DNA of 64,000 bases from Ridgeia piscesae (Eukaryota > Annelida > Polychaeta > Sabellida > Siboglinidae). The notes under the pieces were generated by a model. It was not told the origin of the DNA and did no database searches. It worked only from the letters and a program-made list of their open reading frames with translations. The stretch spans positions 86,001-150,000 of the forward strand of contig JAODUO010000942.1 in the NCBI GenBank assembly GCA_025642075.2, in the 5' to 3' direction. Of the stretch, positions 1 to 64,000 are shown in pieces (position 1 is the first letter of the stretch; each line of letters opens with the position of its first letter). Made by a program: the position numbers and the translations under genes.

Positions 1-392
1 TGGTGGACAACTCTGTTCTTCTTGTCTCTGGACACACCCACACAACGACATATTGGTGGACAACTCTGTTCTTCTTGTCTCTGGACACACACACACAATG
101 ACATATTGGTGGACAACTCTGTTCTTCTTGTCTCTGGACACACACACACAATGACATATTGGTGGACAACTCTGTTCTTCTTGTCTCTGGACACACCCAC
201 ACAACGACATATTGGTGGACAACTCTGTTCTTCTTGTCTCTGGACACACACACACAATGACATATTGGTGGACAACTCTGTTCTTCTTGTCTCTGGACAC
301 ACACACACTACGACATATTGGTGGACAACTCTGTTCTTCTTGTCTCTGGACACACCCACACAACGACATATTGGTGGACAACTCTGTTCTTC
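1..392. repeat. 53-bp minisatellite, about 7.4 copies
   Basis: Head-to-tail copies start at 1, 54, 107, 160, 213, 266, 319 and 372. The unit begins TGGTGGACAACTCTG and holds a variable CA-rich core (CACACCCACAC or CACACACACAC). The array begins at the window edge, so its true length is unknown, and it decays after about 392. It is open in several frames only because the repeat lacks stops; I see no reason to call it coding. Confidence 0.95.
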
Positions 393-1468
393 GTGTGTCA
401 GCCATAATAGAATAGACAACTGACCGTGCTACACACAGAACCTTCAATCAATTAGTGCTTATCTCGAGACAAGTTGTCGTCTGCACTTCTATAATACTTT
501 GAAAAACATCATCACCGTCCAACATTGGAAAATCACTGGGCATCTTGCAACTGTCATGTGAACGTCTAGAGTGACGCCACATAATCACGATCACACGAGT
601 CAGTGTAGATGTATCAGGCAGAAACAATCAGCGGCTCCTTTGTTCAGTCACGACACAAGAGTTCTACCCACCAATCAAATCAACACTATCACAAATACAT
701 GTTCAGTAAGAAACCTTCAAAGTCAGCACACTGAGAACACATATTAACCCTCAATGCATGTCGGTTGCTGCTTCTGCAAAAGCGAATGACATCGTGGTCA
801 TGTTTGCTGTCTCTGTGCACTATATATTAATATAATGATCTCATAAGATGACACACAGTGTAGCATCTGCCAGTTGTGAGAACTGTTGAGTTGGTGCAAG
901 TGTACAATTAATATCGCACATAATGAATACGTGATCTCCCTAAGACTGACTGGTATAAAATGGTGATATTAAATCCAATGTTTATGTAACAAAAGATACC
1001 TGATGCCCTTTCTGTGTGATAAGTGTTAAGTAAATATTCCTAAAATATGAATTTAAGAGTGCTTGCAGCCCCCCTCATGAGTGCGATATATGGTATCACA
1101 TTAATTTGTTGGGTTATATACATACTCAACTACAACTAAGATGCATCTAGCAGAATGCACAATTCTCCTACACAGATTGCCACTATTCAAAACATCAAAG
1201 ATTACCTTTTTCCTGGCACAAATTAAGGGTGCAAAATAGCTTTCTGTAACCAGACAATGGATGCCATTGTTGGCAGCAATTATTGCATACATTAAACTAC
1301 ACAATGGCCCCCAAATCACCTTGAAAAAATGCTTGTCACCTCGTAGTATGCTTACAATTAACTTCACATCTATCAATAAACTTATTTTCAAAATTGTCCA
1401 ATGTCCAGAATTCCTGCTATCATCACATAGGCACAATTACCTCTGTCTGTGGCAGATGGTGCTATTCC
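393..1468. other. Non-coding DNA downstream of the last gene A exon
   Basis: Unique AT-rich sequence with no exon-like open frame, no finger motif and no recognisable repeat. If the 1469-1744 exon is used, its 3' UTR lies here; I found no clear canonical polyadenylation signal on the minus strand close to the stop. Confidence 0.6.
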
Positions 1469-1744
1469 CTACTGGTGGTTGGTGCTGACATGTTTTTTTA
1501 GGCTGCTTGCGTATCGATAGGCCACGCCACAAATATCACAGCGAAAGTCTCGCGCGCCCGTGTGCTTGGCGATGTGGCCACTCAGGTGCATCACCCCCAA
1601 GAACCCCTTCCCGCACAGGGGGCACCTGTAGGGGTAGTGCCCCTTGTGCATGTCCTCATGGAGCTGAAGGCCACGGGCAGTGCCGAATGTTTTAGTGCAA
1701 AGGCTGCATTTTAGCAATGGCTTCTGTGACCTGGCAGTGGCAGT
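1469..1744 (-). CDS. Gene A terminal exon A26, three C2H2 fingers
   Basis: Exon of 91 residues. The acceptor reads GGTCTGTTTCTAG and the frame opens in phase 0 as TATARSQKPLLK. Fingers: CSLC...HEDMH, CPLCGKGF...HIAKH and CDICGVAY...HVSTNH. The finger-2 helix (GVMHLSGH) is the only one in the set with His at the position where almost all others carry Asn. It is the most distal exon from the N-terminal exon, about 36 kb away. A 3-kb minisatellite begins only about 46 bp upstream of its acceptor. Probable DNA-binding C-terminus of a nuclear factor; the target is unknown. Confidence 0.85.
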   Translation of the reverse strand, partial: TATARSQKPLLKCSLCTKTFGTARGLQLHEDMHKGHYPYRCPLCGKGFLGVMHLSGHIAKHTGARDFRCDICGVAYRYASSLKKHVSTNHQ

Positions 1745-1790
1745 CTAGAAACAGACCAAAGATCCAGTGTTAGACCTCACGCATAACAAC

Positions 1791-4787
1791 CCCTCACTGC
1801 CACCCCATGAACACTAGACCACCCTCACTGGCCACTACCACCCCATGAACACTAGACCACCCTCACTGGCCACTACCACCCCATGAACACTAAACCACCC
1901 TCACTCGCCACTGCCACCCCATGAACACTAGACCACCCTCACTGGCAACTACCACCCCATGAACACGATACCACCCTCACTGGCCACTACCATCCCATGA
2001 ACACTAGACCACCCTCACTCGCCACTACCACCCCATGAACACTAGACCACCCTCACTGGTCACTACCACCCCATGAACACTAGACCACCCTCACTGGCCA
2101 CTAACACCCCATGAACACTAGACCACCCTCACTGGCCACAACCACCCCATGAACACTAGACCACCCTCACTGGCCACAACCACCCCATGAACACTAGACC
2201 ACCCTCACTGGCCACTACCACCCCATGAACACTAGACCACCCTCACTGGCCACTACCACCCCATGAAAACTAGACCACCCTCACTGGCCACTACCACCCC
2301 ATGAACACTAGACCACCCTCACTGCCACTACCACCCCATGAACACTAGACCACCCTCACTGGCCACTACCACCCCATGAACACTAGACCACCCTCACTGG
2401 CCACTACCACCCCATGAACACTAGACCACCCTCACTGGCCACTACCACCCCATGAACACTAGACCACCCTCACTGACCACTATCACCCCATGAACACTAG
2501 ACCACCCTCACTTGCCACTACCACCCCATGAACACTAGACCACCCTCACTGGCCACTAACACCCCATGAACACTAGACCACCCTCACTGGCCACTACCAC
2601 CCCATGAACACTAGACCACCCTCACTGGCCACTACCACCCCATGAACACTAGACCACCCTCACTGGCCACTACCATCCCATGAACACTAGACCACCCTCA
2701 CTGGCCCACTACCACCCCATGAACACTAAACCACCCTCACTCGCCACTGCCACCCCATGAACACTAGACCACCCTCACTCGCCACTACCACCCCATGAAC
2801 ACTAGACCACCCTCACTGGTCACTACCACCCCATGAACACTAGACCACCCTCACTGGCCACTAACACCCCATGAACACTAGACCACCCTCACTGGCCACT
2901 AACACCCCATGAACACTAGACCACCCTCACTGGCCACTACCACCCCATGAACACTAGACCACCCTCACTGGCCACTACCACCCCATGAACACTAGACCAC
3001 CCTCACTGGCCACTAACACCCCATGAACACTAGACCACCCTCACTGGCCACTACCACCCCATGAACACTAACCACCCTCACTGGCCACTACCACCCCATG
3101 AACACTAAACCACCCTCACTGGCCACTACCACCCCATGAACACTATACCACCCTCACTGGCCACTACCACCCCATGAACACTAGACCACCCTCACTGGCC
3201 ACTACCACCCCATGAACACTAGACCACCCTCACTGGCCACTACCACCCCATGAACACTATACCACCCTCACTGGCCACTACCACCCCATGAACACTAGAC
3301 CACCCTCACTGGCCACTACCACCCCATGAACACTATACCACCCTCACTGGCCACTACCACCCCATGAACACTAGACCACCCTCACTGGCCACTACCACCC
3401 CATGAACACTAGACCACCCTCACTGGCCACTACCACCCCATGAACACTAGACCACCCTCACTGGCCACTACCACCCCATGAACACTAGACCACCCTCACT
3501 GGCCACTACCACCCCATGAACACTAGACCACCCTCACTGGCCACTACCACCCCATGAAACTAGACCACCCTCACTGGCCACTACCACCCCATGAACACTA
3601 GACCACCCTCACTGGCCACTACCACCCCATGAACACTAAACCACCCTCACTGGCCACTACCACCCCATGAACACTATACCACCCTCACTGGCCACTAACA
3701 CCCCATGAACACTAGACCACCCTCACTGGCCACTACCACCCCATGAACACTAGACCACCCTCACTGGCCACTACCACCCCATGAACACTAGACCACCCTC
3801 ACTGGCCACTACCACCCCATGAACACTAGACCACCCTCACTCGCCACTGCCACCCCATGAACACTAGACCACCCTCACTGGCCACTGCAACACCATGAAC
3901 ACTATACCACCCCATGAACACTATACCACCCTCACTAGTCACTACCACCCCATGAACACTAGACCACCCTCACTGGCAACTACCACCCCATGAACACTAT
4001 ACCACCCTCACTGGCCCACTACCACCCCATGAACACTAGACCACCCTCACTGGCCACTGCAACACCATGAACACTATACCACCCTCACTGGCCCACTACC
4101 ACCCCATGAACACTATACCACCCTCACTGGCCCACTACCACCCCATGAACACTAGACCACCCTCACTGGCCCACTACCACCCCATGAACACTAGACCACC
4201 CTCACTGGCCCACTACCACCCCATGAACACTAGACTACCCTCACTGGCCCACTACCACCCCATGAACATTATACCACCCTCACTGGCCACTACCACCCCG
4301 TGAACACTAGACCACCTTCACTGGCCACTACCACCCCATGAACACTAGACCACCCTCACTGGCCCACTACCACCCCATGAACACTAGACCACCCTCACTG
4401 GCCCACTACCACCCCATGAACACTAGACCACCCTCACTGGCCCACTACCACCCCATGAACACTAGACCACCCTTACTGGCCCACTACCACCCCATGAACA
4501 CTAGACCACCCTCACTACCACTACCACCCCATGAACCCTAGACCACCCTCACTGGCCCACTACCACCCCATGAAGACTAGACCACCCTCACTGGCCCACT
4601 ACCACCCCATGAACACTAGACCACCCTCACTGGCCCACTACCACCCCATGAACACTAGACCACCCTTACTGGCCCACTACCACCCCATGAACACTAGACC
4701 ACCCTCACTACCCCACTACCACCCCATGAACACTAGACCACCCTCACTACCCCACTACCACCCCATGAACACTAGACCACCCTCTCT
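1791..4787. repeat. 38/39-bp minisatellite, roughly 78 copies
   Basis: Tandem unit beginning CCCCATGAACACTAGACCAC and ending with CTCACTGGCCACTACCA. Point variants (CTATACC, CTAAACC, TCGCC, AACACC) recur in blocks, which suggests segmental duplication inside the array. Most units are 38 bp. From about 4067 onward a 39-bp form (GGCCC) dominates, which gives open frames of a 13-residue repeat (MNTRPPSLAHYHP) on the plus strand. These frames have no start context or splice support and are rejected as genes. Ragged copies continue to about 4960. The array sits in the gene A intron just upstream of exon A26. Confidence 0.97.
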
Positions 4788-6284
4788 GGACTCTGGCACA
4801 TAACTAAACCATCCCAATTCGGCAAAGAACCACCCCATGAACACAAAACAACCCCTCGCTATCCTGCCCCAGTTACAGGGTGAGCACTAAACAACTACAT
4901 GGCGCAGTATCACCCCATCTACACTAAGCCACCCCTCAGAAATGTCCCATGAGCACACAACCATCTCTCACGTGAACAGAACCAACCGCAACAGAACTGA
5001 AAAGCCAGCCTTATCATACCAAAAATACCAACACAATGTTAACTGAAACATCAGCGTCATCAGACCACAATCACCAATCAGATGACTGCCATCTCCATTA
5101 CTAAAACATTACCATATTCGTAACTGTAACACTTGCTTCGTAACTAAACACTAGCCTCATCATAAATATCATCACAATAGTTATGTCATTATCAATGTTG
5201 ACAATGTTGCTATAATTCAAGGATATTCATTCCAATTATCACTCTACAAAGAGCAGATTGGATGTCTGTCTGGTGAGTGATTAGCTATCAACAGACTAAC
5301 TAACATAAAAAGGAACAAGCCTAAATTAATCACTCTGATACTATATAATACTATTCATAAGAAATACTGGGAGATAAATAAATTTATATCACAATTACAG
5401 CCACGTAAGAAAAGGGCGTAGACACTTCCTGCATCATTTAATCACGTGATTTACAACGTTAACATGTGTATTTTTAGTAGACATGGGCTAGAATCTCAAT
5501 GAAGTGTGATTCACCTTGTTGCAATAAGTCAATTACCCAGTGATGAGAACATCTTCATAACAAGCTAACAACCAAATAATGTATTGGCAGAGTGTAGTTG
5601 TTTGAATACATTACAATTAAAAACATAAAATATTACATTTTGCTTTCTTTGTGACTATGACACAGAATGAGTTTGATTGTCATGTGTGACACCTTGGAAC
5701 TCTTACAGGAGTAGTGGGAATGGTCATGTTGTTCCCAGTAATGCCTGTCTCCATACACCTGTACTGTTTTTCCTAGATGTACCTTTGCACAAAATGGTAT
5801 ATGATATGCTGAAATGGCACTCTTCTGCACCATGTACCTTAATGGCACATATCAAAATAGCATGTTTATCAGATACAAATTAGCCCCTATCTTGTTGGAC
5901 TGAAAATGTGATTATCAATTTTTTTAAACTAGTGTTCATTATTTCTCATGTGTACTTCTTTACAGTAGGAACAAAATCTCTAGTCAGACCTATCTCATTA
6001 GTTGTGTTTATACACGTGTGTGTGGGACATGGTATCTCGTATCTCATCTTCCACTCCGCAAGTTCGCTCAATCAGTACCTAACTAGTTCACAAACTTTCA
6101 GCGTTAGCCAACAACAGCAAAAAAATTACTCTAAAGGAATATTACGAATATCTACAAATCATTACACCGACACAGCAAACTACTGTCAGAAAGAGGCTTT
6201 AATTACACTCTCCATGTGAAAACACAACAGAACGAATGAACTAGAACATGTCCAGCGGCCACTGCTAGCCAGAAATTGCCTTGC
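4788..6284. other. Intron / 3' flank of exon A25
   Basis: Degenerate minisatellite tail to about 4960, then AT-rich unique DNA. On the minus strand an ATTAAA variant polyadenylation signal (plus-strand TTTAAT at 6198-6203) lies about 82 bp beyond the stop of exon A25. No other supported feature. Confidence 0.5.
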
Positions 6285-6611
6285 CTAGCAGTTGTGAGTC
6301 AGTCTCATGTGTTTGCGCAGCATGCGTGCATATGTGTACTCCGCACCACAGTGGCAACATTTGAACTCGCGAACACCGGTGTGTCTCACCAGATGGCCGC
6401 GTAGGTTCGTCTGACTTGAGAACCCCTTGCTGCAGTACTGACACTGGTAGGGGTACACACCCTGGTGCATGTCCTCGTGTACCTTCAGACCCCAAGAACT
6501 CGCAAACGCGCGACTGCAATGACGACAAGACAAGGACCTCTTTGTCCTGCTCGTGTGAGACGTCTGGCTAGGTGCTGTGGCACAAGGCTCTATAAACTCA
6601 GTGTGGCCCGT
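6285..6611 (-). CDS. Gene A terminal exon A25, three C2H2 fingers
   Basis: Exon of 108 residues. Acceptor GTGTATTTCCAG; phase 0 opening TGHTEFIEPCATAPSQ. A Ser/Thr-rich leader precedes the fingers CRHCSRAF...HEDMH, CQYCSKGF...HLVRH and CCHCGAEY...HMRLTH. The finger-2 helix is SQTNLRGH. The finger 1-2 linker is QGVYPYQ and the finger 2-3 linker is TGVREFK, both close to the canonical TGEKP-type linker. No ATG is needed because the frame is open through the acceptor. Confidence 0.87.
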   Translation of the reverse strand, partial: TGHTEFIEPCATAPSQTSHTSRTKRSLSCRHCSRAFASSWGLKVHEDMHQGVYPYQCQYCSKGFSSQTNLRGHLVRHTGVREFKCCHCGAEYTYARMLRKHMRLTHNC

Positions 6612-6837
6612 CTGGAAATACACAAATACGCACCAGTGTTAATTCTGCTTTGGCCATCGCCAGTGCCAGGTTAGTTTTATCTAGGCTCACATCTGATCCA
6701 CCCACATGATAACGACAATACACGTGTACAATTGTCACCGTTTCATCATGATTGTTAATAAGCAATGGTAAGTTGTTATATAGATGTATAAAGCACTTAG
6801 AGTTGCGCAATTTCCAAAGAACTGTATGGTAAATTTT

Positions 6838-6915
6838 TCAGGCAGACCTGTTCAATCAAACATCATCTGGACTTCTCTGGGAAGCATTCAGCCACACTGC
6901 AATTACTGGTGAAGG
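6838..6915 (-). mobile_element. SINE fragment
   Basis: Read on the minus strand it matches the middle of the tRNA-derived SINE at 52563-52881: AATGCTTCCCAGAGAAG, then a TGATTGAACAGGTCTG block. It is a short internal piece without promoter boxes or tail. Similarity is by eye. Confidence 0.55.
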
Positions 6916-7209
6916 AAGTTCTTTTAAAATTTAGTTTAACTCTTTGTGGTAAGTATTTGAGTAGTAGTTTTCTGTGACCAAATCTTGTTGTGTTTGAGCA
7001 CTTAAGGTGGCAAACTATATTCAATAATGTCTAATAAATCACACATTATTGGTCTTTGACTGCTATAGTATGACAAAGCCCTAGCAACACAAAAGGCCTA
7101 CGTTTCTCACATACTAGGTAGTTTGCAACAGTGGACACAAAACAAAATCAGGAGTAAATACAGATCTCCTTTATTAGAACATGTCAAAGATTTGGCAATG
7201 TAACATCAC

Positions 7210-10200
7210 CAACAAGACAGGCTTATCACTGCCCAATGTGTCAACTGCTGTAGTACAGGCTTAGCACTGCCCAACGTGTCAACTGTTGTAGTACAGGCTT
7301 AGCACTGCCCAACGTCTCAACTGTTGTAGTACAGGCTTAGCACTGCCCAACGTCTCAACTGTTGTAGTACAGACTTAGCACTGCCCAACGTCTCAACTGT
7401 TGTAGTACAGACTTAGCACTGCCCAACATCTCAACTGTTGTAGTACAGGCTTAGCACTGCCCAACGTCTCAACTGTTGTAGTACAGGCTTAGCACTGCCC
7501 AACGTCTCAACTGTTGTAGTACAGACTTAGCACTGCCCAACGTCTCAACTGTTGTAGTACAGACTTAGCACTGCCCAACGTCTCAACTGTTGTAGTACAG
7601 GCTTAGCACTGCCCAACGTCTCAACTGTTGTAGTACAGGCTTAGCACTGCCCAACGTCTCAACTGTTGTAGTACAGGCTTAGCACTGCCCAACGTCTCAA
7701 CTGTTGTAGTACAGACTTAGCACTGCCCAACGTCTCAACTGTTGTAGTACAGACTTAGCACTGCCCAACGTCTCAACTGTTGTAGTACAGGCTTAGCACT
7801 GCCCAACGTCTCAACTGTTGTAGTACAGACTTAGCACTGCCCAACGTCTCAACTGTTGTAGTACAGGCTTAGCACTGCCCAACGTCTCAACTGTTGTAGT
7901 ACAGACTTAGCACTGCCCAACGTCTCAACTGTTGTAGTACAGACTTAGCACTGCCCAACGTCTCAACTGTTGTAGTACAGACTTAGCACTGCCCAACGTC
8001 TCAACTGTTGTAGTACAGGCTTAGCACTGCCCAACGTCTCAACTGTTGTAGCACTGCCAACTTCAACTGTTGTAGTACAGGCTTAGCACTGCCCAACGTT
8101 CAACTGTTGTAGTACAGACTTAGCCTGCCCAAGTCTCAACTGTTGTAGACAGGCTTAGCACTGCCCAACGTCTCAACTGTTGTAGTACAGACTTAGCACT
8201 GCCCAACGTCTCAACTGTTTAGTACTGGCAACCAGCAAGACAGGCTTAGCACTGCCCAACGTGTCAACTGTTGTAGTACTGGCAACCAGCAAGACAGACT
8301 TAGCCCTGCCCAAGGTCTCAACTGTTGTAGTACTGGCAACCAGCAAGACAGACTTAGCCTGCCCAACGTTCAACTGTTGTAGTACTGGCAACCAGAAGAC
8401 AGCTTAGCACTGCCCAACGTTCAACTGTTGTAGTACTGGCAACCAGAAGACAGCTTAGCACTGCCCAACGTTCAACTGTTGTATACAGACTTAGCACTGC
8501 CCAACGTTCAACTGTTTAGTACGGCAACCAGCAGACAGCTTAGCACTGCCCAACGTTCAACTGTTGTAGTACAGCTTAGCCTGCCCAACGTTCAACAGAT
8601 AAATCACTTTTATAGAACAGAAGTCATGAAGCACAACAAACAGGCTTACACTGCCCAAGTGTCAACTGTGTAGACAGGCTTAGCACTGCCCAACGTGTCA
8701 ACTGTGCAGACAGCTTAGCACTGCCCAACGTTCAACTGTTGTAGTACAGGCTTAGCACTGCCCAACGTCTCAACTGTTGTAGTACAGGCACTGCCCAACG
8801 TCTCAACTGTTGTAGTACAGCTTAGCACTGCCCAACTCTCAACTGTTGTAGTACAGTTAGCACGCCAACGCTCAACTGTTGTAGTACAGGCTTACACTGC
8901 CCAACGTCTCAACTGTTGAGTACAGACTTAGCACTGCCCAACGTCCAACGTAGACTTAGCACTCCCACGTCAACTGTTGTAGTACAGGCTTAGCACTGCC
9001 CAACGTTCAACTGTTGTAGTACAGGCTTAGCCCGCCCAAGTCTCAACTGTTGTAGACAGGAGCTGCCCAAGTCTCAACTGTTGTAGCAGATTAGCACTGC
9101 CCAACGTCAACTGTTGTAGTACAGACTTAGCACTGCCCAACGTTCAACTGTTGTAGTACAGGCTTAGCATGCCCAACGCTCAACTGTTGTACAGACTTAC
9201 ACTGCCCAACGTCAACTGTTGTAGTAAGGCTACCGCCCAACGCTCAATTAGCAGTTAGCACTGCCAACGTCTCAACTGTTGTACGCTTAGCACTGCCCAA
9301 CGTCTCAACTGTTGTAGTACAGACTTAGCATGCCCAACGTCTCAACTGTTGGTACAGGCTTAGCACCAACCTCAACTGTTGTAGTACGACTTACACTGCC
9401 CAACGCTCAACTGTTGAGTACAGGCTAGCACTGCCCAACGTCTCAACTGTTGTAGTACAGACTTAGCACTGCCCAACGCTCAACTGTTGTAGTACATTAG
9501 CACGCCCAACGCCAACTGTTGTACGACTGCATGCCCAACGTCTCAACTGTTGGACAGGCTTAGCACTGCCCAACGTTCAACTGTTGTAGTACAGCTTAGC
9601 ACTGCCCGTCTCAACTGTTGTAGACAGGCTTAGCACGCCCAATTCAACTGTTGTAGCAGACTTAACTGCCAAGGTTGATCAACACGACAGATTAGCCTGC
9701 CCAAGTCTCAACTGTTGTAGACAGGCTTAGCACCCAACGTTCAACTGTTGTAGTACATAGCACTGCCCAACGTTCAACTGTTGTAGTACGGCAACCAGCA
9801 GACAGACTTAGCACTGCCCAACGTTCCGTTGTAGTACTGCACAGCAGACAGACTTAGCACTGCCCAACGGCCAACTGTTGTTCACAACTAGACTGCCCAA
9901 CGTCTCAACTGTTGTAGTACCAACAAAACAACAGACTTAGCACTGCCCAACGTCTCAACTGTTGTAGTACAGGCTTAGCACTGCCCAACGTGTCAACTGT
10001 TGTAGTACTGGCAACCAGCAAGACAGACTTAGCACTGCCCAACATGTCAACTGTTGTAGTACAGGCTTAGCACTGCCCAACGTGTCAACTGTTGTAGTAC
10101 TGGCAACCAGCAAGACAGACTTAGCACTGCCCAACGTGTCAACTGTTGTAGTACTGGCAACCAGCAAGACAGACTTAGCACTGCCCAACGTGTCAACTGT

Positions 10201-11120
10201 TGTAGTACAGACTTAGCACTGCCCAACGTCTCAACTGTTGTAGTACAGGCTTAGCACTGCCCAACGTGTCAACTGTTGTAGTACTGGCAACCAGCAAGAC
10301 AGACTTAGCACTGCCCAACGTGTCAACTGTTGTAGTACAGGCTTAGCACTGCCCAACGTGTCAACTGTTGTAGTACTGGCAACCAGCAAGACAGACTTAG
10401 CACTGCCCAACGTGTCAACTGTTGTAGTACTGGCAACCAGCAAGACAGACTTAGCACTGCCCAACGTGTCAACTGTTGTAGTACAGGCTTAGCACTGCCC
10501 AACGTGTCAACTGTTGTAGTACTGGCAACCAGCAAGACAGACTTAGCACTGCCCAACGTGTCAACTGTTGTAGTACTGGCAACCAGCAAGACAGGCTTAG
10601 CACTGCCCAACGTCTCAACTGTTGTAGTACTGGCAACCAGCAAGACAGGCTTAGCACTGCCCAACGTGTCAACTGTTGTAGTACAGACTTAGCACTGCCC
10701 AAGGTCTCAACTGTTGTAGTACAGGCTTAGCACTGCCCAACGTGTCAACTGTTGTAGTACAGACTTAGCACTGCCCAAGGTCTCAACTGTTGTAGTACAG
10801 GCTTAGCACTGCCCAACGTGTCAACTGTTGTAGTACAGACTTAGCACTGCCCAAGGTCTCAACTGTTGTAGTACAGACTTAGCACTGCCCAAGGTCTCAA
10901 CTGTTGTAGTACAGACTTAGCACTGCCCAAGGTCTCAACTGTTGTAGTACTGGCAACCAACAAGACAGACTTAGCACTGCCCAAGGTCTCAACTGTTGTA
11001 GTACAGGCTTAGCACTGCCCAACGTCTCAACTGTTGTAGTACAGACTTAGCACTGCCCAAGGTCTCAACTGTTGTAGTACAGACTTAGCACTGCCCAAGG
11101 TCTCAACTGTTGTAGTACTG
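7210..11120. repeat. 38-bp and 54-bp minisatellite, about 100 copies
   Basis: Basic unit is 38 bp, starting ACAGGCTTAGCACTGCCCAA and ending CAACTGTTGTAGT. A 54-bp version adds a block ending ACTGGCAACCAGCAAG and is concentrated near 8215-8520 and 9990-10650. Copies at 7216-8040 and 9940-11120 are nearly identical, while 8040-9940 is full of 1-4 base deletions. The left end is at about 7210. The right end runs into the coding 3' end of exon A24. The minus-strand open frames (VLLVASTTTVDTLGSAK type) are repeat artefacts. Confidence 0.97.
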
Positions 11121-11411
11121 GCAACTGAATGACTTTGTGTGGCGCTTCAAGTCTCCAAGTGAGCTGAACGCCTTTGAACACTGCCCACACACAAACTCCC
11201 GCATGCCCGTGTGCTTAGTGAGATGTCGCCTCAGGTTCGTAGTTGACGGGAATCCCAGCATGCAGTACTGGCAGTGGTACCGATACTCGCCGCGATGCTG
11301 GTCTTCGTGGGATCGCAAACCACTACTCGTGCTAAATGACTTGCCACATTTGTGACACTTTTTACGTTTAGTCGGCTGTCGTACCTCAGACACACCTGGC
11401 TCACGCAACGC
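11103..11411 (-). CDS. Gene A terminal exon A24, three C2H2-like fingers
   Basis: Exon of 102 residues. Acceptor CATTTTGTCTTACAG; phase 0 opening ALREPGVSEVRQPTKRKK. Fingers CHKCGKSF...HEDQH, CQYCMLGF...HLTKH and CGQCSKAF...LKRHTKSFSC. Finger 3 has lost the standard second His spacing (H-x5-C). The final residues CQYYNS and the stop are encoded by the first unit of the adjoining minisatellite, so the 3' end of the coding region and the repeat share ancestry. The 3' UTR would have to run through the 3.9-kb repeat to the first AATAAA on the minus strand (7170-7175). Confidence 0.83.
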   Translation of the reverse strand, partial: ALREPGVSEVRQPTKRKKCHKCGKSFSTSSGLRSHEDQHRGEYRYHCQYCMLGFPSTTNLRRHLTKHTGMREFVCGQCSKAFSSLGDLKRHTKSFSCQYYNS

Positions 11412-12329
11412 CTGTAAGACAAAATGGGCACACCTTAAGAGTCAGTTTGTTGCCCATTCTCACTGTCAGCATTACAAGTTGGTCAATATTAGTTTACTGC
11501 ATCCAAGCAAAAAGTGAAATATGTAATAATAATTATACATTCCACTGGGTAGTTATTATATACATAGATTACTGCAAATATTTCACTTGTCTTTATGGCC
11601 ACACATTACACCTAAGTCCAGTGTCCTTTAGGCAGTGTCCTTTATTTGAAAGAAAAACTATAATTGCTTTTAACTAATGCTGTAAATCTAGTCGAGTGTA
11701 TTACATCTCTGGAAATTATGGCTTTATCATTATCCATTTACTGCAAGTTTGGCTTCTGTGGTCTAAATATGTTGCACACCTCGGGCTCGTACGCCACAAA
11801 ACATGACACTTATCTTCCCAATGAGTTTATTTTTAAAGCAGGGTCCATAAGTATAAACCTCAACAACAAATATTTAGCAATCATTGCCATTTGGCTAGTT
11901 TATGTATACATACTGAATGTTATATTGTCAGGCAATCACTAGACATCCTCACTATACCTGTGTCAAACACTGACTGGCAGTGTTGGTTTACACTAATACA
12001 CTACCTTAATGGGAAACTGAAACAGTATAGTTCTGAAGTCAGCAGTAATAATCAGGTACAGCTGTGCAGCGAACGCAGCAGGCATTAATATAACTAACTC
12101 AGCACAAACAATATCACCAGTCTCGCAATAACCATCGTTATATAACCACCATTGTCTTACACCATCTTTCCAACAGTTAGACATAACCTACAGAACCATG
12201 ACAACCAGAACGGGACGTTCAAATATATCACAATATAACAAAGTAAATCCTCCCTTTTAAATGTTTGCTATTTCACCAGCTGTGTAACGCTAATTCTCGT
12301 CCTGACACCGTCAACCTTGCCCAGCAAGG
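11412..12329. other. Intron between exons A23 and A24
   Basis: AT-rich unique sequence. A minus-strand AATAAA (plus-strand TTTATT near 11826) lies about 500 bp beyond the A23 stop. No other element recognised. Confidence 0.5.
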
Positions 12330-12620
12330 TCACAATGAATGTTGTTTCATGTGTCGCTTGTAGTCGCACTGGTAGCGGTACTGCCGCCCACACATGTCAC
12401 ACTTGAACTCTGCGACCCCGGTGTGGATGGCCATGTGACCGCGCAGGTTTGACGTCGCAGGGAAACCTTTGCCGCAAATCTTGCACCAGTACGGGTAGTG
12501 CCCCCTATGTATGCCCTCGTGCATGCGCAGACCGTGTGCGCTCGAATAGGTCCTAGGACACTGCGAACACCTGTGTTTATGAGCTGCTGACACAGAGTCT
12601 GACATACGAGGTACTCTGCT
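12330..12620 (-). CDS. Gene A terminal exon A23, three C2H2 fingers
   Basis: Exon of 96 residues. Acceptor TTTGTCTTTGCAG; phase 0 opening SRVPRMSDSVSAAHKHR. Fingers CSQCPRTY...HEGIH, CKICGKGF...HMAIH and CDMCGRQY...HMKQH, all with full C2H2 spacing. The finger-2 helix ATSNLRGH resembles the A11/A13 subfamily, but the leader (RMSDSV) resembles the TATSRRSDSV group next door, so it looks intermediate between the two. The exon stops just after finger 3 (QHSL). Confidence 0.88.
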   Translation of the reverse strand, partial: SRVPRMSDSVSAAHKHRCSQCPRTYSSAHGLRMHEGIHRGHYPYWCKICGKGFPATSNLRGHMAIHTGVAEFKCDMCGRQYRYQCDYKRHMKQHSL

Positions 12621-13152
12621 CTGCAAAGACAAACACACATTCGGTTGACAGCGGGCAACCACAGCGCTTACAACGCCCCGACATCAAAATAAAGACTGAC
12701 CTCAATCCAACTGTTACTACGGTACACGTTGAAAGATAATAAACACACTTTTTTAATCGGTTCTTAAGAACAGAAAATATGGCATCATCTTTTGCTGTTT
12801 CTGTTCATTGTTAGAAAGGCAACATTGGCACAGAAAGATAGTAACAAGCTCAACATGTGCAAAGATTACAGTATCACAGTCACCATGTCTTTGCCAGCAA
12901 ACTCTGAAATGTTTCATCAGTTCCCACATTCATACAAAACCTCGCATTACTTCCATGTGAAGACACCATCCAACAAAGTGTCATTATCGATCAACATTGC
13001 TCATTTATACAAACTATTCTTCTTCAGCCGGATTTCATCCGTGTGAAGAGACAAACCAACAGTGTCATCACCGACCGACATTACTCATTTCTACAAACTA
13101 TTATTCTTCAGTCGGATTCCAGTCTTGTCAAACCTGTCTGTCACATACAGGA
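12621..13152. other. Intron between exons A22 and A23
   Basis: A tandem near-duplicate is visible at about 12960-13130: two copies of a stretch with GTGTCATTATCGATCAACATT or GTGTCATCACCGACCGACATT, then CTCATTT-TACAAACTATT-TTCTTCAG. An ATTAAA-type signal on the minus strand lies near 12748. Nothing else seen. Confidence 0.5.
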
Positions 13153-13467
13153 TCACAGAGCTGACTTTCCAGCGTCTTTGTGACAGTGAGAAACGTGTCT
13201 CTTCAGACCCCAGGCACAGCTAAACGCCTGCGTGCACAGCCTGCACTTGTGGTCACGCACACCCGTGTGACTGGAGAGGTGTCGCCTAAGGCTGGTTGTA
13301 CACAGATAACCCTTGCCACAGTACTGGCAGTGGTAGGGATAGAGGCCCTGGTGGGTGGCCTCGTGCTGGCGGAGAACATATGTCCTCGCAAAGCTCCTAC
13401 CACACTGTGAACACGTGTGTTCACGAGATGCCTGGATGACAGAGTCTGACCTACGAGACGTTGCAGT
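13153..13467 (-). CDS. Gene A terminal exon A22, three C2H2 fingers
   Basis: Exon of 104 residues. Acceptor tract is TG-rich and ends TTTGTGTTTGCAG; phase 0 opening TATSRRSDSVIQASREHT. Fingers from about residue 19: CSQCGRSF...HEATH, CQYCGKGY...HLSSH and CRLCTQAF...HVSHCH. The finger-2 helix CTTSLRRH has Ser where almost all siblings have Asn. It belongs to the subfamily with a CxWxLKRH-type third finger that fills 13-22 kb, and it has a short Lys/Ala tail after finger 3. Confidence 0.9.
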   Translation of the reverse strand, partial: TATSRRSDSVIQASREHTCSQCGRSFARTYVLRQHEATHQGLYPYHCQYCGKGYLCTTSLRRHLSSHTGVRDHKCRLCTQAFSCAWGLKRHVSHCHKDAGKSAL

Positions 13468-14864
13468 CTGCAAACACAAACACACACTGTTGGCTGACAA
13501 CCAAAATGGTAATCGGGTGTTTTCTTTCTTATAGCAACACTAATATTCTCCAGCTACCAAATTACAGGCTCTAACTTTGATATATCTCAAATATCCACTG
13601 ATTATATGCTGCAGATTGTGGGTTAATAACTTTAAACGTGCATATTCAATCGCCACTGTAATCAAGTATTACTACATGGTCTACATGAGTATATACACTC
13701 TGCTGCTGGTTTATAGGGCCATGTATATGGCTACTATCTGCTGCTTACATGGCTAACTGGTGAGGCCTATGAACAAAGGTTGCTCAGTTCTACGTGACCC
13801 TTTTAAACAGTTGCCTATGTGTATTGATCTGGTGGGTCATTTGGGTGCTCATCAGGCACCAGTTGATGCAATCCTTGCTTCATGCCACATGGACCTTTCC
13901 TAATTCACAATCATAGCAGATCTCTTTGATGTGAGGAAGTTTTCATGTATATGGGTTTGTGCATGTGTCTATACCGTTGACAAGACGGCTTATTACAATT
14001 ATTGAAATACACCGCATCACAGAAGCCTAAACTTACTTACTTACCACCATGGGCAAAATCAGCACTAAAGATTCCAACCCATAAGAGGTCAATTAAAGCA
14101 CTGTTTTTTTCTGCTGCATCTGATCAAATCTATATTTCTCAACAATCCAAGACAGATCTTCAGTAGAAATTTTAATGCAAAAATAAACATTCAACAGTAT
14201 TTTTTCAGATCATTTTGTCATATCTCTCAAACGCGTAGGCAATACAAAACTTGCGTCAGTTCCACACAACTAACAACCAGACACAGCAGGAAGTTTCACA
14301 GTTCTCTCACATGCCAGAACAGTTGCAGTCTTCTAGGGTCCAGGCTTTCTCTTTCATGCAATTGCAACAACAGCAGTACTGCCCTGTTCTCTTTAGGAGT
14401 GTGAGAAACGGAACAGCAGCAACAACATAAAACTGGCTTCATTGACTGAAAACAATTGTCCACTTTCAATCTGATCAAGTTAATTATACGTACATATTAA
14501 TAAAACAACCTCAATGGCAGCAAGGCGGCACAAATAATCAGACACTGCCTACAAATCTACCTAGTAATTACTTTGCTGCTAGACTGAACATTCCATTTCA
14601 TATAATAACCAATTACCCATAGCAATTACTGTCTTCAAATTTGATTGTTCCAAAATGCCACTGAGAACCAGTTAGCACAATACAGATCTTCTCAGCATAG
14701 TGCCATAGGCAGTGTATGAACAACACGCAATAAAACTCTATCATTGTGCAGCCATCAAGGCATCAACACTGACCAATAATGTCCATCATAGCTCCAAAAC
14801 TGACATCCGATATGACAAGGATTCGAGTGCTATGCCAAGGACAGAACTGATGACACTACCGGTG
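13468..14864. other. Intron between exons A21 and A22
   Basis: AT-rich DNA without recognisable genes or repeats. A 60-codon minus-strand frame at 14296-14478 has no acceptor or family signature and is ignored. Confidence 0.5.
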
Positions 14865-15179
14865 TCACCACGTAATGTCCTTATGACAATGGCGGATGTG
14901 TCTTCCCAAGCTCCAGGGACAGCCGAAGTCCTTCACACAGAACGGACACTTGTTTTCTCGAACGCCCGTGTGCTTCGCCATGTGGCGCCTAAGGTTAGTG
15001 GTTGACAGACTACCCTTGCCACACACCTCGCAGTGGTAGGGATAGTGGCCACTGTGAATGGCCTCATGCTGGTGGAGGCCATGGGCTGTCGTATAGGTCC
15101 GACCACACTGTGCACATGTGTGTTTACGAGGTAGAGGTGACTGCAGGAACCAGCCTGCACTACTACGGCACGCTGCAGT
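14865..15179 (-). CDS. Gene A terminal exon A21, three C2H2 fingers
   Basis: Exon of 104 residues. Acceptor tract TGTGTTTGTGTTTGCAG; phase 0 opening TAACRSSAGWFLQSPLPRK. Fingers CAQCGRTY...HEAIH, CEVCGKGS...HMAKH and CPFCVKDF...HIRHCH. The finger-2 helix STTNLRRH is the consensus of the subfamily. The finger-1 helix region (TTAHGLHQH) closely resembles that of A16, which suggests a recent common origin. Confidence 0.9.
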   Translation of the reverse strand, partial: TAACRSSAGWFLQSPLPRKHTCAQCGRTYTTAHGLHQHEAIHSGHYPYHCEVCGKGSLSTTNLRRHMAKHTGVRENKCPFCVKDFGCPWSLGRHIRHCHKDITW

Positions 15180-15963
15180 CTGCAAACACAAACACACACA
15201 GTTGCAGTGTTTCCCCTGCTGTATGACAGGCGAGGTGGGCCAACTTGCTGTTTTTCTAAGCCACCTCGCCCAAAATATGCCTAAGTTGCCACCTCACAGC
15301 TAATTCCTGTCCCTGGTGACAATTTAAAAAAATAGAAGTAATACTACACACGTTTTCGTGCTAGCTTGTAACTTCTTTCCCCACCTAGGGAATAAAATAA
15401 AACACACTTCACAATACACCATTTAGAAGCTAGTTTTTAAAACAGTTCCTTGGGACATACACCAGACCCCATAGCTTCACATTGCACCTTCAGTGCTTGC
15501 TCAGCTAACCCTACCACCTTGCCCATCATTTACCCAGGGGAAACACCACAGTTGGGTGAGAGAGCTGGTGATGTCAACAGCTTCACCCAGCAGCTTCTAC
15601 CTCACAGTGACTCTGCTGAAATATGCTTTAAATGTCTTCCTGACACCATCTGATAGTATGGTCATTTTATTCATACAGATCACTGATGCATCATGACATG
15701 CAGACTGCACGGTGCAAGCCACAGTGACACTACGACTGACATGTACAAACAAAATAGCACCACCGGGGCCTTGTTTGTATGTACATCCTCAGCTGTTTGG
15801 CATTAAGCCAGGCTAATCTCGGACATCAGGAGGAGTTGTCAAATCTGTCAAGTTGAGAGGCAACGAATGCACTGACTCGTGTCAAACTTTGACACCTCAC
15901 TGAAGGAACTCCCAACTTTACCGACACGTATGTCACTGTCACACAGTCTGTCTGTACACACAC
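15180..15963. other. Intron between exons A20 and A21
   Basis: Unique sequence; a minus-strand AATAAA (plus TTTATT at 15666-15671) lies about 290 bp beyond the A20 stop. Plus-strand open frames here lack splice or family support. Confidence 0.5.
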
Positions 15964-16278
15964 TCAAGCTTTGTCTTGATGAAAGTTACGCATGTGCCTC
16001 TTGAGACTCCAGGGACAAGTGAACTTTTGCGAACACCATTTGCACTGGTGGTCGCGTGCGCCTGTGTGTGTCGCCAAGTGGCGTCTAAGGTTATTGGTAG
16101 AGAGGCATCCCTTGCCACAGATCTTGCACCAGAAGGGGTACTGGCCCCTGTGCGCCGCCTCGTGACGACGAAGGATGTAGACTCTCGCAAAGCTCCTACC
16201 ACATTGGAAACACGTGTGGTTAGCGGGTGGTGGGAAGACAGAGTGTGAGCCTGAGCCAGAGCTAACAGGCAGTGCAGT
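15964..16278 (-). CDS. Gene A terminal exon A20, three C2H2 fingers
   Basis: Exon of 104 residues. Acceptor GTGTTTTGTTTGCAG; phase 0 opening TALPVSSGSGSHSVFPPPAN. Fingers CFQCGRSF...HEAAH, CKICGKGC...HLATH and CSQKF preceded by CKW, closing HMRNFH. The finger-2 helix is STNNLRRH. A longer open frame reaching 16416 is intron read-through; the shared phase-0 acceptor is preferred because every sibling uses it. Confidence 0.9.
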   Translation of the reverse strand, partial: TALPVSSGSGSHSVFPPPANHTCFQCGRSFARVYILRRHEAAHRGQYPFWCKICGKGCLSTNNLRRHLATHTGARDHQCKWCSQKFTCPWSLKRHMRNFHQDKA

Positions 16279-17127
16279 CTGCAAACAAAACACAACGGTG
16301 TGGGTAAATAGACAACCACAACTGCTCAACACGGCTCTTCTACTTCGGCTACGTTTACTACTCACCTGGGAGGTAGAAGAGTTGTCCTGACTCGCATACA
16401 AGTAACTAGAACGCACTCAGGGCATTGGTTGCTCTCTCACACAATATACTGCTCTTTTTCATGGGTACCACTGGTTTAATACGACAGAACAAGACTGCCA
16501 CAATCTATTCACTTAGTAAGCACTAAATTGGTGTGTATCATTGTAAACCAGTTACAAATATTTGTTTGCCCTGGTAACACTTTTCCAATTATAATGTGGA
16601 CTCATCAACTCTGAAAGCTACACTTCCATCATTCCTATTTCTTGTACACAAAAACAGAGGAAAGTAAAAGGTTGTATGTATGACTGCCAAGTAGCCGTAA
16701 GTTTCTAGCAGTAACCTGTTTTCTATATTTCAAGAAACAGCAAGTAGCAAAACATATTTTATTCACATGCCAGAAATATTAAACATCGTGGAACAGAATG
16801 AAGACAAACAGAATGAACAGGTTCAATGTCATTTCAACTGAGTGCTAACCAGACGAAGGCGAGGCAAAGTGAACTCTCTCACAGACCACTCTGTTTCATG
16901 GCACGAGCAACATGGTTTGGTGACATTATTGCATCACATCCCAACTAACCATTCTTGCTCTCCAAATTCATCAACGTGACATTCAGTATATCTGACAAAT
17001 GTCCAAAAGTAACTCCTTTATTTATGCTGCACTGTGATAAAACGTCATTATTATTACGTGACTGCACTGTTCTGTAACATAAACAAGTTCCAGTGGTATA
17101 AACACGACACCGGTCAAACTGTCAGTA
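16279..17127. other. Intron between exons A19 and A20
   Basis: AT-rich DNA. A minus-strand AATAAA (plus TTTATT 17017-17022) sits about 106 bp beyond the A19 stop and could serve both A19 and A18. Another TTTATT lies near 16758. No gene seen. Confidence 0.55.
17017..17022 (-). promoter_or_regulatory. Polyadenylation signal AATAAA (exon A19, possibly A18)
   Basis: AATAAA on the minus strand about 106 bp past the A19 stop. A18 has no signal of its own before A19 begins, so A18 transcripts may also end here. Confidence 0.5.
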
Positions 17128-17439
17128 TCAGTCAGTGACATCTTGCCGCCGATGAATGTGAAGAACATGTCTCTTCAAATTCCAAGCACAGGTGAACACT
17201 TGCATACACCACTTGCACTTGTAAGCACGGACACCGGCATGTGCCAGCATGTGCCGTTTAAGGTTACTGGAGGACAGACAGCCTTTCCCACAGATCTCAC
17301 ACCAGTACGGGTAGTCGCCGCGGTGGGCCGCCTCGTGCACCTGCAGGAACTGCATTCCCGAGAACTTCTTACCACACTGCGAACACGTGTGTCTACGAGA
17401 TGCCTGGACGACAGAGCCCGAGCTACCGAATGCTGCAGT
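17128..17439 (-). CDS. Gene A terminal exon A19, three C2H2 fingers
   Basis: Exon of 103 residues. Acceptor TGTGTTTGTGTTTGCAG; phase 0 opening TAAFGSSGSVVQASRRHT. Fingers CSQCGKKF...HEAAH, CEICGKGC...HMLAH and CKWCMQVF...HVLHIH, with an acidic/basic tail RRQDVTD. The finger-2 helix is SSSNLKRH. Only 101 bp separates its acceptor from the stop of A18, the tightest spacing in the locus. Confidence 0.9.
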   Translation of the reverse strand, partial: TAAFGSSGSVVQASRRHTCSQCGKKFSGMQFLQVHEAAHRGDYPYWCEICGKGCLSSSNLKRHMLAHAGVRAYKCKWCMQVFTCAWNLKRHVLHIHRRQDVTD

Positions 17440-17540
17440 CTGCAAACACAAACACACACAGTTGGGTGAGCGTTCCTCACCACCGGTCTCTAGTCTCTCT
17501 CCCGTTCTCTCCACCTCTCTTTCTCTCTACTGCAGCTCAA

Positions 17541-17867
17541 CTACACAAGTCGATGTCCTCCCGCTGGTACACTGTCTGCGTGACAGTTTTCAATGTGCCT
17601 CCTCAGGCTCGAGATATAACGGAACGTCCGAATACACAGATGGCATTTGTGGTCAACCCTGCCCGTGTGCACGGCCATGTGCCGTTTAAGATTGCTCGTG
17701 TTGAGACTGCCCTTGCCACAGACCTCACACCGGTACGGGTAGCAGCCTTTGTGCGCAGCCTCGTGCAGATGCAGGAAGTGGAGTCGGGAAAAGCTGCTAC
17801 CGCACTGTGAGCACGTGTGTCTACTGGCTGACCGTTTGACAGAGCCTGACCTATGGGACGAGGCACT
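17541..17867 (-). CDS. Gene A terminal exon A18, three C2H2 fingers
   Basis: Exon of 108 residues. Acceptor TGTGTTTGTGTTTGCAG; phase 0 opening SASSHRSGSVKRSASRHT. Fingers CSQCGSSF...HEAAH, CEVCGKGS...HMAVH and CHLCIRTF...HIENCH, then the tail ADSVPAGGHRLV. The finger 2-3 linker is TGRVDHK rather than TGVRxxK, a small order change. The finger-2 helix is NTSNLKRH. Together with A19 it looks like a local duplicate. Confidence 0.9.
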   Translation of the reverse strand, partial: SASSHRSGSVKRSASRHTCSQCGSSFSRLHFLHLHEAAHKGCYPYRCEVCGKGSLNTSNLKRHMAVHTGRVDHKCHLCIRTFRYISSLRRHIENCHADSVPAGGHRLV

Positions 17868-18411
17868 CTGCAAACACAAACACACAGTCGGGTGAGAGCC
17901 AGCGCAAGCATCACTCAACCTCCTATGGCAAACTGAGACCTATACTCTCAAGTGAAAGCTTCCTTAATGTGTCGTGAACGGGTCAGGGAAACCAAAGGCA
18001 AGTACTGTATCTTCGAGTAAAACACACACATCCTCAATAACAAAAACACATTTGTATTATTTATTTCCCTTCATATGCTAAAAGCAGTGTGGAACTATTA
18101 ACACACTGAATGATGACAATTCAACGTGATCATCCTATAAGACCTCATGCAACTGTTCCACGGAAACTTTACACGTATCACTTGCACAATGAAAATATAT
18201 GAACCAATATTTCATTTGGATTTTTTGTATCCCTTAGCCAACATAATTCTGTAAATATGCTGCCTGACTGTACTTCCAGTTCACTACTAGAATGTTATGA
18301 TTTTACATTAAAATGTCTACCCAGCTTAGAATGTGCACACTAATACAATCTGTGACATGCTCAGCTATGTTTGTCTCCACCAATGAACTGGTCATGCTGA
18401 ATTAACATTCC
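17868..18411. other. Intron between exons A17 and A18
   Basis: Mostly AT-rich. A minus-strand AATAAA (plus TTTATT 18060-18065) lies about 350 bp past the A17 stop. The block next to the A18 acceptor shares a GTCGGGTGAGAGCCAG-like stretch with the flank of A16. Confidence 0.5.
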
Positions 18412-18717
18412 TCAATCAGGTTGCTGTTTATGAATGAGCCGAAAATGTCTCTTCAGACTCCACGAGCACGTGTAGGCTTGCATACACAACGTGCACTTGT
18501 AGTCCCGTGTGCCTGCGTGGGTTGCCAGGTGGCGCCTATAGTTACTGGTCGACACAATACCCTGACCACAGATCTCGCAGCGGTACGGGTAGCGGCCACT
18601 GTGGATGGGTTCATGCAGGCGGAGACAGTGTGCGCTCGAAAAGCTCCGACCACACAGCGAACAACTGTGATTACGAGACGACGCGGCGCAAGAGTCTGAC
18701 CTACGAGGTGTTGCAGT
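18412..18717 (-). CDS. Gene A terminal exon A17, three C2H2 fingers
   Basis: Exon of 101 residues. Acceptor GTGTTTGTGTTTGCAG; phase 0 opening TATPRRSDSCAASSRNHS. Fingers CSLCGRSF...HEPIH, CEICGQGI...HLATH and CTLCMQAY...HFRLIH, tail KQQPD. The finger-2 helix STSNYRRH has Tyr in place of the usual core Leu, which could weaken packing or be tolerated. The leader is nearly identical to that of A22. Confidence 0.9.
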   Translation of the reverse strand, partial: TATPRRSDSCAASSRNHSCSLCGRSFSSAHCLRLHEPIHSGRYPYRCEICGQGIVSTSNYRRHLATHAGTRDYKCTLCMQAYTCSWSLKRHFRLIHKQQPD

Positions 18718-20314
18718 CTGCAAACACAAACACACACCTTCCAAAGTCATCCAAGCTGGCTGCCATATGAGTGTTCTTTTAACAACAAAGCATGATTTAT
18801 TTGGAAATGCTGTTACATGTCAGAATTGTTTCTGCTCAACAGATCATTTTGACATGTTCAGGGTGTCACCTCCTGCATTGTACTTAAAACCATCACAGTA
18901 CAATGCTGAAGAAATTACTGAAAGATGTCAACAGTTCTGTTGGATGACCAAATCCGCAAGAAAAAGCACTAGTTTTACATAAAAAAACAGCAGTTTTCAT
19001 GTGGTAAATCATACTGGTTACTATCTAATTATTATGTGGCTGGAATTTACGCTACTGGAAAAAATGTGTCATGTTAAACATTTATTCAAATACGTTATCT
19101 GTAAAAGTTAGTAAACAAATTTTATTATCAGATACCCCCGGTATACCACTTCATGTTAGTGAATAGTTTGAAGGGAGAACCATTGCAGGATGACTCGTGA
19201 TGAAGTCATGTGATGTCATAATCTTTCCAGTGTAGCTATTCACTAGCTAATGTGACAAATAACTGGTGCCATCATTAACACTGCAATCAATGCAAGACTA
19301 CAGACTTATGAACAACAGAACATAAAATAAGTTCAAAACACGTGTATTGAAGAATTGTTTTAATATTTGACTTCTCCAGTCAGAAATAATCAAAGGGCAG
19401 TTCTGTCAAATGTCCAACATCACCAGATTTTCAAACTAGGTTTATCTGTACAAATATGGTATCACTTTGAAGGTAAATACAGTATGTGTGTAAATTACAC
19501 ATTTGTAAACCATTTAAAAACATACGACACACCGTTGCATATACAGTTCAGTTTTCTGGTATGAAATGTAAAGATGCTAAAGCTGTTTTCAAGGGTTTGT
19601 AATTTTTCGATAAAACCGTACAACACAGATACTAAATATAAAACAAGTACCAAACTGAACTATTATCATATTTCATAATTGCTGATGTTGCTTATGGATG
19701 CTACTTCCACGCAAACCAGGTTGACACAAAACTAATCCATTTTTGAGCAGTCATAGTAGTTTCTTGATTCTTGATAAAATAATGAAGTGATATTGATAAA
19801 ATCGAGTTGTTAACAGTTGTACTTAAAACTAGTGTCCAATATTGTAAGTACAACTTCCTCAGTACACTGTAATTTCGATGTAATCCTCGAAATACATTTC
19901 GTAGTTCTACAAACTTAACTACCAAGGTACATTTTTCATACTGTATATCAAACTTTGGATAAAAAGGAAAAAGGATAGTGTATCTCAGAAGCAACATGAC
20001 TTAATCTCTTCAAATTAGTGCAGTTGTCAGATAGTATATTGACCCGCGTAGAAAAGTTAGGTTACAGTACTGGCTTAGCTGTTTTGGTGTACAAATTCTG
20101 TTTATTAACAGCTACCCAGAATGCTCTTCCCAAGACTACTAAAATGACAACTGAGCTGTACTGTGACTTTGTAATATGTCCACGGTCAAATCATCCTGTG
20201 AGAGAACAAAATAATCACGTCCAATATCATCTGCTCAGCCAAACCTGACTTAAAGAGAACAGCAGCACATGAGGGATTCTGTAGATGCCACACTCTTGCC
20301 TGCCGATTCATCAT
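18718..20314. other. Intron between exons A16 and A17
   Basis: About 1.6 kb of AT-rich sequence. Minus-strand AATAAA (plus TTTATT 20101-20106) lies about 210 bp beyond the A16 stop. Several short open frames lack any family or splice support. Confidence 0.5.
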
Positions 20315-20629
20315 TCAGATGACAGTGTCCTTGTGGTGACGAATTATATGTCTCTTCAGGTCCCAAAGACAGCTAAACTCACACACACACAATGTGCACT
20401 TGTGATCACGTATACCCGTGTGCTTAGCGATGTGACGTCTACGGTTAGTGGTCGAGATAAAACCCTTGCCACAGAACTGACACCGGTAAGGATAGTTTCC
20501 GCTGTGGATGGCCTGGTGTTGATGCAGCCCATGTGCCCTGGAAAAGCTCTTACCACACTGGGAACACGTGTGTTTAGGAGGAGCTTGGACGACAGAGCCC
20601 CAGTACGGGTAGTAACGGGATGTTGCGGT
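20315..20629 (-). CDS. Gene A terminal exon A16, three C2H2 fingers
   Basis: Exon of 104 residues. Acceptor GTGTTTGTGTTTCCAG; phase 0 opening TATSRYYPYWGSVVQAPPK. Fingers CSQCGKSF...HQAIH, CQFCGKGF...HIAKH and CTLCVCEF...HIIRHH. The finger-2 helix STTNRRRH has Arg in place of the usual core Leu. The intron-side flank carries the shared GTTGGGTGAGAGCCAG-like block. Confidence 0.9.
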   Translation of the reverse strand, partial: TATSRYYPYWGSVVQAPPKHTCSQCGKSFSRAHGLHQHQAIHSGNYPYRCQFCGKGFISTTNRRRHIAKHTGIRDHKCTLCVCEFSCLWDLKRHIIRHHKDTVI

Positions 20630-21472
20630 CTGGAAACACAAACACACACACAGTTGGGTGAGAGCCAGTGAAAGCTTCACGCAACTTTCTCTAGACCAAG
20701 GCTCGTCTTGGACTAGAGAGCAGCTCTTCTCACCAATGACGTCTACTGGGAATCTAGTCGGTTGGTATTTCTGGACTGGCATCAGTCATTATCTTCTAAA
20801 GTACGTAATGTCATGTATCAGTCAGCTATGACGGTGATGTAGAATACGTTAATCTACACTATGTAACTCAGCCTGCTGACTTAGGGCTATTCAGGAGTGC
20901 CAGCGATATGCAGTGTATGCCACACACCAGGTACATGTAACTTCTTACTAGGCAAGAACACCCGTTGTAACAACTCGCATTCTGAAAAGCGTACAGCCGT
21001 CACTTAATTATAACTCCCATCAATGCTCACAAAACACAACTGCTAGAGTTTCAAACTGTTTTATTTAGTATGTGTATACTACCTGGGTAGTTAGGCATTC
21101 AAACATACAAAATAACATCACAAAACATTTAACGTCTTAATGAAAATACTGGTAAACACAATTTATATCGTCATATGTACAGTATCTGGACACGCCCCCC
21201 TGTACAGAACACTTTTCGTGACACCCAATCCAATACGAGTGATAAACAGAGTTTGAACTTCTGCTATTGCTGTACAGGTCTCCTGTCATAGTATTAATGC
21301 AACAAGTGCTTGTCAGCAGAGGGAATCTAATGAACACTGCTCTATCTCATAACAATTATGAGATGCAAGTCTTTCACACTATTGCTCCCACAACTATCTT
21401 TAACCGCCTTTGAGGCCGAGTGAGGATACCAATACAAAACAGCTCTTCTGAAGTTCGACAACACTCTTTCAC
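20630..21472. other. Intron between exons A15 and A16
   Basis: Unique DNA; a minus-strand AATAAA (plus TTTATT 21060-21065) lies about 410 bp past the A15 stop. No gene or mobile element recognised. Confidence 0.5.
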
Positions 21473-22144
21473 TCAAACACGTTCCCTGTGTAGAAGAGTA
21501 ACGTGTCTTTTGAGATCCCACGAACAGCTGAACTCTTTCGAGCAAAACGTGCACTTGTAGTCACGCACACCCGTGTGCTTTGCCAAGTGCCGCCTAAGGT
21601 TGGTAGTGGAGAGACTGCCCTTGCCACAGAAGTGACAGTGGTAGGGGTAATGGCCTCGGTGCAGGTTCTCGTGCAGCTCTAGGCCACACATCGTGGAGAA
21701 GTGTTTGTCACAGCTCGAACATTTCAAGTGTTTCCTGCAGCCTTGCCTGCGTGGCTGCCTGGCTGCTACAGCAAGCTGAGTAGTTGGCTGCCTGGCTGCT
21801 ACAGCAAGCTGAGTAGTTGGCTGCCTGGCTGCTACAGCAAGCTGAGTAGTTGGCTGCCTGGCTGCTACAGCAAGCTGAGTAGTTGGCTGCCTGGCTGCTA
21901 CAGCAAGCTGAGTAGTTGGCTGCCTGGCTGCTACAGCAAGCTGAGTAGTTGGCTGCCTGGCTGCTACAGCAAGCTGAGTAGTTGGCTGCCTGGCTGCTAC
22001 AGCAAGCTGAGTAGTTGGCTGCCTGGCTGCTACAGCAAGCTGAGTAGTTGGCTGCCTGGCTGCTACAGCAAGCTGAGTAGTTGGCTGCCTGGCTGCTACA
22101 GCAAGCCGAGTAGAAGGCTGCCACAATGCTTGTGGAAGTAGTGC
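21473..22144 (-). CDS. Gene A terminal exon A15, coding minisatellite plus three C2H2 fingers
   Basis: Exon of 223 residues, twice the size of its siblings. Acceptor GGCTGTTTTCTTCCAG; phase 0 opening ALLPQALWQP. It continues into eleven copies of an 11-residue repeat (TTQLAVAARQP, first copy STRLAVAARQP), then RRQGCRKHLK and the fingers CSSCDKHF...HENLH, CHFCGKGS...HLAKH and CTFCSKEF...HVTLLH, tail RERV. The repeat is Gln/Ala/Arg-rich and may form a spacer between the shared N-terminus and the fingers. Without it the exon would match sibling length. The repeat DNA is almost free of substitutions, so expansion is recent or homogenised. Confidence 0.87.
   Translation of the reverse strand, partial: ALLPQALWQPSTRLAVAARQPTTQLAVAARQPTTQLAVAARQPTTQLAVAARQPTTQLAVAARQPTTQLAVAARQPTTQLAVAARQPTTQLAVAARQPTTQLAVAARQPTTQLAVAARQPTTQLAVAARQPRRQGCRKHLKCSSCDKHFSTMCGLELHENLHRGHYPYHCHFCGKGSLSTTNLRRHLAKHTGVRDYKCTFCSKEFSCSWDLKRHVTLLHRERV
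21755..22117 (-). repeat. 33-bp coding minisatellite, 11 copies
   Basis: Tandem 33-bp units (plus-strand unit CTGCCTGGCTGCTACAGCAA then GCTGAGTAGTTGG) entirely inside exon A15. Because 33 is divisible by 3 and the unit lacks stops, copy-number change keeps frame; the plus strand and another minus frame also stay open as shadows. Only the leftmost and rightmost copies differ, as expected for unequal crossing over or slippage. Confidence 0.95.
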
Positions 22145-22954
22145 CTGGAAGAAAACAGCCAGTGTGAGTGCTCGCAGAAAGTCTGCTCCGGGCTCGGCTT
22201 AATGCTATGAGAAGTCCAACATTAGCACCTGGTTCGTAATGACCATCTTAGCTGAACCGCAGAAGTTTAGTGGCATCAAGTCAGTGCAGACACTTCATCT
22301 TATCCTACATGTTTTGCACCTTGCTCTATTAGCAGAATACGTATGTGCATGACTTAACACTGAGCAATCAAACGTGTAATCTGAATTACAAAATAAGAAG
22401 GAGTGTTAAGAAGATGCATCTTTTGATATTTCCTATAGGCTAAAACCTGTTTTCTCAATTATTTAATTATACAAAGACATTGTTTCTTTTTTGTTAAGAT
22501 ACCTTGTTTCTCGGATCACATAAGTGACATGATTTCCACTGAGCTTCATTTACTAAAATAATTAATGTTGACAATATTTTTTAGTAATCATACATTTTAG
22601 AATAAATTATATTTATACTGTAATCCCCCATCTCTGCTCTAAACCACAATCAAATAACACTTTCACTATTGAACAGCTTCAAAGCTATTCAACGTTGCAC
22701 TGCTCAATAACAACATTGTCGAGTAAGTTACAACATTTACATGCTACGGAACATCCAATAATGACTTTGTTTTGTATTTTTTACTCTGAAATAACTACAA
22801 CTACTGGCTTGATCAAAATGACTTTATTGTTCAACCTAGCGACGAACAGAAATAACTTGAATATAGAATTTAACGGTTAATGTCACACATCAAGGTCCCG
22901 CCTCTACTCATGCTGACACACTGACATTGATAATCTCCTTCACATAATTGTTTT
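22145..22954. other. Intron upstream of exon A15
   Basis: AT-rich unique sequence. A minus-strand AATAAA (plus TTTATT near 22822) lies past the decayed exon at 22955-23109, in the same position relative to it as in its intact relative A11. Confidence 0.5.
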
Positions 22955-23109
22955 TACAAAACTACACATATTAATATAGTTATAAAACAACCACACATAT
23001 TAATATTGGATTTTGCATCCACACATAGCACACCTACAGGATTGGGAACATTGCTAGGGTTTAGTGTAGTGGTGAGAGCTCTGGCCACCAGTGGTACCTG
23101 ACCAGACTT
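22955..23109 (-). pseudogene. Decayed gene A finger exon (fingers 1-2 deleted)
   Basis: The acceptor (TACTTGCAG) and leader KSGQVPLVARALTTTLNPSN match the starts of A11 and A13 (MPGQAALVARAVTAAL; MSGLAPLVDRALTATG). After VPNP the sequence jumps to a remnant of finger 3: CAMCG is present only in a shifted frame that soon hits TAA (about 22996-23035). So the DNA for fingers 1 and 2 has been deleted and the frame broken. A downstream AATAAA is retained. Confidence 0.75.
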
Positions 23110-23461
23110 CTGCAAGTAAGCAAGAAGAGACTGCATCATTTGTCCAATTCGCTGGCGGCTCCTGTGCTTATTACTCAAGTCCTGCAGCACGTGAGATGTC
23201 CACTCCTAGGAACCACTTTCCTGTGTCTACTCACTAGCTCCAAGACACCCTTCACCAACCCCTAACACATACATTCAATCTGACAACCTTGTTGTGGTAC
23301 CATCTTCAAAGTGCATACCCGAACTTGCTGTGAACACTTGCACAGAACAGGAAGCATTAATATGGCAACAATTACCACACCAATTACTTTACATGCAATT
23401 TTTTATTTGAAAACCATGTGTCAAGTGAAACTGACAATAATGACAGAATAGGCAACTCAAC

Positions 23462-23827
23462 TCACATGTTACTGTATTTTTGCACAGTTGAAACAGCTCC
23501 ATAGGATGGTTTTAATGGGCATGACCTGACATGATATTTCCAACTAGACGCATAGCTAAATTCACGAGTACAATAGGAACACTTGTACTCGTTGACGCCT
23601 GTGTGTTTTGCCATGTGTCCTTTGAGATTTGTTGTTCCCGAAAACCCCTTTCCACAGTATACGCAATGATAGCGGTAGCGCCCTCTATGCAGGTCCTCGT
23701 GCAGTCGTAGCCCGTCAATACTTGCAAAGTGTCTAACGCACACTGAACATTTGTATTTCTTATGGCTAGCTGAAACTCTCGCCGAGAGGTCTACATCCTG
23801 CCCACGGACACCAGGTGCTTGACACCT
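23462..23827 (-). CDS. Gene A terminal exon A14, three fingers (cassette type a)
   Basis: Exon of 121 residues. Acceptor TTGTGTGCTTCCAG; phase 0 opening RCQAPGVRGQDVDLSARVSA. Fingers CSVCVRHF...HEDLH, CVYCGKGF...HMAKH and CSYCTREF...HVRSC. Finger 3 is C2HC-like (H-x3-C). A longer tail (PLKPSYGAVSTVQKYSNM) distinguishes it from A10 and A12, which stop at RSCH. AATAAA lies about 55 bp past the stop (plus TTTATT 23402-23407). It is one of three type-a exons that alternate with type-b exons. Confidence 0.88.
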   Translation of the reverse strand, partial: RCQAPGVRGQDVDLSARVSASHKKYKCSVCVRHFASIDGLRLHEDLHRGRYRYHCVYCGKGFSGTTNLKGHMAKHTGVNEYKCSYCTREFSYASSWKYHVRSCPLKPSYGAVSTVQKYSNM

Positions 23828-23982
23828 CTGGAAGCACACAAGATATAAGTATTAGGGATGCAGCTCCCCATTTGCTTCCTGTTTCTGGTCACATGAAATT
23901 TGGATCCATGCAAACAACTAAAACTACGGGCTTAATAAAACGACTCTATTGTGCAGCCAAGGGGCGGGCGAACAGAAACATC

Positions 23983-24342
23983 TTATAGTATGGGATTAAC
24001 CTGCTGACACACCGACAAGTGACGTCGATAATCTCCTTCATATCGGATTTGGCGTCCACACTTAGCACACTTGAACTTGATAACACCAGTGTGGACCGAC
24101 ATATGTCCACGCAAGTTACTTGTGGCAGCAAAGCCCTTGCCACAGAACTCACAGTGGTAACGATATCTTCCTAGGTGGCCATCCTCATGCATTTTCAGAC
24201 CCGATAACGTTGTGAACCGCTTAGAGCAATGGCTGCAGCGATACTGAGACTTAACCAGAGAACTGGGGGCATCCTGAGGGATTACTGTAGGTGGGCCAGT
24301 GGCAGTGAGAGCTCTATCCACCAATGGTGCAAGACCAGACAT
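23983..24342 (-). CDS. Gene A terminal exon A13, three fingers (cassette type b)
   Basis: Exon of 119 residues. Acceptor TTGTTTACTTGCAG; phase 0 opening MSGLAPLVDRALTATGPPTV. Fingers CSHCSKRF...HEDGH, CEFCGKGF...HMSVH and CAKCGRQI...HLSVC (H-x3-C, C2HC-like). The finger-2 to C-terminal part is identical by eye to A11 except for the last residues (NPIL against NPKL), while the leader differs more, a sign of recent duplication or conversion. The AATAAA present after A11 is altered here (CTCTATTG on the plus strand). Confidence 0.88.
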   Translation of the reverse strand: MSGLAPLVDRALTATGPPTVIPQDAPSSLVKSQYRCSHCSKRFTTLSGLKMHEDGHLGRYRYHCEFCGKGFAATSNLRGHMSVHTGVIKFKCAKCGRQIRYEGDYRRHLSVCQQVNPIL

Positions 24343-24656
24343 CTGCAAGTAAACAAGAACAACTCTGCATCACTTGTCCAACTCCCTGTGCTTATTACTC
24401 GACTGCTCAAGCACGTGACCCCAACAACGTCCACTCTTAGCAAACCCTTTCCTGTGTCCACTCACTCACCCCATTTCACACACGCCTTTACCAATCTCAT
24501 TGTATCATTTTATGGTGTGTCAAGACTCAGTCTTAGATGCTTATTAACAAAAGACTGACTTCAATCCATTACATACTCTAAAAATTAACAAATTTCAGTA
24601 CTCATTACATTATTGCAGTTCTGAAGCACAGCCAGAACAGCTCAGGGCTATCTTAA

Positions 24657-24971
24657 CTAATGGCATGACCGGATATGATTTTTTAAACTCATAAAATGGC
24701 TAAATTCACGGTCACAGTGTGAACACTTGTACTCGTTGACACCCGTGTGTTTCGACAAGTGTCCTCTAAGATTCGTTGTTCCCGAAAACCCCTTTCCACA
24801 GTATTCGCAATGATAGCGGTAGCGCCCTCTATGTAAGTCTTCATGCAGTCGTAGCCCAAATGCAGTTGCAAAGTGCTTAGTACACAGAGAACATCTGTGT
24901 TTCTTATGGCTAGCTGACACTTTTGTTGAGAGGTCTACAGCCTGCCCATGGACACCAGGTGCTTGACACAG
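24657..24971 (-). CDS. Gene A terminal exon A12, three fingers (cassette type a)
   Basis: Exon of 104 residues. Acceptor GTGTGCTTCCAG; phase 0 opening LCQAPGVHGQAVDLSTKVSA. Fingers CSLCTKHF...HEDLH, CEYCGKGF...HLSKH and CSHCDREF...HIRSCH. The finger-2 helix is GTTNLRGH. It ends right at finger 3. Differences from A10 cluster in finger 1 and the finger-3 helix (SHFMSLKN against RYFSSLKN). Confidence 0.88.
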   Translation of the reverse strand: MCQAPGVHGQAVDLSTKVSASHKKHRCSLCTKHFATAFGLRLHEDLHRGRYRYHCEYCGKGFSGTTNLRGHLSKHTGVNEYKCSHCDREFSHFMSLKNHIRSCH

Positions 24972-25526
24972 CTGGAAGCACACAAGGGATGCGTATTAGA
25001 GATAACAGGACTTCCAGTTTATGCAGCCATGTGAAAACTGGATCCCTGCAAATTGTTGTATATTGTATAGATATCATGTTTTAAGAAAACAGCATTACAA
25101 TGAATACACAGTACAAAGTAACCCGGGGTGACTATTGGGGATATGTTCCAATATTGACCAATAGTATGATATATATTATAGCAAATACAGAGGACTAGCA
25201 TACCTAAACCATAAGTATTAACAGTTGCCATGAATGCATGTTCCTGAAATAATAAATGCATAAACAAATCCTGTACATGCTGCTACGATCAACAATTGTT
25301 GGTGTGAGGAAGACAAAAAAGGAAAAGTTGATATCGCTACTGATATGCCTGCAAAGACCCACAAAAGTATCGACAGATTATGCCAAACTTCCAGTATGGC
25401 TGTGCCCCGGTACTTCTAGTATGTAAACTTTGAGGAACTGGAGAGCTAGCCAACTCTATAAGATAAATAAGACAATTGAAACTACTGGCTTGATAAAAAT
25501 GACTTTATTGTGCAATCAAAAACATC
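24972..25526. other. Intron between exons A11 and A12
   Basis: AT-rich; holds the AATAAA of A11 at its low-coordinate end's neighbour (25504-25509). No other feature recognised. Confidence 0.5.
25504..25509 (-). promoter_or_regulatory. Polyadenylation signal AATAAA of exon A11
   Basis: AATAAA on the minus strand about 18 bp past the A11 stop, in the context CAATAAAGTC. The same motif is kept near the decayed exon and mutated near A13, so it was part of the duplicated cassette. Confidence 0.6.
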
Positions 25527-25874
25527 TTATAGTTTGGGATTAACTTGCTGACACACCGACAAGTGACGTCGATAATCTCCTTCATATCGGATTTGGCGTC
25601 CACACTTAGCACACTTGAACTTGATAACACCAGTGTGGACCGACATATGTCCACGCAAGTTACTTGTGGCAGCAAAGCCCTTGCCACAGAACTCACAGTG
25701 GTAGCGATATCGTCCTAGGTGGCGATCCTCATGCAATTTCACACCCGATAACGTTGTGAACCCCTTAGAGCAATGTCTGCAGCAGTAGCGAGACTTAACC
25801 ACAGAACTGGGGGCATCCCGAGTGATTAGTGCAGCAGTGACAGCTCTGGCCACCAATGCTGCCTGACCAGGCAT
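25527..25874 (-). CDS. Gene A terminal exon A11, three fingers (cassette type b)
   Basis: Exon of 115 residues. Acceptor GTTTACTTGCAG; phase 0 opening MPGQAALVARAVTAALITRD. Fingers CRHCSKGF...HEDRH, CEFCGKGF...HMSVH and CAKCGRQI...HLSVC. Finger 1 differs from A13 at several sites, fingers 2 and 3 do not. An ATG happens to open the exon, but siblings lack it and the acceptor is strong, so it is not taken as a start. Confidence 0.88.
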   Translation of the reverse strand: MPGQAALVARAVTAALITRDAPSSVVKSRYCCRHCSKGFTTLSGVKLHEDRHLGRYRYHCEFCGKGFAATSNLRGHMSVHTGVIKFKCAKCGRQIRYEGDYRRHLSVCQQVNPKL

Positions 25875-26182
25875 CTGCAAGTAAACAAGAACAGACTGCA
25901 TCATTTGTCCGACTGACTCACTGACAATGGCAGCTTCCTGTGCTTATTCCTCAACCATGTCACCTCCGCTGCATCCACTTCTAGTAATCCCTTTTCTGTG
26001 TCCACTCACTAGCCCCAACAAAGACCCCCAATACATCCCTACTAGTACTAGCATGGTTTAACAATTCCACGGGTACCTTGTATCAAGTCTTAGTGGCCCA
26101 AGAAGTTCCAGTCTCAGATGCTTATTAATAGTGAAACAAAACTGACGATATAAGACTAGAATCCATTAGATGTACTCCCATT

Positions 26183-26497
26183 TTAATGGCATGATCGGGC
26201 GTGATTTTTCAAACTACTAAAATAGCGGAATTCACGGCCACAGTGTGAACACTTGAACTCGTTGACACCCGTGTGTTTCGCCAAGTGTCCTCTAAGATTC
26301 GTTGTTCCCGAAAATCCCTTTCCACAGATTTCGCAATGATAGCGGTAGCACCCTCTATGTAAGTTCTCATGCAGTCGTAACCCAACCATAGTCGCAAAGA
26401 GTTTAGGGCAGAGAGAACATTTGTATTTCTTATCGCTAGCAGACACTTGTGTCGAGAGGTCTACAGCCTGCCAATGGACACCAGGTGCTTGACACCT
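26183..26497 (-). CDS. Gene A terminal exon A10, three fingers (cassette type a)
   Basis: Exon of 104 residues. Acceptor GTGTGCTTCCAG; phase 0 opening RCQAPGVHWQAVDLSTQVSA. Fingers CSLCPKLF...HENLH, CEICGKGF...HLAKH and CSHCGREF...HARSCH. The finger-2 helix is GTTNLRGH. It is the cassette exon nearest the N-terminal exon, and the leader shows that A10, A12 and A14 come from one ancestor. Confidence 0.88.
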   Translation of the reverse strand, partial: RCQAPGVHWQAVDLSTQVSASDKKYKCSLCPKLFATMVGLRLHENLHRGCYRYHCEICGKGFSGTTNLRGHLAKHTGVNEFKCSHCGREFRYFSSLKNHARSCH

Positions 26498-27200
26498 CTG
26501 GAAGCACACAAGGGATGTTTATTAGAAATGCAGCTTCCCACATTCTAGGACTGCCAGTTTCTAGTGCCATATGAAAACTGGATCCCTACAAACTGTATAA
26601 ACCTAGTTTTACATGACGAAATGTGTGCACAAAGTACATTACACCGGATATGTTCTCCTTATGCACAGAGCAGGTACAACGTAACTACAACATAAGTATC
26701 AACTGGCCCAAAGCAGACACATTGCACAAGAACGACTCAATGAAAGCAGTAACTTAACTGATTTACTAACATAAAACCTAAAAGGTAACTCAAGTGTATT
26801 AAATGGTTCAATCTATTAGTAAGCAATGTTTTTGTATGGTAGTGGCTGTACTTGATTATATACTGATGTGTTCAAAGTTATATCTAACCTCCCGGTTGAT
26901 GACAAAGTGCTGTTGCAATCTCTAATGTGTGATTCTTCATTCTAAAAAATGACTACAGCTCTGGACTAGACCAACATGTGTGCATTACTTCAAGTACAGG
27001 CAGTGCAGGCAGCTGTTGTACACATTTTAATTCATCTACATAGTTCAACATGCTATAGATTATACACTGCCTTGCAAATTAGAAATACAAATACTGCATA
27101 CATAGCAAACCGACTGTGCAATGACAAATGTTTGTATATTGGGCCACTCGATATCATGCATGCGTTAGTAAAGGCCAGCAGATTTACGGCGACACCACAT
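26498..27200. other. Intron between exons A9 and A10
   Basis: AT-rich unique sequence; no recognisable element. Confidence 0.5.
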
Positions 27201-27518
27201 TCACATGAAATTTGGTGGCGTGGCCCCGGCATGGTGCGCCTCCACGTGCCGTCGCAGCTGGCGTGCGTAGCGGAACTCGTGGCCGCAAAACGAACAAGGG
27301 AACTCCTTGATGCCCGTGTGCTGCACGAGATGGCCCCGCAAGTTTGTGCTGCCCGAGAAGCCCTTGCCGCAGAAGCGACACTTGTAGCGGTAGCGACCTT
27401 TGTGCAGGTCCTCGTGCAGCCGCAGCCCATTGCGGCTGACAAAGTGCCTACTGCAAACAGAGCAGACATGTTGGCGGACAGCGCCACTGCCCCGCGGCCA
27501 GCCCACTGCTGCTGCCCC
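27201..27518 (-). CDS. Gene A terminal exon A9, three C2H2 fingers
   Basis: Exon of 105 residues. Acceptor TGCTTGTTGTTACAG; phase 0 opening GAAAVGWPRGSGAVRQ. Fingers CSVCSRHF...HEDLH, CRFCGKGF...HLVQH and CSFCGHEF...HVEAHH, tail AGATPPNFM. The finger-2 helix is GSTNLRGH. The exon is much more GC-rich than its neighbours, which keeps long shadow frames open on both strands (for example minus 27053-27736). The finger frame is chosen for its motifs and phase. The GC content hints at a different history from the flanking exons, or codon bias. Confidence 0.88.
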   Translation of the reverse strand, partial: GAAAVGWPRGSGAVRQHVCSVCSRHFVSRNGLRLHEDLHKGRYRYKCRFCGKGFSGSTNLRGHLVQHTGIKEFPCSFCGHEFRYARQLRRHVEAHHAGATPPNFM

Positions 27519-28126
27519 CTGTAACAACAAGCAGGGACGGCGTTTAGTCGCCACTCACAACCAAGCACAAAGGTCACGGGGTCGGTCAGCGCATAAACTA
27601 CGACTACGGAATGGAACAAAGGATTCTTCACTTCACATTTGTTCTGCATGACGGCCTGGCCAAAAAAACAGCACAAAATGTGCTTACCATCCGCACATAT
27701 ACACATGATTTCACTTGTACCACTGCCTATGTACATTTACTTTCTGATAATTGCCATGGCATTGCGTCTATAATTTATTGTTATTCCAAAACTCGGTATC
27801 AATTTAATGGACTATGATCTTCAGCCATACACACTGCACAAGTGCCTTCAGTTTACTTAGCAAGACAAACAATTTAAGCCAATTATTATATCAATTTGAT
27901 ACTGAATTTTATGTGCAGTATGTACTTCATTCAGTCTTTTTCTGCACGAGTGATTCATGCAGATATCATGTTCACATGTCAAAATGACATTATCACATGC
28001 CATCTGGTTGAGAACTAATTTCTGATTACTGATCTTATAAATGAATAAATCCACTGCTGGCCTGCAGCAAACTGTCTGGTCTCATGCATGCAGGATGTGT
28101 TATAGCCAGCAAGTCCAAGTGCTTGT
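27519..28126. other. Intron between exons A8 and A9
   Basis: AT-rich non-coding DNA; no polyadenylation signal stands out close to the A8 stop. Confidence 0.45.
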
Positions 28127-28450
28127 CTAAGTGTGGCATGTTTTGCCGATTCTCTGGTGTCTTCGCAGATCTTTTGCATATCTGAACGCCCGTTTACAGA
28201 CGTCACACTTAAACTCCTTCACGCCAGTGTGCACCACTAGATGTCCTCGCAAATTGCTGTTGCCAGAGAAGCCACGACCACAATATGGACAAGTGTAGGG
28301 GTAAATACCCCGATGTAACCCTTCATGCAGCAATAGACCACGAGCAGTACGACACGACTTGTTGCAAATTGAACATCGATTGTGGACACGCTCCGTTGCC
28401 GCAGTCAAAGTGGCTTTCCCACTTTGCTTTGTAACGTTTTGATGCCATGT
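28127..28450 (-). CDS. Gene A terminal exon A8, three zinc fingers
   Basis: Exon of 107 residues. Acceptor TTTAAATATTTTCCAG; phase 0 opening TWHQNVTKQSGKATLTAATE. Fingers CSICNKSC...HEGLH, CPYCGRGF...HLVVH and CDVCKRAF...HQRIGKTCH. The last finger has a stretched end (H-x5-C-H). The FRYAKDLRRHQ third-finger helix unites A5-A8 as a subfamily. The frame continues upstream of the acceptor to 28702 only as intron read-through. Confidence 0.87.
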   Translation of the reverse strand, partial: TWHQNVTKQSGKATLTAATERVHNRCSICNKSCRTARGLLLHEGLHRGIYPYTCPYCGRGFSGNSNLRGHLVVHTGVKEFKCDVCKRAFRYAKDLRRHQRIGKTCHT

Positions 28451-28926
28451 CTGGAAAATATTTAAAGCCACTGTTAGAAACTGGGCACGACAATAAGATG
28501 GACAATTTGAATCTGCCCAATAATTCCCTGGGGTAATCTGTGCTGATATCTGCAAGCAGCAACACCATTTATTTTCAATCTCATTTAATTGTATAATCAA
28601 CAATTGTATAAGTTCTATGATTGCATACTGTTTAAATGTAATTGATTCAGCAAATAAATCAAGTTCAAATCTCCTAGGCATGACACTAAATTTGGAATGC
28701 ATCAGTACCGTCGAGACTATTTATAGTCTTAAAATCATTATAACCATTTCTCAAGCAATATTAGCACACAACGTGAGGTACTTTGTCACAAGTTCACAAC
28801 ACAGTCAACATGAATCATCCACAGCAAACAAGGACAGTCTTTGCTGAGAGCAATATATATTATATATAACCAGCAGAAACAATCAAGATTTTCATGACCA
28901 TATGCACAGCCAAACATGAGCAAGTG
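28451..28926. other. Intron between exons A7 and A8
   Basis: AT-rich; a minus-strand AATAAA (plus TTTATT about 28567) lies roughly 360 bp beyond the A7 stop. No other feature. Confidence 0.45.
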
Positions 28927-29262
28927 TCACTTGTAAACACGCCACCTTGTTTCAGCCTGTTGCTGGCAGCGCTTCTGGTGCAGTTTCAGGTCTTTAGCAT
29001 AGCGGAACTCCCGTTTACAGACACTGCATGAAAACTCCATAACACCGGTATGGTCCACCAGGTGGCCTCGTAGATTGCTTGATGCCAAGAAACCCTTTCC
29101 ACAATACGAACACTTGTACGGGAAGACACCGCGATGTGAGCCTTCATGAAGCTTAAACCCAAGATGGGTGGTAAATCTTTTACTGCAGAGAGTGCACTGA
29201 AAACGCTTCAAGCTTGCCCCATTTCCACACTGTGAGCTCAGTTTGGCAATCTTTGAAGTGCT
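28927..29262 (-). CDS. Gene A terminal exon A7, three zinc fingers
   Basis: Exon of 111 residues. Acceptor TTTCGTTTTGCAG; phase 0 opening STSKIAKLSSQCGNGASLK. Fingers CTLCSKRF...HEGSH, CSYCGKGF...HLVDH and CSVCKREF...HQKRC (H-x3-C). Tail QQQAETRWRVYK. The finger-2 helix is ASSNLRGH. The finger-3 helix is YAKDLKLH. Confidence 0.88.
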   Translation of the reverse strand, partial: STSKIAKLSSQCGNGASLKRFQCTLCSKRFTTHLGFKLHEGSHRGVFPYKCSYCGKGFLASSNLRGHLVDHTGVMEFSCSVCKREFRYAKDLKLHQKRCQQQAETRWRVYK

Positions 29263-29462
29263 CTGCAAAACGAAATTACCTTGTGTGAATCTTGTTATCG
29301 TTTTCTCACAATGACAGATTATTATGCTGACAACTGTGACTAAGTGACCATACATACAAAGTAAGCCTCTCCAAAGTATGTTACAACAAACAGTTCACGA
29401 ACAACGATCCTAAATAGGCAACGCATAAAACGACACATCACGCACAAATTTAAATCCAACAG

Positions 29463-29795
29463 CTAATTCTTTTCATTTACTGCATTCTTGCACTCTGGAT
29501 GGTCCTTCACTTTGTGGTGTTTCAAGTCTTTCGCATATCGAAATTCACGCAGACACAGGTTGCATTTAAACTCAAAAATTCCTGTGTGATGAACAAGATG
29601 CCCCTTCAGGTTGCTATGCCCAGAGAAACCTTTGCCACAGTACGGACAGCTGTACAGGTAATTGCCACTATGCAAGCGTTCATGCAGGCGCAGTCCGCAG
29701 GCACTGAACACTCTCTTCGCACAAATTGAACACTGGTAGACTTTCTTTCCTGTGCTCGGCTGGCCATCAGAGGCACGTTGTGACGTTCTGCGTGC
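29463..29795 (-). CDS. Gene A terminal exon A6, three C2H2 fingers
   Basis: Exon of 110 residues. Acceptor GTTATATTCTTGCAG; phase 0 opening ARRTSQRASDGQPSTGKK. Fingers CSICAKRV...HERLH, CPYCGKGF...HLVHH and CNLCLREF...HHKVKDH, then PECKNAVNEKN. The linker LHSGNYLYS replaces the usual GxYPY by GNYLY, shared only with A5, its nearest relative. Confidence 0.88.
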   Translation of the reverse strand, partial: ARRTSQRASDGQPSTGKKVYQCSICAKRVFSACGLRLHERLHSGNYLYSCPYCGKGFSGHSNLKGHLVHHTGIFEFKCNLCLREFRYAKDLKHHKVKDHPECKNAVNEKN

Positions 29796-30020
29796 CTGCA
29801 AGAATATAACGGCCACATTACCCTCGTGTCTACATCATCCAGTCAAATGCAGCATTGCAGCTTGATGCAGTGTAGCAAGCTAGAAGCCGTTCGGTAGCAA
29901 AGATGTACACAGACATGCTTTAGAGTGCACTATGAACTTGAGTTATGCTGAATGTCACTAGGTGGCGCCAGCATAACAAGGTCATGAAGCGGCAGCTGTC
30001 AACAAGTGGGCTCCAAGTAT

Positions 30021-30311
30021 CTAGTGGTCCTTTGCTTTGTGCTTTCTCAACTCCTGCGCATATCGGAACTCACGCCAACACTGATCACACTTAAACTGTC
30101 GTATTCCAGTGTGCTGCACTAAATGTCCCTGCAGATTGGTGTGTCCAGAGAATCCTTTACCACAGTATGGACACGTGTACAGATACGAGCCAAGGTGCAG
30201 GCGCTCATGCACCTTCAGGCCCCAAGATGTATGTACGGTTTTGGAGCAGAGAGAACACTGGTAGAGTTTCTTTTCACTGACTCCTTTATGGGTACTACTG
30301 CCTGCATCTCC
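30021..30311 (-). CDS. Gene A terminal exon A5, three C2H2 fingers
   Basis: Exon of 96 residues. Acceptor CATTTTACTTGCAG; phase 0 opening GDAGSSTHKGVSEKK. Fingers CSLCSKTV...HERLH, CPYCGKGF...HLVQH and CDQCWREF...HKAKDH, ending on the final His. The finger-2 helix is GHTNLQGH. First of the C2H2 block in transcript order. Confidence 0.88.
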   Translation of the reverse strand, partial: GDAGSSTHKGVSEKKLYQCSLCSKTVHTSWGLKVHERLHLGSYLYTCPYCGKGFSGHTNLQGHLVQHTGIRQFKCDQCWREFRYAQELRKHKAKDH

Positions 30312-30765
30312 CTGCAAGTAAAATGAAGGCCAGTTATCCCATCACATCCCTAACATACAACTGATAGAAGTAATAACTGAAGACACTTGTAATGGTATGT
30401 ACACTGTACCTAACCTCAAAAAGGTACTTCACTCGCAGGTGTACAATAGCCACTATTCACTGCATGGTATGTTCGGCACTTCAGATATGCAGCCTTAATA
30501 TGCTATCACTAATGTTGCAACAAAATCAAAAACAACAATATCATTTCTGCAACTTTTTTATTTTATTAAATCCCATGTATAGCCATACAACTGTATTAAA
30601 AACTTCACTCAGCCTGGTGTGCAAGTTTGTAAAATTCAGCTCAACCGAAATTACCAATGTTCATCAAAAACTGAACTTAAAAAACGTGAAAAAATTACAA
30701 CCACCTGCTTTCTCGTCCCAATGCCAACAAATCCCTAAATACACACTTGCACCTTAACTGGCAGT
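30312..30765. other. Intron between exons A4 and A5
   Basis: AT-rich; a minus-strand AATAAA (plus TTTATT 30557-30562) lies about 205 bp beyond the A4 stop. Confidence 0.5.
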
Positions 30766-31071
30766 TTAATTAAGATGTGTTCCCCATGACGTAGCATGGT
30801 TCATCTTATAACCACGTGACCAGTAATGTCTCGAGTGATAGAGGGCGTAACATGCCGGGTAACAGAGCCCCGGGTGTGCGCTGCATGTACTACAATGCAC
30901 TCTCGTTTCCTTCCTCACGCCACTGCGATAACACACTCGACAGCGTTTCGTTGGCTTGCTTTTAGCTGGCGTTGGTGGCACAAAGTCGGGCACGTGAGTT
31001 TTGCCATCAATTTCAATAACTGGTGAATCTGCTCCTGCCATGACACTGTGCAGAATGCTCCCCATTCCAAC
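30766..31071 (-). CDS. Gene A terminal exon A4, piggyBac-type cysteine-rich zinc domain
   Basis: Exon of 101 residues. Acceptor CCAAGTTTGTGTTGCAG; phase 0 opening VGMGSILHSVMAGADSPVIE. A linker (DFVPPTPAKSKPTK) leads to RCRVCYRSGVRKETRVHC, then CSTC, then CYPACYALYH. The C-x2-C ... RKxTxxxC-x2-C ... C-x3-C-x4-H arrangement is that of the C-terminal Cys-rich domain of piggyBac-family transposases, which binds terminal repeats. No DDE catalytic domain lies nearby, so this appears to be only the DNA-binding end of such a protein, spliced in place of zinc fingers. Tail SRHYWSRGYKMNHATSWGTHLN. Confidence 0.82.
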   Translation of the reverse strand, partial: VGMGSILHSVMAGADSPVIEIDGKTHVPDFVPPTPAKSKPTKRCRVCYRSGVRKETRVHCSTCSAHPGLCYPACYALYHSRHYWSRGYKMNHATSWGTHLN

Positions 31072-32121
31072 CTGCAACACAAACTTGGCTGCTGCTGAAT
31101 AGGGCACAGCACAGCTGGCATCAATGACAGCTACACTGACCCACAGTCGCTTTCTTTGCTCCTTTCACTCATTAGCTCTCATTCATAAAACTGCATATCA
31201 AAATCACCAAAGATTTTACAAAAATACCTTTTATTATGTTTCATACATTGTGGTTAGTACACACAGAATCTTCAACCCAAATCATGTGGCAATGTGTACA
31301 TCTTATGTATAGTACACAAGCTGGTGTAATTCAGTAAACCAGTAACATGATACCGATATTTAGAAGTTTTGTTACCTTTGCATGTACTTCAATTATCACC
31401 TAACATTGATGTCATACCTCGTCAATAATTTGTCCTGTTTATATTTAGTATTGTCAGCTATTTTTTTAATACACTCGCAGATGTGTACATATAAATAGTT
31501 TTGTTGGTGATAATTGACAGAAACACTGGGAATTTTTATATCAGAAATTAAATCCACAATAGTATTTAAAAAAATTCACATATCTTTCAGTGTCTTACAA
31601 AAGTGATGAATCTGTTTTGCATTTCGTTTGAACAGCAGCATAAGCATTTGTAGCTTCGAAGGTGCCAATACTATAATGGAGGTGATTGACATCACAATTA
31701 AAAAATAAATTTATTGTGACTGAATCACAGTACCAGAACGATAAAGTCAATGCCTGCTCAAAAAATTAGATTATTTTGAAGACAAACTCTCTATACGACA
31801 ACTTATGTCACCCCGCCACATTTTGTAATGAATCAGCATCATGCTGAAATCAGGTATAATTTCTTGGTGACTAGTGACAACAGAAATAAAGCAGTAATCT
31901 CAAACATGATCCTTATTATACCAAAGAATCTCACTCGCATTTCTACAAGTAGATTTCCTTCGATGGACTTTCCTAAAAAAAGTATTCATGTTCCGTCTTA
32001 ATTTATCTGTTGGATTGGGACAATCCAACAGATAAATTTTCATCAAAACAACTAAAACCATGATATAGATAGTTGTGTTCCACTGGTATGTTTACACAAA
32101 GACAACATATCAACTACTGCA
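31072..32121. other. Intron between exons A3 and A4
   Basis: AT-rich. A minus-strand AATAAA (plus TTTATT 31710-31715) lies about 400 bp beyond the A3 stop. A short near-palindrome TCTGTTGGATTGGGACAATCC followed by AACAGA is at about 32007-32035. No trace of the rest of a piggyBac element seen. Confidence 0.5.
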
Positions 32122-32583
32122 TCAGGAAGTAACAATCCCATGGCGGCTTTTAAAGCGTGTCAGCCATCCCGTTGTCATTTGGAAAACGTTTGGATCATAG
32201 CCTGGCTCATTTCCGTGAAGATCTTGATGGATGACCTTAGCCTGTGCAAGCAGAACTGCATTAGACACTCTATTTCCAGTGTTGACTTGGTCTAGGTACC
32301 ACTGATACACTGCCTGTTCATGAAGTATGTCTTTTGGCAGGCGCATCGTCCTGTGCTGCAACACATCAGGCGAGTGATTCTTGCTCAAGAACGATTGGAA
32401 CTTCGCTCTCATGTTCTTAATATCACTAACAGTCGATCTTGCAATGCCATATTCTTTTGCAATTCTGTACTGCTTCTCCCCGTTTTCAATACGACGGATG
32501 ATCTCAAGTTTATCATGAATTGTCAGAACCGTCTGCTTGCTCCCCCTTTCTTTAGATGTCAGCCTTGCCTGTTTATTTCGATT
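32122..32583 (-). CDS. Gene A terminal exon A3, psq HTH plus CENP-B-type HTH
   Basis: Exon of 153 residues. Acceptor GCATACGTTTCAG; phase 0 opening NRNKQARLTSKERGSK. Residues about 15-65 form a psq/CENP-B N-terminal helix-turn-helix: LTIHDKLEIIRRIENGEKQ, then YRIAKEYGIARSTVSDIK. Residues about 85-150 look like the second CENP-B-type HTH: HEQAVYQWYLDQVNTGNR, AQAKVIHQDL, GWLTRFKSRHGI. This two-HTH module is the DNA-binding half of pogo/Tigger/jerky transposases and CENP-B. The DDE domain is absent; the stop follows the second HTH. It is read as a captured DNA-binding module. Confidence 0.85.
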   Translation of the reverse strand, partial: NRNKQARLTSKERGSKQTVLTIHDKLEIIRRIENGEKQYRIAKEYGIARSTVSDIKNMRAKFQSFLSKNHSPDVLQHRTMRLPKDILHEQAVYQWYLDQVNTGNRVSNAVLLAQAKVIHQDLHGNEPGYDPNVFQMTTGWLTRFKSRHGIVTS

Positions 32584-33545
32584 CTGAAACGTATGCAAGT
32601 CCATTCAGTGCTGTGGAGAACCAACTTTGCTAACAACGAAAACCTCCTAACACATCTGGCACTGAAAAAGCTAATATATTGTATTGTTACACTCCATCTT
32701 ATAGCAAACATGCTGCTTTGGGAAGATAAAATATCAGAAATAACAAGCTACTATGCCCAGTGAATATTCTCAACACAGCATATATCATTTGCATAAAAAA
32801 TTTAATATCGGCAAGTATGTACAGTTGTAGTATTAGGGGAACTGTTTTAGTCACATGACGAAAGGTTTCCAATAAAACTACAATACTGTTAGCCATGAAA
32901 ACAGCCCATCGTCTACAAAGCATACATGACATAACTCATGTATTGCACAGCACTTATGCAATTCAGAGATGGTTAAAACATGCCAACTATCAAGCTGTAG
33001 AATGGTCTGGATTTAAGATGGTTTTTAAGTCACTCTCAGTATGGTGCACTTGGTGGTACATAAGTCAACCTGCTTGTCAATCATCAAACTGGAATCAACA
33101 GCACACATGGCACTTTGTAGCCAACAAAGGATTGTTTGCTCAACATCATTTAACATGCACATCTCACGTTCCGACAACATGAAACAATGTCTACAGAGAC
33201 CACAACAAAATTCTGTTAAATTACACGAATCCACTTTTTACTGGTTCCAAGTCCAAGCTCTAAAATCCACAAGACATCAAGACAGTTTCTCTTGAATTTT
33301 GTATCACAAGAATATACTGCTTTCCCTAGTTAGTCATAAAGTCTATGAAACAGCTTAGATAGCTGCCAGAATCAAATTTCAAATCACTAACTTGTTTTTA
33401 TAGCAGTCACATACACAATGATCGATATAATCCTCAACTGACAGAACATTTGTGCATAAACAAAGACAAACATTCTTCTAATTTTCTCTTTCAGAAATCA
33501 ATTAAAAATCTTTTCATACTAGGATATGTCGTCGCTTGTTCTGTT
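32584..33545. other. Intron between exons A2 and A3
   Basis: AT-rich unique DNA. Open frames at 32895-33295 lack splice signals and family features. Confidence 0.5.
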
Positions 33546-34091
33546 CTATGCATCAGTGTTTCTGGGTTGCTTAGACGCAAAGTTAATCCCATGGCGTTCT
33601 TTGAAACAAGCCAACCATCCATTGGTTGCACGGAATGCCTCAGGATTGAAGTCCGGCTTGTCGTGGTGCATTTGCCAATAGATGAGTTTCGCCTTCTCAG
33701 CTAGAGCAGGTCCAGTCACATAGCTACCCTTCAGTATCTCCCCAACATACCATTCATAGACTGCTGCCTCATGGGCAACGTCCTTCGCCCCACGCAGATT
33801 CTTTCGTTTTAGCGCCGTTCTTGTGTCAAGTGTGCTCACAAACAAACGAACCCTGTCTTTCTTTTTCTTAATGTCTGCGACTGTTGATCTGCCAATTCCA
33901 TACTCCCTGGCAACTTTACCATGTGATGCTCCTTCTTCGAGGCGCTCAATAATTCTCAACTTGTCCTGAATACACAGGGCAATGCGATGTCGTTTTACCG
34001 TTCCTTCACTGCTGGAAGGTATCCCTTTTATGGGTACCATCATGTCCACAGGTGTCCTCACATCCCAGGCCCTTACACTCGACATTAGGTT
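33546..34091 (-). CDS. Gene A terminal exon A2, psq HTH plus CENP-B-type HTH
   Basis: Exon of 181 residues. Acceptor ACTTCGTACATTTCAG; phase 0 opening NLMSSVRAWDVRTPVD. A long leader is followed by KRHRIALCIQDKLRIIERL and VAREYGIGRSTVADIKKKK (first HTH, about residues 33-85), then HEAAVYEWYVGEILKGSY, AEKAKLIYWQM and NGWLACFKERHGI (second HTH, about 105-170). Same architecture as A3 with clear divergence, so the duplication is old. No catalytic DDE segment follows. An internal ATG is present but the sibling phase argues for splicing. Confidence 0.85.
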   Translation of the reverse strand, partial: NLMSSVRAWDVRTPVDMMVPIKGIPSSSEGTVKRHRIALCIQDKLRIIERLEEGASHGKVAREYGIGRSTVADIKKKKDRVRLFVSTLDTRTALKRKNLRGAKDVAHEAAVYEWYVGEILKGSYVTGPALAEKAKLIYWQMHHDKPDFNPEAFRATNGWLACFKERHGINFASKQPRNTDA

Positions 34092-34473
34092 CTGAAATGT
34101 ACGAAGTGTATGAACAGCAGCAATTCATCTAGTGAGAATACGAGTTCCCTAGCCACATCAATTCACTGCAAGTCTGCAACTAGCCAGTCAAAAAGACTGT
34201 ATGTATGTTAGGTCAGCCAATAACCATAGCTGTGCATTTTAAGTTCGCACTACTCAGCCAACCAGCAAAAAAGATGTGAAAACACCTGTGATTCACACAA
34301 GCCTTTAATATCAGTCTTCATTATATAAAATCGAACACAGGCCTCCAGTTAGAAAACATCACCATTTACCATTTGTCTAGTATGTTTTACAAGACACTAC
34401 CTGTGACTATGATCGACACGACTGAAATAAACCCTGCACATTCTCAATGCTTTGCCCTATTCTTATTAACACA
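34092..34473. other. Intron between exons A1 and A2
   Basis: Unique AT-rich sequence, nothing recognised. Confidence 0.45.
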
Positions 34474-34788
34474 CTAACTGTTATGACTGTCATCGGGCTC
34501 AGACCGAGATGGGTTATCTGGTGTAACATCTTTTGGGTTCTCTTTCAGTCTAACAGTTTTACGCCACAGTGTTTCTCGAGCATCGACCATGCTCATAAAA
34601 GACAACAATTGACTTTTATTCCTCCCTAGTTGTGTAACAGTTGATCGCCCAATCCCATAGTCATTTGCAATTCTCTGGTGGTTTTCACCATTCTCCAGAC
34701 GTTGTATGATTTGTAGTTTATCATATAATACCATCCGCTTTCGCTTGGTTCGTTGATCATAATGCGTTGTGGTAAGTGGCAAGTCACC
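34474..34788 (-). CDS. Gene A terminal exon A1, single psq-type HTH
   Basis: Exon of 104 residues, first after the N-terminal exon. Acceptor TTGCCTACATTTCAG; phase 0 opening GDLPLTTTHYDQRTKRK. One HTH is seen at about residues 14-65: MVLYDKLQIIQRLENGENH and RIANDYGIGRSTVTQLGRNK. The second CENP-B HTH of A2 and A3 is missing: after TVRLKENPKD the chain runs into a polar tail (DNPSRSEPDDSHNS) and stops. It is either a truncated copy or a minimal psq-only version. Confidence 0.8.
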   Translation of the reverse strand, partial: GDLPLTTTHYDQRTKRKRMVLYDKLQIIQRLENGENHQRIANDYGIGRSTVTQLGRNKSQLLSFMSMVDARETLWRKTVRLKENPKDVTPDNPSRSEPDDSHNS

Positions 34789-37700
34789 CTGAAATGTAGG
34801 CAAATCCACTGTAACCGATACCATACTTAACTATTAATCTATATCTTTTACCATAGTAACCATCTTTCAGGCCATACAGTTGATCTTCGTTAATGTTAGC
34901 AAACGGCATATCCTTGAAGTAATGTTCTGCGATGTTTTTAATTCTCATAAATGGAAAACAGAGTAAGTACATTTTAAACAAAAATGTGTTAGGACTAGAT
35001 GCCACTATCCATATAGCCCAGTATTAAAGCTCTGCGATATACAAATGTTGTTTGCTTACAATAAGTGTTTAAATTGTGTTACTAAGAAATCATGAAGAAT
35101 ATGTATAAAACTTCACACCCCATACAAAATATATGTTACAGTATACATGACATGCGGACACACACACACTAACACCAGGAACCACTAAGCTAAAGACTGG
35201 TTTCCTTTTTCAAGTACTTCTTATACTAACTGCAGTTAACCATATCTGTATGGTCTGCAAGGTGATTTCCAACATCGATTTGACCCCCATAATTTTCTTA
35301 GCTCCAACAAATCGACTATATCACTCAAAGCAAAATGCTAAATTGCACATCTACTACACTGTGTCAGAACATTTCCTGTTGATAAAGGTAAGTTACGCAT
35401 CCTATTCTACTGCCAACCAGATGCAGCTAAAATTGTATATTATAAATTCATACCACTAACACACACACATGGTTGTGCTGTATCACAGACCTGTCTCCAG
35501 TAAAATAAAGCATCAGCTTCAGAGCTAGACAGACACTATATCTGAAGAAGTTGCTTTTCTGTTCTTTTGAAACTACAGCTGTATCATGTGACAACAAACT
35601 CAACTGGCCACTGTACTAGCAAGTCAATGAATGATATCCAGACCACAGAAGACACAACCAGAAACTAATGAAGCCCAAACCACATTTCAGTACAATGTAA
35701 ACGATGTAAATGCATTATTAAGCAGCTGTTGTGTTCCATGTATACCGACAGTCACAAGAAAACATACCATGCATAACATGAACCAAATGCCAAAACTGAT
35801 GAAAAAATGCTTTGTAACATTTGTGCAGGTTTAGATTAAAAACTTTTAGTGTCACTATACATACCAATTACACCACCAAATTTTTAGGCTCAGCTAGGGA
35901 AAAGCAACCTGCTTAAATAATAACTTGCCACTGTAGAATGACTACTAATGTACAACTAGTGTTGTTTTTTATTTTGCTTCAAATTGTTTAATTCTAACCC
36001 TTCAAATGACCTAATAATAATAATATCATAAACAGTTGTCAACTTTGATAGTTGGCTCATATTTGTTGAAGGAATATTTTTCTGATAATTTTTTTTCAAA
36101 TAACTTTCTTGGCATGTTTTCATTGACTGTCAGTTCACCATGAAACACATACAATTAATGTCATTCATGGTAACTCATTCAAAAACTTCAGTTTGGTTGC
36201 ATACTATTTGGGCATATCTTTATTTGAGATTACCTAAGATATGTGATGGTTACTCAATTCATACACTTGTGCAAGGTTCAATATGTGTACTACTGTAGTA
36301 GAAGTGTACTTTTATATATTTTCTTTAGTCTAGCATGTCTTAGGTGGGGCACTGTGTGAACCACAGGAAACACTGTTTCGAACAATGCACAGCAAGGGTT
36401 ATAAACTGATAATGTACATATTTTCACCATAGAGGTGAAAGTACAGTTTATTAGGTAACTATTCTAATACCCGTATAATATGCAACCAAACATTATTTTC
36501 GATGAAAAGAACTACAAATGTTACCATCTGAAATTGTTGCTATTTTTTTCTCCAAATCTTTGTAATAATTTGGTCAGTTCACTTCCCCAGTTAATATCGG
36601 CCTTAAACTTCACATAATAAAATAGCTAAATTCACAATCAACTAACAAAAGTATGAGTTAAAAGCAAACAGATGGCAACATTTTAACAAAGCCAGGATCT
36701 AGGATACTTTACTACTTACCTTATGAACAGAACTGGGAAAATAGATGATGCGAAAGGGCAGTCTTTAATAGTGTTGAACAAATATTTTAATAATTATTTT
36801 GTAAATATTACTGTTCCATCTAGAAATCACCCATGATTAAAAACAAATAACCACTGCCCAGGTACCAGTAATAGTAATTATAAACTAACAATTTCAGTCA
36901 AAAACACGCATATTTTTATGAAACACAACTGTACGGGTGATTTCCAAAAAAAGAATGGGTGACAGAAGGAATGTCCTTACATATCAATAAGATTGTTTGC
37001 CAAATGTTCTCAACTTGTAGATGCATTACATTTTTTTCCAGTTTAAGCATTCAAGATGTTCTGTCAATCTACGAAAGGCCAATTATTTTAGTACTTCATA
37101 CTGTGTTATGTACGCATAAAATATTTAAAGATAAAAAGAAAGTCACAAAAAGTACTGAAAAAATGTTGTTTCTGAAATGATGTCCTTCTATACGAAAACA
37201 CTAGTTTCTTTTCTCCTAGTTTCTATTGATCTTCTTTTCAAGATGATTACCTACACAAAATCTTACAATTAACTCAATTAGGAATCCTGCATCAGAGTTG
37301 ATATATACCAAACACAGAGGAAAAGTAACCTACATCCTGGCTTTCAACATCACACCTGCAGTCAAGACATACTTTCCTTTCTTGGACAAAGTAACATTTA
37401 AGACCATAAAAGGCAGGTAGATAGGAATATTTTCAACGTGCCAAAAAGTTAATTTTTCCTTTCCAACATATATAATGGGTCAAATAATCATAATGCATAT
37501 GATCACGTGATATTGACATGTTCGATCCATGAATAAGTCATTCAGACATAAGAAGTTGTTACAAAAGTTACCTTTATTGGTAGTAAACATACAATTAATA
37601 AATTGTAATTTGGGTATTTTTTTCAAAACCATTTCTCCTAGGGTGTCTGGCGTAAAAAAACAGCAATTTTCTCTCTCGAAATTTGACAAAAGCAACCTTT

Positions 37701-37800
37701 CTTGGTTTTTACTTTTAATGCAAAATGTTTGTCCAAAAACAGGATATATGTCTAACCACAGGTGTCCTTTAACATAGTCGACAATATGAAATAACCTTAC
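34789..37800. other. Gene A intron between N-terminal exon and first terminal exon
   Basis: About 3 kb, AT-rich. The donor CAG|GTAAGG is at its high-coordinate end (GT at 37799-37800). No further exon with acceptor, phase 0 and known motif was found. The open frame that continues from the N-terminal exon to 37480 is intron read-through and would add an AT-rich, Phe/Asn/Cys-rich tail, so an intron-retained isoform without a DNA-binding domain is formally possible. Confidence 0.55.
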
Positions 37801-38821
37801 CTGTGACATATGCTGGCTTTGCTGACTTGGTGTGCCCGACATTGATGCACTTGGACTTGCTGTTGTCTGAGGTAGAGAGTGCGCGCTGATTGATGGCAAC
37901 TGGTCCCACGTCGAACAACCAGGAAACACTGGTGCCGATGTGGATAACGTTAACGAGTGAGGAAGAAGGTTCGCTGCTGACGACACTATGCTGCTGATTG
38001 TATCTTGAGTCACTGTAGCAGCACCAACTGATGTTAACGTGCCACTGGTGTCCATCATACCCGTCCGATTGTAAGAATCCATTTGGCACGATAACGCATC
38101 TAAACCAGCTTCCTCTTTTATCACAACTACATCATCGTCCGATTCCGACTCTTCTTTCACCGACCGATCACCGGATTCGTCAACAGACCTTGACTTTTTT
38201 AACGGAGGCTGACGAATGTGGTCTGATGAGTCTATGCTGCGTTCTCTATGCAAAGTATCACCGCCACCTGTGGTTGAACTGCCCGTGTCGAAATCACGCA
38301 TGGCGAATGTCATTGAAGATGGTGCAGAATCACTCGAGTAACTTGTTTGCGTATCACCCATATCACCCACTGATCCGCTGTCACCATGCATTGACCTAAA
38401 CAGTTTTCGAGGCACTGGTGCACTGCTGCCATTTGGAGTTGTCACTAACTGACCATCATCCTCTGACTTGTCCAACTGTACCATAATACTCAAATCAGGT
38501 GCACTGTCCAGGCCATCTTTTATATCTTGATGTGCTGATGTCCGTGTTGCTTCTATGCGGAATTCCCTGTGATCATCTGGCGAGTCCAGGTCTTTGTCCA
38601 GACCCAGGTCGGTGCGTATCGTCTCTTTAATGCTGACCAGGAACACATCATCCTGATCAAGAGTTATGCCAATGAGCGCTTCAATGGCAAACTCTGACTG
38701 GTAGTTGAGCCCATTCTTGCACAGAAGTGTAATTGTCTCAGTTAGTAGTGCTTTCACACGCATCTGATCCGCTTTCAGTACCATGTTTTCGTCTTTTCTC
38801 TTTCCGAGGCGTTGGGTACTT
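37801..38821 (-). CDS. Gene A shared N-terminal exon
   Basis: ATG at 38784-38782; coding to 37801, 328 residues; 37 nt of 5' UTR back to an acceptor (TTTATTACAG). Residues 1-56 (MVLKADQMRVKALL to DVFLVSIKETI) form a helical-looking conserved block whose closest match in the window is gene B; I do not recognise the family, and it is not BTB. The rest is Ser/Thr/Asp-rich and probably disordered, with a basic stretch PPLKKSRSVD (likely nuclear localisation) and DDDVVVIKEEAG (IKEE, SUMO-consensus type). It ends SQQSQHMSQ at CAG|GTAAGG in phase 0, which matches every terminal exon. By analogy to lola the block may mediate self- or partner association; this is inference. Confidence 0.88.
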
Positions 38822-41004
38822 CTGTAATAAAGAATAAATAAACGATCTATACAAAATACATAAAAAACATCACTATTTCAATCAAAACACTGAAAATCTA
38901 GCTTAAAATATATATAATATACAAAAATACACCAGCTCCATAAAACTTTTGCATGTATAAATCTGAACATTGTGTGCACAACAGAAATGTATTAACAAAT
39001 TCTGAAATATTACACAAGTGTTCTACCTTTTTGAATCTAGACTATCACCAATTGCGCTATAGGCAAAACAGTTTTGCAAGATGGCAAAAATAAATAAACT
39101 CTTATCCAAATTGGCAAAAAATTATGCTGGTTATTATTATTGACGTTATCAGCAGTGCATGATTGTATTATTCACCGCTCAGATGTGTCGAAGTTGCCCA
39201 AACAATCACACCGACCCAAATAACCAGTCAGCGTTTTACAGGGTAAACATTAGGTCACTCATTCCTACATTTAGCCAACTCATAGACAAATCCAGGGTTA
39301 ATTCAATTACAAAATGTGTTGCTTGGACAATGGAAACCTACATGATGACACTAGCTACAAGTTTTAGTCGAGTACTCAACACTGTACCTGACAGGTTCCC
39401 TATTATTGCTCAACTGTCAGCACAGTCACATAGGATGCCGATTAAATAATCGATGTGCCTTCTGGTAAATATTCAACCAAATCTCAATGTAGGTTTGATC
39501 TAATTTATGTATATTTGACAAGACTCATTACCAGAACACATTACAGAGAGAAAGATGCCTGTCAAAAACATGTTTTATCATTTATAGCCTGTGTCACCCA
39601 GGCCTGAATTACACTCTACCTAAAGTGCCTATATACTATTACAGTTAAAGGGTAAAAGTGTCAATGGTTTAACTTATAGCCTGTGCCACCCAGGCCTGAA
39701 TAACTATAGACTATTAGTTAGAGTAAAAAAAGTCAATGGTTTGAGTTTACAAAAACTAACCACTACAATCAAAATTTTCAAAGTTGACTCAGAAAGTGGT
39801 CTTAACTCTTTACTGTGCAGACCGTCCAAAACCGCCCAACCCCTCGTACGCGCAGACCGTCCAAAACCGCCCAGTAAACTCACAGCCTTTCGTTTACCAC
39901 AATCACATCCTTCTTTTACATTAACCAGCCACTCAAACTGCTAATCTAAGCTCTATGTATGTCACGGAAACATGTGCTGTCGCCATCTTGTTAAAATTGT
40001 TTTCGTTTGCAAATTAACTCAATTAAGTGAGTTTATTTGGAAGGATATTGAAGTGCGTTCGTCTAGTTAACCTCCAACATCGTGCGGCATTTGGCGGATA
40101 TTACCGAGATCATTTCTCGATGGAAAGTCGAGTCGGATATCGATGTTTGCAACGTGAATAATGTCGACAGCGATCACGGAGACCCTGTTATCATCCATCT
40201 ACGTTGTAGACTTTTCGTTGTCGAGATACGAAGATGACCCGTTGGCAGCAAGTTCATTTTTGCCGATATGCAGCCATTTTGTTGATCGGATCACCGTCTT
40301 TTCTTCGTTTGTTTGATATATTTTAGTGTATTTTATTAATATGCACTATGGTCACATTGCTTCTGATAAGGTAGCATCAATTTGTGAAAGGAGTCTGCTA
40401 TCCTTCGTTATTAGTGTTGATTTTTTCTTTCGTCGCATTGGCGTTGTTTACAAAAGCAATTATAATTTGAAAACTAACCGTCAAAGTTGGATAAATGTTT
40501 TACTAGGATAAAACTAACATACATGGCTACATTAGTTCCACAGGATCACTGCGTGTTCTAAAAAATTTAATATGTAGCATGATGAAGTTGCTTATTTATT
40601 TTGTCATCATAATTGTTAAAGTTGGCTTCAAGATCTGAAATGTAATCGACTGCAACACATAAATTTTAATAACACATTTTATTCACACAATCATTCCATG
40701 TACAGTGCAGTTAATTTCATATATTTTCATGCATTGGTTGTTGAGTTATTAGAATTTTAATGCAAGCAACATGCAGCGTAATTCACAGCTGGCTGCCATC
40801 TTAAAATTGCCTGTGGAAAAATCTTGGCAAAACCATCGGAACTATGAATGGGACCAGCTTGGTCGAGGCTACCAATCAAAACTCAGCTTCTATTTGCACT
40901 TTGGAAAAATAATACGTCACGGTGGCAACTTCTGATTCTACCATAACAAAGGAGAGCTAAGCGGTTCGTTAAGTGTCAGTTTTCAATGAAATTGTGACAG
41001 CAAT
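38822..41004. other. 5' region of gene A, with a small tandem duplication
   Basis: Contains an intron and presumably an untranslated first exon of gene A. Two tandem copies of a block starting TATAGCCTGTGTCACCCAGG lie at about 39586 and 39676. A pair of CAGACCGTCCAAAACCGCCC motifs lies at about 39820-39870. A more CpG-rich patch is at about 40060-40260. I cannot fix the first exon or its donor from sequence alone. Confidence 0.45.
39975..40260 (-). promoter_or_regulatory. Candidate promoter / first-exon region of gene A
   Basis: AAGATGGCG (YY1-like) on the minus strand at 39981-39990, and a second related AAGATGGCAGCC at about 40793-40802, both followed on the plus strand by the same TTAAAATTG. 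Between them is the most CpG-rich patch of the A-B spacer. YY1-like AAGATGGCG elements commonly sit near transcription starts in animals. The assignment is inferred. Confidence 0.3.
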
Positions 41005-41178
41005 ATGCCACACTGTTCCTCGTACGGTTGTAGCAACAGGACAGGGAAAGACAGTACCAGAGAGCTGCCTTTTTGTTACCCTTTGAATCGACCAGAACTG
41101 AAACAGCGGTCCAGTGGATTTGTTGGAATTGAGTCAGACACAGTGCGGATGCCAGACAACCGGGTTGGATTGACCTAA
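41005..41178 (+). pseudogene. THAP-domain fragment
   Basis: ATG followed by PHCSSYGCSNRTGKDSTREL, then PFCYPLNRPELKQR and FVGIESD; 57 codons then TAA. MPxxC-x4-GCxNR ... FPxxxPEL is the start of a THAP zinc-binding domain (C2CH). The expected Trp after PELxxx is missing (QRSSGFVG), and so are the later Cys, His and AVPTIF box. No acceptable donor follows, so it is most likely the decayed 5' end of a THAP gene or P-element-like transposon. It lies between the two divergent genes. Confidence 0.6.
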
Positions 41179-42818
41179 CTATGAAAACGACTACCAACAG
41201 TCCCCAAACTTCTCACATATCTACTCTTACATACATATACATACATTATGTTACAAAAAATTATTTGCATTCCTCTAACAAAGAAAATTCACAAAACAAA
41301 TGTGCAGATCATGACAGCAACTTCTTCGGCGGAATTATAATTTCACGTGTTTAGCTTTCTTTTATGTAATCATGTCTTATCAATATTTAGTAACTTAAAA
41401 TTAGGTGTTTTGTTGTGAATAATGTATCGCATTTTATTTAATATTAAGTCTTGTTTTGACAAAATGGCTATAAAAAAATAGCCTATTATTACAGATTAAA
41501 AAGTATAAGTGATTTGCTAAGTGTTTCAATTTGAATAATGAATGTGTATCAGATTTTAATAATGTATTACCAGGCTAAAACTGGCATGCGTGGCTAAATT
41601 TATTTAATTGTATTACTGTGAACAATTTGTCTCCAGCAATCAAAATTACTTTCAAGTTACAACCCGGAGAAACAGACTTTCAAAAAGCAAATAGACATTT
41701 GTGTACTTCCAAAATGAGAAATTTAATGCTTGTCTGGTACAAAAGCACATTGGAAAAATAGGCCAAGAGGTTCTAAGACTAAGTCCTCTGGACTACACAG
41801 CGAGTTATATTGTATGCATCCACTGATCCATTTATTACTACTCATAAGCATGCCTAAAATGTTATACCAACGCTTTGGTGCTAGTGGCTGCCCAGCCCCA
41901 GGTGTGCCCGGTAACAAAATATGTGAATCATGTGCTACCGCATTGATTATGGTTTTTTATACGAGTACAACCAACTAGAACTTAACTTTAATGTAACAAC
42001 GGCATATTTATAATATCAGATGAAAGAAAGTATTTTATCTAAATCGGTAACGTCACGAATTGCGAAGAATTGCAACGAATTTTCAAAAACGCGCCAAAGC
42101 TAACTGCCACTGGTGGCGCTGCGATCTTTTAACCGCTCAAGCACCTCAAATTTATGCACACCTCGCTTGATCATTTCCCTATTGTATGCTCTAAAATCAA
42201 AATACTACCTTTCATGAACGCGGTCTAATTGGTCCTGGATGTGCACCACAACATAAGCATCTATTATTAGCGTAAATGATGCAAATATATTGCATAAAAA
42301 GTTATAAAACGACGTCCGTTTAAACACCAACGCCTCTTTGTTCAGCTTGGTATGAATTGCCCGGATGTTGCTGTCACAGAACATATTCGGACTTATAAAA
42401 TGTTAATTAGTTTTCGCTCGTTGGTAGCGTTAGTGCTCACTCTTTCGCAAGATATCTATGGGCTAAATATTTAATGATGAATCCGTATTTTTCGCAAACA
42501 AGCTATTAGAAACGTTGTCTTGAGCGAACTACAAAAATATTGGCTTAATCCAAACTCATACGACACAATAGGACAATCATTTCCCAACAAATATGTACGT
42601 ATGTCCTATCAGACAATACACTTAGCATTTGAAACGTGTTTACCATAGCTTGTAGACATGACATCGAAATAATGTCATTTAATTAATTACAATGCATCAA
42701 TATTAATGAATAAAAAAATTAAGCACTTTTTATGTTGTTATCACTGCATATGTGCCATATACAGCATTTGTTCAAATAGAAAAACACATCGTTCTGACTT
42801 GATAAATAACAATAAAAA

Positions 42819-42864
<46 letters not shown>

Positions 42865-43321
42865 TTTTTTAATATATGGGATATCGGTTTCACGTACGTG
42901 CATATTTGTTGGGAAATGTCACTCAAGGTCTGACAAGGAGGGTGCGGTTGGCAATTGGACTGCTTATAAACTACCTTATCTAGACATGTCATTGGGTGTC
43001 CATGGGGCTTACCAGATTGGTACTCCCATGGGTGACGGGTGCAACAGCGGGAGGGTAATGACTGTAAATCCTGGCAAAGCATGCCGAACTGTGCCAGCCT
43101 TTTCACCCTTTATGTGCAACCGTCGTAAATATTTCAGGGAAACTATTTCGGCGTACCTCTCATCAACGAAACCATGGACTTCCGGTTTTATTAGTAATTT
43201 TTAAATGTTTTCACCGTTCAAAATACCCGCAAATAGTTCACTGTAACTCGTTTCGTAGTTTCACGTCAATTCAATACAACGAAGTCACATAAGGTTACCG
43301 TATATACTGTCTTTAATACTT
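41179..43321. other. Spacer between genes A and B
   Basis: AT-rich, no supported gene. It includes a TA microsatellite (42821-42862). Short open frames at 41723-41978 and 42706-43204 lack family or splice support. Confidence 0.5.
42821..42862. repeat. (AT)n microsatellite
   Basis: About 21 uninterrupted AT dinucleotides. Confidence 0.97.
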
Positions 43322-43330
43322 TATATAAAG
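43322..43330 (+). promoter_or_regulatory. TATA-like element of gene B
   Basis: TATATAAAG followed by a more GC-rich stretch with C/T-rich sequence and then a good donor (AAA|GTGAGT at 43525). This is the order expected for a core promoter and untranslated first exon. Inferred. Confidence 0.35.
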
Positions 43331-43349
43331 TCTCGGCATCAAACTCTGT

Positions 43350-43524
43350 CCAGCGTCCCTTCTGGCGGCTCTGGGCTCTGCCTCTGGTCTGCCCTGCATT
43401 GTCACAGATTCAGTGTGTGTCACTCTGTGAGCGTCTTCGTCGTTCTTGACTTCGCCTACGGCTAATACATCGACAGACTACACTGCCAGTAACCGACTGA
43501 CAAGAGTGGAAGTCGAAACAGAAA
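43350..43524 (+). other. Putative untranslated first exon of gene B
   Basis: GC-richer stretch that starts roughly 25-30 bp after the TATA-like element and ends at GAAA|GTGAGT. No long open frame, so it would be 5' UTR spliced to the acceptor at 45931-45932. The start is a guess. Confidence 0.35.
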
Positions 43525-43587
43525 GTGAGTTAGTACCTTATACATGTAAACACAGTCACTAAAAGTAGAAAACAACATTCCTTATCC

Positions 43588-44130
43588 GGTAATCTTCCAG
43601 TTAACTGGCCTAAATTATTAGGGCCTTTTCAAAACATGTTTACCACCTTTTTTCGATGTGTATATGTTCGGAATGTGAAAATGTTCGATGTCACAGGATG
43701 TGAGCGGTTAGCGCATCACAGAGATTAGGACCGCAAAGGCGATTTCTAGGAGTGTGCATTGCGAAGTCGAAATATAGAAAACAATTAACAATATCTTATC
43801 AATTTAAACTTAAAACAAATCTGTATTATACAGAATACAAATTAATGTTGTAGCCTAACGTTTGGGGACATATCCGCAAATCGCAAGACATCGTCTTTAC
43901 GGTCCAGATACTTGTGTGATGCGCTAACCGCTCAACCCCTGTGACATCGGATTATTTACGTCGATTCAATGGCATTAAATTGCTATAAAACAAAATAAAA
44001 AAAATTATATCTGACTTCTTTATACTGGAAGTTATGTAGAATGACATTCCAAACGTATACACATGGAAAACAGGTGGTAAACATTTTCTGAAAAGAATAA
44101 TAATTTAGGCCAGTTAACTGGAAGATTACC
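43588..44130. mobile_element. Foldback / MITE-like element with long inverted repeats
   Basis: Termini GGTAATCTTCCAGTTAACTG and its inverse CAGTTAACTGGAAGATTACC. The arms stay alignable inward over more than 150 bp (for example GCGGTTAGCGCATCACA against TGTGATGCGCTAACCGCTC). Flanks CCTTATCC (43580-43587) and CATTATCC (44131-44138) match at 7 of 8 bases, consistent with an 8-bp target-site duplication of hAT type. No coding capacity, so non-autonomous. It sits in the first intron of gene B. Confidence 0.75.
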
Positions 44131-44138
44131 CATTATCC

Positions 44139-45932
44139 TCCCTTAGACTTATGATTATCCCTCATTCTAATGGTTAGTCCAGATGTAATTATCACTTGGA
44201 TTTTTTTTCCCAAGTACCATTCGACTTTAGTCTTCGGAACTCCTTAGTATCATAAATCAAGAACACCCTGCATGGACGCATTTAAGAACGATATCCAGAT
44301 TTGCACTATTAATTTTTTAGACATTAACTAGTTCTTCCACATGTATTTCTTCTACCTCTACCAGCTACTGGCCACGTCGAACAGGCTGAACATTACTGCC
44401 AGGGGGTACATACTGGCCACGTTGAACAAACTGAACATTACTGCCAGGGGGTAGCGCAATAAGAAACAGACAAAACAAAAAGGGAGAAAATATGTACAGT
44501 GAGAGTTAAAAACAACTCTATTTTTATTATGTTATTACTATTTACTGCTAACTGTTCTTTTGAATTTATGTTGTACTTTAAAAACAAAACAAATATTTTT
44601 TCTGTATGCCTGCTATGTTCTTCCACCTGTATCATCAGCAAATTGAGGTTAGGTGAATAGAGGAAGGAGTGTAACTGTCTTGGACGCAATAAACTCTAAC
44701 ACCATCTACTACTAGTAGACAATTAATTGGAACACTTGTTTGCTTTAGCTTAACTTTTGCAATTTTGACATTAACATTTTATATTCTTATTAACAAATAC
44801 AATTTGTTACTCTTGGCAGTGGTGAAGTTGCAATGCTTACACTAACCCAAGACCGGTGGCTGGGGCAGGGGAACTGATTATTGATTATAAGTATCATAAG
44901 TTAGGACCTTATAGGAAATTATAAAAGTCTTAATTAGCGAAAGGATTAATTGTGTGTAATGTTTTGTACAAGTTAGTACCTTACATAAACCGACCACATT
45001 TTCCCATAATCATACACGCTGTACTATCATTCAATTCTAGCACAAGTTTTGTCACATTTGAGCAAATAATCAGTTAGAAATGTTGTTTTGAGTGAAGCAC
45101 TTGTTAAAGTAGACAAGCAAAATTAAAATCTCGTAAAAGACGCTGTTGCCAAAAAATACGCTATCCTATATGTGCTGTGTAAAGTGCTGTCTGGTTAGAT
45201 TGACTAAGAGTTTAAGAACACAAAATTTCAGTTATATAAAATTTTACTTTATGGCACAAATTGTTGGGTCATGAGTACATACATAAATACTTGCATGTAG
45301 TCCATTGCTTCAGTACTATGAGTATGGGCAGAGGTTGAACATAATATTAAATCAATCACTGCCTTTGGGGTCAGGCCATATTTTGCATCACCCAATTCCT
45401 GGCCAATTTTTATGAAATTGATCATTAACTATTAGCTCACGTGAGATCGTCCTATCTGCAGATCCATAACATTGCAGTGTTGGAAAAAATTGTGTGGCAA
45501 TATTTGTGATATTTTTTTTTATGACAGTGCAATATTGAAAAAAATTAATGTCAATATTTGTGATTTTTTAAAGTGCCTCCAGAATTAGCCTTCATAGTAA
45601 TTTGTAACATGGAAACTGCAAACTTGAATGTGGGAATGTTGAACATCAATTGATGTGACACTGGTTAACACGGCTGACTTCAGCAGCATCTCCAGTCACA
45701 CAGTCCAGTGTAGCTTGTTTTGAAACTCATTGATTTGTTCAAACTCTGTTTTGTTTACTAATTTAATGTGTTCACAGTTGTGCAATGTAAAGTTTCAAAT
45801 TGAGGATAAATATTACTTAAAAGTTGTATTTTATTTAAGTTTGAACTTGGAAGCAAGAAGAGTGATATTTTAATGAATTGAAACACAAGTGGTAATAATG
45901 AATTTCTAACTATTTGTAATTTTGATTTACAG
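44139..45932. other. Gene B first intron, distal part
   Basis: AT-rich. It holds a small tandem duplication at about 44370-44452 (two copies of GGCCACGT.GAACA then CTGAACATTACTGCCAGGGG). It ends with a good acceptor (TTTTGATTTACAG). Confidence 0.5.
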
Positions 45933-46884
45933 ATTGTGTGACACGTAGAGATGGTATTAAAGTCAGACCAACAGCGAATAAAGACTTTATTGCAAGAAGC
46001 AATCCCTCTACTCTGCAAGAATGGCTTGTCATATCAGTCGGAATTCTGCATTGAGGCATTAATTGGCATCACGCTAGATCAGAATGATGTATTTCTTGTG
46101 AACATTAATGAGAGAGTGTGTTCTGCAGAAACATCTACTACGTCAACTTTCCACGAAGAAGAACAAGTTGATTGTGGAGGTCGTGGTGATGCTGAATCTG
46201 TTGACTTGTCAGACTCCATATCTGATAGTGATGGAAACAGCAAGATTAAGACTGCTCAGCAGTTTAGAATTGCCTCAGGGAGGACATTCCATAAAGAGGC
46301 GACACGTTCTAGAAATAAAGCACGCAGCCACAGAAGCAGTATTTCTGAAGACAAAACCTTTGAAAGGTGTTACAATGACAGAAGAAGTTCAGAAAGGCAG
46401 CAGGTGAATCAGACAGACATTGACAATGACTTCGCCGACAGCTACAGTGTGTCTGTAGACTCCAAGCTAGAGTCACCGCCTCGCAAAAGGCAGATGCGTG
46501 AATGGGACAATGATACACAAACATACATCAAACAAGAACCTGACATTTTTGAAATTATAGATCCAAGTGACACAGAACTTGAAGATGACGTAAAAGACCC
46601 AGAGGCGTTTTCACTACCAGCCACTTCTTCAGCGGTTGCTGTTTCTTCAGCAGAAATTTATAGTGCCTACAGTGCTGGCTCAGACATACTTCAGACGCCG
46701 CATGGAGTACCATCAACTGCACCAAGTGGCAGCAATGTTATGGATATATTCGGAGGTGATATGCTCAATTCTTCATCGTCACTTGCACAAGCACTTGCCA
46801 GAACTATCGATGCCGTCTTCACATGCAGCTAACCAATCAGCGGGTGGCTATGGATTGCCTTCGTTTTCCAACAATCAGTTAAAC
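45933..46884 (+). CDS. Gene B shared N-terminal exon (frame slip near its end)
   Basis: Acceptor TTGATTTACAG, 18 nt of UTR, ATG at 45951. Residues 1-56 (MVLKSDQQRIKTLL to DVFLVNINERV) match gene A at 42 of 56 positions. Then an acidic/Ser-rich region with the basic stretch PPRKRQMREWD and QTYIKQEPDIFEI (IKQE, SUMO-consensus type), the same order as in gene A. The ATG frame stops at 46832 (VFTCS then TAA). In the +1 frame the sequence reads SMPSSHAANQSAGGYGLPSF, then SNNQLN and a GTATGT donor at 46885 in phase 0, which fits the terminal exons. So either one base is extra at about 46785-46815 (assembly or real), or another donor is used. Confidence 0.75.
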
Positions 46885-47722
46885 GTATGTATAAACAGTT
46901 TGTATTTTCTATCTGGTTCTATTATACCTGTGTAAACATCTCTGCATAAGCATTGGAACCTGGGGGATATTGGGAGTTGAGCATGGTTCAATTTTTATGG
47001 GAGACAAATTTTTTCATTTACAGATTTATTGTAATGTCCCGCAGTATGAGTCTATGACTCCCTAGATTTTAACAATGTTAAAGTGGGTGATGTTTACGAT
47101 CTCTCAACAATCAACATGCTTGTATTAATGTGAAAATAATTATATAAGTACAGCATATTACATTGCTTTGCATCCAGCATTGGCACAGCCATCTTAGGTT
47201 TATTGTTGATCAGAGATGTTTGTTTATGATGGTCAAATTTTATTAGCAAGAGACATAATATGTGCATGAGAGATTGGAGCATGGTACGTAAATTTATATC
47301 ATAAATGAATCATTAAATATGGCAAATATCTTGCGGTACTTGAAAGATGAAGACAAATTAAGGGGACAAATGGTATAAAAAACATGTTTCTTAAATTATT
47401 ACGTGATTTCTTGAAAAAGTGCTGATACCAACGTTTCTTCATACTCCCAAATATGAGTGAAGTAGGGGTCCACTAGGTTCCCATAAAAATTTCCAAAATA
47501 AATCAAAGTCTGCAGAGGATCAATAAAACCCATCAACTGCATTCCCATTGAGACTCACCAAAGCAACTCACAAAAAATCTCCATCTTCACTCCTTGGCAA
47601 TATTTTGGGGGACACAGCGTTTCCCCACAAACATACTGGGAGGATGACACAGTTCTGTTGTCTATGCTGTGCTTTTTAGGTCGAAGGTCTGACGGACTTA
47701 TGGCATCACTCTGTGTGTGCCA
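46885..47722. other. Gene B intron, proximal part
   Basis: AT-rich unique sequence, nothing recognised apart from the donor GTATGT at 46885. Confidence 0.45.
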
Positions 47723-48015
47723 GGGCTTTATGCATGATAACATTATTGCTAGTCACACATGTTTTGGTGGACACATGGATGTTAACTGTTAAGCCAGTTT
47801 ACAAACTATTAAATGTGTCTGATGACCTGAAATGGACTACAAACACACATGTGATACCATTTTCACTCACTTTCAAGGCATAACTAACAATATCTACGGT
47901 TTTGGAAGACCTTTTATTTGCTCCTTCATTTTTACCCGTCCACCCATATTTCTACGTGTCCATATTCGTTCTTACCCATTTTACGACGGGTGGACGGGTC
48001 TCTACACAAAGCTAT
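47723..48015 (+). mobile_element. MITE-like dispersed repeat, copy 1
   Basis: About 290 bp alignable by eye with 49286-49577. It begins GGGCTTTATGCATGATAA, contains CATAACTAACAATATCTACG and TGGACGGGTCTCTAC, and ends CAAAGCTATGG. Ends look like short imperfect inverted repeats (GCTTTATG / CATAAAGC in copy 2). No coding capacity. Confidence 0.65.
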
Positions 48016-48065
48016 GGTGTGTGCCGTGCACCATCCACTCTTAGCTCTCATATATCAGAAACCAT

Positions 48066-48575
48066 TGAAGATCTATTATTCAAACAAATTTCACAACTAA
48101 CGATGTTCTACTCACTTCAACATTTCCACTGCCTTCAGCAGCCTTCTTCAGGAATTGAATGGTCACTGCTCGTTAGATGGCATGGCAAGCAGACTCTCCA
48201 ACATGTGACTTAGTCTGTAGCCCCCCTCGTCTCTGTTCATAGTTGGTAGAGTCTTCCTAATCCAGATGGCTTCTTTTATCCAACATGCACACCTGTTCAT
48301 CCCTTTCTCCACCTCTGTGATCATTCAGTTCCTGAAGGAGGCTGCCGATGGCGGTTGAAACGTTGAAGTGAGTAGAGCATTCCCAGAGAAGTTGAGATGG
48401 TGTCTGATTGAACAGGTCTGCCATGGAAGTAAAGGGTAAAGCGCTTTGAGCAATCCTGAAGATTGGATATTGCACTATATAAGAACTTACCTTGTTTTTT
48501 AGTTGTGAAATTATGAAATTTGTTTGAATAATATACTTCCAACTTGATGAACATTTTCACGAACATTGAAGATCT
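48066..48575. mobile_element. Inverted-repeat element interrupted by a SINE tail
   Basis: Left arm 48074-48165 reads ATTCAAACAAATTTCACAAC, then CTACTCACTTCAAC, then CAGCAGCCTTCTTCAGGAATTGAATGGTCA. Its inverse is at 48318-48380 (TGATCATTCAGTTCCTGAAG to GTTGAAGTGAGTAGAGCA) and resumes at about 48500 (TTTAGTTGTGAAATT, AAATTTGTTTGAATAAT). The break in the right arm is occupied by a SINE fragment. The CCTGAAGGAGGCTGCC and GTTGAAACGTTGAAG blocks resemble ends of Penelope-like or other retroelements. Confidence 0.6.
48377..48497 (+). mobile_element. SINE 3' fragment
   Basis: Shares TGAACAGGTCTG, GTAAAGCGCTTTGA, and TTGCACTATATAAGAACTT with the full SINE at 52563-52881. Lacks the tRNA-like head. Inserted into the right arm of an inverted repeat. 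Confidence 0.7.
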
Positions 48576-49285
48576 AGTTTTCAAATATTGCGTCTAAAAG
48601 ACATTTCTGAGGGTACTGTCAGTAATCACTCTACACAAGTAACACAATACATTTGATTGACTATATAATACTAAATCCTCCTAGCGTCCTGTAGGGCCTA
48701 AAAACAAGTAATTTGTCAGTTTTCCTGGTTTTCTTTTTAAAACTCCATAGCTGTTCCTGTACTTTTGCACAGACATAATCTTAGGGTATTTTCATTGTAC
48801 ACAAGGAATTTGTAGTCGACTGGTCTTTTTTAAGGGCATCTCAGGGCCTCCCCAAAACGCAAAATGTTTACATTTGACCTGTTTCTGCCTGGACTTGTAG
48901 CTGCTCTAGGGAGTCTAGGGACCCTTTGTCTTCTGTGTATTCGACTAGCAGCTACCCCACCCCACAAGTGATACTTGACATTCCCTGCCTACTTGTATTG
49001 CACATGGCACCTAGTCCAATATTATTGTTCCCTGGCAGCAGTGTCATGGGTTGTTTCAATAACCCAGTAGATCCCTGTTACACTAGGCAGTTGCCTGCCT
49101 ACATGTTTTAAGCTATATCTTCAAAACTATTTATTTTCTATAAACACAAGTTGTGTTTATTTTGATGTTTGTTTAATTATATTAAAAATGATGTGGCTGT
49201 TGTGTCTACTGGACACTGGTTAAATATATGATATTTTTCTGTAATTTTACGTTTGATTGAACGTTTCTAAGGGCACCTCTGGGCA
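48576..49285. other. Gene B intron
   Basis: Unique sequence, no supported feature; short open frames near 48926 have no support. Confidence 0.45.
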
Positions 49286-49577
49286 GGGCTTTATGCAGGA
49301 TAAAAATGTTGTCATTCGTACATTTTTGGTGGATGCGTGGAACTTATATACAGAATTACATGCAAGCCAGTTGGGATGTGTTTTATGACCTGATATAAAC
49401 TACAAACGTGTGTGACACCTGTTTTCATCCATTCTTAAGACATAACTGACAATATCTATGATTTTTGAAGACCTTTTTTGCTCCTTTATTTTTTTCTGTC
49501 CAGTGATTTTTCTACCCGTCCACAACAGGTTTTATCCATCCAAAAGACAGGTGGACGGGTCTCTCCATAAAGCTATG
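49286..49577 (+). mobile_element. MITE-like dispersed repeat, copy 2
   Basis: Second copy of the repeat at 47723-48015, with end GACGGGTCTCTCCATAAAGC that inverts the start GCTTTATG. Diverged from copy 1 throughout, so both are old. Confidence 0.65.
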
Positions 49578-49852
49578 TTACTCAGTGATTTCTGAAGCTG
49601 TGTCTGACTCCACTACAGCATTAATAGCTTTTACAGCACATTCATATCATATTAAATGTTGTGCCTCTTTCTCGTGGCTACTCAGACTTCAGAGACAGTT
49701 GTGAAACTGTCACTGACAGGAGAGGAGATTAATGATGTGAGAAAGCAGAGTAAGAAGGCTACACAGTATTGTAAATAAAGCAGACACTGACACGACAGAG
49801 TGACACTCTGGTAGAACTCACTCAAGCTGGTGCATCCCGCCTCTACTTGCAG

Positions 49853-50284
49853 TGGCCTGTGGACTTGGATGCGGATGCGGACGCGCCCCCTGACGCCCTC
49901 AATGATGACACGTCAAAGAACAAAGTCGTTGAAAAGATACTGAAATCACCAGGGCCTTATACAACCCCCCGTATTGTCAACCGTAGCCTAACGCGACGCA
50001 CTCGGCCTAACACTGCTCAGGTGATCGAAGTGATGGAGACACTTCATCAGGACGGTCTTGGCACGTACCTGGAGCAGGGCGGTGCAAAGGTGTTCATCAA
50101 GGTGCCAGTGCATCAAATTACAGCACAGCTCGAACAGTTCAACATATCGGTGCAGTGCTATGAATCTTGCTATAACCAACCAGTTCCAGCCAGAGTGTCT
50201 CATGGGGTTGAGTGCATGGTTAAAGCATTCACAAACGGAGAATACACTGCTTTCTTTGAAGCACCACACAAGGACGCCAGCTAG
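49853..50284 (+). CDS. Gene B terminal exon B1, possible winged-helix domain
   Basis: Exon of 143 residues. Acceptor GCCTCTACTTGCAG; phase 0 opening WPVDLDADADAPPDAL. Residues about 21-85 run KNKVVEKILKSPGPYTTPR, IVNRSLTRRTRPNTAQVIEV, METLHQDGLGTYLEQG, KVFIKVPV: two or three helices then a short beta hairpin, as in winged-helix DNA-binding domains. A second part (ITAQLEQFNISVQCYESCYN) is unrecognised. No zinc-finger motif. It fills the position of a DNA-binding module; the fold assignment is inference. AATAAA at 50483-50488 lies about 200 bp past the stop. Confidence 0.7.
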   Translation, partial: WPVDLDADADAPPDALNDDTSKNKVVEKILKSPGPYTTPRIVNRSLTRRTRPNTAQVIEVMETLHQDGLGTYLEQGGAKVFIKVPVHQITAQLEQFNISVQCYESCYNQPVPARVSHGVECMVKAFTNGEYTAFFEAPHKDAS

Positions 50285-50859
50285 GAGAAACTTATTCCGC
50301 ATCCACCACATAATGACAGGGTAAAGAAACAGTGACATACTGCGTACGCTCGTCACTCTGAAACACATAGCAATCATTTCTAACGGTACTGTTAAAATGT
50401 ATTTTGATACTTAGACATAATTAAAGTTTTTAAATAGTCCTCTGGAGTTAAGTTAATGTTCAAAAGGATACAGTTTTATTACAATAAATTAATGAATGTT
50501 TATTCAAAATACTATAAATATAATACAAGTAAAACATGCATGCAATGTTTAAAAAGGTTAAATACAAATACCGGGGGTATGTTGATTTTGATTTAAATGT
50601 ACCCCTGAAATGTATAAATATTAAAGCATGTAATTGTTATTATATTAGATTTTCACAACTGTATATTTCTTGAATAAAAGGTTTTTGTATTTGCATTTAC
50701 ATGCGGTTAGTAGTTTTTAAATGATCAATTACAGAATTCCATAATTTTATTCTAAGAGAAAATTTTATAAGAAAAGATAAGATAGTTTGCAAAGGAAATT
50801 TATGTCCCCTTCATGGGAATGCGAGACGAAAACATGACAGAGATGATGACACATGCCAT
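50285..50859. other. 3' flank of exon B1
   Basis: AT-rich, with an ATTAAA near 50421 and AATAAA at 50483 on the plus strand. Confidence 0.5.
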
Positions 50860-51300
50860 ACATAATTAATTTAATATTGTCCCTTTTGATTGTCTCGAGA
50901 TTTACTGGCTGCTATAGCTGATTGCACAAAGGAACACTTTGTTTGCCTCGTCCTTGCCTTATAAGCGTACAATTCCCTTCCCTGTGGCAGGAACTTGAAA
51001 CACTTGGACAAGGGTGGTCCTTGATTCACTCTGTTTTGCCAGGACAATTCCAGCGCATGTAATTATCGTCTGCAGATCTTAGGCTGTTGTCTGTAATTTT
51101 CTGGGCTTTTTTCACGATTCTTTCCAGGATGTTTGTGTCACTGACTTTTGTGCAAGGGCACCACGTCCCAATGCAGAATTTCACAGTGATTGTTACTTTC
51201 TTCTGTTGACCTGTAGAAGGTTCCAGTGTAGTTCTGTCAACCTGAAAACTTTGCAGTGTCTTAAGTTGGTAGTGGTGATACTCTTTCAATATTAAGGGGA
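50860..51300 (-). mobile_element. LINE relic, C-terminal end of reverse transcriptase ORF
   Basis: On the minus strand: FCIGTWCPCTKVSDTNILER then IVKKAQKITDNSLRSADDNY; after a frameshift near 51040 it continues PLSKCFKFLPQGRELYAYKA then RTRQTKCSFVQSAIA. This is the pattern after the reverse-transcriptase domain in jockey/CR1/RTE-like LINEs (ERIVxxAxKI...; PLxxxFxxLPxGRxYxxxxxRTxRxxxSFxxxAI). Broken and truncated at both ends. Confidence 0.75.
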
Positions 51301-51935
51301 TTCTTTGTAAGTATTTTCTCTGCTACTTCTGTATCTTGCCAATTAATGCATAACTTGAGTCAAGTTGAGTGTTATGTGTGCAACAAGCCAATACATGAGC
51401 AAATGTTCCTTCATGAAATAGTAAGATGAACGTCTCTTACTGCAGTGTTCCACAAATGTTTTAGGTGTGAGCTAAAAAAAAACATTACATTACATTAAAC
51501 TATTTAAATGCCATATATAAAAACAACACACAAAATGGTGATCATGCCTGTTCTTCTAAAAAAAGGCTAACTAATGTCTACAGACAGCACTTAAATTGCT
51601 AAACAACTTTCAAATTATATTGGAGGTGTTCGATGTGATTTTGTTTATTGCAAATTCCGAAAAGCTGCATTCCTGCGATGTGTCGAGCAATGCTGGAAAT
51701 CAGCACTTTTATCATACATAAAAAGAAACGATTGTCTGTCATAACATAACTTCTTTCAAACCCTTATCATTTGCAGTCTGAGATTATTCTGGCTTTATCA
51801 TCTCAAATTGACAATGTCAGGTTGAGCGGTAAACAAAGTAACAAAACAGCAGCAACATTAAACACAACAGCGACATGTAGGCTGTCCATCACACTGACAA
51901 ACACTGAGTTGGCATATCCTATAGGTGCATCTTCT
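51301..51935. other. Gene B intron
   Basis: AT-rich; no feature recognised. Confidence 0.4.
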
Positions 51936-52175
51936 TCGCCTGTTTAATCAAACCTCATGTCAACTTCTCTGAGAAGTATCCAGCCAGGCAGCAATTACTG
52001 TGCAAAGGTTATCCATACACAAATATTTATCACTGTCTGTAGCCAGGTACTTATTCGTACAGCTGAGTGAACTGGAGCAATGTAGAGAGAATGAACTTGT
52101 CCAAGGTACGATACCACAGCATTGGATGCAAACCTGGATTGTTTTAGTAGTCCCAAGCTCTAGTCACTGATCCAC
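51936..52175 (-). mobile_element. SINE, diverged copy
   Basis: In minus orientation it aligns with 52563-52881: B-box-like GGTTTGCATCC (52123-52133), then TGGACAAGTTCATTCTCTCT, CAGTTCACTCAGCTGTACGA, GAGAAGTTGACATG, TGATTAAACAGGC. The GCGCTTTGA tail is missing. It is head-on to the full copy about 400 bp away. Confidence 0.7.
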
Positions 52176-52562
52176 TTCAGACAGCTTTATGTAGAAACAC
52201 CTTCGATCATGTAAATAATCTGTGTTAGTCTTCACTGAAGCAGTGTATGCAATATATTGAAATGTCTGAAAATCAGCGTCAGATTGTCAAGCTGAACTCG
52301 AAACTCAGTATCACCCACCTGAACAGCTGGAGTCCCAGTTCCACACAGAAAACTCACAAAACTAGACTTCCATATCTGTCATACACCGTGTAATAGGCGT
52401 GTATATAGTATTATCATCAGATGTGCTCCATAGTTCAAACGATATACATTGTTAGCAGAACATGACCAAATTCCATTTTTTGTGCTTTGGGCCAATATGT
52501 CTTAGTTTATTTATTATGGATCAGGACGGAAATTGTTTATTTACATTTCTTCAAGACAGAAC

Positions 52563-52881
52563 TGCTGTAGAGCGCAACGGCTTCGGACTCTCGACTGCGA
52601 GAACCTGGGTTTGAATCCTGTGCTGCGGTGTTAAAAGCTTGGGCAAGTTTTTTCACTCTACATTCTACAGTTTACTCAGCTGTATAAATGAGTACCTGGC
52701 GATAGACAGTGGTGGATATATGTACGAGTAGCCTTCGCGCATTAGTTGTAGTGTATGGCTGGATGCTCCCCAGAGAAGCCAAGATGGTGTCTGAGTGAAC
52801 AGGTCTGTCAGGGAAGTAAAGTGTAAAGCGCTTTGAATGGTCCTGAGGACTGGATACTGCACTATATAAGAACTTGCCTTT
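52563..52881 (+). mobile_element. tRNA-derived SINE, near full length
   Basis: Head with tRNA-like A-box region (GTAGAGCGCAACGGCTTCGG) and B box (GGGTTTGAATCC), then a body (TTTACTCAGCTGTATAAATG, CAAGATGGTGTCTGAGTGAA) and the tail GTAAAGCGCTTTGAATGG ... CTGCACTATATAAGAACTT. The AGCGCTTTGA / TATATAAG tail resembles LINE-type 3' tails that SINEs borrow for retrotransposition. The insertion lies about 95 bp upstream of the exon B2 acceptor. Confidence 0.8.
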
Positions 52882-52974
52882 ATAACGCAATACATCTGCA
52901 GTGCTTCACAATGCAGTCGCCTGCCAGCGTCGACTGCTGCTGGACCGTAATGCTGTGCGTCTTATGTCTGTCAG

Positions 52975-53364
52975 ATGGTCGACTGTGCCCTCAGCCCCAC
53001 CACTCCCGCCCAGGCTGGCGTCTGCATAGATGTCACAGTGAATGATTCGACCACCTCAGCGATGTTCGCCTGTACCATGTGCAATGGCGTCTTCAAGTCC
53101 CAGCGAAACCTCGATGACCACGTACGTGGGTTACACCAAGCCCGCCAGACCTACCGCTGCGTCATGTGCGGTCAGAGCTTCCGCTGGCGGTCAGCGCTGA
53201 GCAACCACCGCAAGAGGTGGTGTAGGTTCACAGCACACGAGTACACTGAGACCCACCAGACTGAACCTCCAGTTACTGGCACTGACCCACCTGGCACAAC
53301 TGAACAACACAGCTTCACCTCTGACTCGGCAGAAACGTCAGATCACACGAAGGGGGCCAGCTGA
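52975..53364 (+). CDS. Gene B terminal exon B2, two zinc fingers
   Basis: Exon of 129 residues. Acceptor GTCTTATGTCTGTCAG; phase 0 opening MVDCALSPTTPAQAGVCIDV. Fingers at about residues 35-80: CTMCNGVFKSQRNLDDHVRGLH and CVMCGQSF...HRKRWC (H-x4-C, C2HC-like). A Ser/Thr/Glu-rich tail follows and ends TKGAS. The ATG at the exon start is coincidental with the acceptor; exon B3 shows the same, so internal initiation cannot be fully excluded. Confidence 0.85.
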   Translation: MVDCALSPTTPAQAGVCIDVTVNDSTTSAMFACTMCNGVFKSQRNLDDHVRGLHQARQTYRCVMCGQSFRWRSALSNHRKRWCRFTAHEYTETHQTEPPVTGTDPPGTTEQHSFTSDSAETSDHTKGAS

Positions 53365-53831
53365 TCACTGGGCCTTCAATATCATGTGACGATAAGCAGG
53401 TGGATTACGTCAGAAATTATTATTACGATCACATAGGAGATCTTTCTGTGTAATTGTGGTGGTTGGCCCCACCGTAACAGTGATGTGTTGTGAATGGATA
53501 AGATAAGAATACTTTATAAATCCCTGCATCTTTGTGATCTTATCCTGTCTGTCTCTATCCTATTTCCAGTCAGACAGACACAGCTAATGACTACGTATGA
53601 CTTCTGCAGCGTGTATTGTACACTGAGCCACATGGACGTACTTGTACTGTTCACCATAACGAAAGTGAACACAGTTTGTGCCATGGCTCCTGGACTGTGC
53701 TGGAATACTGATAGCTTAGTAGTACTGTCAGTGCAAACAGTGTCAGGAATATCTGTGGAATCATTGAACTTCATACATGCCAACATCCATGAGATATTAA
53801 CTAATTGCTTCTCACAAATGCCATTGATCAC
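53365..53831. other. 3' flank of exon B2
   Basis: Unique sequence; a 113-codon plus frame at 53494-53835 has no recognisable domain or acceptor and is not called. Confidence 0.45.
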
Positions 53832-54045
53832 ATGATTATCTGTTTAGTGTTACACGAGACATTACCTGATTGTTTCTGACAAATACCACTGATTACATGA
53901 TTAACTATTTAGTGCTACATGAGACATTACCTGATTGTTTCTGACAAATACCACTGATTACATGATTAATTGTTTAGTGCTACATGGAACATTACCTAAT
54001 TGCTTCTCACAGTGCTACATGGAACATTACCTAATTGCTTCACTA
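53832..54045. repeat. 65-bp tandem repeat, about three copies
   Basis: Copies share CATGATTA, TTTAGTGCTACATG, ACATTACCT and ATTGTTTCTGACAAATACCACTGATTA. The last copy carries an internal duplication of GTGCTACATGGAACATTACC. Confidence 0.85.
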
Positions 54046-55372
54046 AACAAATTGTTGGTTTTGCTCGTTATCAGGAATCTTGTTTGTAATAATGTAAACA
54101 TACTGCAGTCTTAAACACTGCAAGCATACATGCTGAAAGAACTTGTATGACGGTTTGATAATTGTTATGTAATTTATGTAAATATTTGGCACAATAAAAT
54201 GTTCAACAAGAATAACCAAACACAATATATCTGTGAACTTGCCAGCCACAAAGCAACAATAGCTCAATTGAAATATCAGGTTCTAAAACAAGTACATGTA
54301 CAACACAGGGTCCTACATTTATGATATAACACTATAATATATGGCACTGATATAACATATCAGAAAAACATACATAGTGTAGAAAGTGTATGAGTGGGAA
54401 TGTCTGACTGTGATCACGTCTCGCTTGGCTGCGTAACTTCGCCAAAAAGATGCGAGGGGCTAAAAAGTGCTGCCACCTCATGGAGACTGTAATCGAGGCT
54501 AGTCTGAGCAGAGATTCCCAAAACTCCCTTGAATGTGTTCGCGCCCTCCTCACGTTTCCATCATCCAACTCGGGTCCATCAATATTGTGTTTCAGACAAT
54601 GTGTGCCATTCTACACCATCCAAGTAAGCCAGGGCTGTTTGCCATGCAAACTACTCCTGACAAATCCCCTACGAAACGTGCTTGATTTAGTCGAGTTGAA
54701 CTAGTGTATTGGCACTGCCAGTTGTGACGCTTCACCCGTGAGAACAGCGCTACTACCCGCCCCAATATGAAGATGGTTACACCATTTCTGGGAATTCCTA
54801 TATAGCGAATCCCCCCCCAAAAAAAACACAAACGCTGAATAGTTTTGTGTATTCAAATATTTGTTTATTCATCCACAAACATCGCATGTAACACAAGCAG
54901 CACATTGCTGTCACATGCTATCACATGACTGGAGGCTGACCACACTCCTTGTGAGCGATTTCATTGGCTGCCGTTAAAGCAAGCCTTTTTGAAAGATATA
55001 TGCCAGGGGTATAGAAGAGGTGGTACAGTGACCACTGGCATGCAATAATGTTGCTGTTTTTGCAGAGCCCACTGTCATGGGAACGGGAAATAAATATGTG
55101 ATGGGCTAGACAGGAGGTTCAGCCCCAAAGGTTCCCAGTTCCCTCGTGGGAAACCCACGTGTAAGAGTATTTGGGGATTTTTTGAACTGCAAATTAATTG
55201 TTATTTGAATTTGATGTTCATTTTGGTTACCTAACAAATTTCATTATTTTGACAAGCATAATGTTTTTAAAGTTTGCACTAACTGCAGTGCACAACTTTC
55301 GTTTAGCACATTTACTTCACTGTATTCCTTGATATTAACAAGTGTAATTCATCAACCCATCCTTATGTCCAG
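54046..55372. other. Gene B intron between exons B2 and B3
   Basis: AT-rich. AATAAA near 54193 could end exon B2 transcripts. Frames at 54332-54568 (both strands) lack known domains. It ends in the acceptor CCATCCTTATGTCCAG. Confidence 0.45.
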
Positions 55373-55831
55373 ATGCAACAGACGGGATCCGTCCGACCAC
55401 AGCACACGCCAGTTGGCAGCAGGGTACCGTCATTCAGCAGTGGCGCCACCTGGACGGAGTCGTTCGCCGACCCGGGCCATGGCGGATCGGCCGACTTCAC
55501 GTGCAAACTCTGCCTGAAGTGCTTCAAGTGTCAGCAGAATCTCGACGACCACGTCAACGGCAAGCACCTCGACAGCAAGCGCTTCAAGTGTCGCATGTGT
55601 GGCAAAGCCTTCAAGTGGCGCTCCCTACTCAGCGGCCACCGCAAAAAGTGTACCCTGGCGGCGGCAGCGTCAGGACAAGCCGCCGCTAGACAACCCCAGC
55701 CTACCTCTGTGCCGTCCGGACCAGCTAGTAACCAATGTGAGCCGTTCTCGGTGTTAGCTGGTAACCAGTCTCAGTCAGAACCATTTGCCGTGTCGTCCGG
55801 ACTGGCGAGTAATCTTGCTGAACCAGACTAG
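55373..55831 (+). CDS. Gene B terminal exon B3, two zinc fingers
   Basis: Exon of 152 residues. Acceptor CATCCTTATGTCCAG; phase 0 opening MQQTGSVRPQHTPVGSRV. Fingers at about residues 44-90: CKLCLKCFKCQQNLDDHVNGKH and CRMCGKAF...HRKKC (H-x3-C). Clearly a duplicate of B2 (NLDDHV; FRWRSALSNHRK against FKWRSLLSGHRK). A Ser/Pro/Gln tail with repeated SxxASN and EPF motifs ends at AEPD. It is more GC-rich than the surrounding intron. Confidence 0.87.
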   Translation: MQQTGSVRPQHTPVGSRVPSFSSGATWTESFADPGHGGSADFTCKLCLKCFKCQQNLDDHVNGKHLDSKRFKCRMCGKAFKWRSLLSGHRKKCTLAAAASGQAAARQPQPTSVPSGPASNQCEPFSVLAGNQSQSEPFAVSSGLASNLAEPD

Positions 55832-56872
55832 TTGGTAACCAATCGGAACATTCCACGAAGTCGACTGCACCAGCAGATAACCAATGAAAACGTGTTTCTT
55901 TTCATCGCCTGTAATTGTGAATGCTTCTATCTGCCATATGTGTCGGAAATTAGTTTTTGTTTTTTTAAATTACCAGCATCAACATCGAGAAACTCTGCTA
56001 TACTGTACCAGAACGAGCATTGAAATGGTGCATTCAGACGATGGTGTTTACAGATAAATCGAACTTAAATGTGCAATGAAATTAACTTTTTTAATTTCCA
56101 TTTTGAATTAAATATACTCAAAGAATAGGGTCGTGCTATTCAATTAGTGTAAATATCTTCGTCTTTGGTTGTGTTTTCTTGGACCTTTTTTGCAACTTGT
56201 TGGGATATCTGTATCCCAATAAGGTAATTTAGCAAGGCGCGTGTTGATATATTATGCTATTATTTTTGTTTTATTATTGGCATATCCCCGCTGGGTATCG
56301 CGTCAATATTGAAATCGCGGAATGTTATATCACCGTAAAGATAATGATAATATTATATTCACATTTATGTCTGAATGTGCCCAGGAATTGTGTTTACATG
56401 TTGAGTTGTTGGCGTTTGAACATCGTGAATCCCTAAACTTGCAATGGGATTTTACGATATCACAATAAAGGTAATCGTATAAACAACAACGCCTCAGAGT
56501 TTACGAAGTTATTGCCGTTTGAACATCGCCAATACTTATTCGCAGCGCAGATATAGTGCGCTAGGTTGAACACTCGCGATGTTCAAACTCAAAAGGTTAA
56601 CTTGCTTCCTGTGGCATAAACCCGCGCCACAATAAATGCCAGCATCCCCTTCCTCAATGACGTCATAAACATGACGCGTAAATTACCACGTAGTAAAATA
56701 TATAAATCTTTCCATTTATGATACAACTTACACAAGCATGAAACTTGACACGAACATTCCTAATGGGCCATTTTTCAAATTCAGTCGGCAAGCCAATTGA
56801 AAATCCAATATGGCGGCCAGAATAATTTAACTGTGCCTTAAAGATAACTCTGAAAACCTTTTTGTTTCGACG
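55832..56872. other. Tail-to-tail spacer between genes B and C
   Basis: AT-rich; AATAAA on plus at 56464-56469 and about 56632 could end gene B. A YY1-like AATATGGCGGCC lies near 56807. No gene. Confidence 0.5.
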
Positions 56873-57122
56873 TCAGCACCAGCCCATGTGCAAAGCCCCT
56901 CTGCGTGTTTTCCTGTAGTCGCCTCTGTCCCATCTCTCGTCGATGACAATGTTTTTACACGGCACCACTGCCAATGTCATATGGGGTGTCGGTTGCACGT
57001 GCTCAGACGTCGTGAACACACTGCGTGCAGATCTACTTGTGGTCTTTATTTCCGGTGTTACTGTTGCGATGCCAGGCGTCACAAAGGGCGTACAACAGGG
57101 TCTCGAGCGCGAAGGTAGTAGT
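56873..57122 (-). CDS. Gene C last exon, unknown protein
   Basis: Acceptor ATCTTTTCATTTCAG; the exon joins the 57668-58076 exon in phase 2 and then reads LLPSRSRPCCTPFVTPGIA, TVTPEIKTTSRSARSVFTTS, HVQPTPHMTLAVVPCKNIVI, WDRGDYRKTRRGALHMGWC and TGA; 82 codons plus the split one. Phase agreement with the upstream exon and the good acceptor are the main support. No domain recognised. Confidence 0.6.
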
Positions 57123-57340
57123 CTGAAATGAAAAGATGTCCATGTTCGCTATCCTAGGCCTACTATACAAATTATTGTTCTGTCTGCAAGACTTGCTATA
57201 GAGTAGAATATAGGAATATGCTCCGGTCTATTGGTAATACTTCTTCACGTAGGCATATCTATGGTTAATTAATTTCTACCAAATGTTACATTTGTGATAT
57301 ATATATATTTATATAATATATATTTATATTATATATATAG

Positions 57341-57388
<48 letters not shown>

Positions 57389-57667
57389 TATATTATATAT
57401 ATATATTATATATATATTATATATATATATATATATATACGTATGGTCTTTATCAACCGAAACAATGGGAAATATGACGTCATTAATTAAGATCCCAAGC
57501 CCAAAACATCACTGATCGGCAGATATGATAGACACACTTCAGTGAGTTACTGACATGCATTTTTATTTGGTCATCTAGTTTCAACTGTGTCAATTAATTA
57601 AGAGACGCAATTACCATATATTCAATAATGTAATTATAAGAAGATCCCATGTTTTAATTAAACTTAC
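57123..57667. other. Gene C intron
   Basis: Holds a TA microsatellite; starts on the minus strand with donor CAG|GTAAGT (GT at 57666-57667). Confidence 0.6.
57297..57440. repeat. (TA)n-rich microsatellite, imperfect
   Basis: Tracts of TA with interspersed TTATAT and TAATAT interruptions; able to form cruciforms. Lies in the gene C intron. Confidence 0.95.
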
Positions 57668-58076
57668 CTGTGTGTATTCATCTGGCGCGCGCCTTTAATC
57701 TCGTGCTGTTTTCTATGGTCCAGCTTCCGGTCAATGTCTGGAAGCAATGGACGAATCGGAGCTGACGCCGTCTCCCTGTTCCGACCAGAAGTTCTGTTCG
57801 AGTTGACTTTCCGTCTGACGAGCTTAGAAACTTCACCTTGCCGCGCGACGTTGCTAAGCGACATCACGTGGCTTGTTGTGTGGTCCAAGCTCGGCAGTTG
57901 TTGGTCGTGCTGTTGTGCTGGCTGGCGGGCACACGTTGTTCCTGCTGATGTCAGAGCGAGCTGCTGAACCGCCGTGTCGTCGTCAAAGGTCATCTCATCA
58001 CATCCTTTGGTCCGACCGGAAGTGGCCTGCGATCTTCTGAATGTTTCGAGCCACAGACGTCGGATGGCAAGGGTCT
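57668..58076 (-). CDS. Gene C penultimate exon, unknown protein
   Basis: Internal exon of 409 nt. Acceptor TGAATATGTTCTCAG (enters in phase 1), donor CAG|GTAAGT (leaves in phase 2). Peptide ETLAIRRLWLETFRRSQATS, then a polar, Gln/Arg/Ser-rich stretch, ending DIDRKLDHRKQHEIKGARQM. Open over its whole length with both splice sites near consensus. No domain recognised. Upstream exons were not found in the window; the gene is leftward and convergent with gene B. Confidence 0.65.
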
Positions 58077-58208
58077 CTGAGAACATATTCAAAGAATGGT
58101 GTAATGATCCTTGTGTTTTTTGTAGGCCCTAATCTAATGTGTTTAGAATTGATCAAAATGCTTACGTTATTGCTAGAACTTGTATAATTTAGAGTATAGT
58201 ATCTCTCT

Positions 58209-58264
<56 letters not shown>

Positions 58265-59168
58265 CCTCCCTCCCTCCCTCCCTCCCTCCCTCCTCTCTCT
58301 CCCCCTCTCTCTCCCTCTCTCCCTTTCTCTCTCCCCTTTCTCTCTCCCCTCTCTCTCTCCCCTCTCTCTCTCCCCTCTATCTCTCCCCTCTCTCCTCTTT
58401 CTCCCCTCTCATTCTCAATTTCCACAACATCGAGGTTTTTTGCAACGTTTGTTAATCAAATCACCTGATCGACGTTTGACGAAAAGTATCGGCGTAGAAC
58501 GATCAAAGTCCACTTTGCGACGTTTTGTGTGGTAATGGTGTGTGTACGTTATCAAGCCGAATGAAACACCAGCCTACACTCAACAAACAGAACAACGGTC
58601 ACACTGGTGGTGGTAGTCACATTTATGCACATGAGATTCAAGAATAAACGAACAGACGTGCTGGTTATATAGGCATGCAATAGGTGGGTTCGCTCTCGCT
58701 GAGGAAAGAAAGGTTTCGCTTGCTTGGAACAAGTTTCGCTTGGAGGGAAGCAGTGTTTGAAATGAAAGTGTGACATGATACATGAAAGATGACCAACACT
58801 GTTTCGTTATTGCTAACAACATCGATTAGATTAATATGCCCTAAACCACACGTTTGTCGAAGCAGAGACGACAATATAGACATGAATTAAGAAACACGCG
58901 ATGTTAGGGCATCATCAACTATGTTTGGATGGTAGCGCATGTGTATACAGTTTCTGGAAGACTCAACATGCAACAATTAGGGTGAAAGGTCAGGTGCACA
59001 GAGCAGTATAGTAGGCTTACCACCCATAGCGCGCCTTGTGAGGATGAATGCCAAAGGCAAGTTAGGAAGCTGCGAGTCTTATACAAAAAAATATATGGTC
59101 TAACATTTATACCCAACAGAACAAACTCGCGCGAATAATGAATAGGTTTCATTCAAAAAATAAATAAA
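58077..59168. other. Upstream of gene C exon: TC repeat and unassigned DNA
   Basis: Contains the TC/CCCT simple repeat. Frames on the minus strand at 58552-58883 and 58919-59152 overlap one another and show no domain; not called. Confidence 0.45.
58201..58405. repeat. (TC)n and (CCCT)n simple repeat
   Basis: Pure CT dinucleotides to about 58260, then CCCT tetranucleotides to about 58290, then mixed CTCTCCCC blocks. A polypurine/polypyrimidine tract able to form triplex DNA. Confidence 0.97.
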
Positions 59169-59650
59169 TCATACGGACAGGTCCCGCGATTCGGCTGTGT
59201 AACAGCTTACTCCAAAATAAATTATTCCGTCAGTTTTCGGACGGTAATTGAAAGTTAGATACAAAACTGCAGTATGCATAATCACCTTGACGTCATCGCC
59301 GGTTCTCACAGTCTGTGGGAGAGAAGACGACATGCCAATGTATGAACTGTCCACTCGTGCAAGCTTCCACTGAACAGCTCGCGACCGTCTGGGATCCCTC
59401 CTTAGCCAGACCGTGTATAGCAACTCACTGACCCGGGCCGGTTCATGTCGGTGGACCACCCGCTTTGACGTGTTGAATACTTGATGAGCTACTTGTTCTT
59501 ACGACAACTCCCCTGGACGAGTCCGTTCGCGCTCCTAACTTGACGTAGCAAAGCCCGGGATTACCGCCGTCGAAGATGAATGGCACAGCGGCGCAGAAGC
59601 ACGCCAGGTCAAGCGACTCAGCGGGGCTGCAGCGGGCAAGGACACTGTCG
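59169..59650 (-). other. Unassigned GC-rich open region
   Basis: GC-rich patch. On the minus strand a frame runs to a stop at 59169 (EPARVSELLYTVWLRRDPRR, LPQTVRTGDDVKVIMHT, LYLTFNYRPKTDGIIYFG). Just upstream another frame is open over about 210 bp (LARCSPAESLDLACFCAAVP, FIFDGGNPGLCYVKLGA) and ends at about 59445. They could be two parts of one broken or spliced gene, or a CpG-rich start region. No domain recognised, no convincing start or splice pair. Confidence 0.3.
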
Positions 59651-60434
59651 AATTCAATGCTTGATTAACGGGGACGTCAAGAGCGCGGCTAAGCCAGGGA
59701 GGCAATTTAGACGTAATGTTGTTTCCCCTTTTTGGAAACGAACCCCACCATAAGTATCACTTCCATTGTTTTCCGTGGAGCAGACATGAACTGATCGGTG
59801 GACCCGTGTGTTTGTACGAAGTGGCCCGTGGTCAACGGAGACTGATGAGAATGGGGGCAAGCTACGGTTGGTGTTTGGCACCAGACCCAACCTCAGGGTT
59901 AACAAAAGGGTGTTCGACGTTTTTAGGGAAAACTACACATTTTCCAGTCATTTCGATAAAATTCCAACTACACTTTGGGATCAACAACTACACCCCTTTG
60001 AGGCTTACGCATAAAAAACACACAACAGCAACCCTAAAATTGTGGTACACCGAAACCTGCGAGCTGTTTTGCTCACGTCTCATAAAATCAGCGTCTCGAT
60101 ACAAGCAAACATTCACACATTTCTACCCACCTATCCCCCACCCCGACCCCAACAAAAATGTGATATTGTACGAGTGAGGTCGTGAGTGTATATCAGGCAT
60201 CAGCAGTGTTCCAAAGAGTACGCCCAATGTGGTCCATTACCACCACCAAAACATACATAAAACTATATCTCTCGGTATCATGCGTTATGTCATATATATT
60301 TAACGACGCACTTCGATTTGGCTTAAACAGCTTAATAACACGCTAAAACTGCGAACACAAACAAACAAGCTCGACCGTGCGCGCCCCTCTGCTTCTCGCC
60401 CGCGGGGGTGTCACAATCGCAGGCGGGGGTCAGC
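59651..60434. other. Intergenic DNA
   Basis: Plus and minus frames at 59654-60177 overlap and show no known domain. Nothing supported. Confidence 0.4.
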
Positions 60435-60815
60435 GACACATGCTTGGTATTCCTCCGGCGATACCTGCGCTTCATATCTGGTGTCTTGTGGAGAGACGTC
60501 ACCAATGACGAAGTGGTGACGAGAGCAGGCATGGATAGTCTATATGACATCGTCAAGCGTCGCCAACGGATACTAGCTGGCCATATGATACGCTTATCAA
60601 GAGATCGGATAGCACATATTGCGATGGAGTGGGTGCCTGAAGATGGAAGATGGCAGTAGAAAGAGAAACCTAAGACCTGGCGCAAGAAATTTAATGAAGG
60701 TCTGGCAAAAATGGAAATATCTAGAATGACGCCAAAGAAATTGCGAAAGATCGTTCCAGATGGCGAAAGCTCGTCGCCCTGTATCTTGAAAGGAACACAA
60801 GAAACTAAATTTAAC
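60435..60815 (+). mobile_element. LINE relic, 3' end of ORF2
   Basis: Plus frame RRYLRFISGVLWRDVTNDEV, TRAGMDSLYDIVKRRQRILA, GHMIRLSRDRIAHIAMEWVP, EDGRW then TAG, then EKPKTWRKKFNEGLAKM in the same frame. LRxISGxxWxDxxTNxEVxxRxGMxSLxxIVKRRxxxxAGHxxRL...ALxWxPEGxRxRGRPxxTWRR is the tail of non-LTR retrotransposon reverse transcriptases. The premature TAG sits where GRPxxTW would follow. Truncated at both ends. Confidence 0.8.
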
Positions 60816-61079
60816 CCAGCAAACACATAGCATTCCGCTAGCGTTAGCGTAAGGTCATAATTAGGTTATATATGCAGTAACGTTCCTAAATAAAGCTAAT
60901 AAAACGGTTAGCGAACGTTGCCGCTACCGTTATATATTGTTAGTTGGGACAGTATGGCCATGACATGTAACTTAGACGTCTCTGGTGGATGACGTTGTTA
61001 TGAGTTTGTCACATTGTGTACGTCTAACATGTTACATTCGCCCGGATGTTAGTATACATGTACACAACACATGTACACA
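60816..61079. other. Intergenic DNA left of the CA repeat
   Basis: Unique sequence with nothing recognised. Confidence 0.4.
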
Positions 61080-61161
61080 TAAATAAACACGCACACAAAT
61101 ACACAAGCACGCATGCATGCACGCACACATACACACAGACACAAACACACAAACACACAAA

Positions 61162-61222
<61 letters not shown>

Positions 61223-61293
61223 CAGCACGACACGCACATGCACATGCACACGCAACACACACACACACACGCACGCACGCACGCACGCACTCA

Positions 61294-61339
<46 letters not shown>

Positions 61340-61388
61340 ACACGCACACGCACACGCAAACACGCAAACACGCGCACGCGCACGCACG

Positions 61389-61460
<72 letters not shown>
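61080..61460. repeat. (CA)n microsatellite with CACG and CACACGCA variants
   Basis: About 380 bp of mostly CA dinucleotides, with GCAC blocks at about 61270-61290 and 61335-61395. Long His/Thr and Cys/Val frames in it are artefacts. Confidence 0.98.
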
Positions 61461-61462
<2 letters not shown>

Positions 61463-62736
61463 ATGACATGCACACTGTTTAACTGCAACACCATCCCCTT
61501 CATCCCTGTTACGCGGATGATTTTTTTTTAGAACTAATTTCATTGGGGCTGAGAACCGCCGAAGTTTCAGCATCACTCCGCCATCCCACCTGTCTCTCGC
61601 GCTGCGGCGCCCCAAATCAGGGTTCTCGTCTCGTCGCATCCGCTTGTCTCGCTCAGGACACTGGACAAACGGTGGAGGGTGCTGTTTGGACATTGTATTC
61701 GCCGCGGCAAATTGGGAGTCTTTCTCGTCTTGTCGCATCCGCTGGTCCCACACAAGACAGACATCAGAAGAGGGCGGGGGATGCTTTTGAAGAAAAAAAT
61801 TGCACAAAAAATTGTCATTTCTGTTGTTTAACAGGTACAACCATCTGTCTGCACCCCAAGAAAAAAAATTCTACCACCACCTTTCCACCATTTCCCTTGT
61901 TTTCGCGGAAGCCTTTGTGTATATGCATGTGCTTTCTCTTCACCCGCACCCGTCTCTGTATTACTTATGACTTACTGGAGGAGAACCATAGAAGAAACAT
62001 TAGTCTGGGCAGAGTTTAAATTCCTGATGGAATCACGTCTTATCCCAGAGCCAACGGGATCATGGCTTAGTCCATCCTAAATACGGTACCCACTAGGGTA
62101 TCTACCGTGTTGAACCACATTGAAGAATGTCAGTGGGCAACAGACCTAGCTCCAATAACCAAAAGTCGTCGCATCTGAGCCCATGGGCCACGTATGCCAT
62201 TGTCAGTATAGTAGCATTTTGTTTTCTCCGAAATTCTGTGTTACAGAGGGTGTGGCTCTTTCAGATTCAGTAGATCTCTCAGAATGGGGGGGAGAGATTA
62301 AGACTGTGACTGACAGACGGATGGACAGATAGCCAGGGCCGCAAGGTGTATATTTTGCTTAATTCACAAGCTCAAGTACTTTTTTATTGATGCAGAAATA
62401 AGTTAAACATTTCTTAGTACTTATCAGTGGAAGAGTTTTAAGTATTAAGGAGGAAGTGCGGTTAAATAATAATGTGTTGTCTCAGTGGACCCGCGTTTTA
62501 TTAGCATCGAGTTGCGCGTTCTGACTCTCATGAACCAGTCCATTGACCACGAAAGGGTGTAAAAGTCCTAATGCATTCAAGACTTACATAACTGTATTAA
62601 CATGTCGACTGGTGTAAGTATGTGTCACATAACAGTTGAATAGTAGTGTTAAATTAAATGCAAACAATATCATTCACAACAATAGAAGCTCTTTGTTTAA
62701 ACCGTTGCATTTAATAATAATTAAATAAGATTACTT
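61461..62736. other. Intergenic DNA with a short duplication
   Basis: Two copies of a motif TCTCGTC.TGTCGCATCCGCT lie about 105 bp apart (about 61624 and 61725). Open frames at 61543-62019 are not supported by any domain. Confidence 0.4.
62710..62715 (-). promoter_or_regulatory. ATTAAA polyadenylation signal candidate
   Basis: ATTAAA on the minus strand about 22 bp past the stop of the 62737-62838 exon. Confidence 0.4.
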
Positions 62737-62838
62737 TCAAAGATTTATAAACTCATGCAACAACGCGGGCCGAAAACCAACAACGTCGGCCTGCTCTATT
62801 TGGTTTGTCTCCGTTCCGTCGCAGATGGCCTTTGCGTT
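62737..62838 (-). CDS. Possible orphan terminal exon (gene D)
   Basis: Acceptor TATCTATATTTCAG, then 33 codons in phase 0 (NAKAICDGTETNQIEQADVV, GFRPALLHEFINL) and TGA, with ATTAAA shortly after. The composition is protein-like and the signals are in the right order, but a 33-codon exon can arise by chance and another frame is also open to a stop (KGHLRRNGDKPNRAGRRCW). The upstream exon is not in view. Confidence 0.4.
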   Translation of the reverse strand, partial: NAKAICDGTETNQIEQADVVGFRPALLHEFINL

Positions 62839-63504
<666 letters not shown>

Positions 63505-63610
63505 CAAAACTTTCAAAAAATTACATGGAAAATACAAAATGAATAAAATAACATAAACATTTTTCAACAGTTCATTCAGTTAGAGCAGGTCATTACATTT
63601 GGAACAGGAA

Positions 63611-64000
63611 TTGGAGACGTCGGGGTTCTCTTCCGAAATTGTTCATTAGCTCGGTCTTCTGGCTGTTCACTTTGTTGCGGTGGACACTTAGCATGCAGAG
63701 GCCGGACAGACGTGTTTCACTCATCGTTGATCTTAACCAGTTCTTCACACTGCGCAGTGTGCTGAATTACCTTTCCACTGTACATGATGTTGCAGGCAGA
63801 GTCAGTGCGATGAGGATAGCCTTGCGCACAGCAGGGAACATAGTGGTCTGCTTCACCAGCTCGATCATACCCAGAGAGTTGTCATCCAGTGGCTTATGCT
63901 TCTGTACGTCATACCACGCTAGAGCTTCTTCTACAAGGTTGTCAATACCATACATTTCCTTGACAGATGAAACGATGTGCTTGAATTCATCTCTTTCTGT
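63611..64000 (-). pseudogene. hAT-family transposase, C-terminal end, broken
   Basis: Minus frame from the window edge: TERDEFKHIVSSVKEMYGID, LVKQTTMFPAVRKAILIALT, LPATSCTVER, then TAA (63767-63769), and in the same frame FSTLRSVKNWLRSTMSETRL and SGLCMLSVHRNKV. FPxxRKxxxIxLTLPxxxCxVERxFSxLRxVKxWLRSTM is the hAT dimerisation region. The TAA falls between VER and FS, where the family has Ser. Everything else stays in frame, so the break is recent or an allele. The 5' part lies outside the window. Confidence 0.85.

Follow-up and report, generated by a model that had tools for sequence, protein, structure and literature searches.

On the minus strand of contig C942 of Ridgeia piscesae, a shared N-terminal coding exon (gene A) is followed by 26 candidate terminal exons within the 64,000-nt stretch of DNA analyzed here (the window). 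These comprise 22 C2H2 exons, three CENP-B-type HTH exons and one transposase-type zinc finger exon (Table 1; coordinates are positions in the window, and those prefixed C942: are positions on the whole contig). The predicted donor of the N-terminal exon, CAG|gtaagg at 37801, is in phase 0, as the preliminary description had it, and would give the shared coding exon a single donor phase, as in lola and mod(mdg4). The 22 minus-strand open reading frames (ORFs) carry two to three C2H2 fingers each; with exon bounds set by acceptors chosen by hand, 22/22 open in phase 0 and reach their own stop. The claim that all 26 exons do so stands in that every one of them offers a usable acceptor in phase 0 and ends in a stop of its own, although the acceptor of the zf-Tnp_2 exon is not its best AG. 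The mixed menu of C2H2, HTH and Cys-rich modules also holds, except that the HTH exons score against CENP-B_N and HTH_Tnp_Tc5 above the curated cut-offs (both halves in two exons, CENP-B_N alone in one) and not as pipsqueak. The zf-Tnp_2 match reaches 28.9 bits against a curated cut-off of 24, and the exon is presumably piggyBac-type. A truncated, fingerless copy is present at 22954-23205.

Table 1. Predicted features of genes A and B (positions in the window; terminal exons are candidates).
Feature	Position	Strand	Remark
Gene A, shared N-terminal coding exon	37801..38821	-	acceptor before 38821, ATG 38784-38782
Gene A, conserved N-terminal domain, without name	38605..38784	-	~56 residues
Gene A, conserved linker motif DDDVVVIKEE	38110..38139	-	
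Terminal exon, CENP-B_N HTH alone	34474..34788	-	Tc5 half missing
Terminal exon, CENP-B_N + HTH_Tnp_Tc5	33546..34091	-	
Terminal exon, CENP-B_N + HTH_Tnp_Tc5	32122..32583	-	
Terminal exon, zf-Tnp_2 (DDE_Tnp_1-like zinc finger)	30766..31071	-	acceptor least certain
C2H2 terminal exon	30021..30311	-	
C2H2 terminal exon	29463..29795	-	
C2H2 terminal exon	28927..29262	-	
C2H2 terminal exon	28127..28450	-	phase-0 acceptor options: 28549, 28480, 28450
C2H2 terminal exon	27201..27518	-	
C2H2 terminal exon	26183..26497	-	
C2H2 terminal exon	25527..25874	-	
C2H2 terminal exon	24657..24971	-	
C2H2 terminal exon	23983..24342	-	
C2H2 terminal exon	23462..23827	-	
C2H2 terminal exon	21473..22144	-	11-residue in-frame repeat ahead of fingers
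C2H2 terminal exon	20315..20629	-	
C2H2 terminal exon	18412..18717	-	
C2H2 terminal exon	17541..17867	-	
C2H2 terminal exon	17128..17439	-	acceptor 102 bases past preceding exon's stop codon
C2H2 terminal exon	15964..16278	-	AG at 16365, phase 0 too, higher-scoring
C2H2 terminal exon	14865..15179	-	
C2H2 terminal exon	13153..13467	-	
C2H2 terminal exon	12330..12620	-	
C2H2 terminal exon	11103..11411	-	
C2H2 terminal exon	6285..6611	-	
C2H2 terminal exon, last of window	1469..1744	-	
Gene B, N-terminal exon, paralogue of gene A's, from its ATG	45951..46884	+	divergent to gene A
Gene B, terminal exon, winged-helix-like by alignment	49853..50284	+	24% to gene A's module
Gene B, terminal exon, two C2H2 fingers	52975..53364	+	acceptor 52975 or 53014
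Gene B, terminal exon, two C2H2-like fingers	55373..55831	+	

The count of 26 same-strand terminal exons is correct for the window, but the array itself is longer and runs on to C942:27072. A further 22 multi-C2H2 exons occupy C942:85421-32033, and the far end is marked by a winged-helix-like exon (C942:27491-27072). The whole array spans 97.7 kb and contains at least 49 candidate terminal exons (44 multi-C2H2, three HTH, one zf-Tnp_2 and one winged-helix-like). No minus-strand N-terminal exon other than gene A's was found on C942, and no multi-C2H2 ORF on its plus strand outside the window. The two plus-strand multi-C2H2 ORFs of the window sit beyond the N-terminal exon of a divergent second locus, gene B, which the preliminary description left out. 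The gene B exon has a likely donor, AAC|GTATGT, and its frame departs from its relatives near 46790; a scored search among the contig's ORFs gave no link between gene B's candidate winged-helix-like exon and gene A's module.

An automatic acceptor test placed the top-scoring AG in phase 0 in 38/44 C2H2 exons where one third would be expected (p 5e-13, a value inflated because tandem duplicates inherit acceptor phase and the counts are not independent). For the window's C2H2 exons alone the figure was 21/22, the exception being 22144-21473, because its 11-residue repeat pushes the acceptor out of the scanned stretch. The top-scoring acceptor is off phase in 6/44, and one C2H2 exon, C942:43168-43626, lacks any good acceptor in phase 0. 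Within the open frame, the highest-scoring AG is in phase 0 in all three HTH exons (in one of them three higher-scoring AGs lie beyond a stop) and in the winged-helix-like exon. Two phase-2 AGs outscore the phase-0 acceptor at 31071, which makes the zf-Tnp_2 exon the weakest of the window modules. Apart from this exon and the six C2H2 exons, the array consists of many phase-compatible last exons with their own stops and differing DNA-binding modules, all in the same orientation as the N-terminal exon. The lola-like layout proposed earlier is borne out as far as gene structure can be predicted from the DNA.

Searches of the genome with a 60-residue query found at least 29 copies of the domain at the start of gene A. 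Pfam returned no family for it or for the N-terminal exon, and BTB was absent both among the families matched by 74 aligned domain members and among the solved structures found with the domain profile. The earlier statement that the shared domain is not BTB is upheld by these searches; of the two origins then offered, "independent" fits better than "deeply diverged," because none of the 74 members matches BTB and the domain spans only ~56 residues. A likeness to RI-alpha-type docking/dimerization domains was dropped, the best solved-structure match having an E of 0.75 over 19 residues. The whole N-terminal exon as query matched 218 proteins (120 of them listed), and every species-named match carrying the domain is annelid; among ENA-derived relatives gene A's exon forms 30 clusters, 89-98% alike. 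A search started from the single-exon paralogue P0158 gave three matches and is no gauge of the domain's spread. The linker motif DDDVVVIKEE occurs in 99/133 domain proteins, against 0.67 in shuffles, and is a putative SUMO-interaction/SUMO-acceptor-like motif.

In other proteins the domain precedes a C2H2, FLYWCH, KN homeobox or winged-helix-like module. Six pairs of relatives have an N-terminal exon in common, from which one member reads into an apparent intron and the other into a DNA-binding module. Their read-in points, seen at the protein level, are Q|V, R|V, K|V or M|V, which suggests that the pairs mark the splice joint; P0002, a relative with 87% identity, seems to read into the intron as well. 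Among the relatives no single N-terminal exon was found joined to two different modules. For three relatives (P0056, P0046, and P0064), the array supplies the best whole-genome matches of their modules. The finger module of P0056, searched against 628 Mb, has minus-strand C942 array exons as its best 27 matches, the P0046 module as its best 17. The winged-helix-like module of P0064 matches twice, at C942:27099 (E 1.2e-6) and, downstream of a plus-strand N-terminal exon, at C1590:65965 on the plus strand (E 0.0013). The generality of the layout at other loci of the genome is uneven. Among the off-C942 matches listed (frames of up to 223 residues, counted by eye; placement was computed for the P0056 and P0046 matches and judged by eye for those of the gene A exon), contigs with N-terminal exons carry 7/10 for P0056, all downstream and on the same strand, 2/9 for P0046 (one C337 frame counted once) and 0/11 for a gene A finger exon. 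None of 15 FLYWCH matches in this genome lies on a contig carrying an N-terminal exon.

Kinship among the exons points to growth in place. The closest-related exons are near neighbors (0/10000 permutations as close), and the 32 best genome matches of a gene A finger exon are all on the minus strand of C942. dN/dS is 0.05-0.69 in 10/14 closest exon pairs and not finite in the other four. Contact residues differ in all 37 exons with exactly three fingers; the middle finger is near-constant in most of these exons, with N at its position 3 in 30, and fingers 1 and 3 are variable. The zf-Tnp_2 exon had no other match in the genome search; the HTH query found two copies elsewhere (C163 and C1055), both with stops. 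No transposase catalytic family was matched in the HTH and zinc finger exons.

The reading that best accounts for these data, to which we assign a probability of about 0.82, is that gene A is one transcription factor gene in which a single N-terminal coding exon serves at least 49 alternative last exons, a counterpart of lola and mod(mdg4) that is independent of them and lacks BTB. The shared exon would encode the unnamed domain and the linker with its SUMO-like motif and end at the phase-0 donor. Within one pre-mRNA, or between separate pre-mRNAs if trans-spliced, that donor would be joined to one last exon, which supplies the DNA-binding module and the stop codon; the N-terminal domain would be common to all products, and the DNA sequences they recognize would differ. 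The domain most likely serves for self-association or cofactor binding, in the role of BTB in lola and mod(mdg4). The menu of last exons would have grown by local tandem duplication and by uptake of transposase-type modules. Counting against this reading are the six C2H2 exons and the zf-Tnp_2 exon whose top-scoring acceptor is off phase, the inherited phase of duplicates, the apparent read-in of P0002, the missing poly(A) enrichment, the FLYWCH result and the lack of any N-terminal exon seen with two different modules; nor was a transcript of this species seen to run from 37801 into a terminal exon.

The terminal exons could instead be separate pre-mRNAs transcribed from internal promoters and joined in trans to the 5′ exon of gene A. 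The length of the locus (97.7 kb) would favor this, and trans-splicing has been described for mod(mdg4) (PMC4667647) and lola (PMC1947980). The exons show no excess of downstream poly(A) signals (AATAAA/ATTAAA is missing within 600 bases of the stop in 21/44, against 53% of random points), which sits poorly with cis- and trans-splicing alike. Cis-splicing suffices, because every array exon found shares the strand of the N-terminal exon, and some gaps between exons, down to 102 bases from a stop to the next chosen acceptor in the window, are too short for obvious promoters; we regard joining in trans as unlikely. An array in which few exons are used and the remainder are relics is a slimmer prospect still. 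It would accommodate the fingerless copy at 22954-23205, the six off-phase acceptors and the lack of poly(A) enrichment, but multi-finger frames remain open in 44 exons and dN/dS is below 1 in all ten computable close pairs.

About equally improbable is a tandem cluster of separate zinc finger genes that have small 5′ exons of their own and merely lie downstream of the domain gene. C2H2 first-look candidates run to thousands in this genome, 20/44 C2H2 ORFs have an in-frame ATG ahead of the first finger, and no same-species junction to 37801 was seen. Against this, the other 24/44 lack such an ATG, phase 0 is near-uniform, and similar finger and winged-helix-like modules come after the domain in other proteins. 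Kinship to lola by descent, with the domain a strongly diverged or cut-down BTB, is highly improbable. The domain's partner classes (C2H2, HTH, and FLYWCH) are those of arthropod TTK-type BTB proteins (PMC11426971), but neither the families matched by the 74 members nor the structure search includes BTB, the domain is about half the BTB length of ~110 residues (PMC4667647), and TTK-type BTB is reported to be absent from Annelida and Mollusca (PMC11426971).

Gene A as one gene with alternative last exons resembles lola of Drosophila, where a common N-terminal part is spliced to many C-terminal exons, mostly zinc fingers, giving at least 20 isoforms via cis- and trans-splicing (PMC1947980); in gene A this arrangement is predicted from sequence. 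The common part of lola is BTB, whereas that of gene A has no BTB match, and its candidate exons, at least 49 in number, add HTH, transposase-type and winged-helix-like modules. mod(mdg4) joins a common 5′ exon to many 3′ exons, with at least 31 isoforms in Drosophila and at least 40 in Danaus, and FLYWCH in most variable parts (PMC4667647). FLYWCH also follows a relative of gene A's domain (P0101), but none was found on contigs with N-terminal exons here; the common part of mod(mdg4) is BTB, and its acceptors frequently lie on the other strand and are trans-spliced, whereas gene A's array keeps to one strand. Arthropod TTK-type BTB factors, described as Arthropoda-specific (PMC11426971), show the same pairing of an N-terminal domain with C2H2, HTH or FLYWCH, with a different domain. 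The HTH and zinc finger exons match DNA-binding domains of pogo/CENP-B-type and DDE_Tnp_1-type transposases; unlike in the transposases, they form last exons that follow a host domain, and no catalytic family was matched in them. In the titles and abstract openings searched, which take in few subscription journals, we recognized no such locus outside insects.

A wider proposal, which we hold only tentatively, is that the locus belongs to a BTB-independent, lineage-wide superfamily in which hub exons (at least 29 in the genome) multiply apart from the last exons (at least 49 at a single locus). If true, splicing within or between loci would yield a combinatorial transcription factor repertoire exceeding that of lola or mod(mdg4). 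These two are known as arthropod BTB genes; with another front domain, gene A would be an independent case and would make last-exon swapping behind a shared domain a repeatable route to transcription factor families. The unnamed domain would gain a family and a testable role. The array would also offer a natural series for studying the constancy of one finger beside variable neighbors, and the entry of transposase-type DNA-binding modules into host genes.

Gene A, the minus-strand locus, is best read as one transcription-factor gene in which a shared, non-BTB N-terminal exon would be spliced to any of many alternative last exons; we place the probability of this reading at about 0.8. The phase-0 donor that the preliminary description assigned to the N-terminal exon was borne out by the sequence. 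In the window, 22 C2H2 ORFs with two or three fingers each lie 3′ of this exon on the same strand, together with three CENP-B_N exons, two of which also match HTH_Tnp_Tc5, and one zf-Tnp_2 exon. All 26 had been described as opening in phase 0 and ending in their own stop. This stood for the 22 C2H2 exons, every one of which reaches its own stop in frame from a phase-0 acceptor picked by hand, and for the three HTH exons, where the phase-0 acceptor (...TTTCAG) is the top AG within the open frame, but less well for the zf-Tnp_2 exon, where two phase-2 AGs score above the phase-0 acceptor. The distance from a stop to the next chosen acceptor varies from 102 to 4541 bases among the window C2H2 exons. 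A truncated exon-start copy lacking fingers (22954-23205, minus strand) resembles the starts at 25874 and 24342 and is probably a relic of tandem duplication. In one terminal exon, an in-frame minisatellite of 11-residue repeats (21708-22144, minus strand) separates the acceptor from the fingers, and tandem repeats at 9955-10730 and 4040-4803, with several frames open, lie between terminal exons.

N-terminal exons of the two divergent loci in the window
Feature	Position	Strand	Basis
Gene A N-terminal exon	acceptor before 38821; ATG 38784; donor CAG/gtaagg at 37801, phase 0	-	sequence reading
Gene B N-terminal exon	ATG at 45951; opposite direction to gene A; own candidate terminal exons	+	sequence reading

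The searches covered the genome (628 Mb, 4875 contigs), including the 168,923 bases of C942, the contig that holds the window (at C942:86001-150000). The earlier count of 26 terminal exons holds for the window, but the array extends outside it. The stretch C942:1-86000 adds 22 ORFs, also on the minus strand and each encoding two to four C2H2 fingers, for a total of 44 multi-C2H2 ORFs. Among 1564 ORFs, the fingerless exon C942:27072-27491, whose top acceptor is in phase 0, matches the terminal modules of two proteins from elsewhere, P0064 (31%, E 3e-11) and P0082 (28%, E 5e-10); no family scored above its cut-off for this module, which may be read as winged-helix-like. This brings the candidate terminal exons of gene A to 49 or more (44 C2H2, 3 HTH, 1 zf-Tnp_2, and 1 winged-helix-like), and the locus measures 97,712 bases from its ATG through the last of these exons. 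Another exon, at C942:10424-10987, encodes a TIG domain and seems to mark the next gene. At C942:78000-85000 (minus strand), exon kinships repeat with a period of about four (e.g., -1158/-5748, -2818/-7540, and -4376/-7997 in window numbering), which suggests that blocks of several exons may have been duplicated.

When the best AG 20-200 bases 5′ of the first finger was chosen automatically, without demanding an open frame, the top acceptor was in phase 0 for 38 of the 44 C2H2 exons, in phase 1 for two, and in phase 2 for four (binomial p = 5e-13, overstated because tandem copies inherit acceptors). The HTH and winged-helix-like exons, four of the five non-C2H2 exons, also agree with phase 0, and as evidence their concordance is the more independent. 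An in-frame ATG 5′ of the first finger is absent from 24 of the 44 ORFs and present in 20. The closest-alike exons are mostly near neighbours (mean rank distance 4.6, as small in 0 of 10000 permutations), and dN/dS, finite in 10 of the 14 closest pairs, ranges from 0.05 to 0.69, the latter value based on seven differences. No enrichment of poly(A) signals was found after the exons, AATAAA/ATTAAA being absent within 600 bases in 21 of 44 versus 53% of random points, and confidence in the single-gene reading was lowered accordingly, from 0.83 to 0.82.

The shared domain, of about 56 residues, was rightly described as not BTB: no Pfam family matches the gene A N-terminal exon, and the families matched by 74 domain members include no BTB model. 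Columns L13, L14, C22, L37, T41, D43, and L49 are invariant in these members, and none of the solved structures is a significant match to a profile of 18 diverse copies (lowest E 0.75). A VVxIKEE-form motif in the fast-evolving linker, which we take to be a putative SUMO-interaction and SUMO-acceptor site, occurs in 99 of 133 domain proteins, which are not independent, versus a mean of 0.67 in shuffles. Among the matches listed, most of which carry no species name, the annelid Paralvinella palmiformis is the only named source. The lola gene produces at least 20 isoforms (PMC1947980) and mod(mdg4) at least 31 (PMC4667647), each from a BTB-coding common part, and TTK-type BTB proteins, with C2H2, HTH, or FLYWCH partners, are reportedly missing in annelids and molluscs (PMC11426971). 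Gene A resembles these in layout; however, its shared domain matches no BTB model, and membership of this group was therefore rejected. Among the papers listed in literature searches, we recognised no such locus outside insects. CENPB, HTH-Psq, and FLYWCH factors of transposase origin are on record across Metazoa (PMC10027918).

Relatives' proteins support splicing of the domain to DNA-binding modules. Among 157 listed, eight combine it with C2H2 fingers (by pattern); it also accompanies FLYWCH (P0101), a KN homeobox (P0118, and one member in the set of 74), and the winged-helix-like module (P0064, P0082). In six pairs of relatives, a common N-terminal exon (78-92% identity) is followed by divergence at the same residue, one member going on into fingers or a winged-helix-like module and the other into an apparent intron. 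One N-terminal exon joined to two different modules was not found among these relatives. Many come from short contigs tagged 'lgn', which we interpret as assemblies of read sets; one of the proteins, P0129, derives from an annotated gene model. Thirty ENA-derived clusters of gene A's N-terminal exon (P0003-P0032), 89-98% mutually alike and from many contigs, may reflect extensive amplification in a single relative.

Modules of P0056, P0046, and P0064 and the FLYWCH module were searched genome-wide. None of the 15 FLYWCH matches lies on a contig bearing an N-terminal exon. The best 27 matches of the P0056 fingers and the best 17 of the P0046 fingers are exons of the C942 minus-strand array, as are the best 32 when one array exon is the query; since first-look C2H2 candidates number 4231 across the genome, these matches are specific. 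The P0064 module has two matches, at the array end (E 1.2e-6) and at C1590:65965 (plus strand, E 0.0013), the latter 3′ of an N-terminal exon at C1590:50663 on the same strand. Relatives of the HTH exons at C163:111094 and C1055:100505 (both minus strand) contain internal stops and are probably old transposase copies. The domain itself has at least 29 copies (E below 0.001) on 14 contigs. Eleven (L023-L033, on C613, C729, C715, C1048, C1656, and C1501) are near-identical in the domain and diverged in the linker, with likeness averaging 96% in columns 1-85 and 61% in the part that follows. Three copies (L035, L042, L045) carry domain and fingers in a single frame; L045 (C351:642369, plus strand) is a single-exon paralogue with two fingers and close relatives P0159-P0161 (97% identity to P0159 and 79% to P0160 in the searched domain stretch). 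Evidence for finger arrays at other N-terminal-exon loci is uneven: of the short-frame matches listed, those that lie 3′ of such an exon and share its strand number 7 of 10 with the P0056 module as query (on four contigs, at distances of 15-33 kb), 2 of 9 with that of P0046, and 0 of 11 with the array exon. In gene B, the N-terminal exon stops where P0114/P0117 continue (46741-46900, plus strand), its frame departing from theirs near 46790, which reflects either an error of assembly or a genuine lesion.

Zinc fingers contact DNA through positions -1, 2, 3, and 6. Three canonical fingers, no more and no fewer, are present in 37 exons, and no two of these share the same combined contact residues; they hold 33 different contact sets for finger 1, 33 for finger 3, and 17 for the middle finger. 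The middle finger is almost constant: its position 3 is N in 30 of 37, and its position 6 is G or R in 34. This near-constancy between two variable fingers leads us to infer that the three-finger exons of gene A would recognise a common core DNA site with differing flanks.
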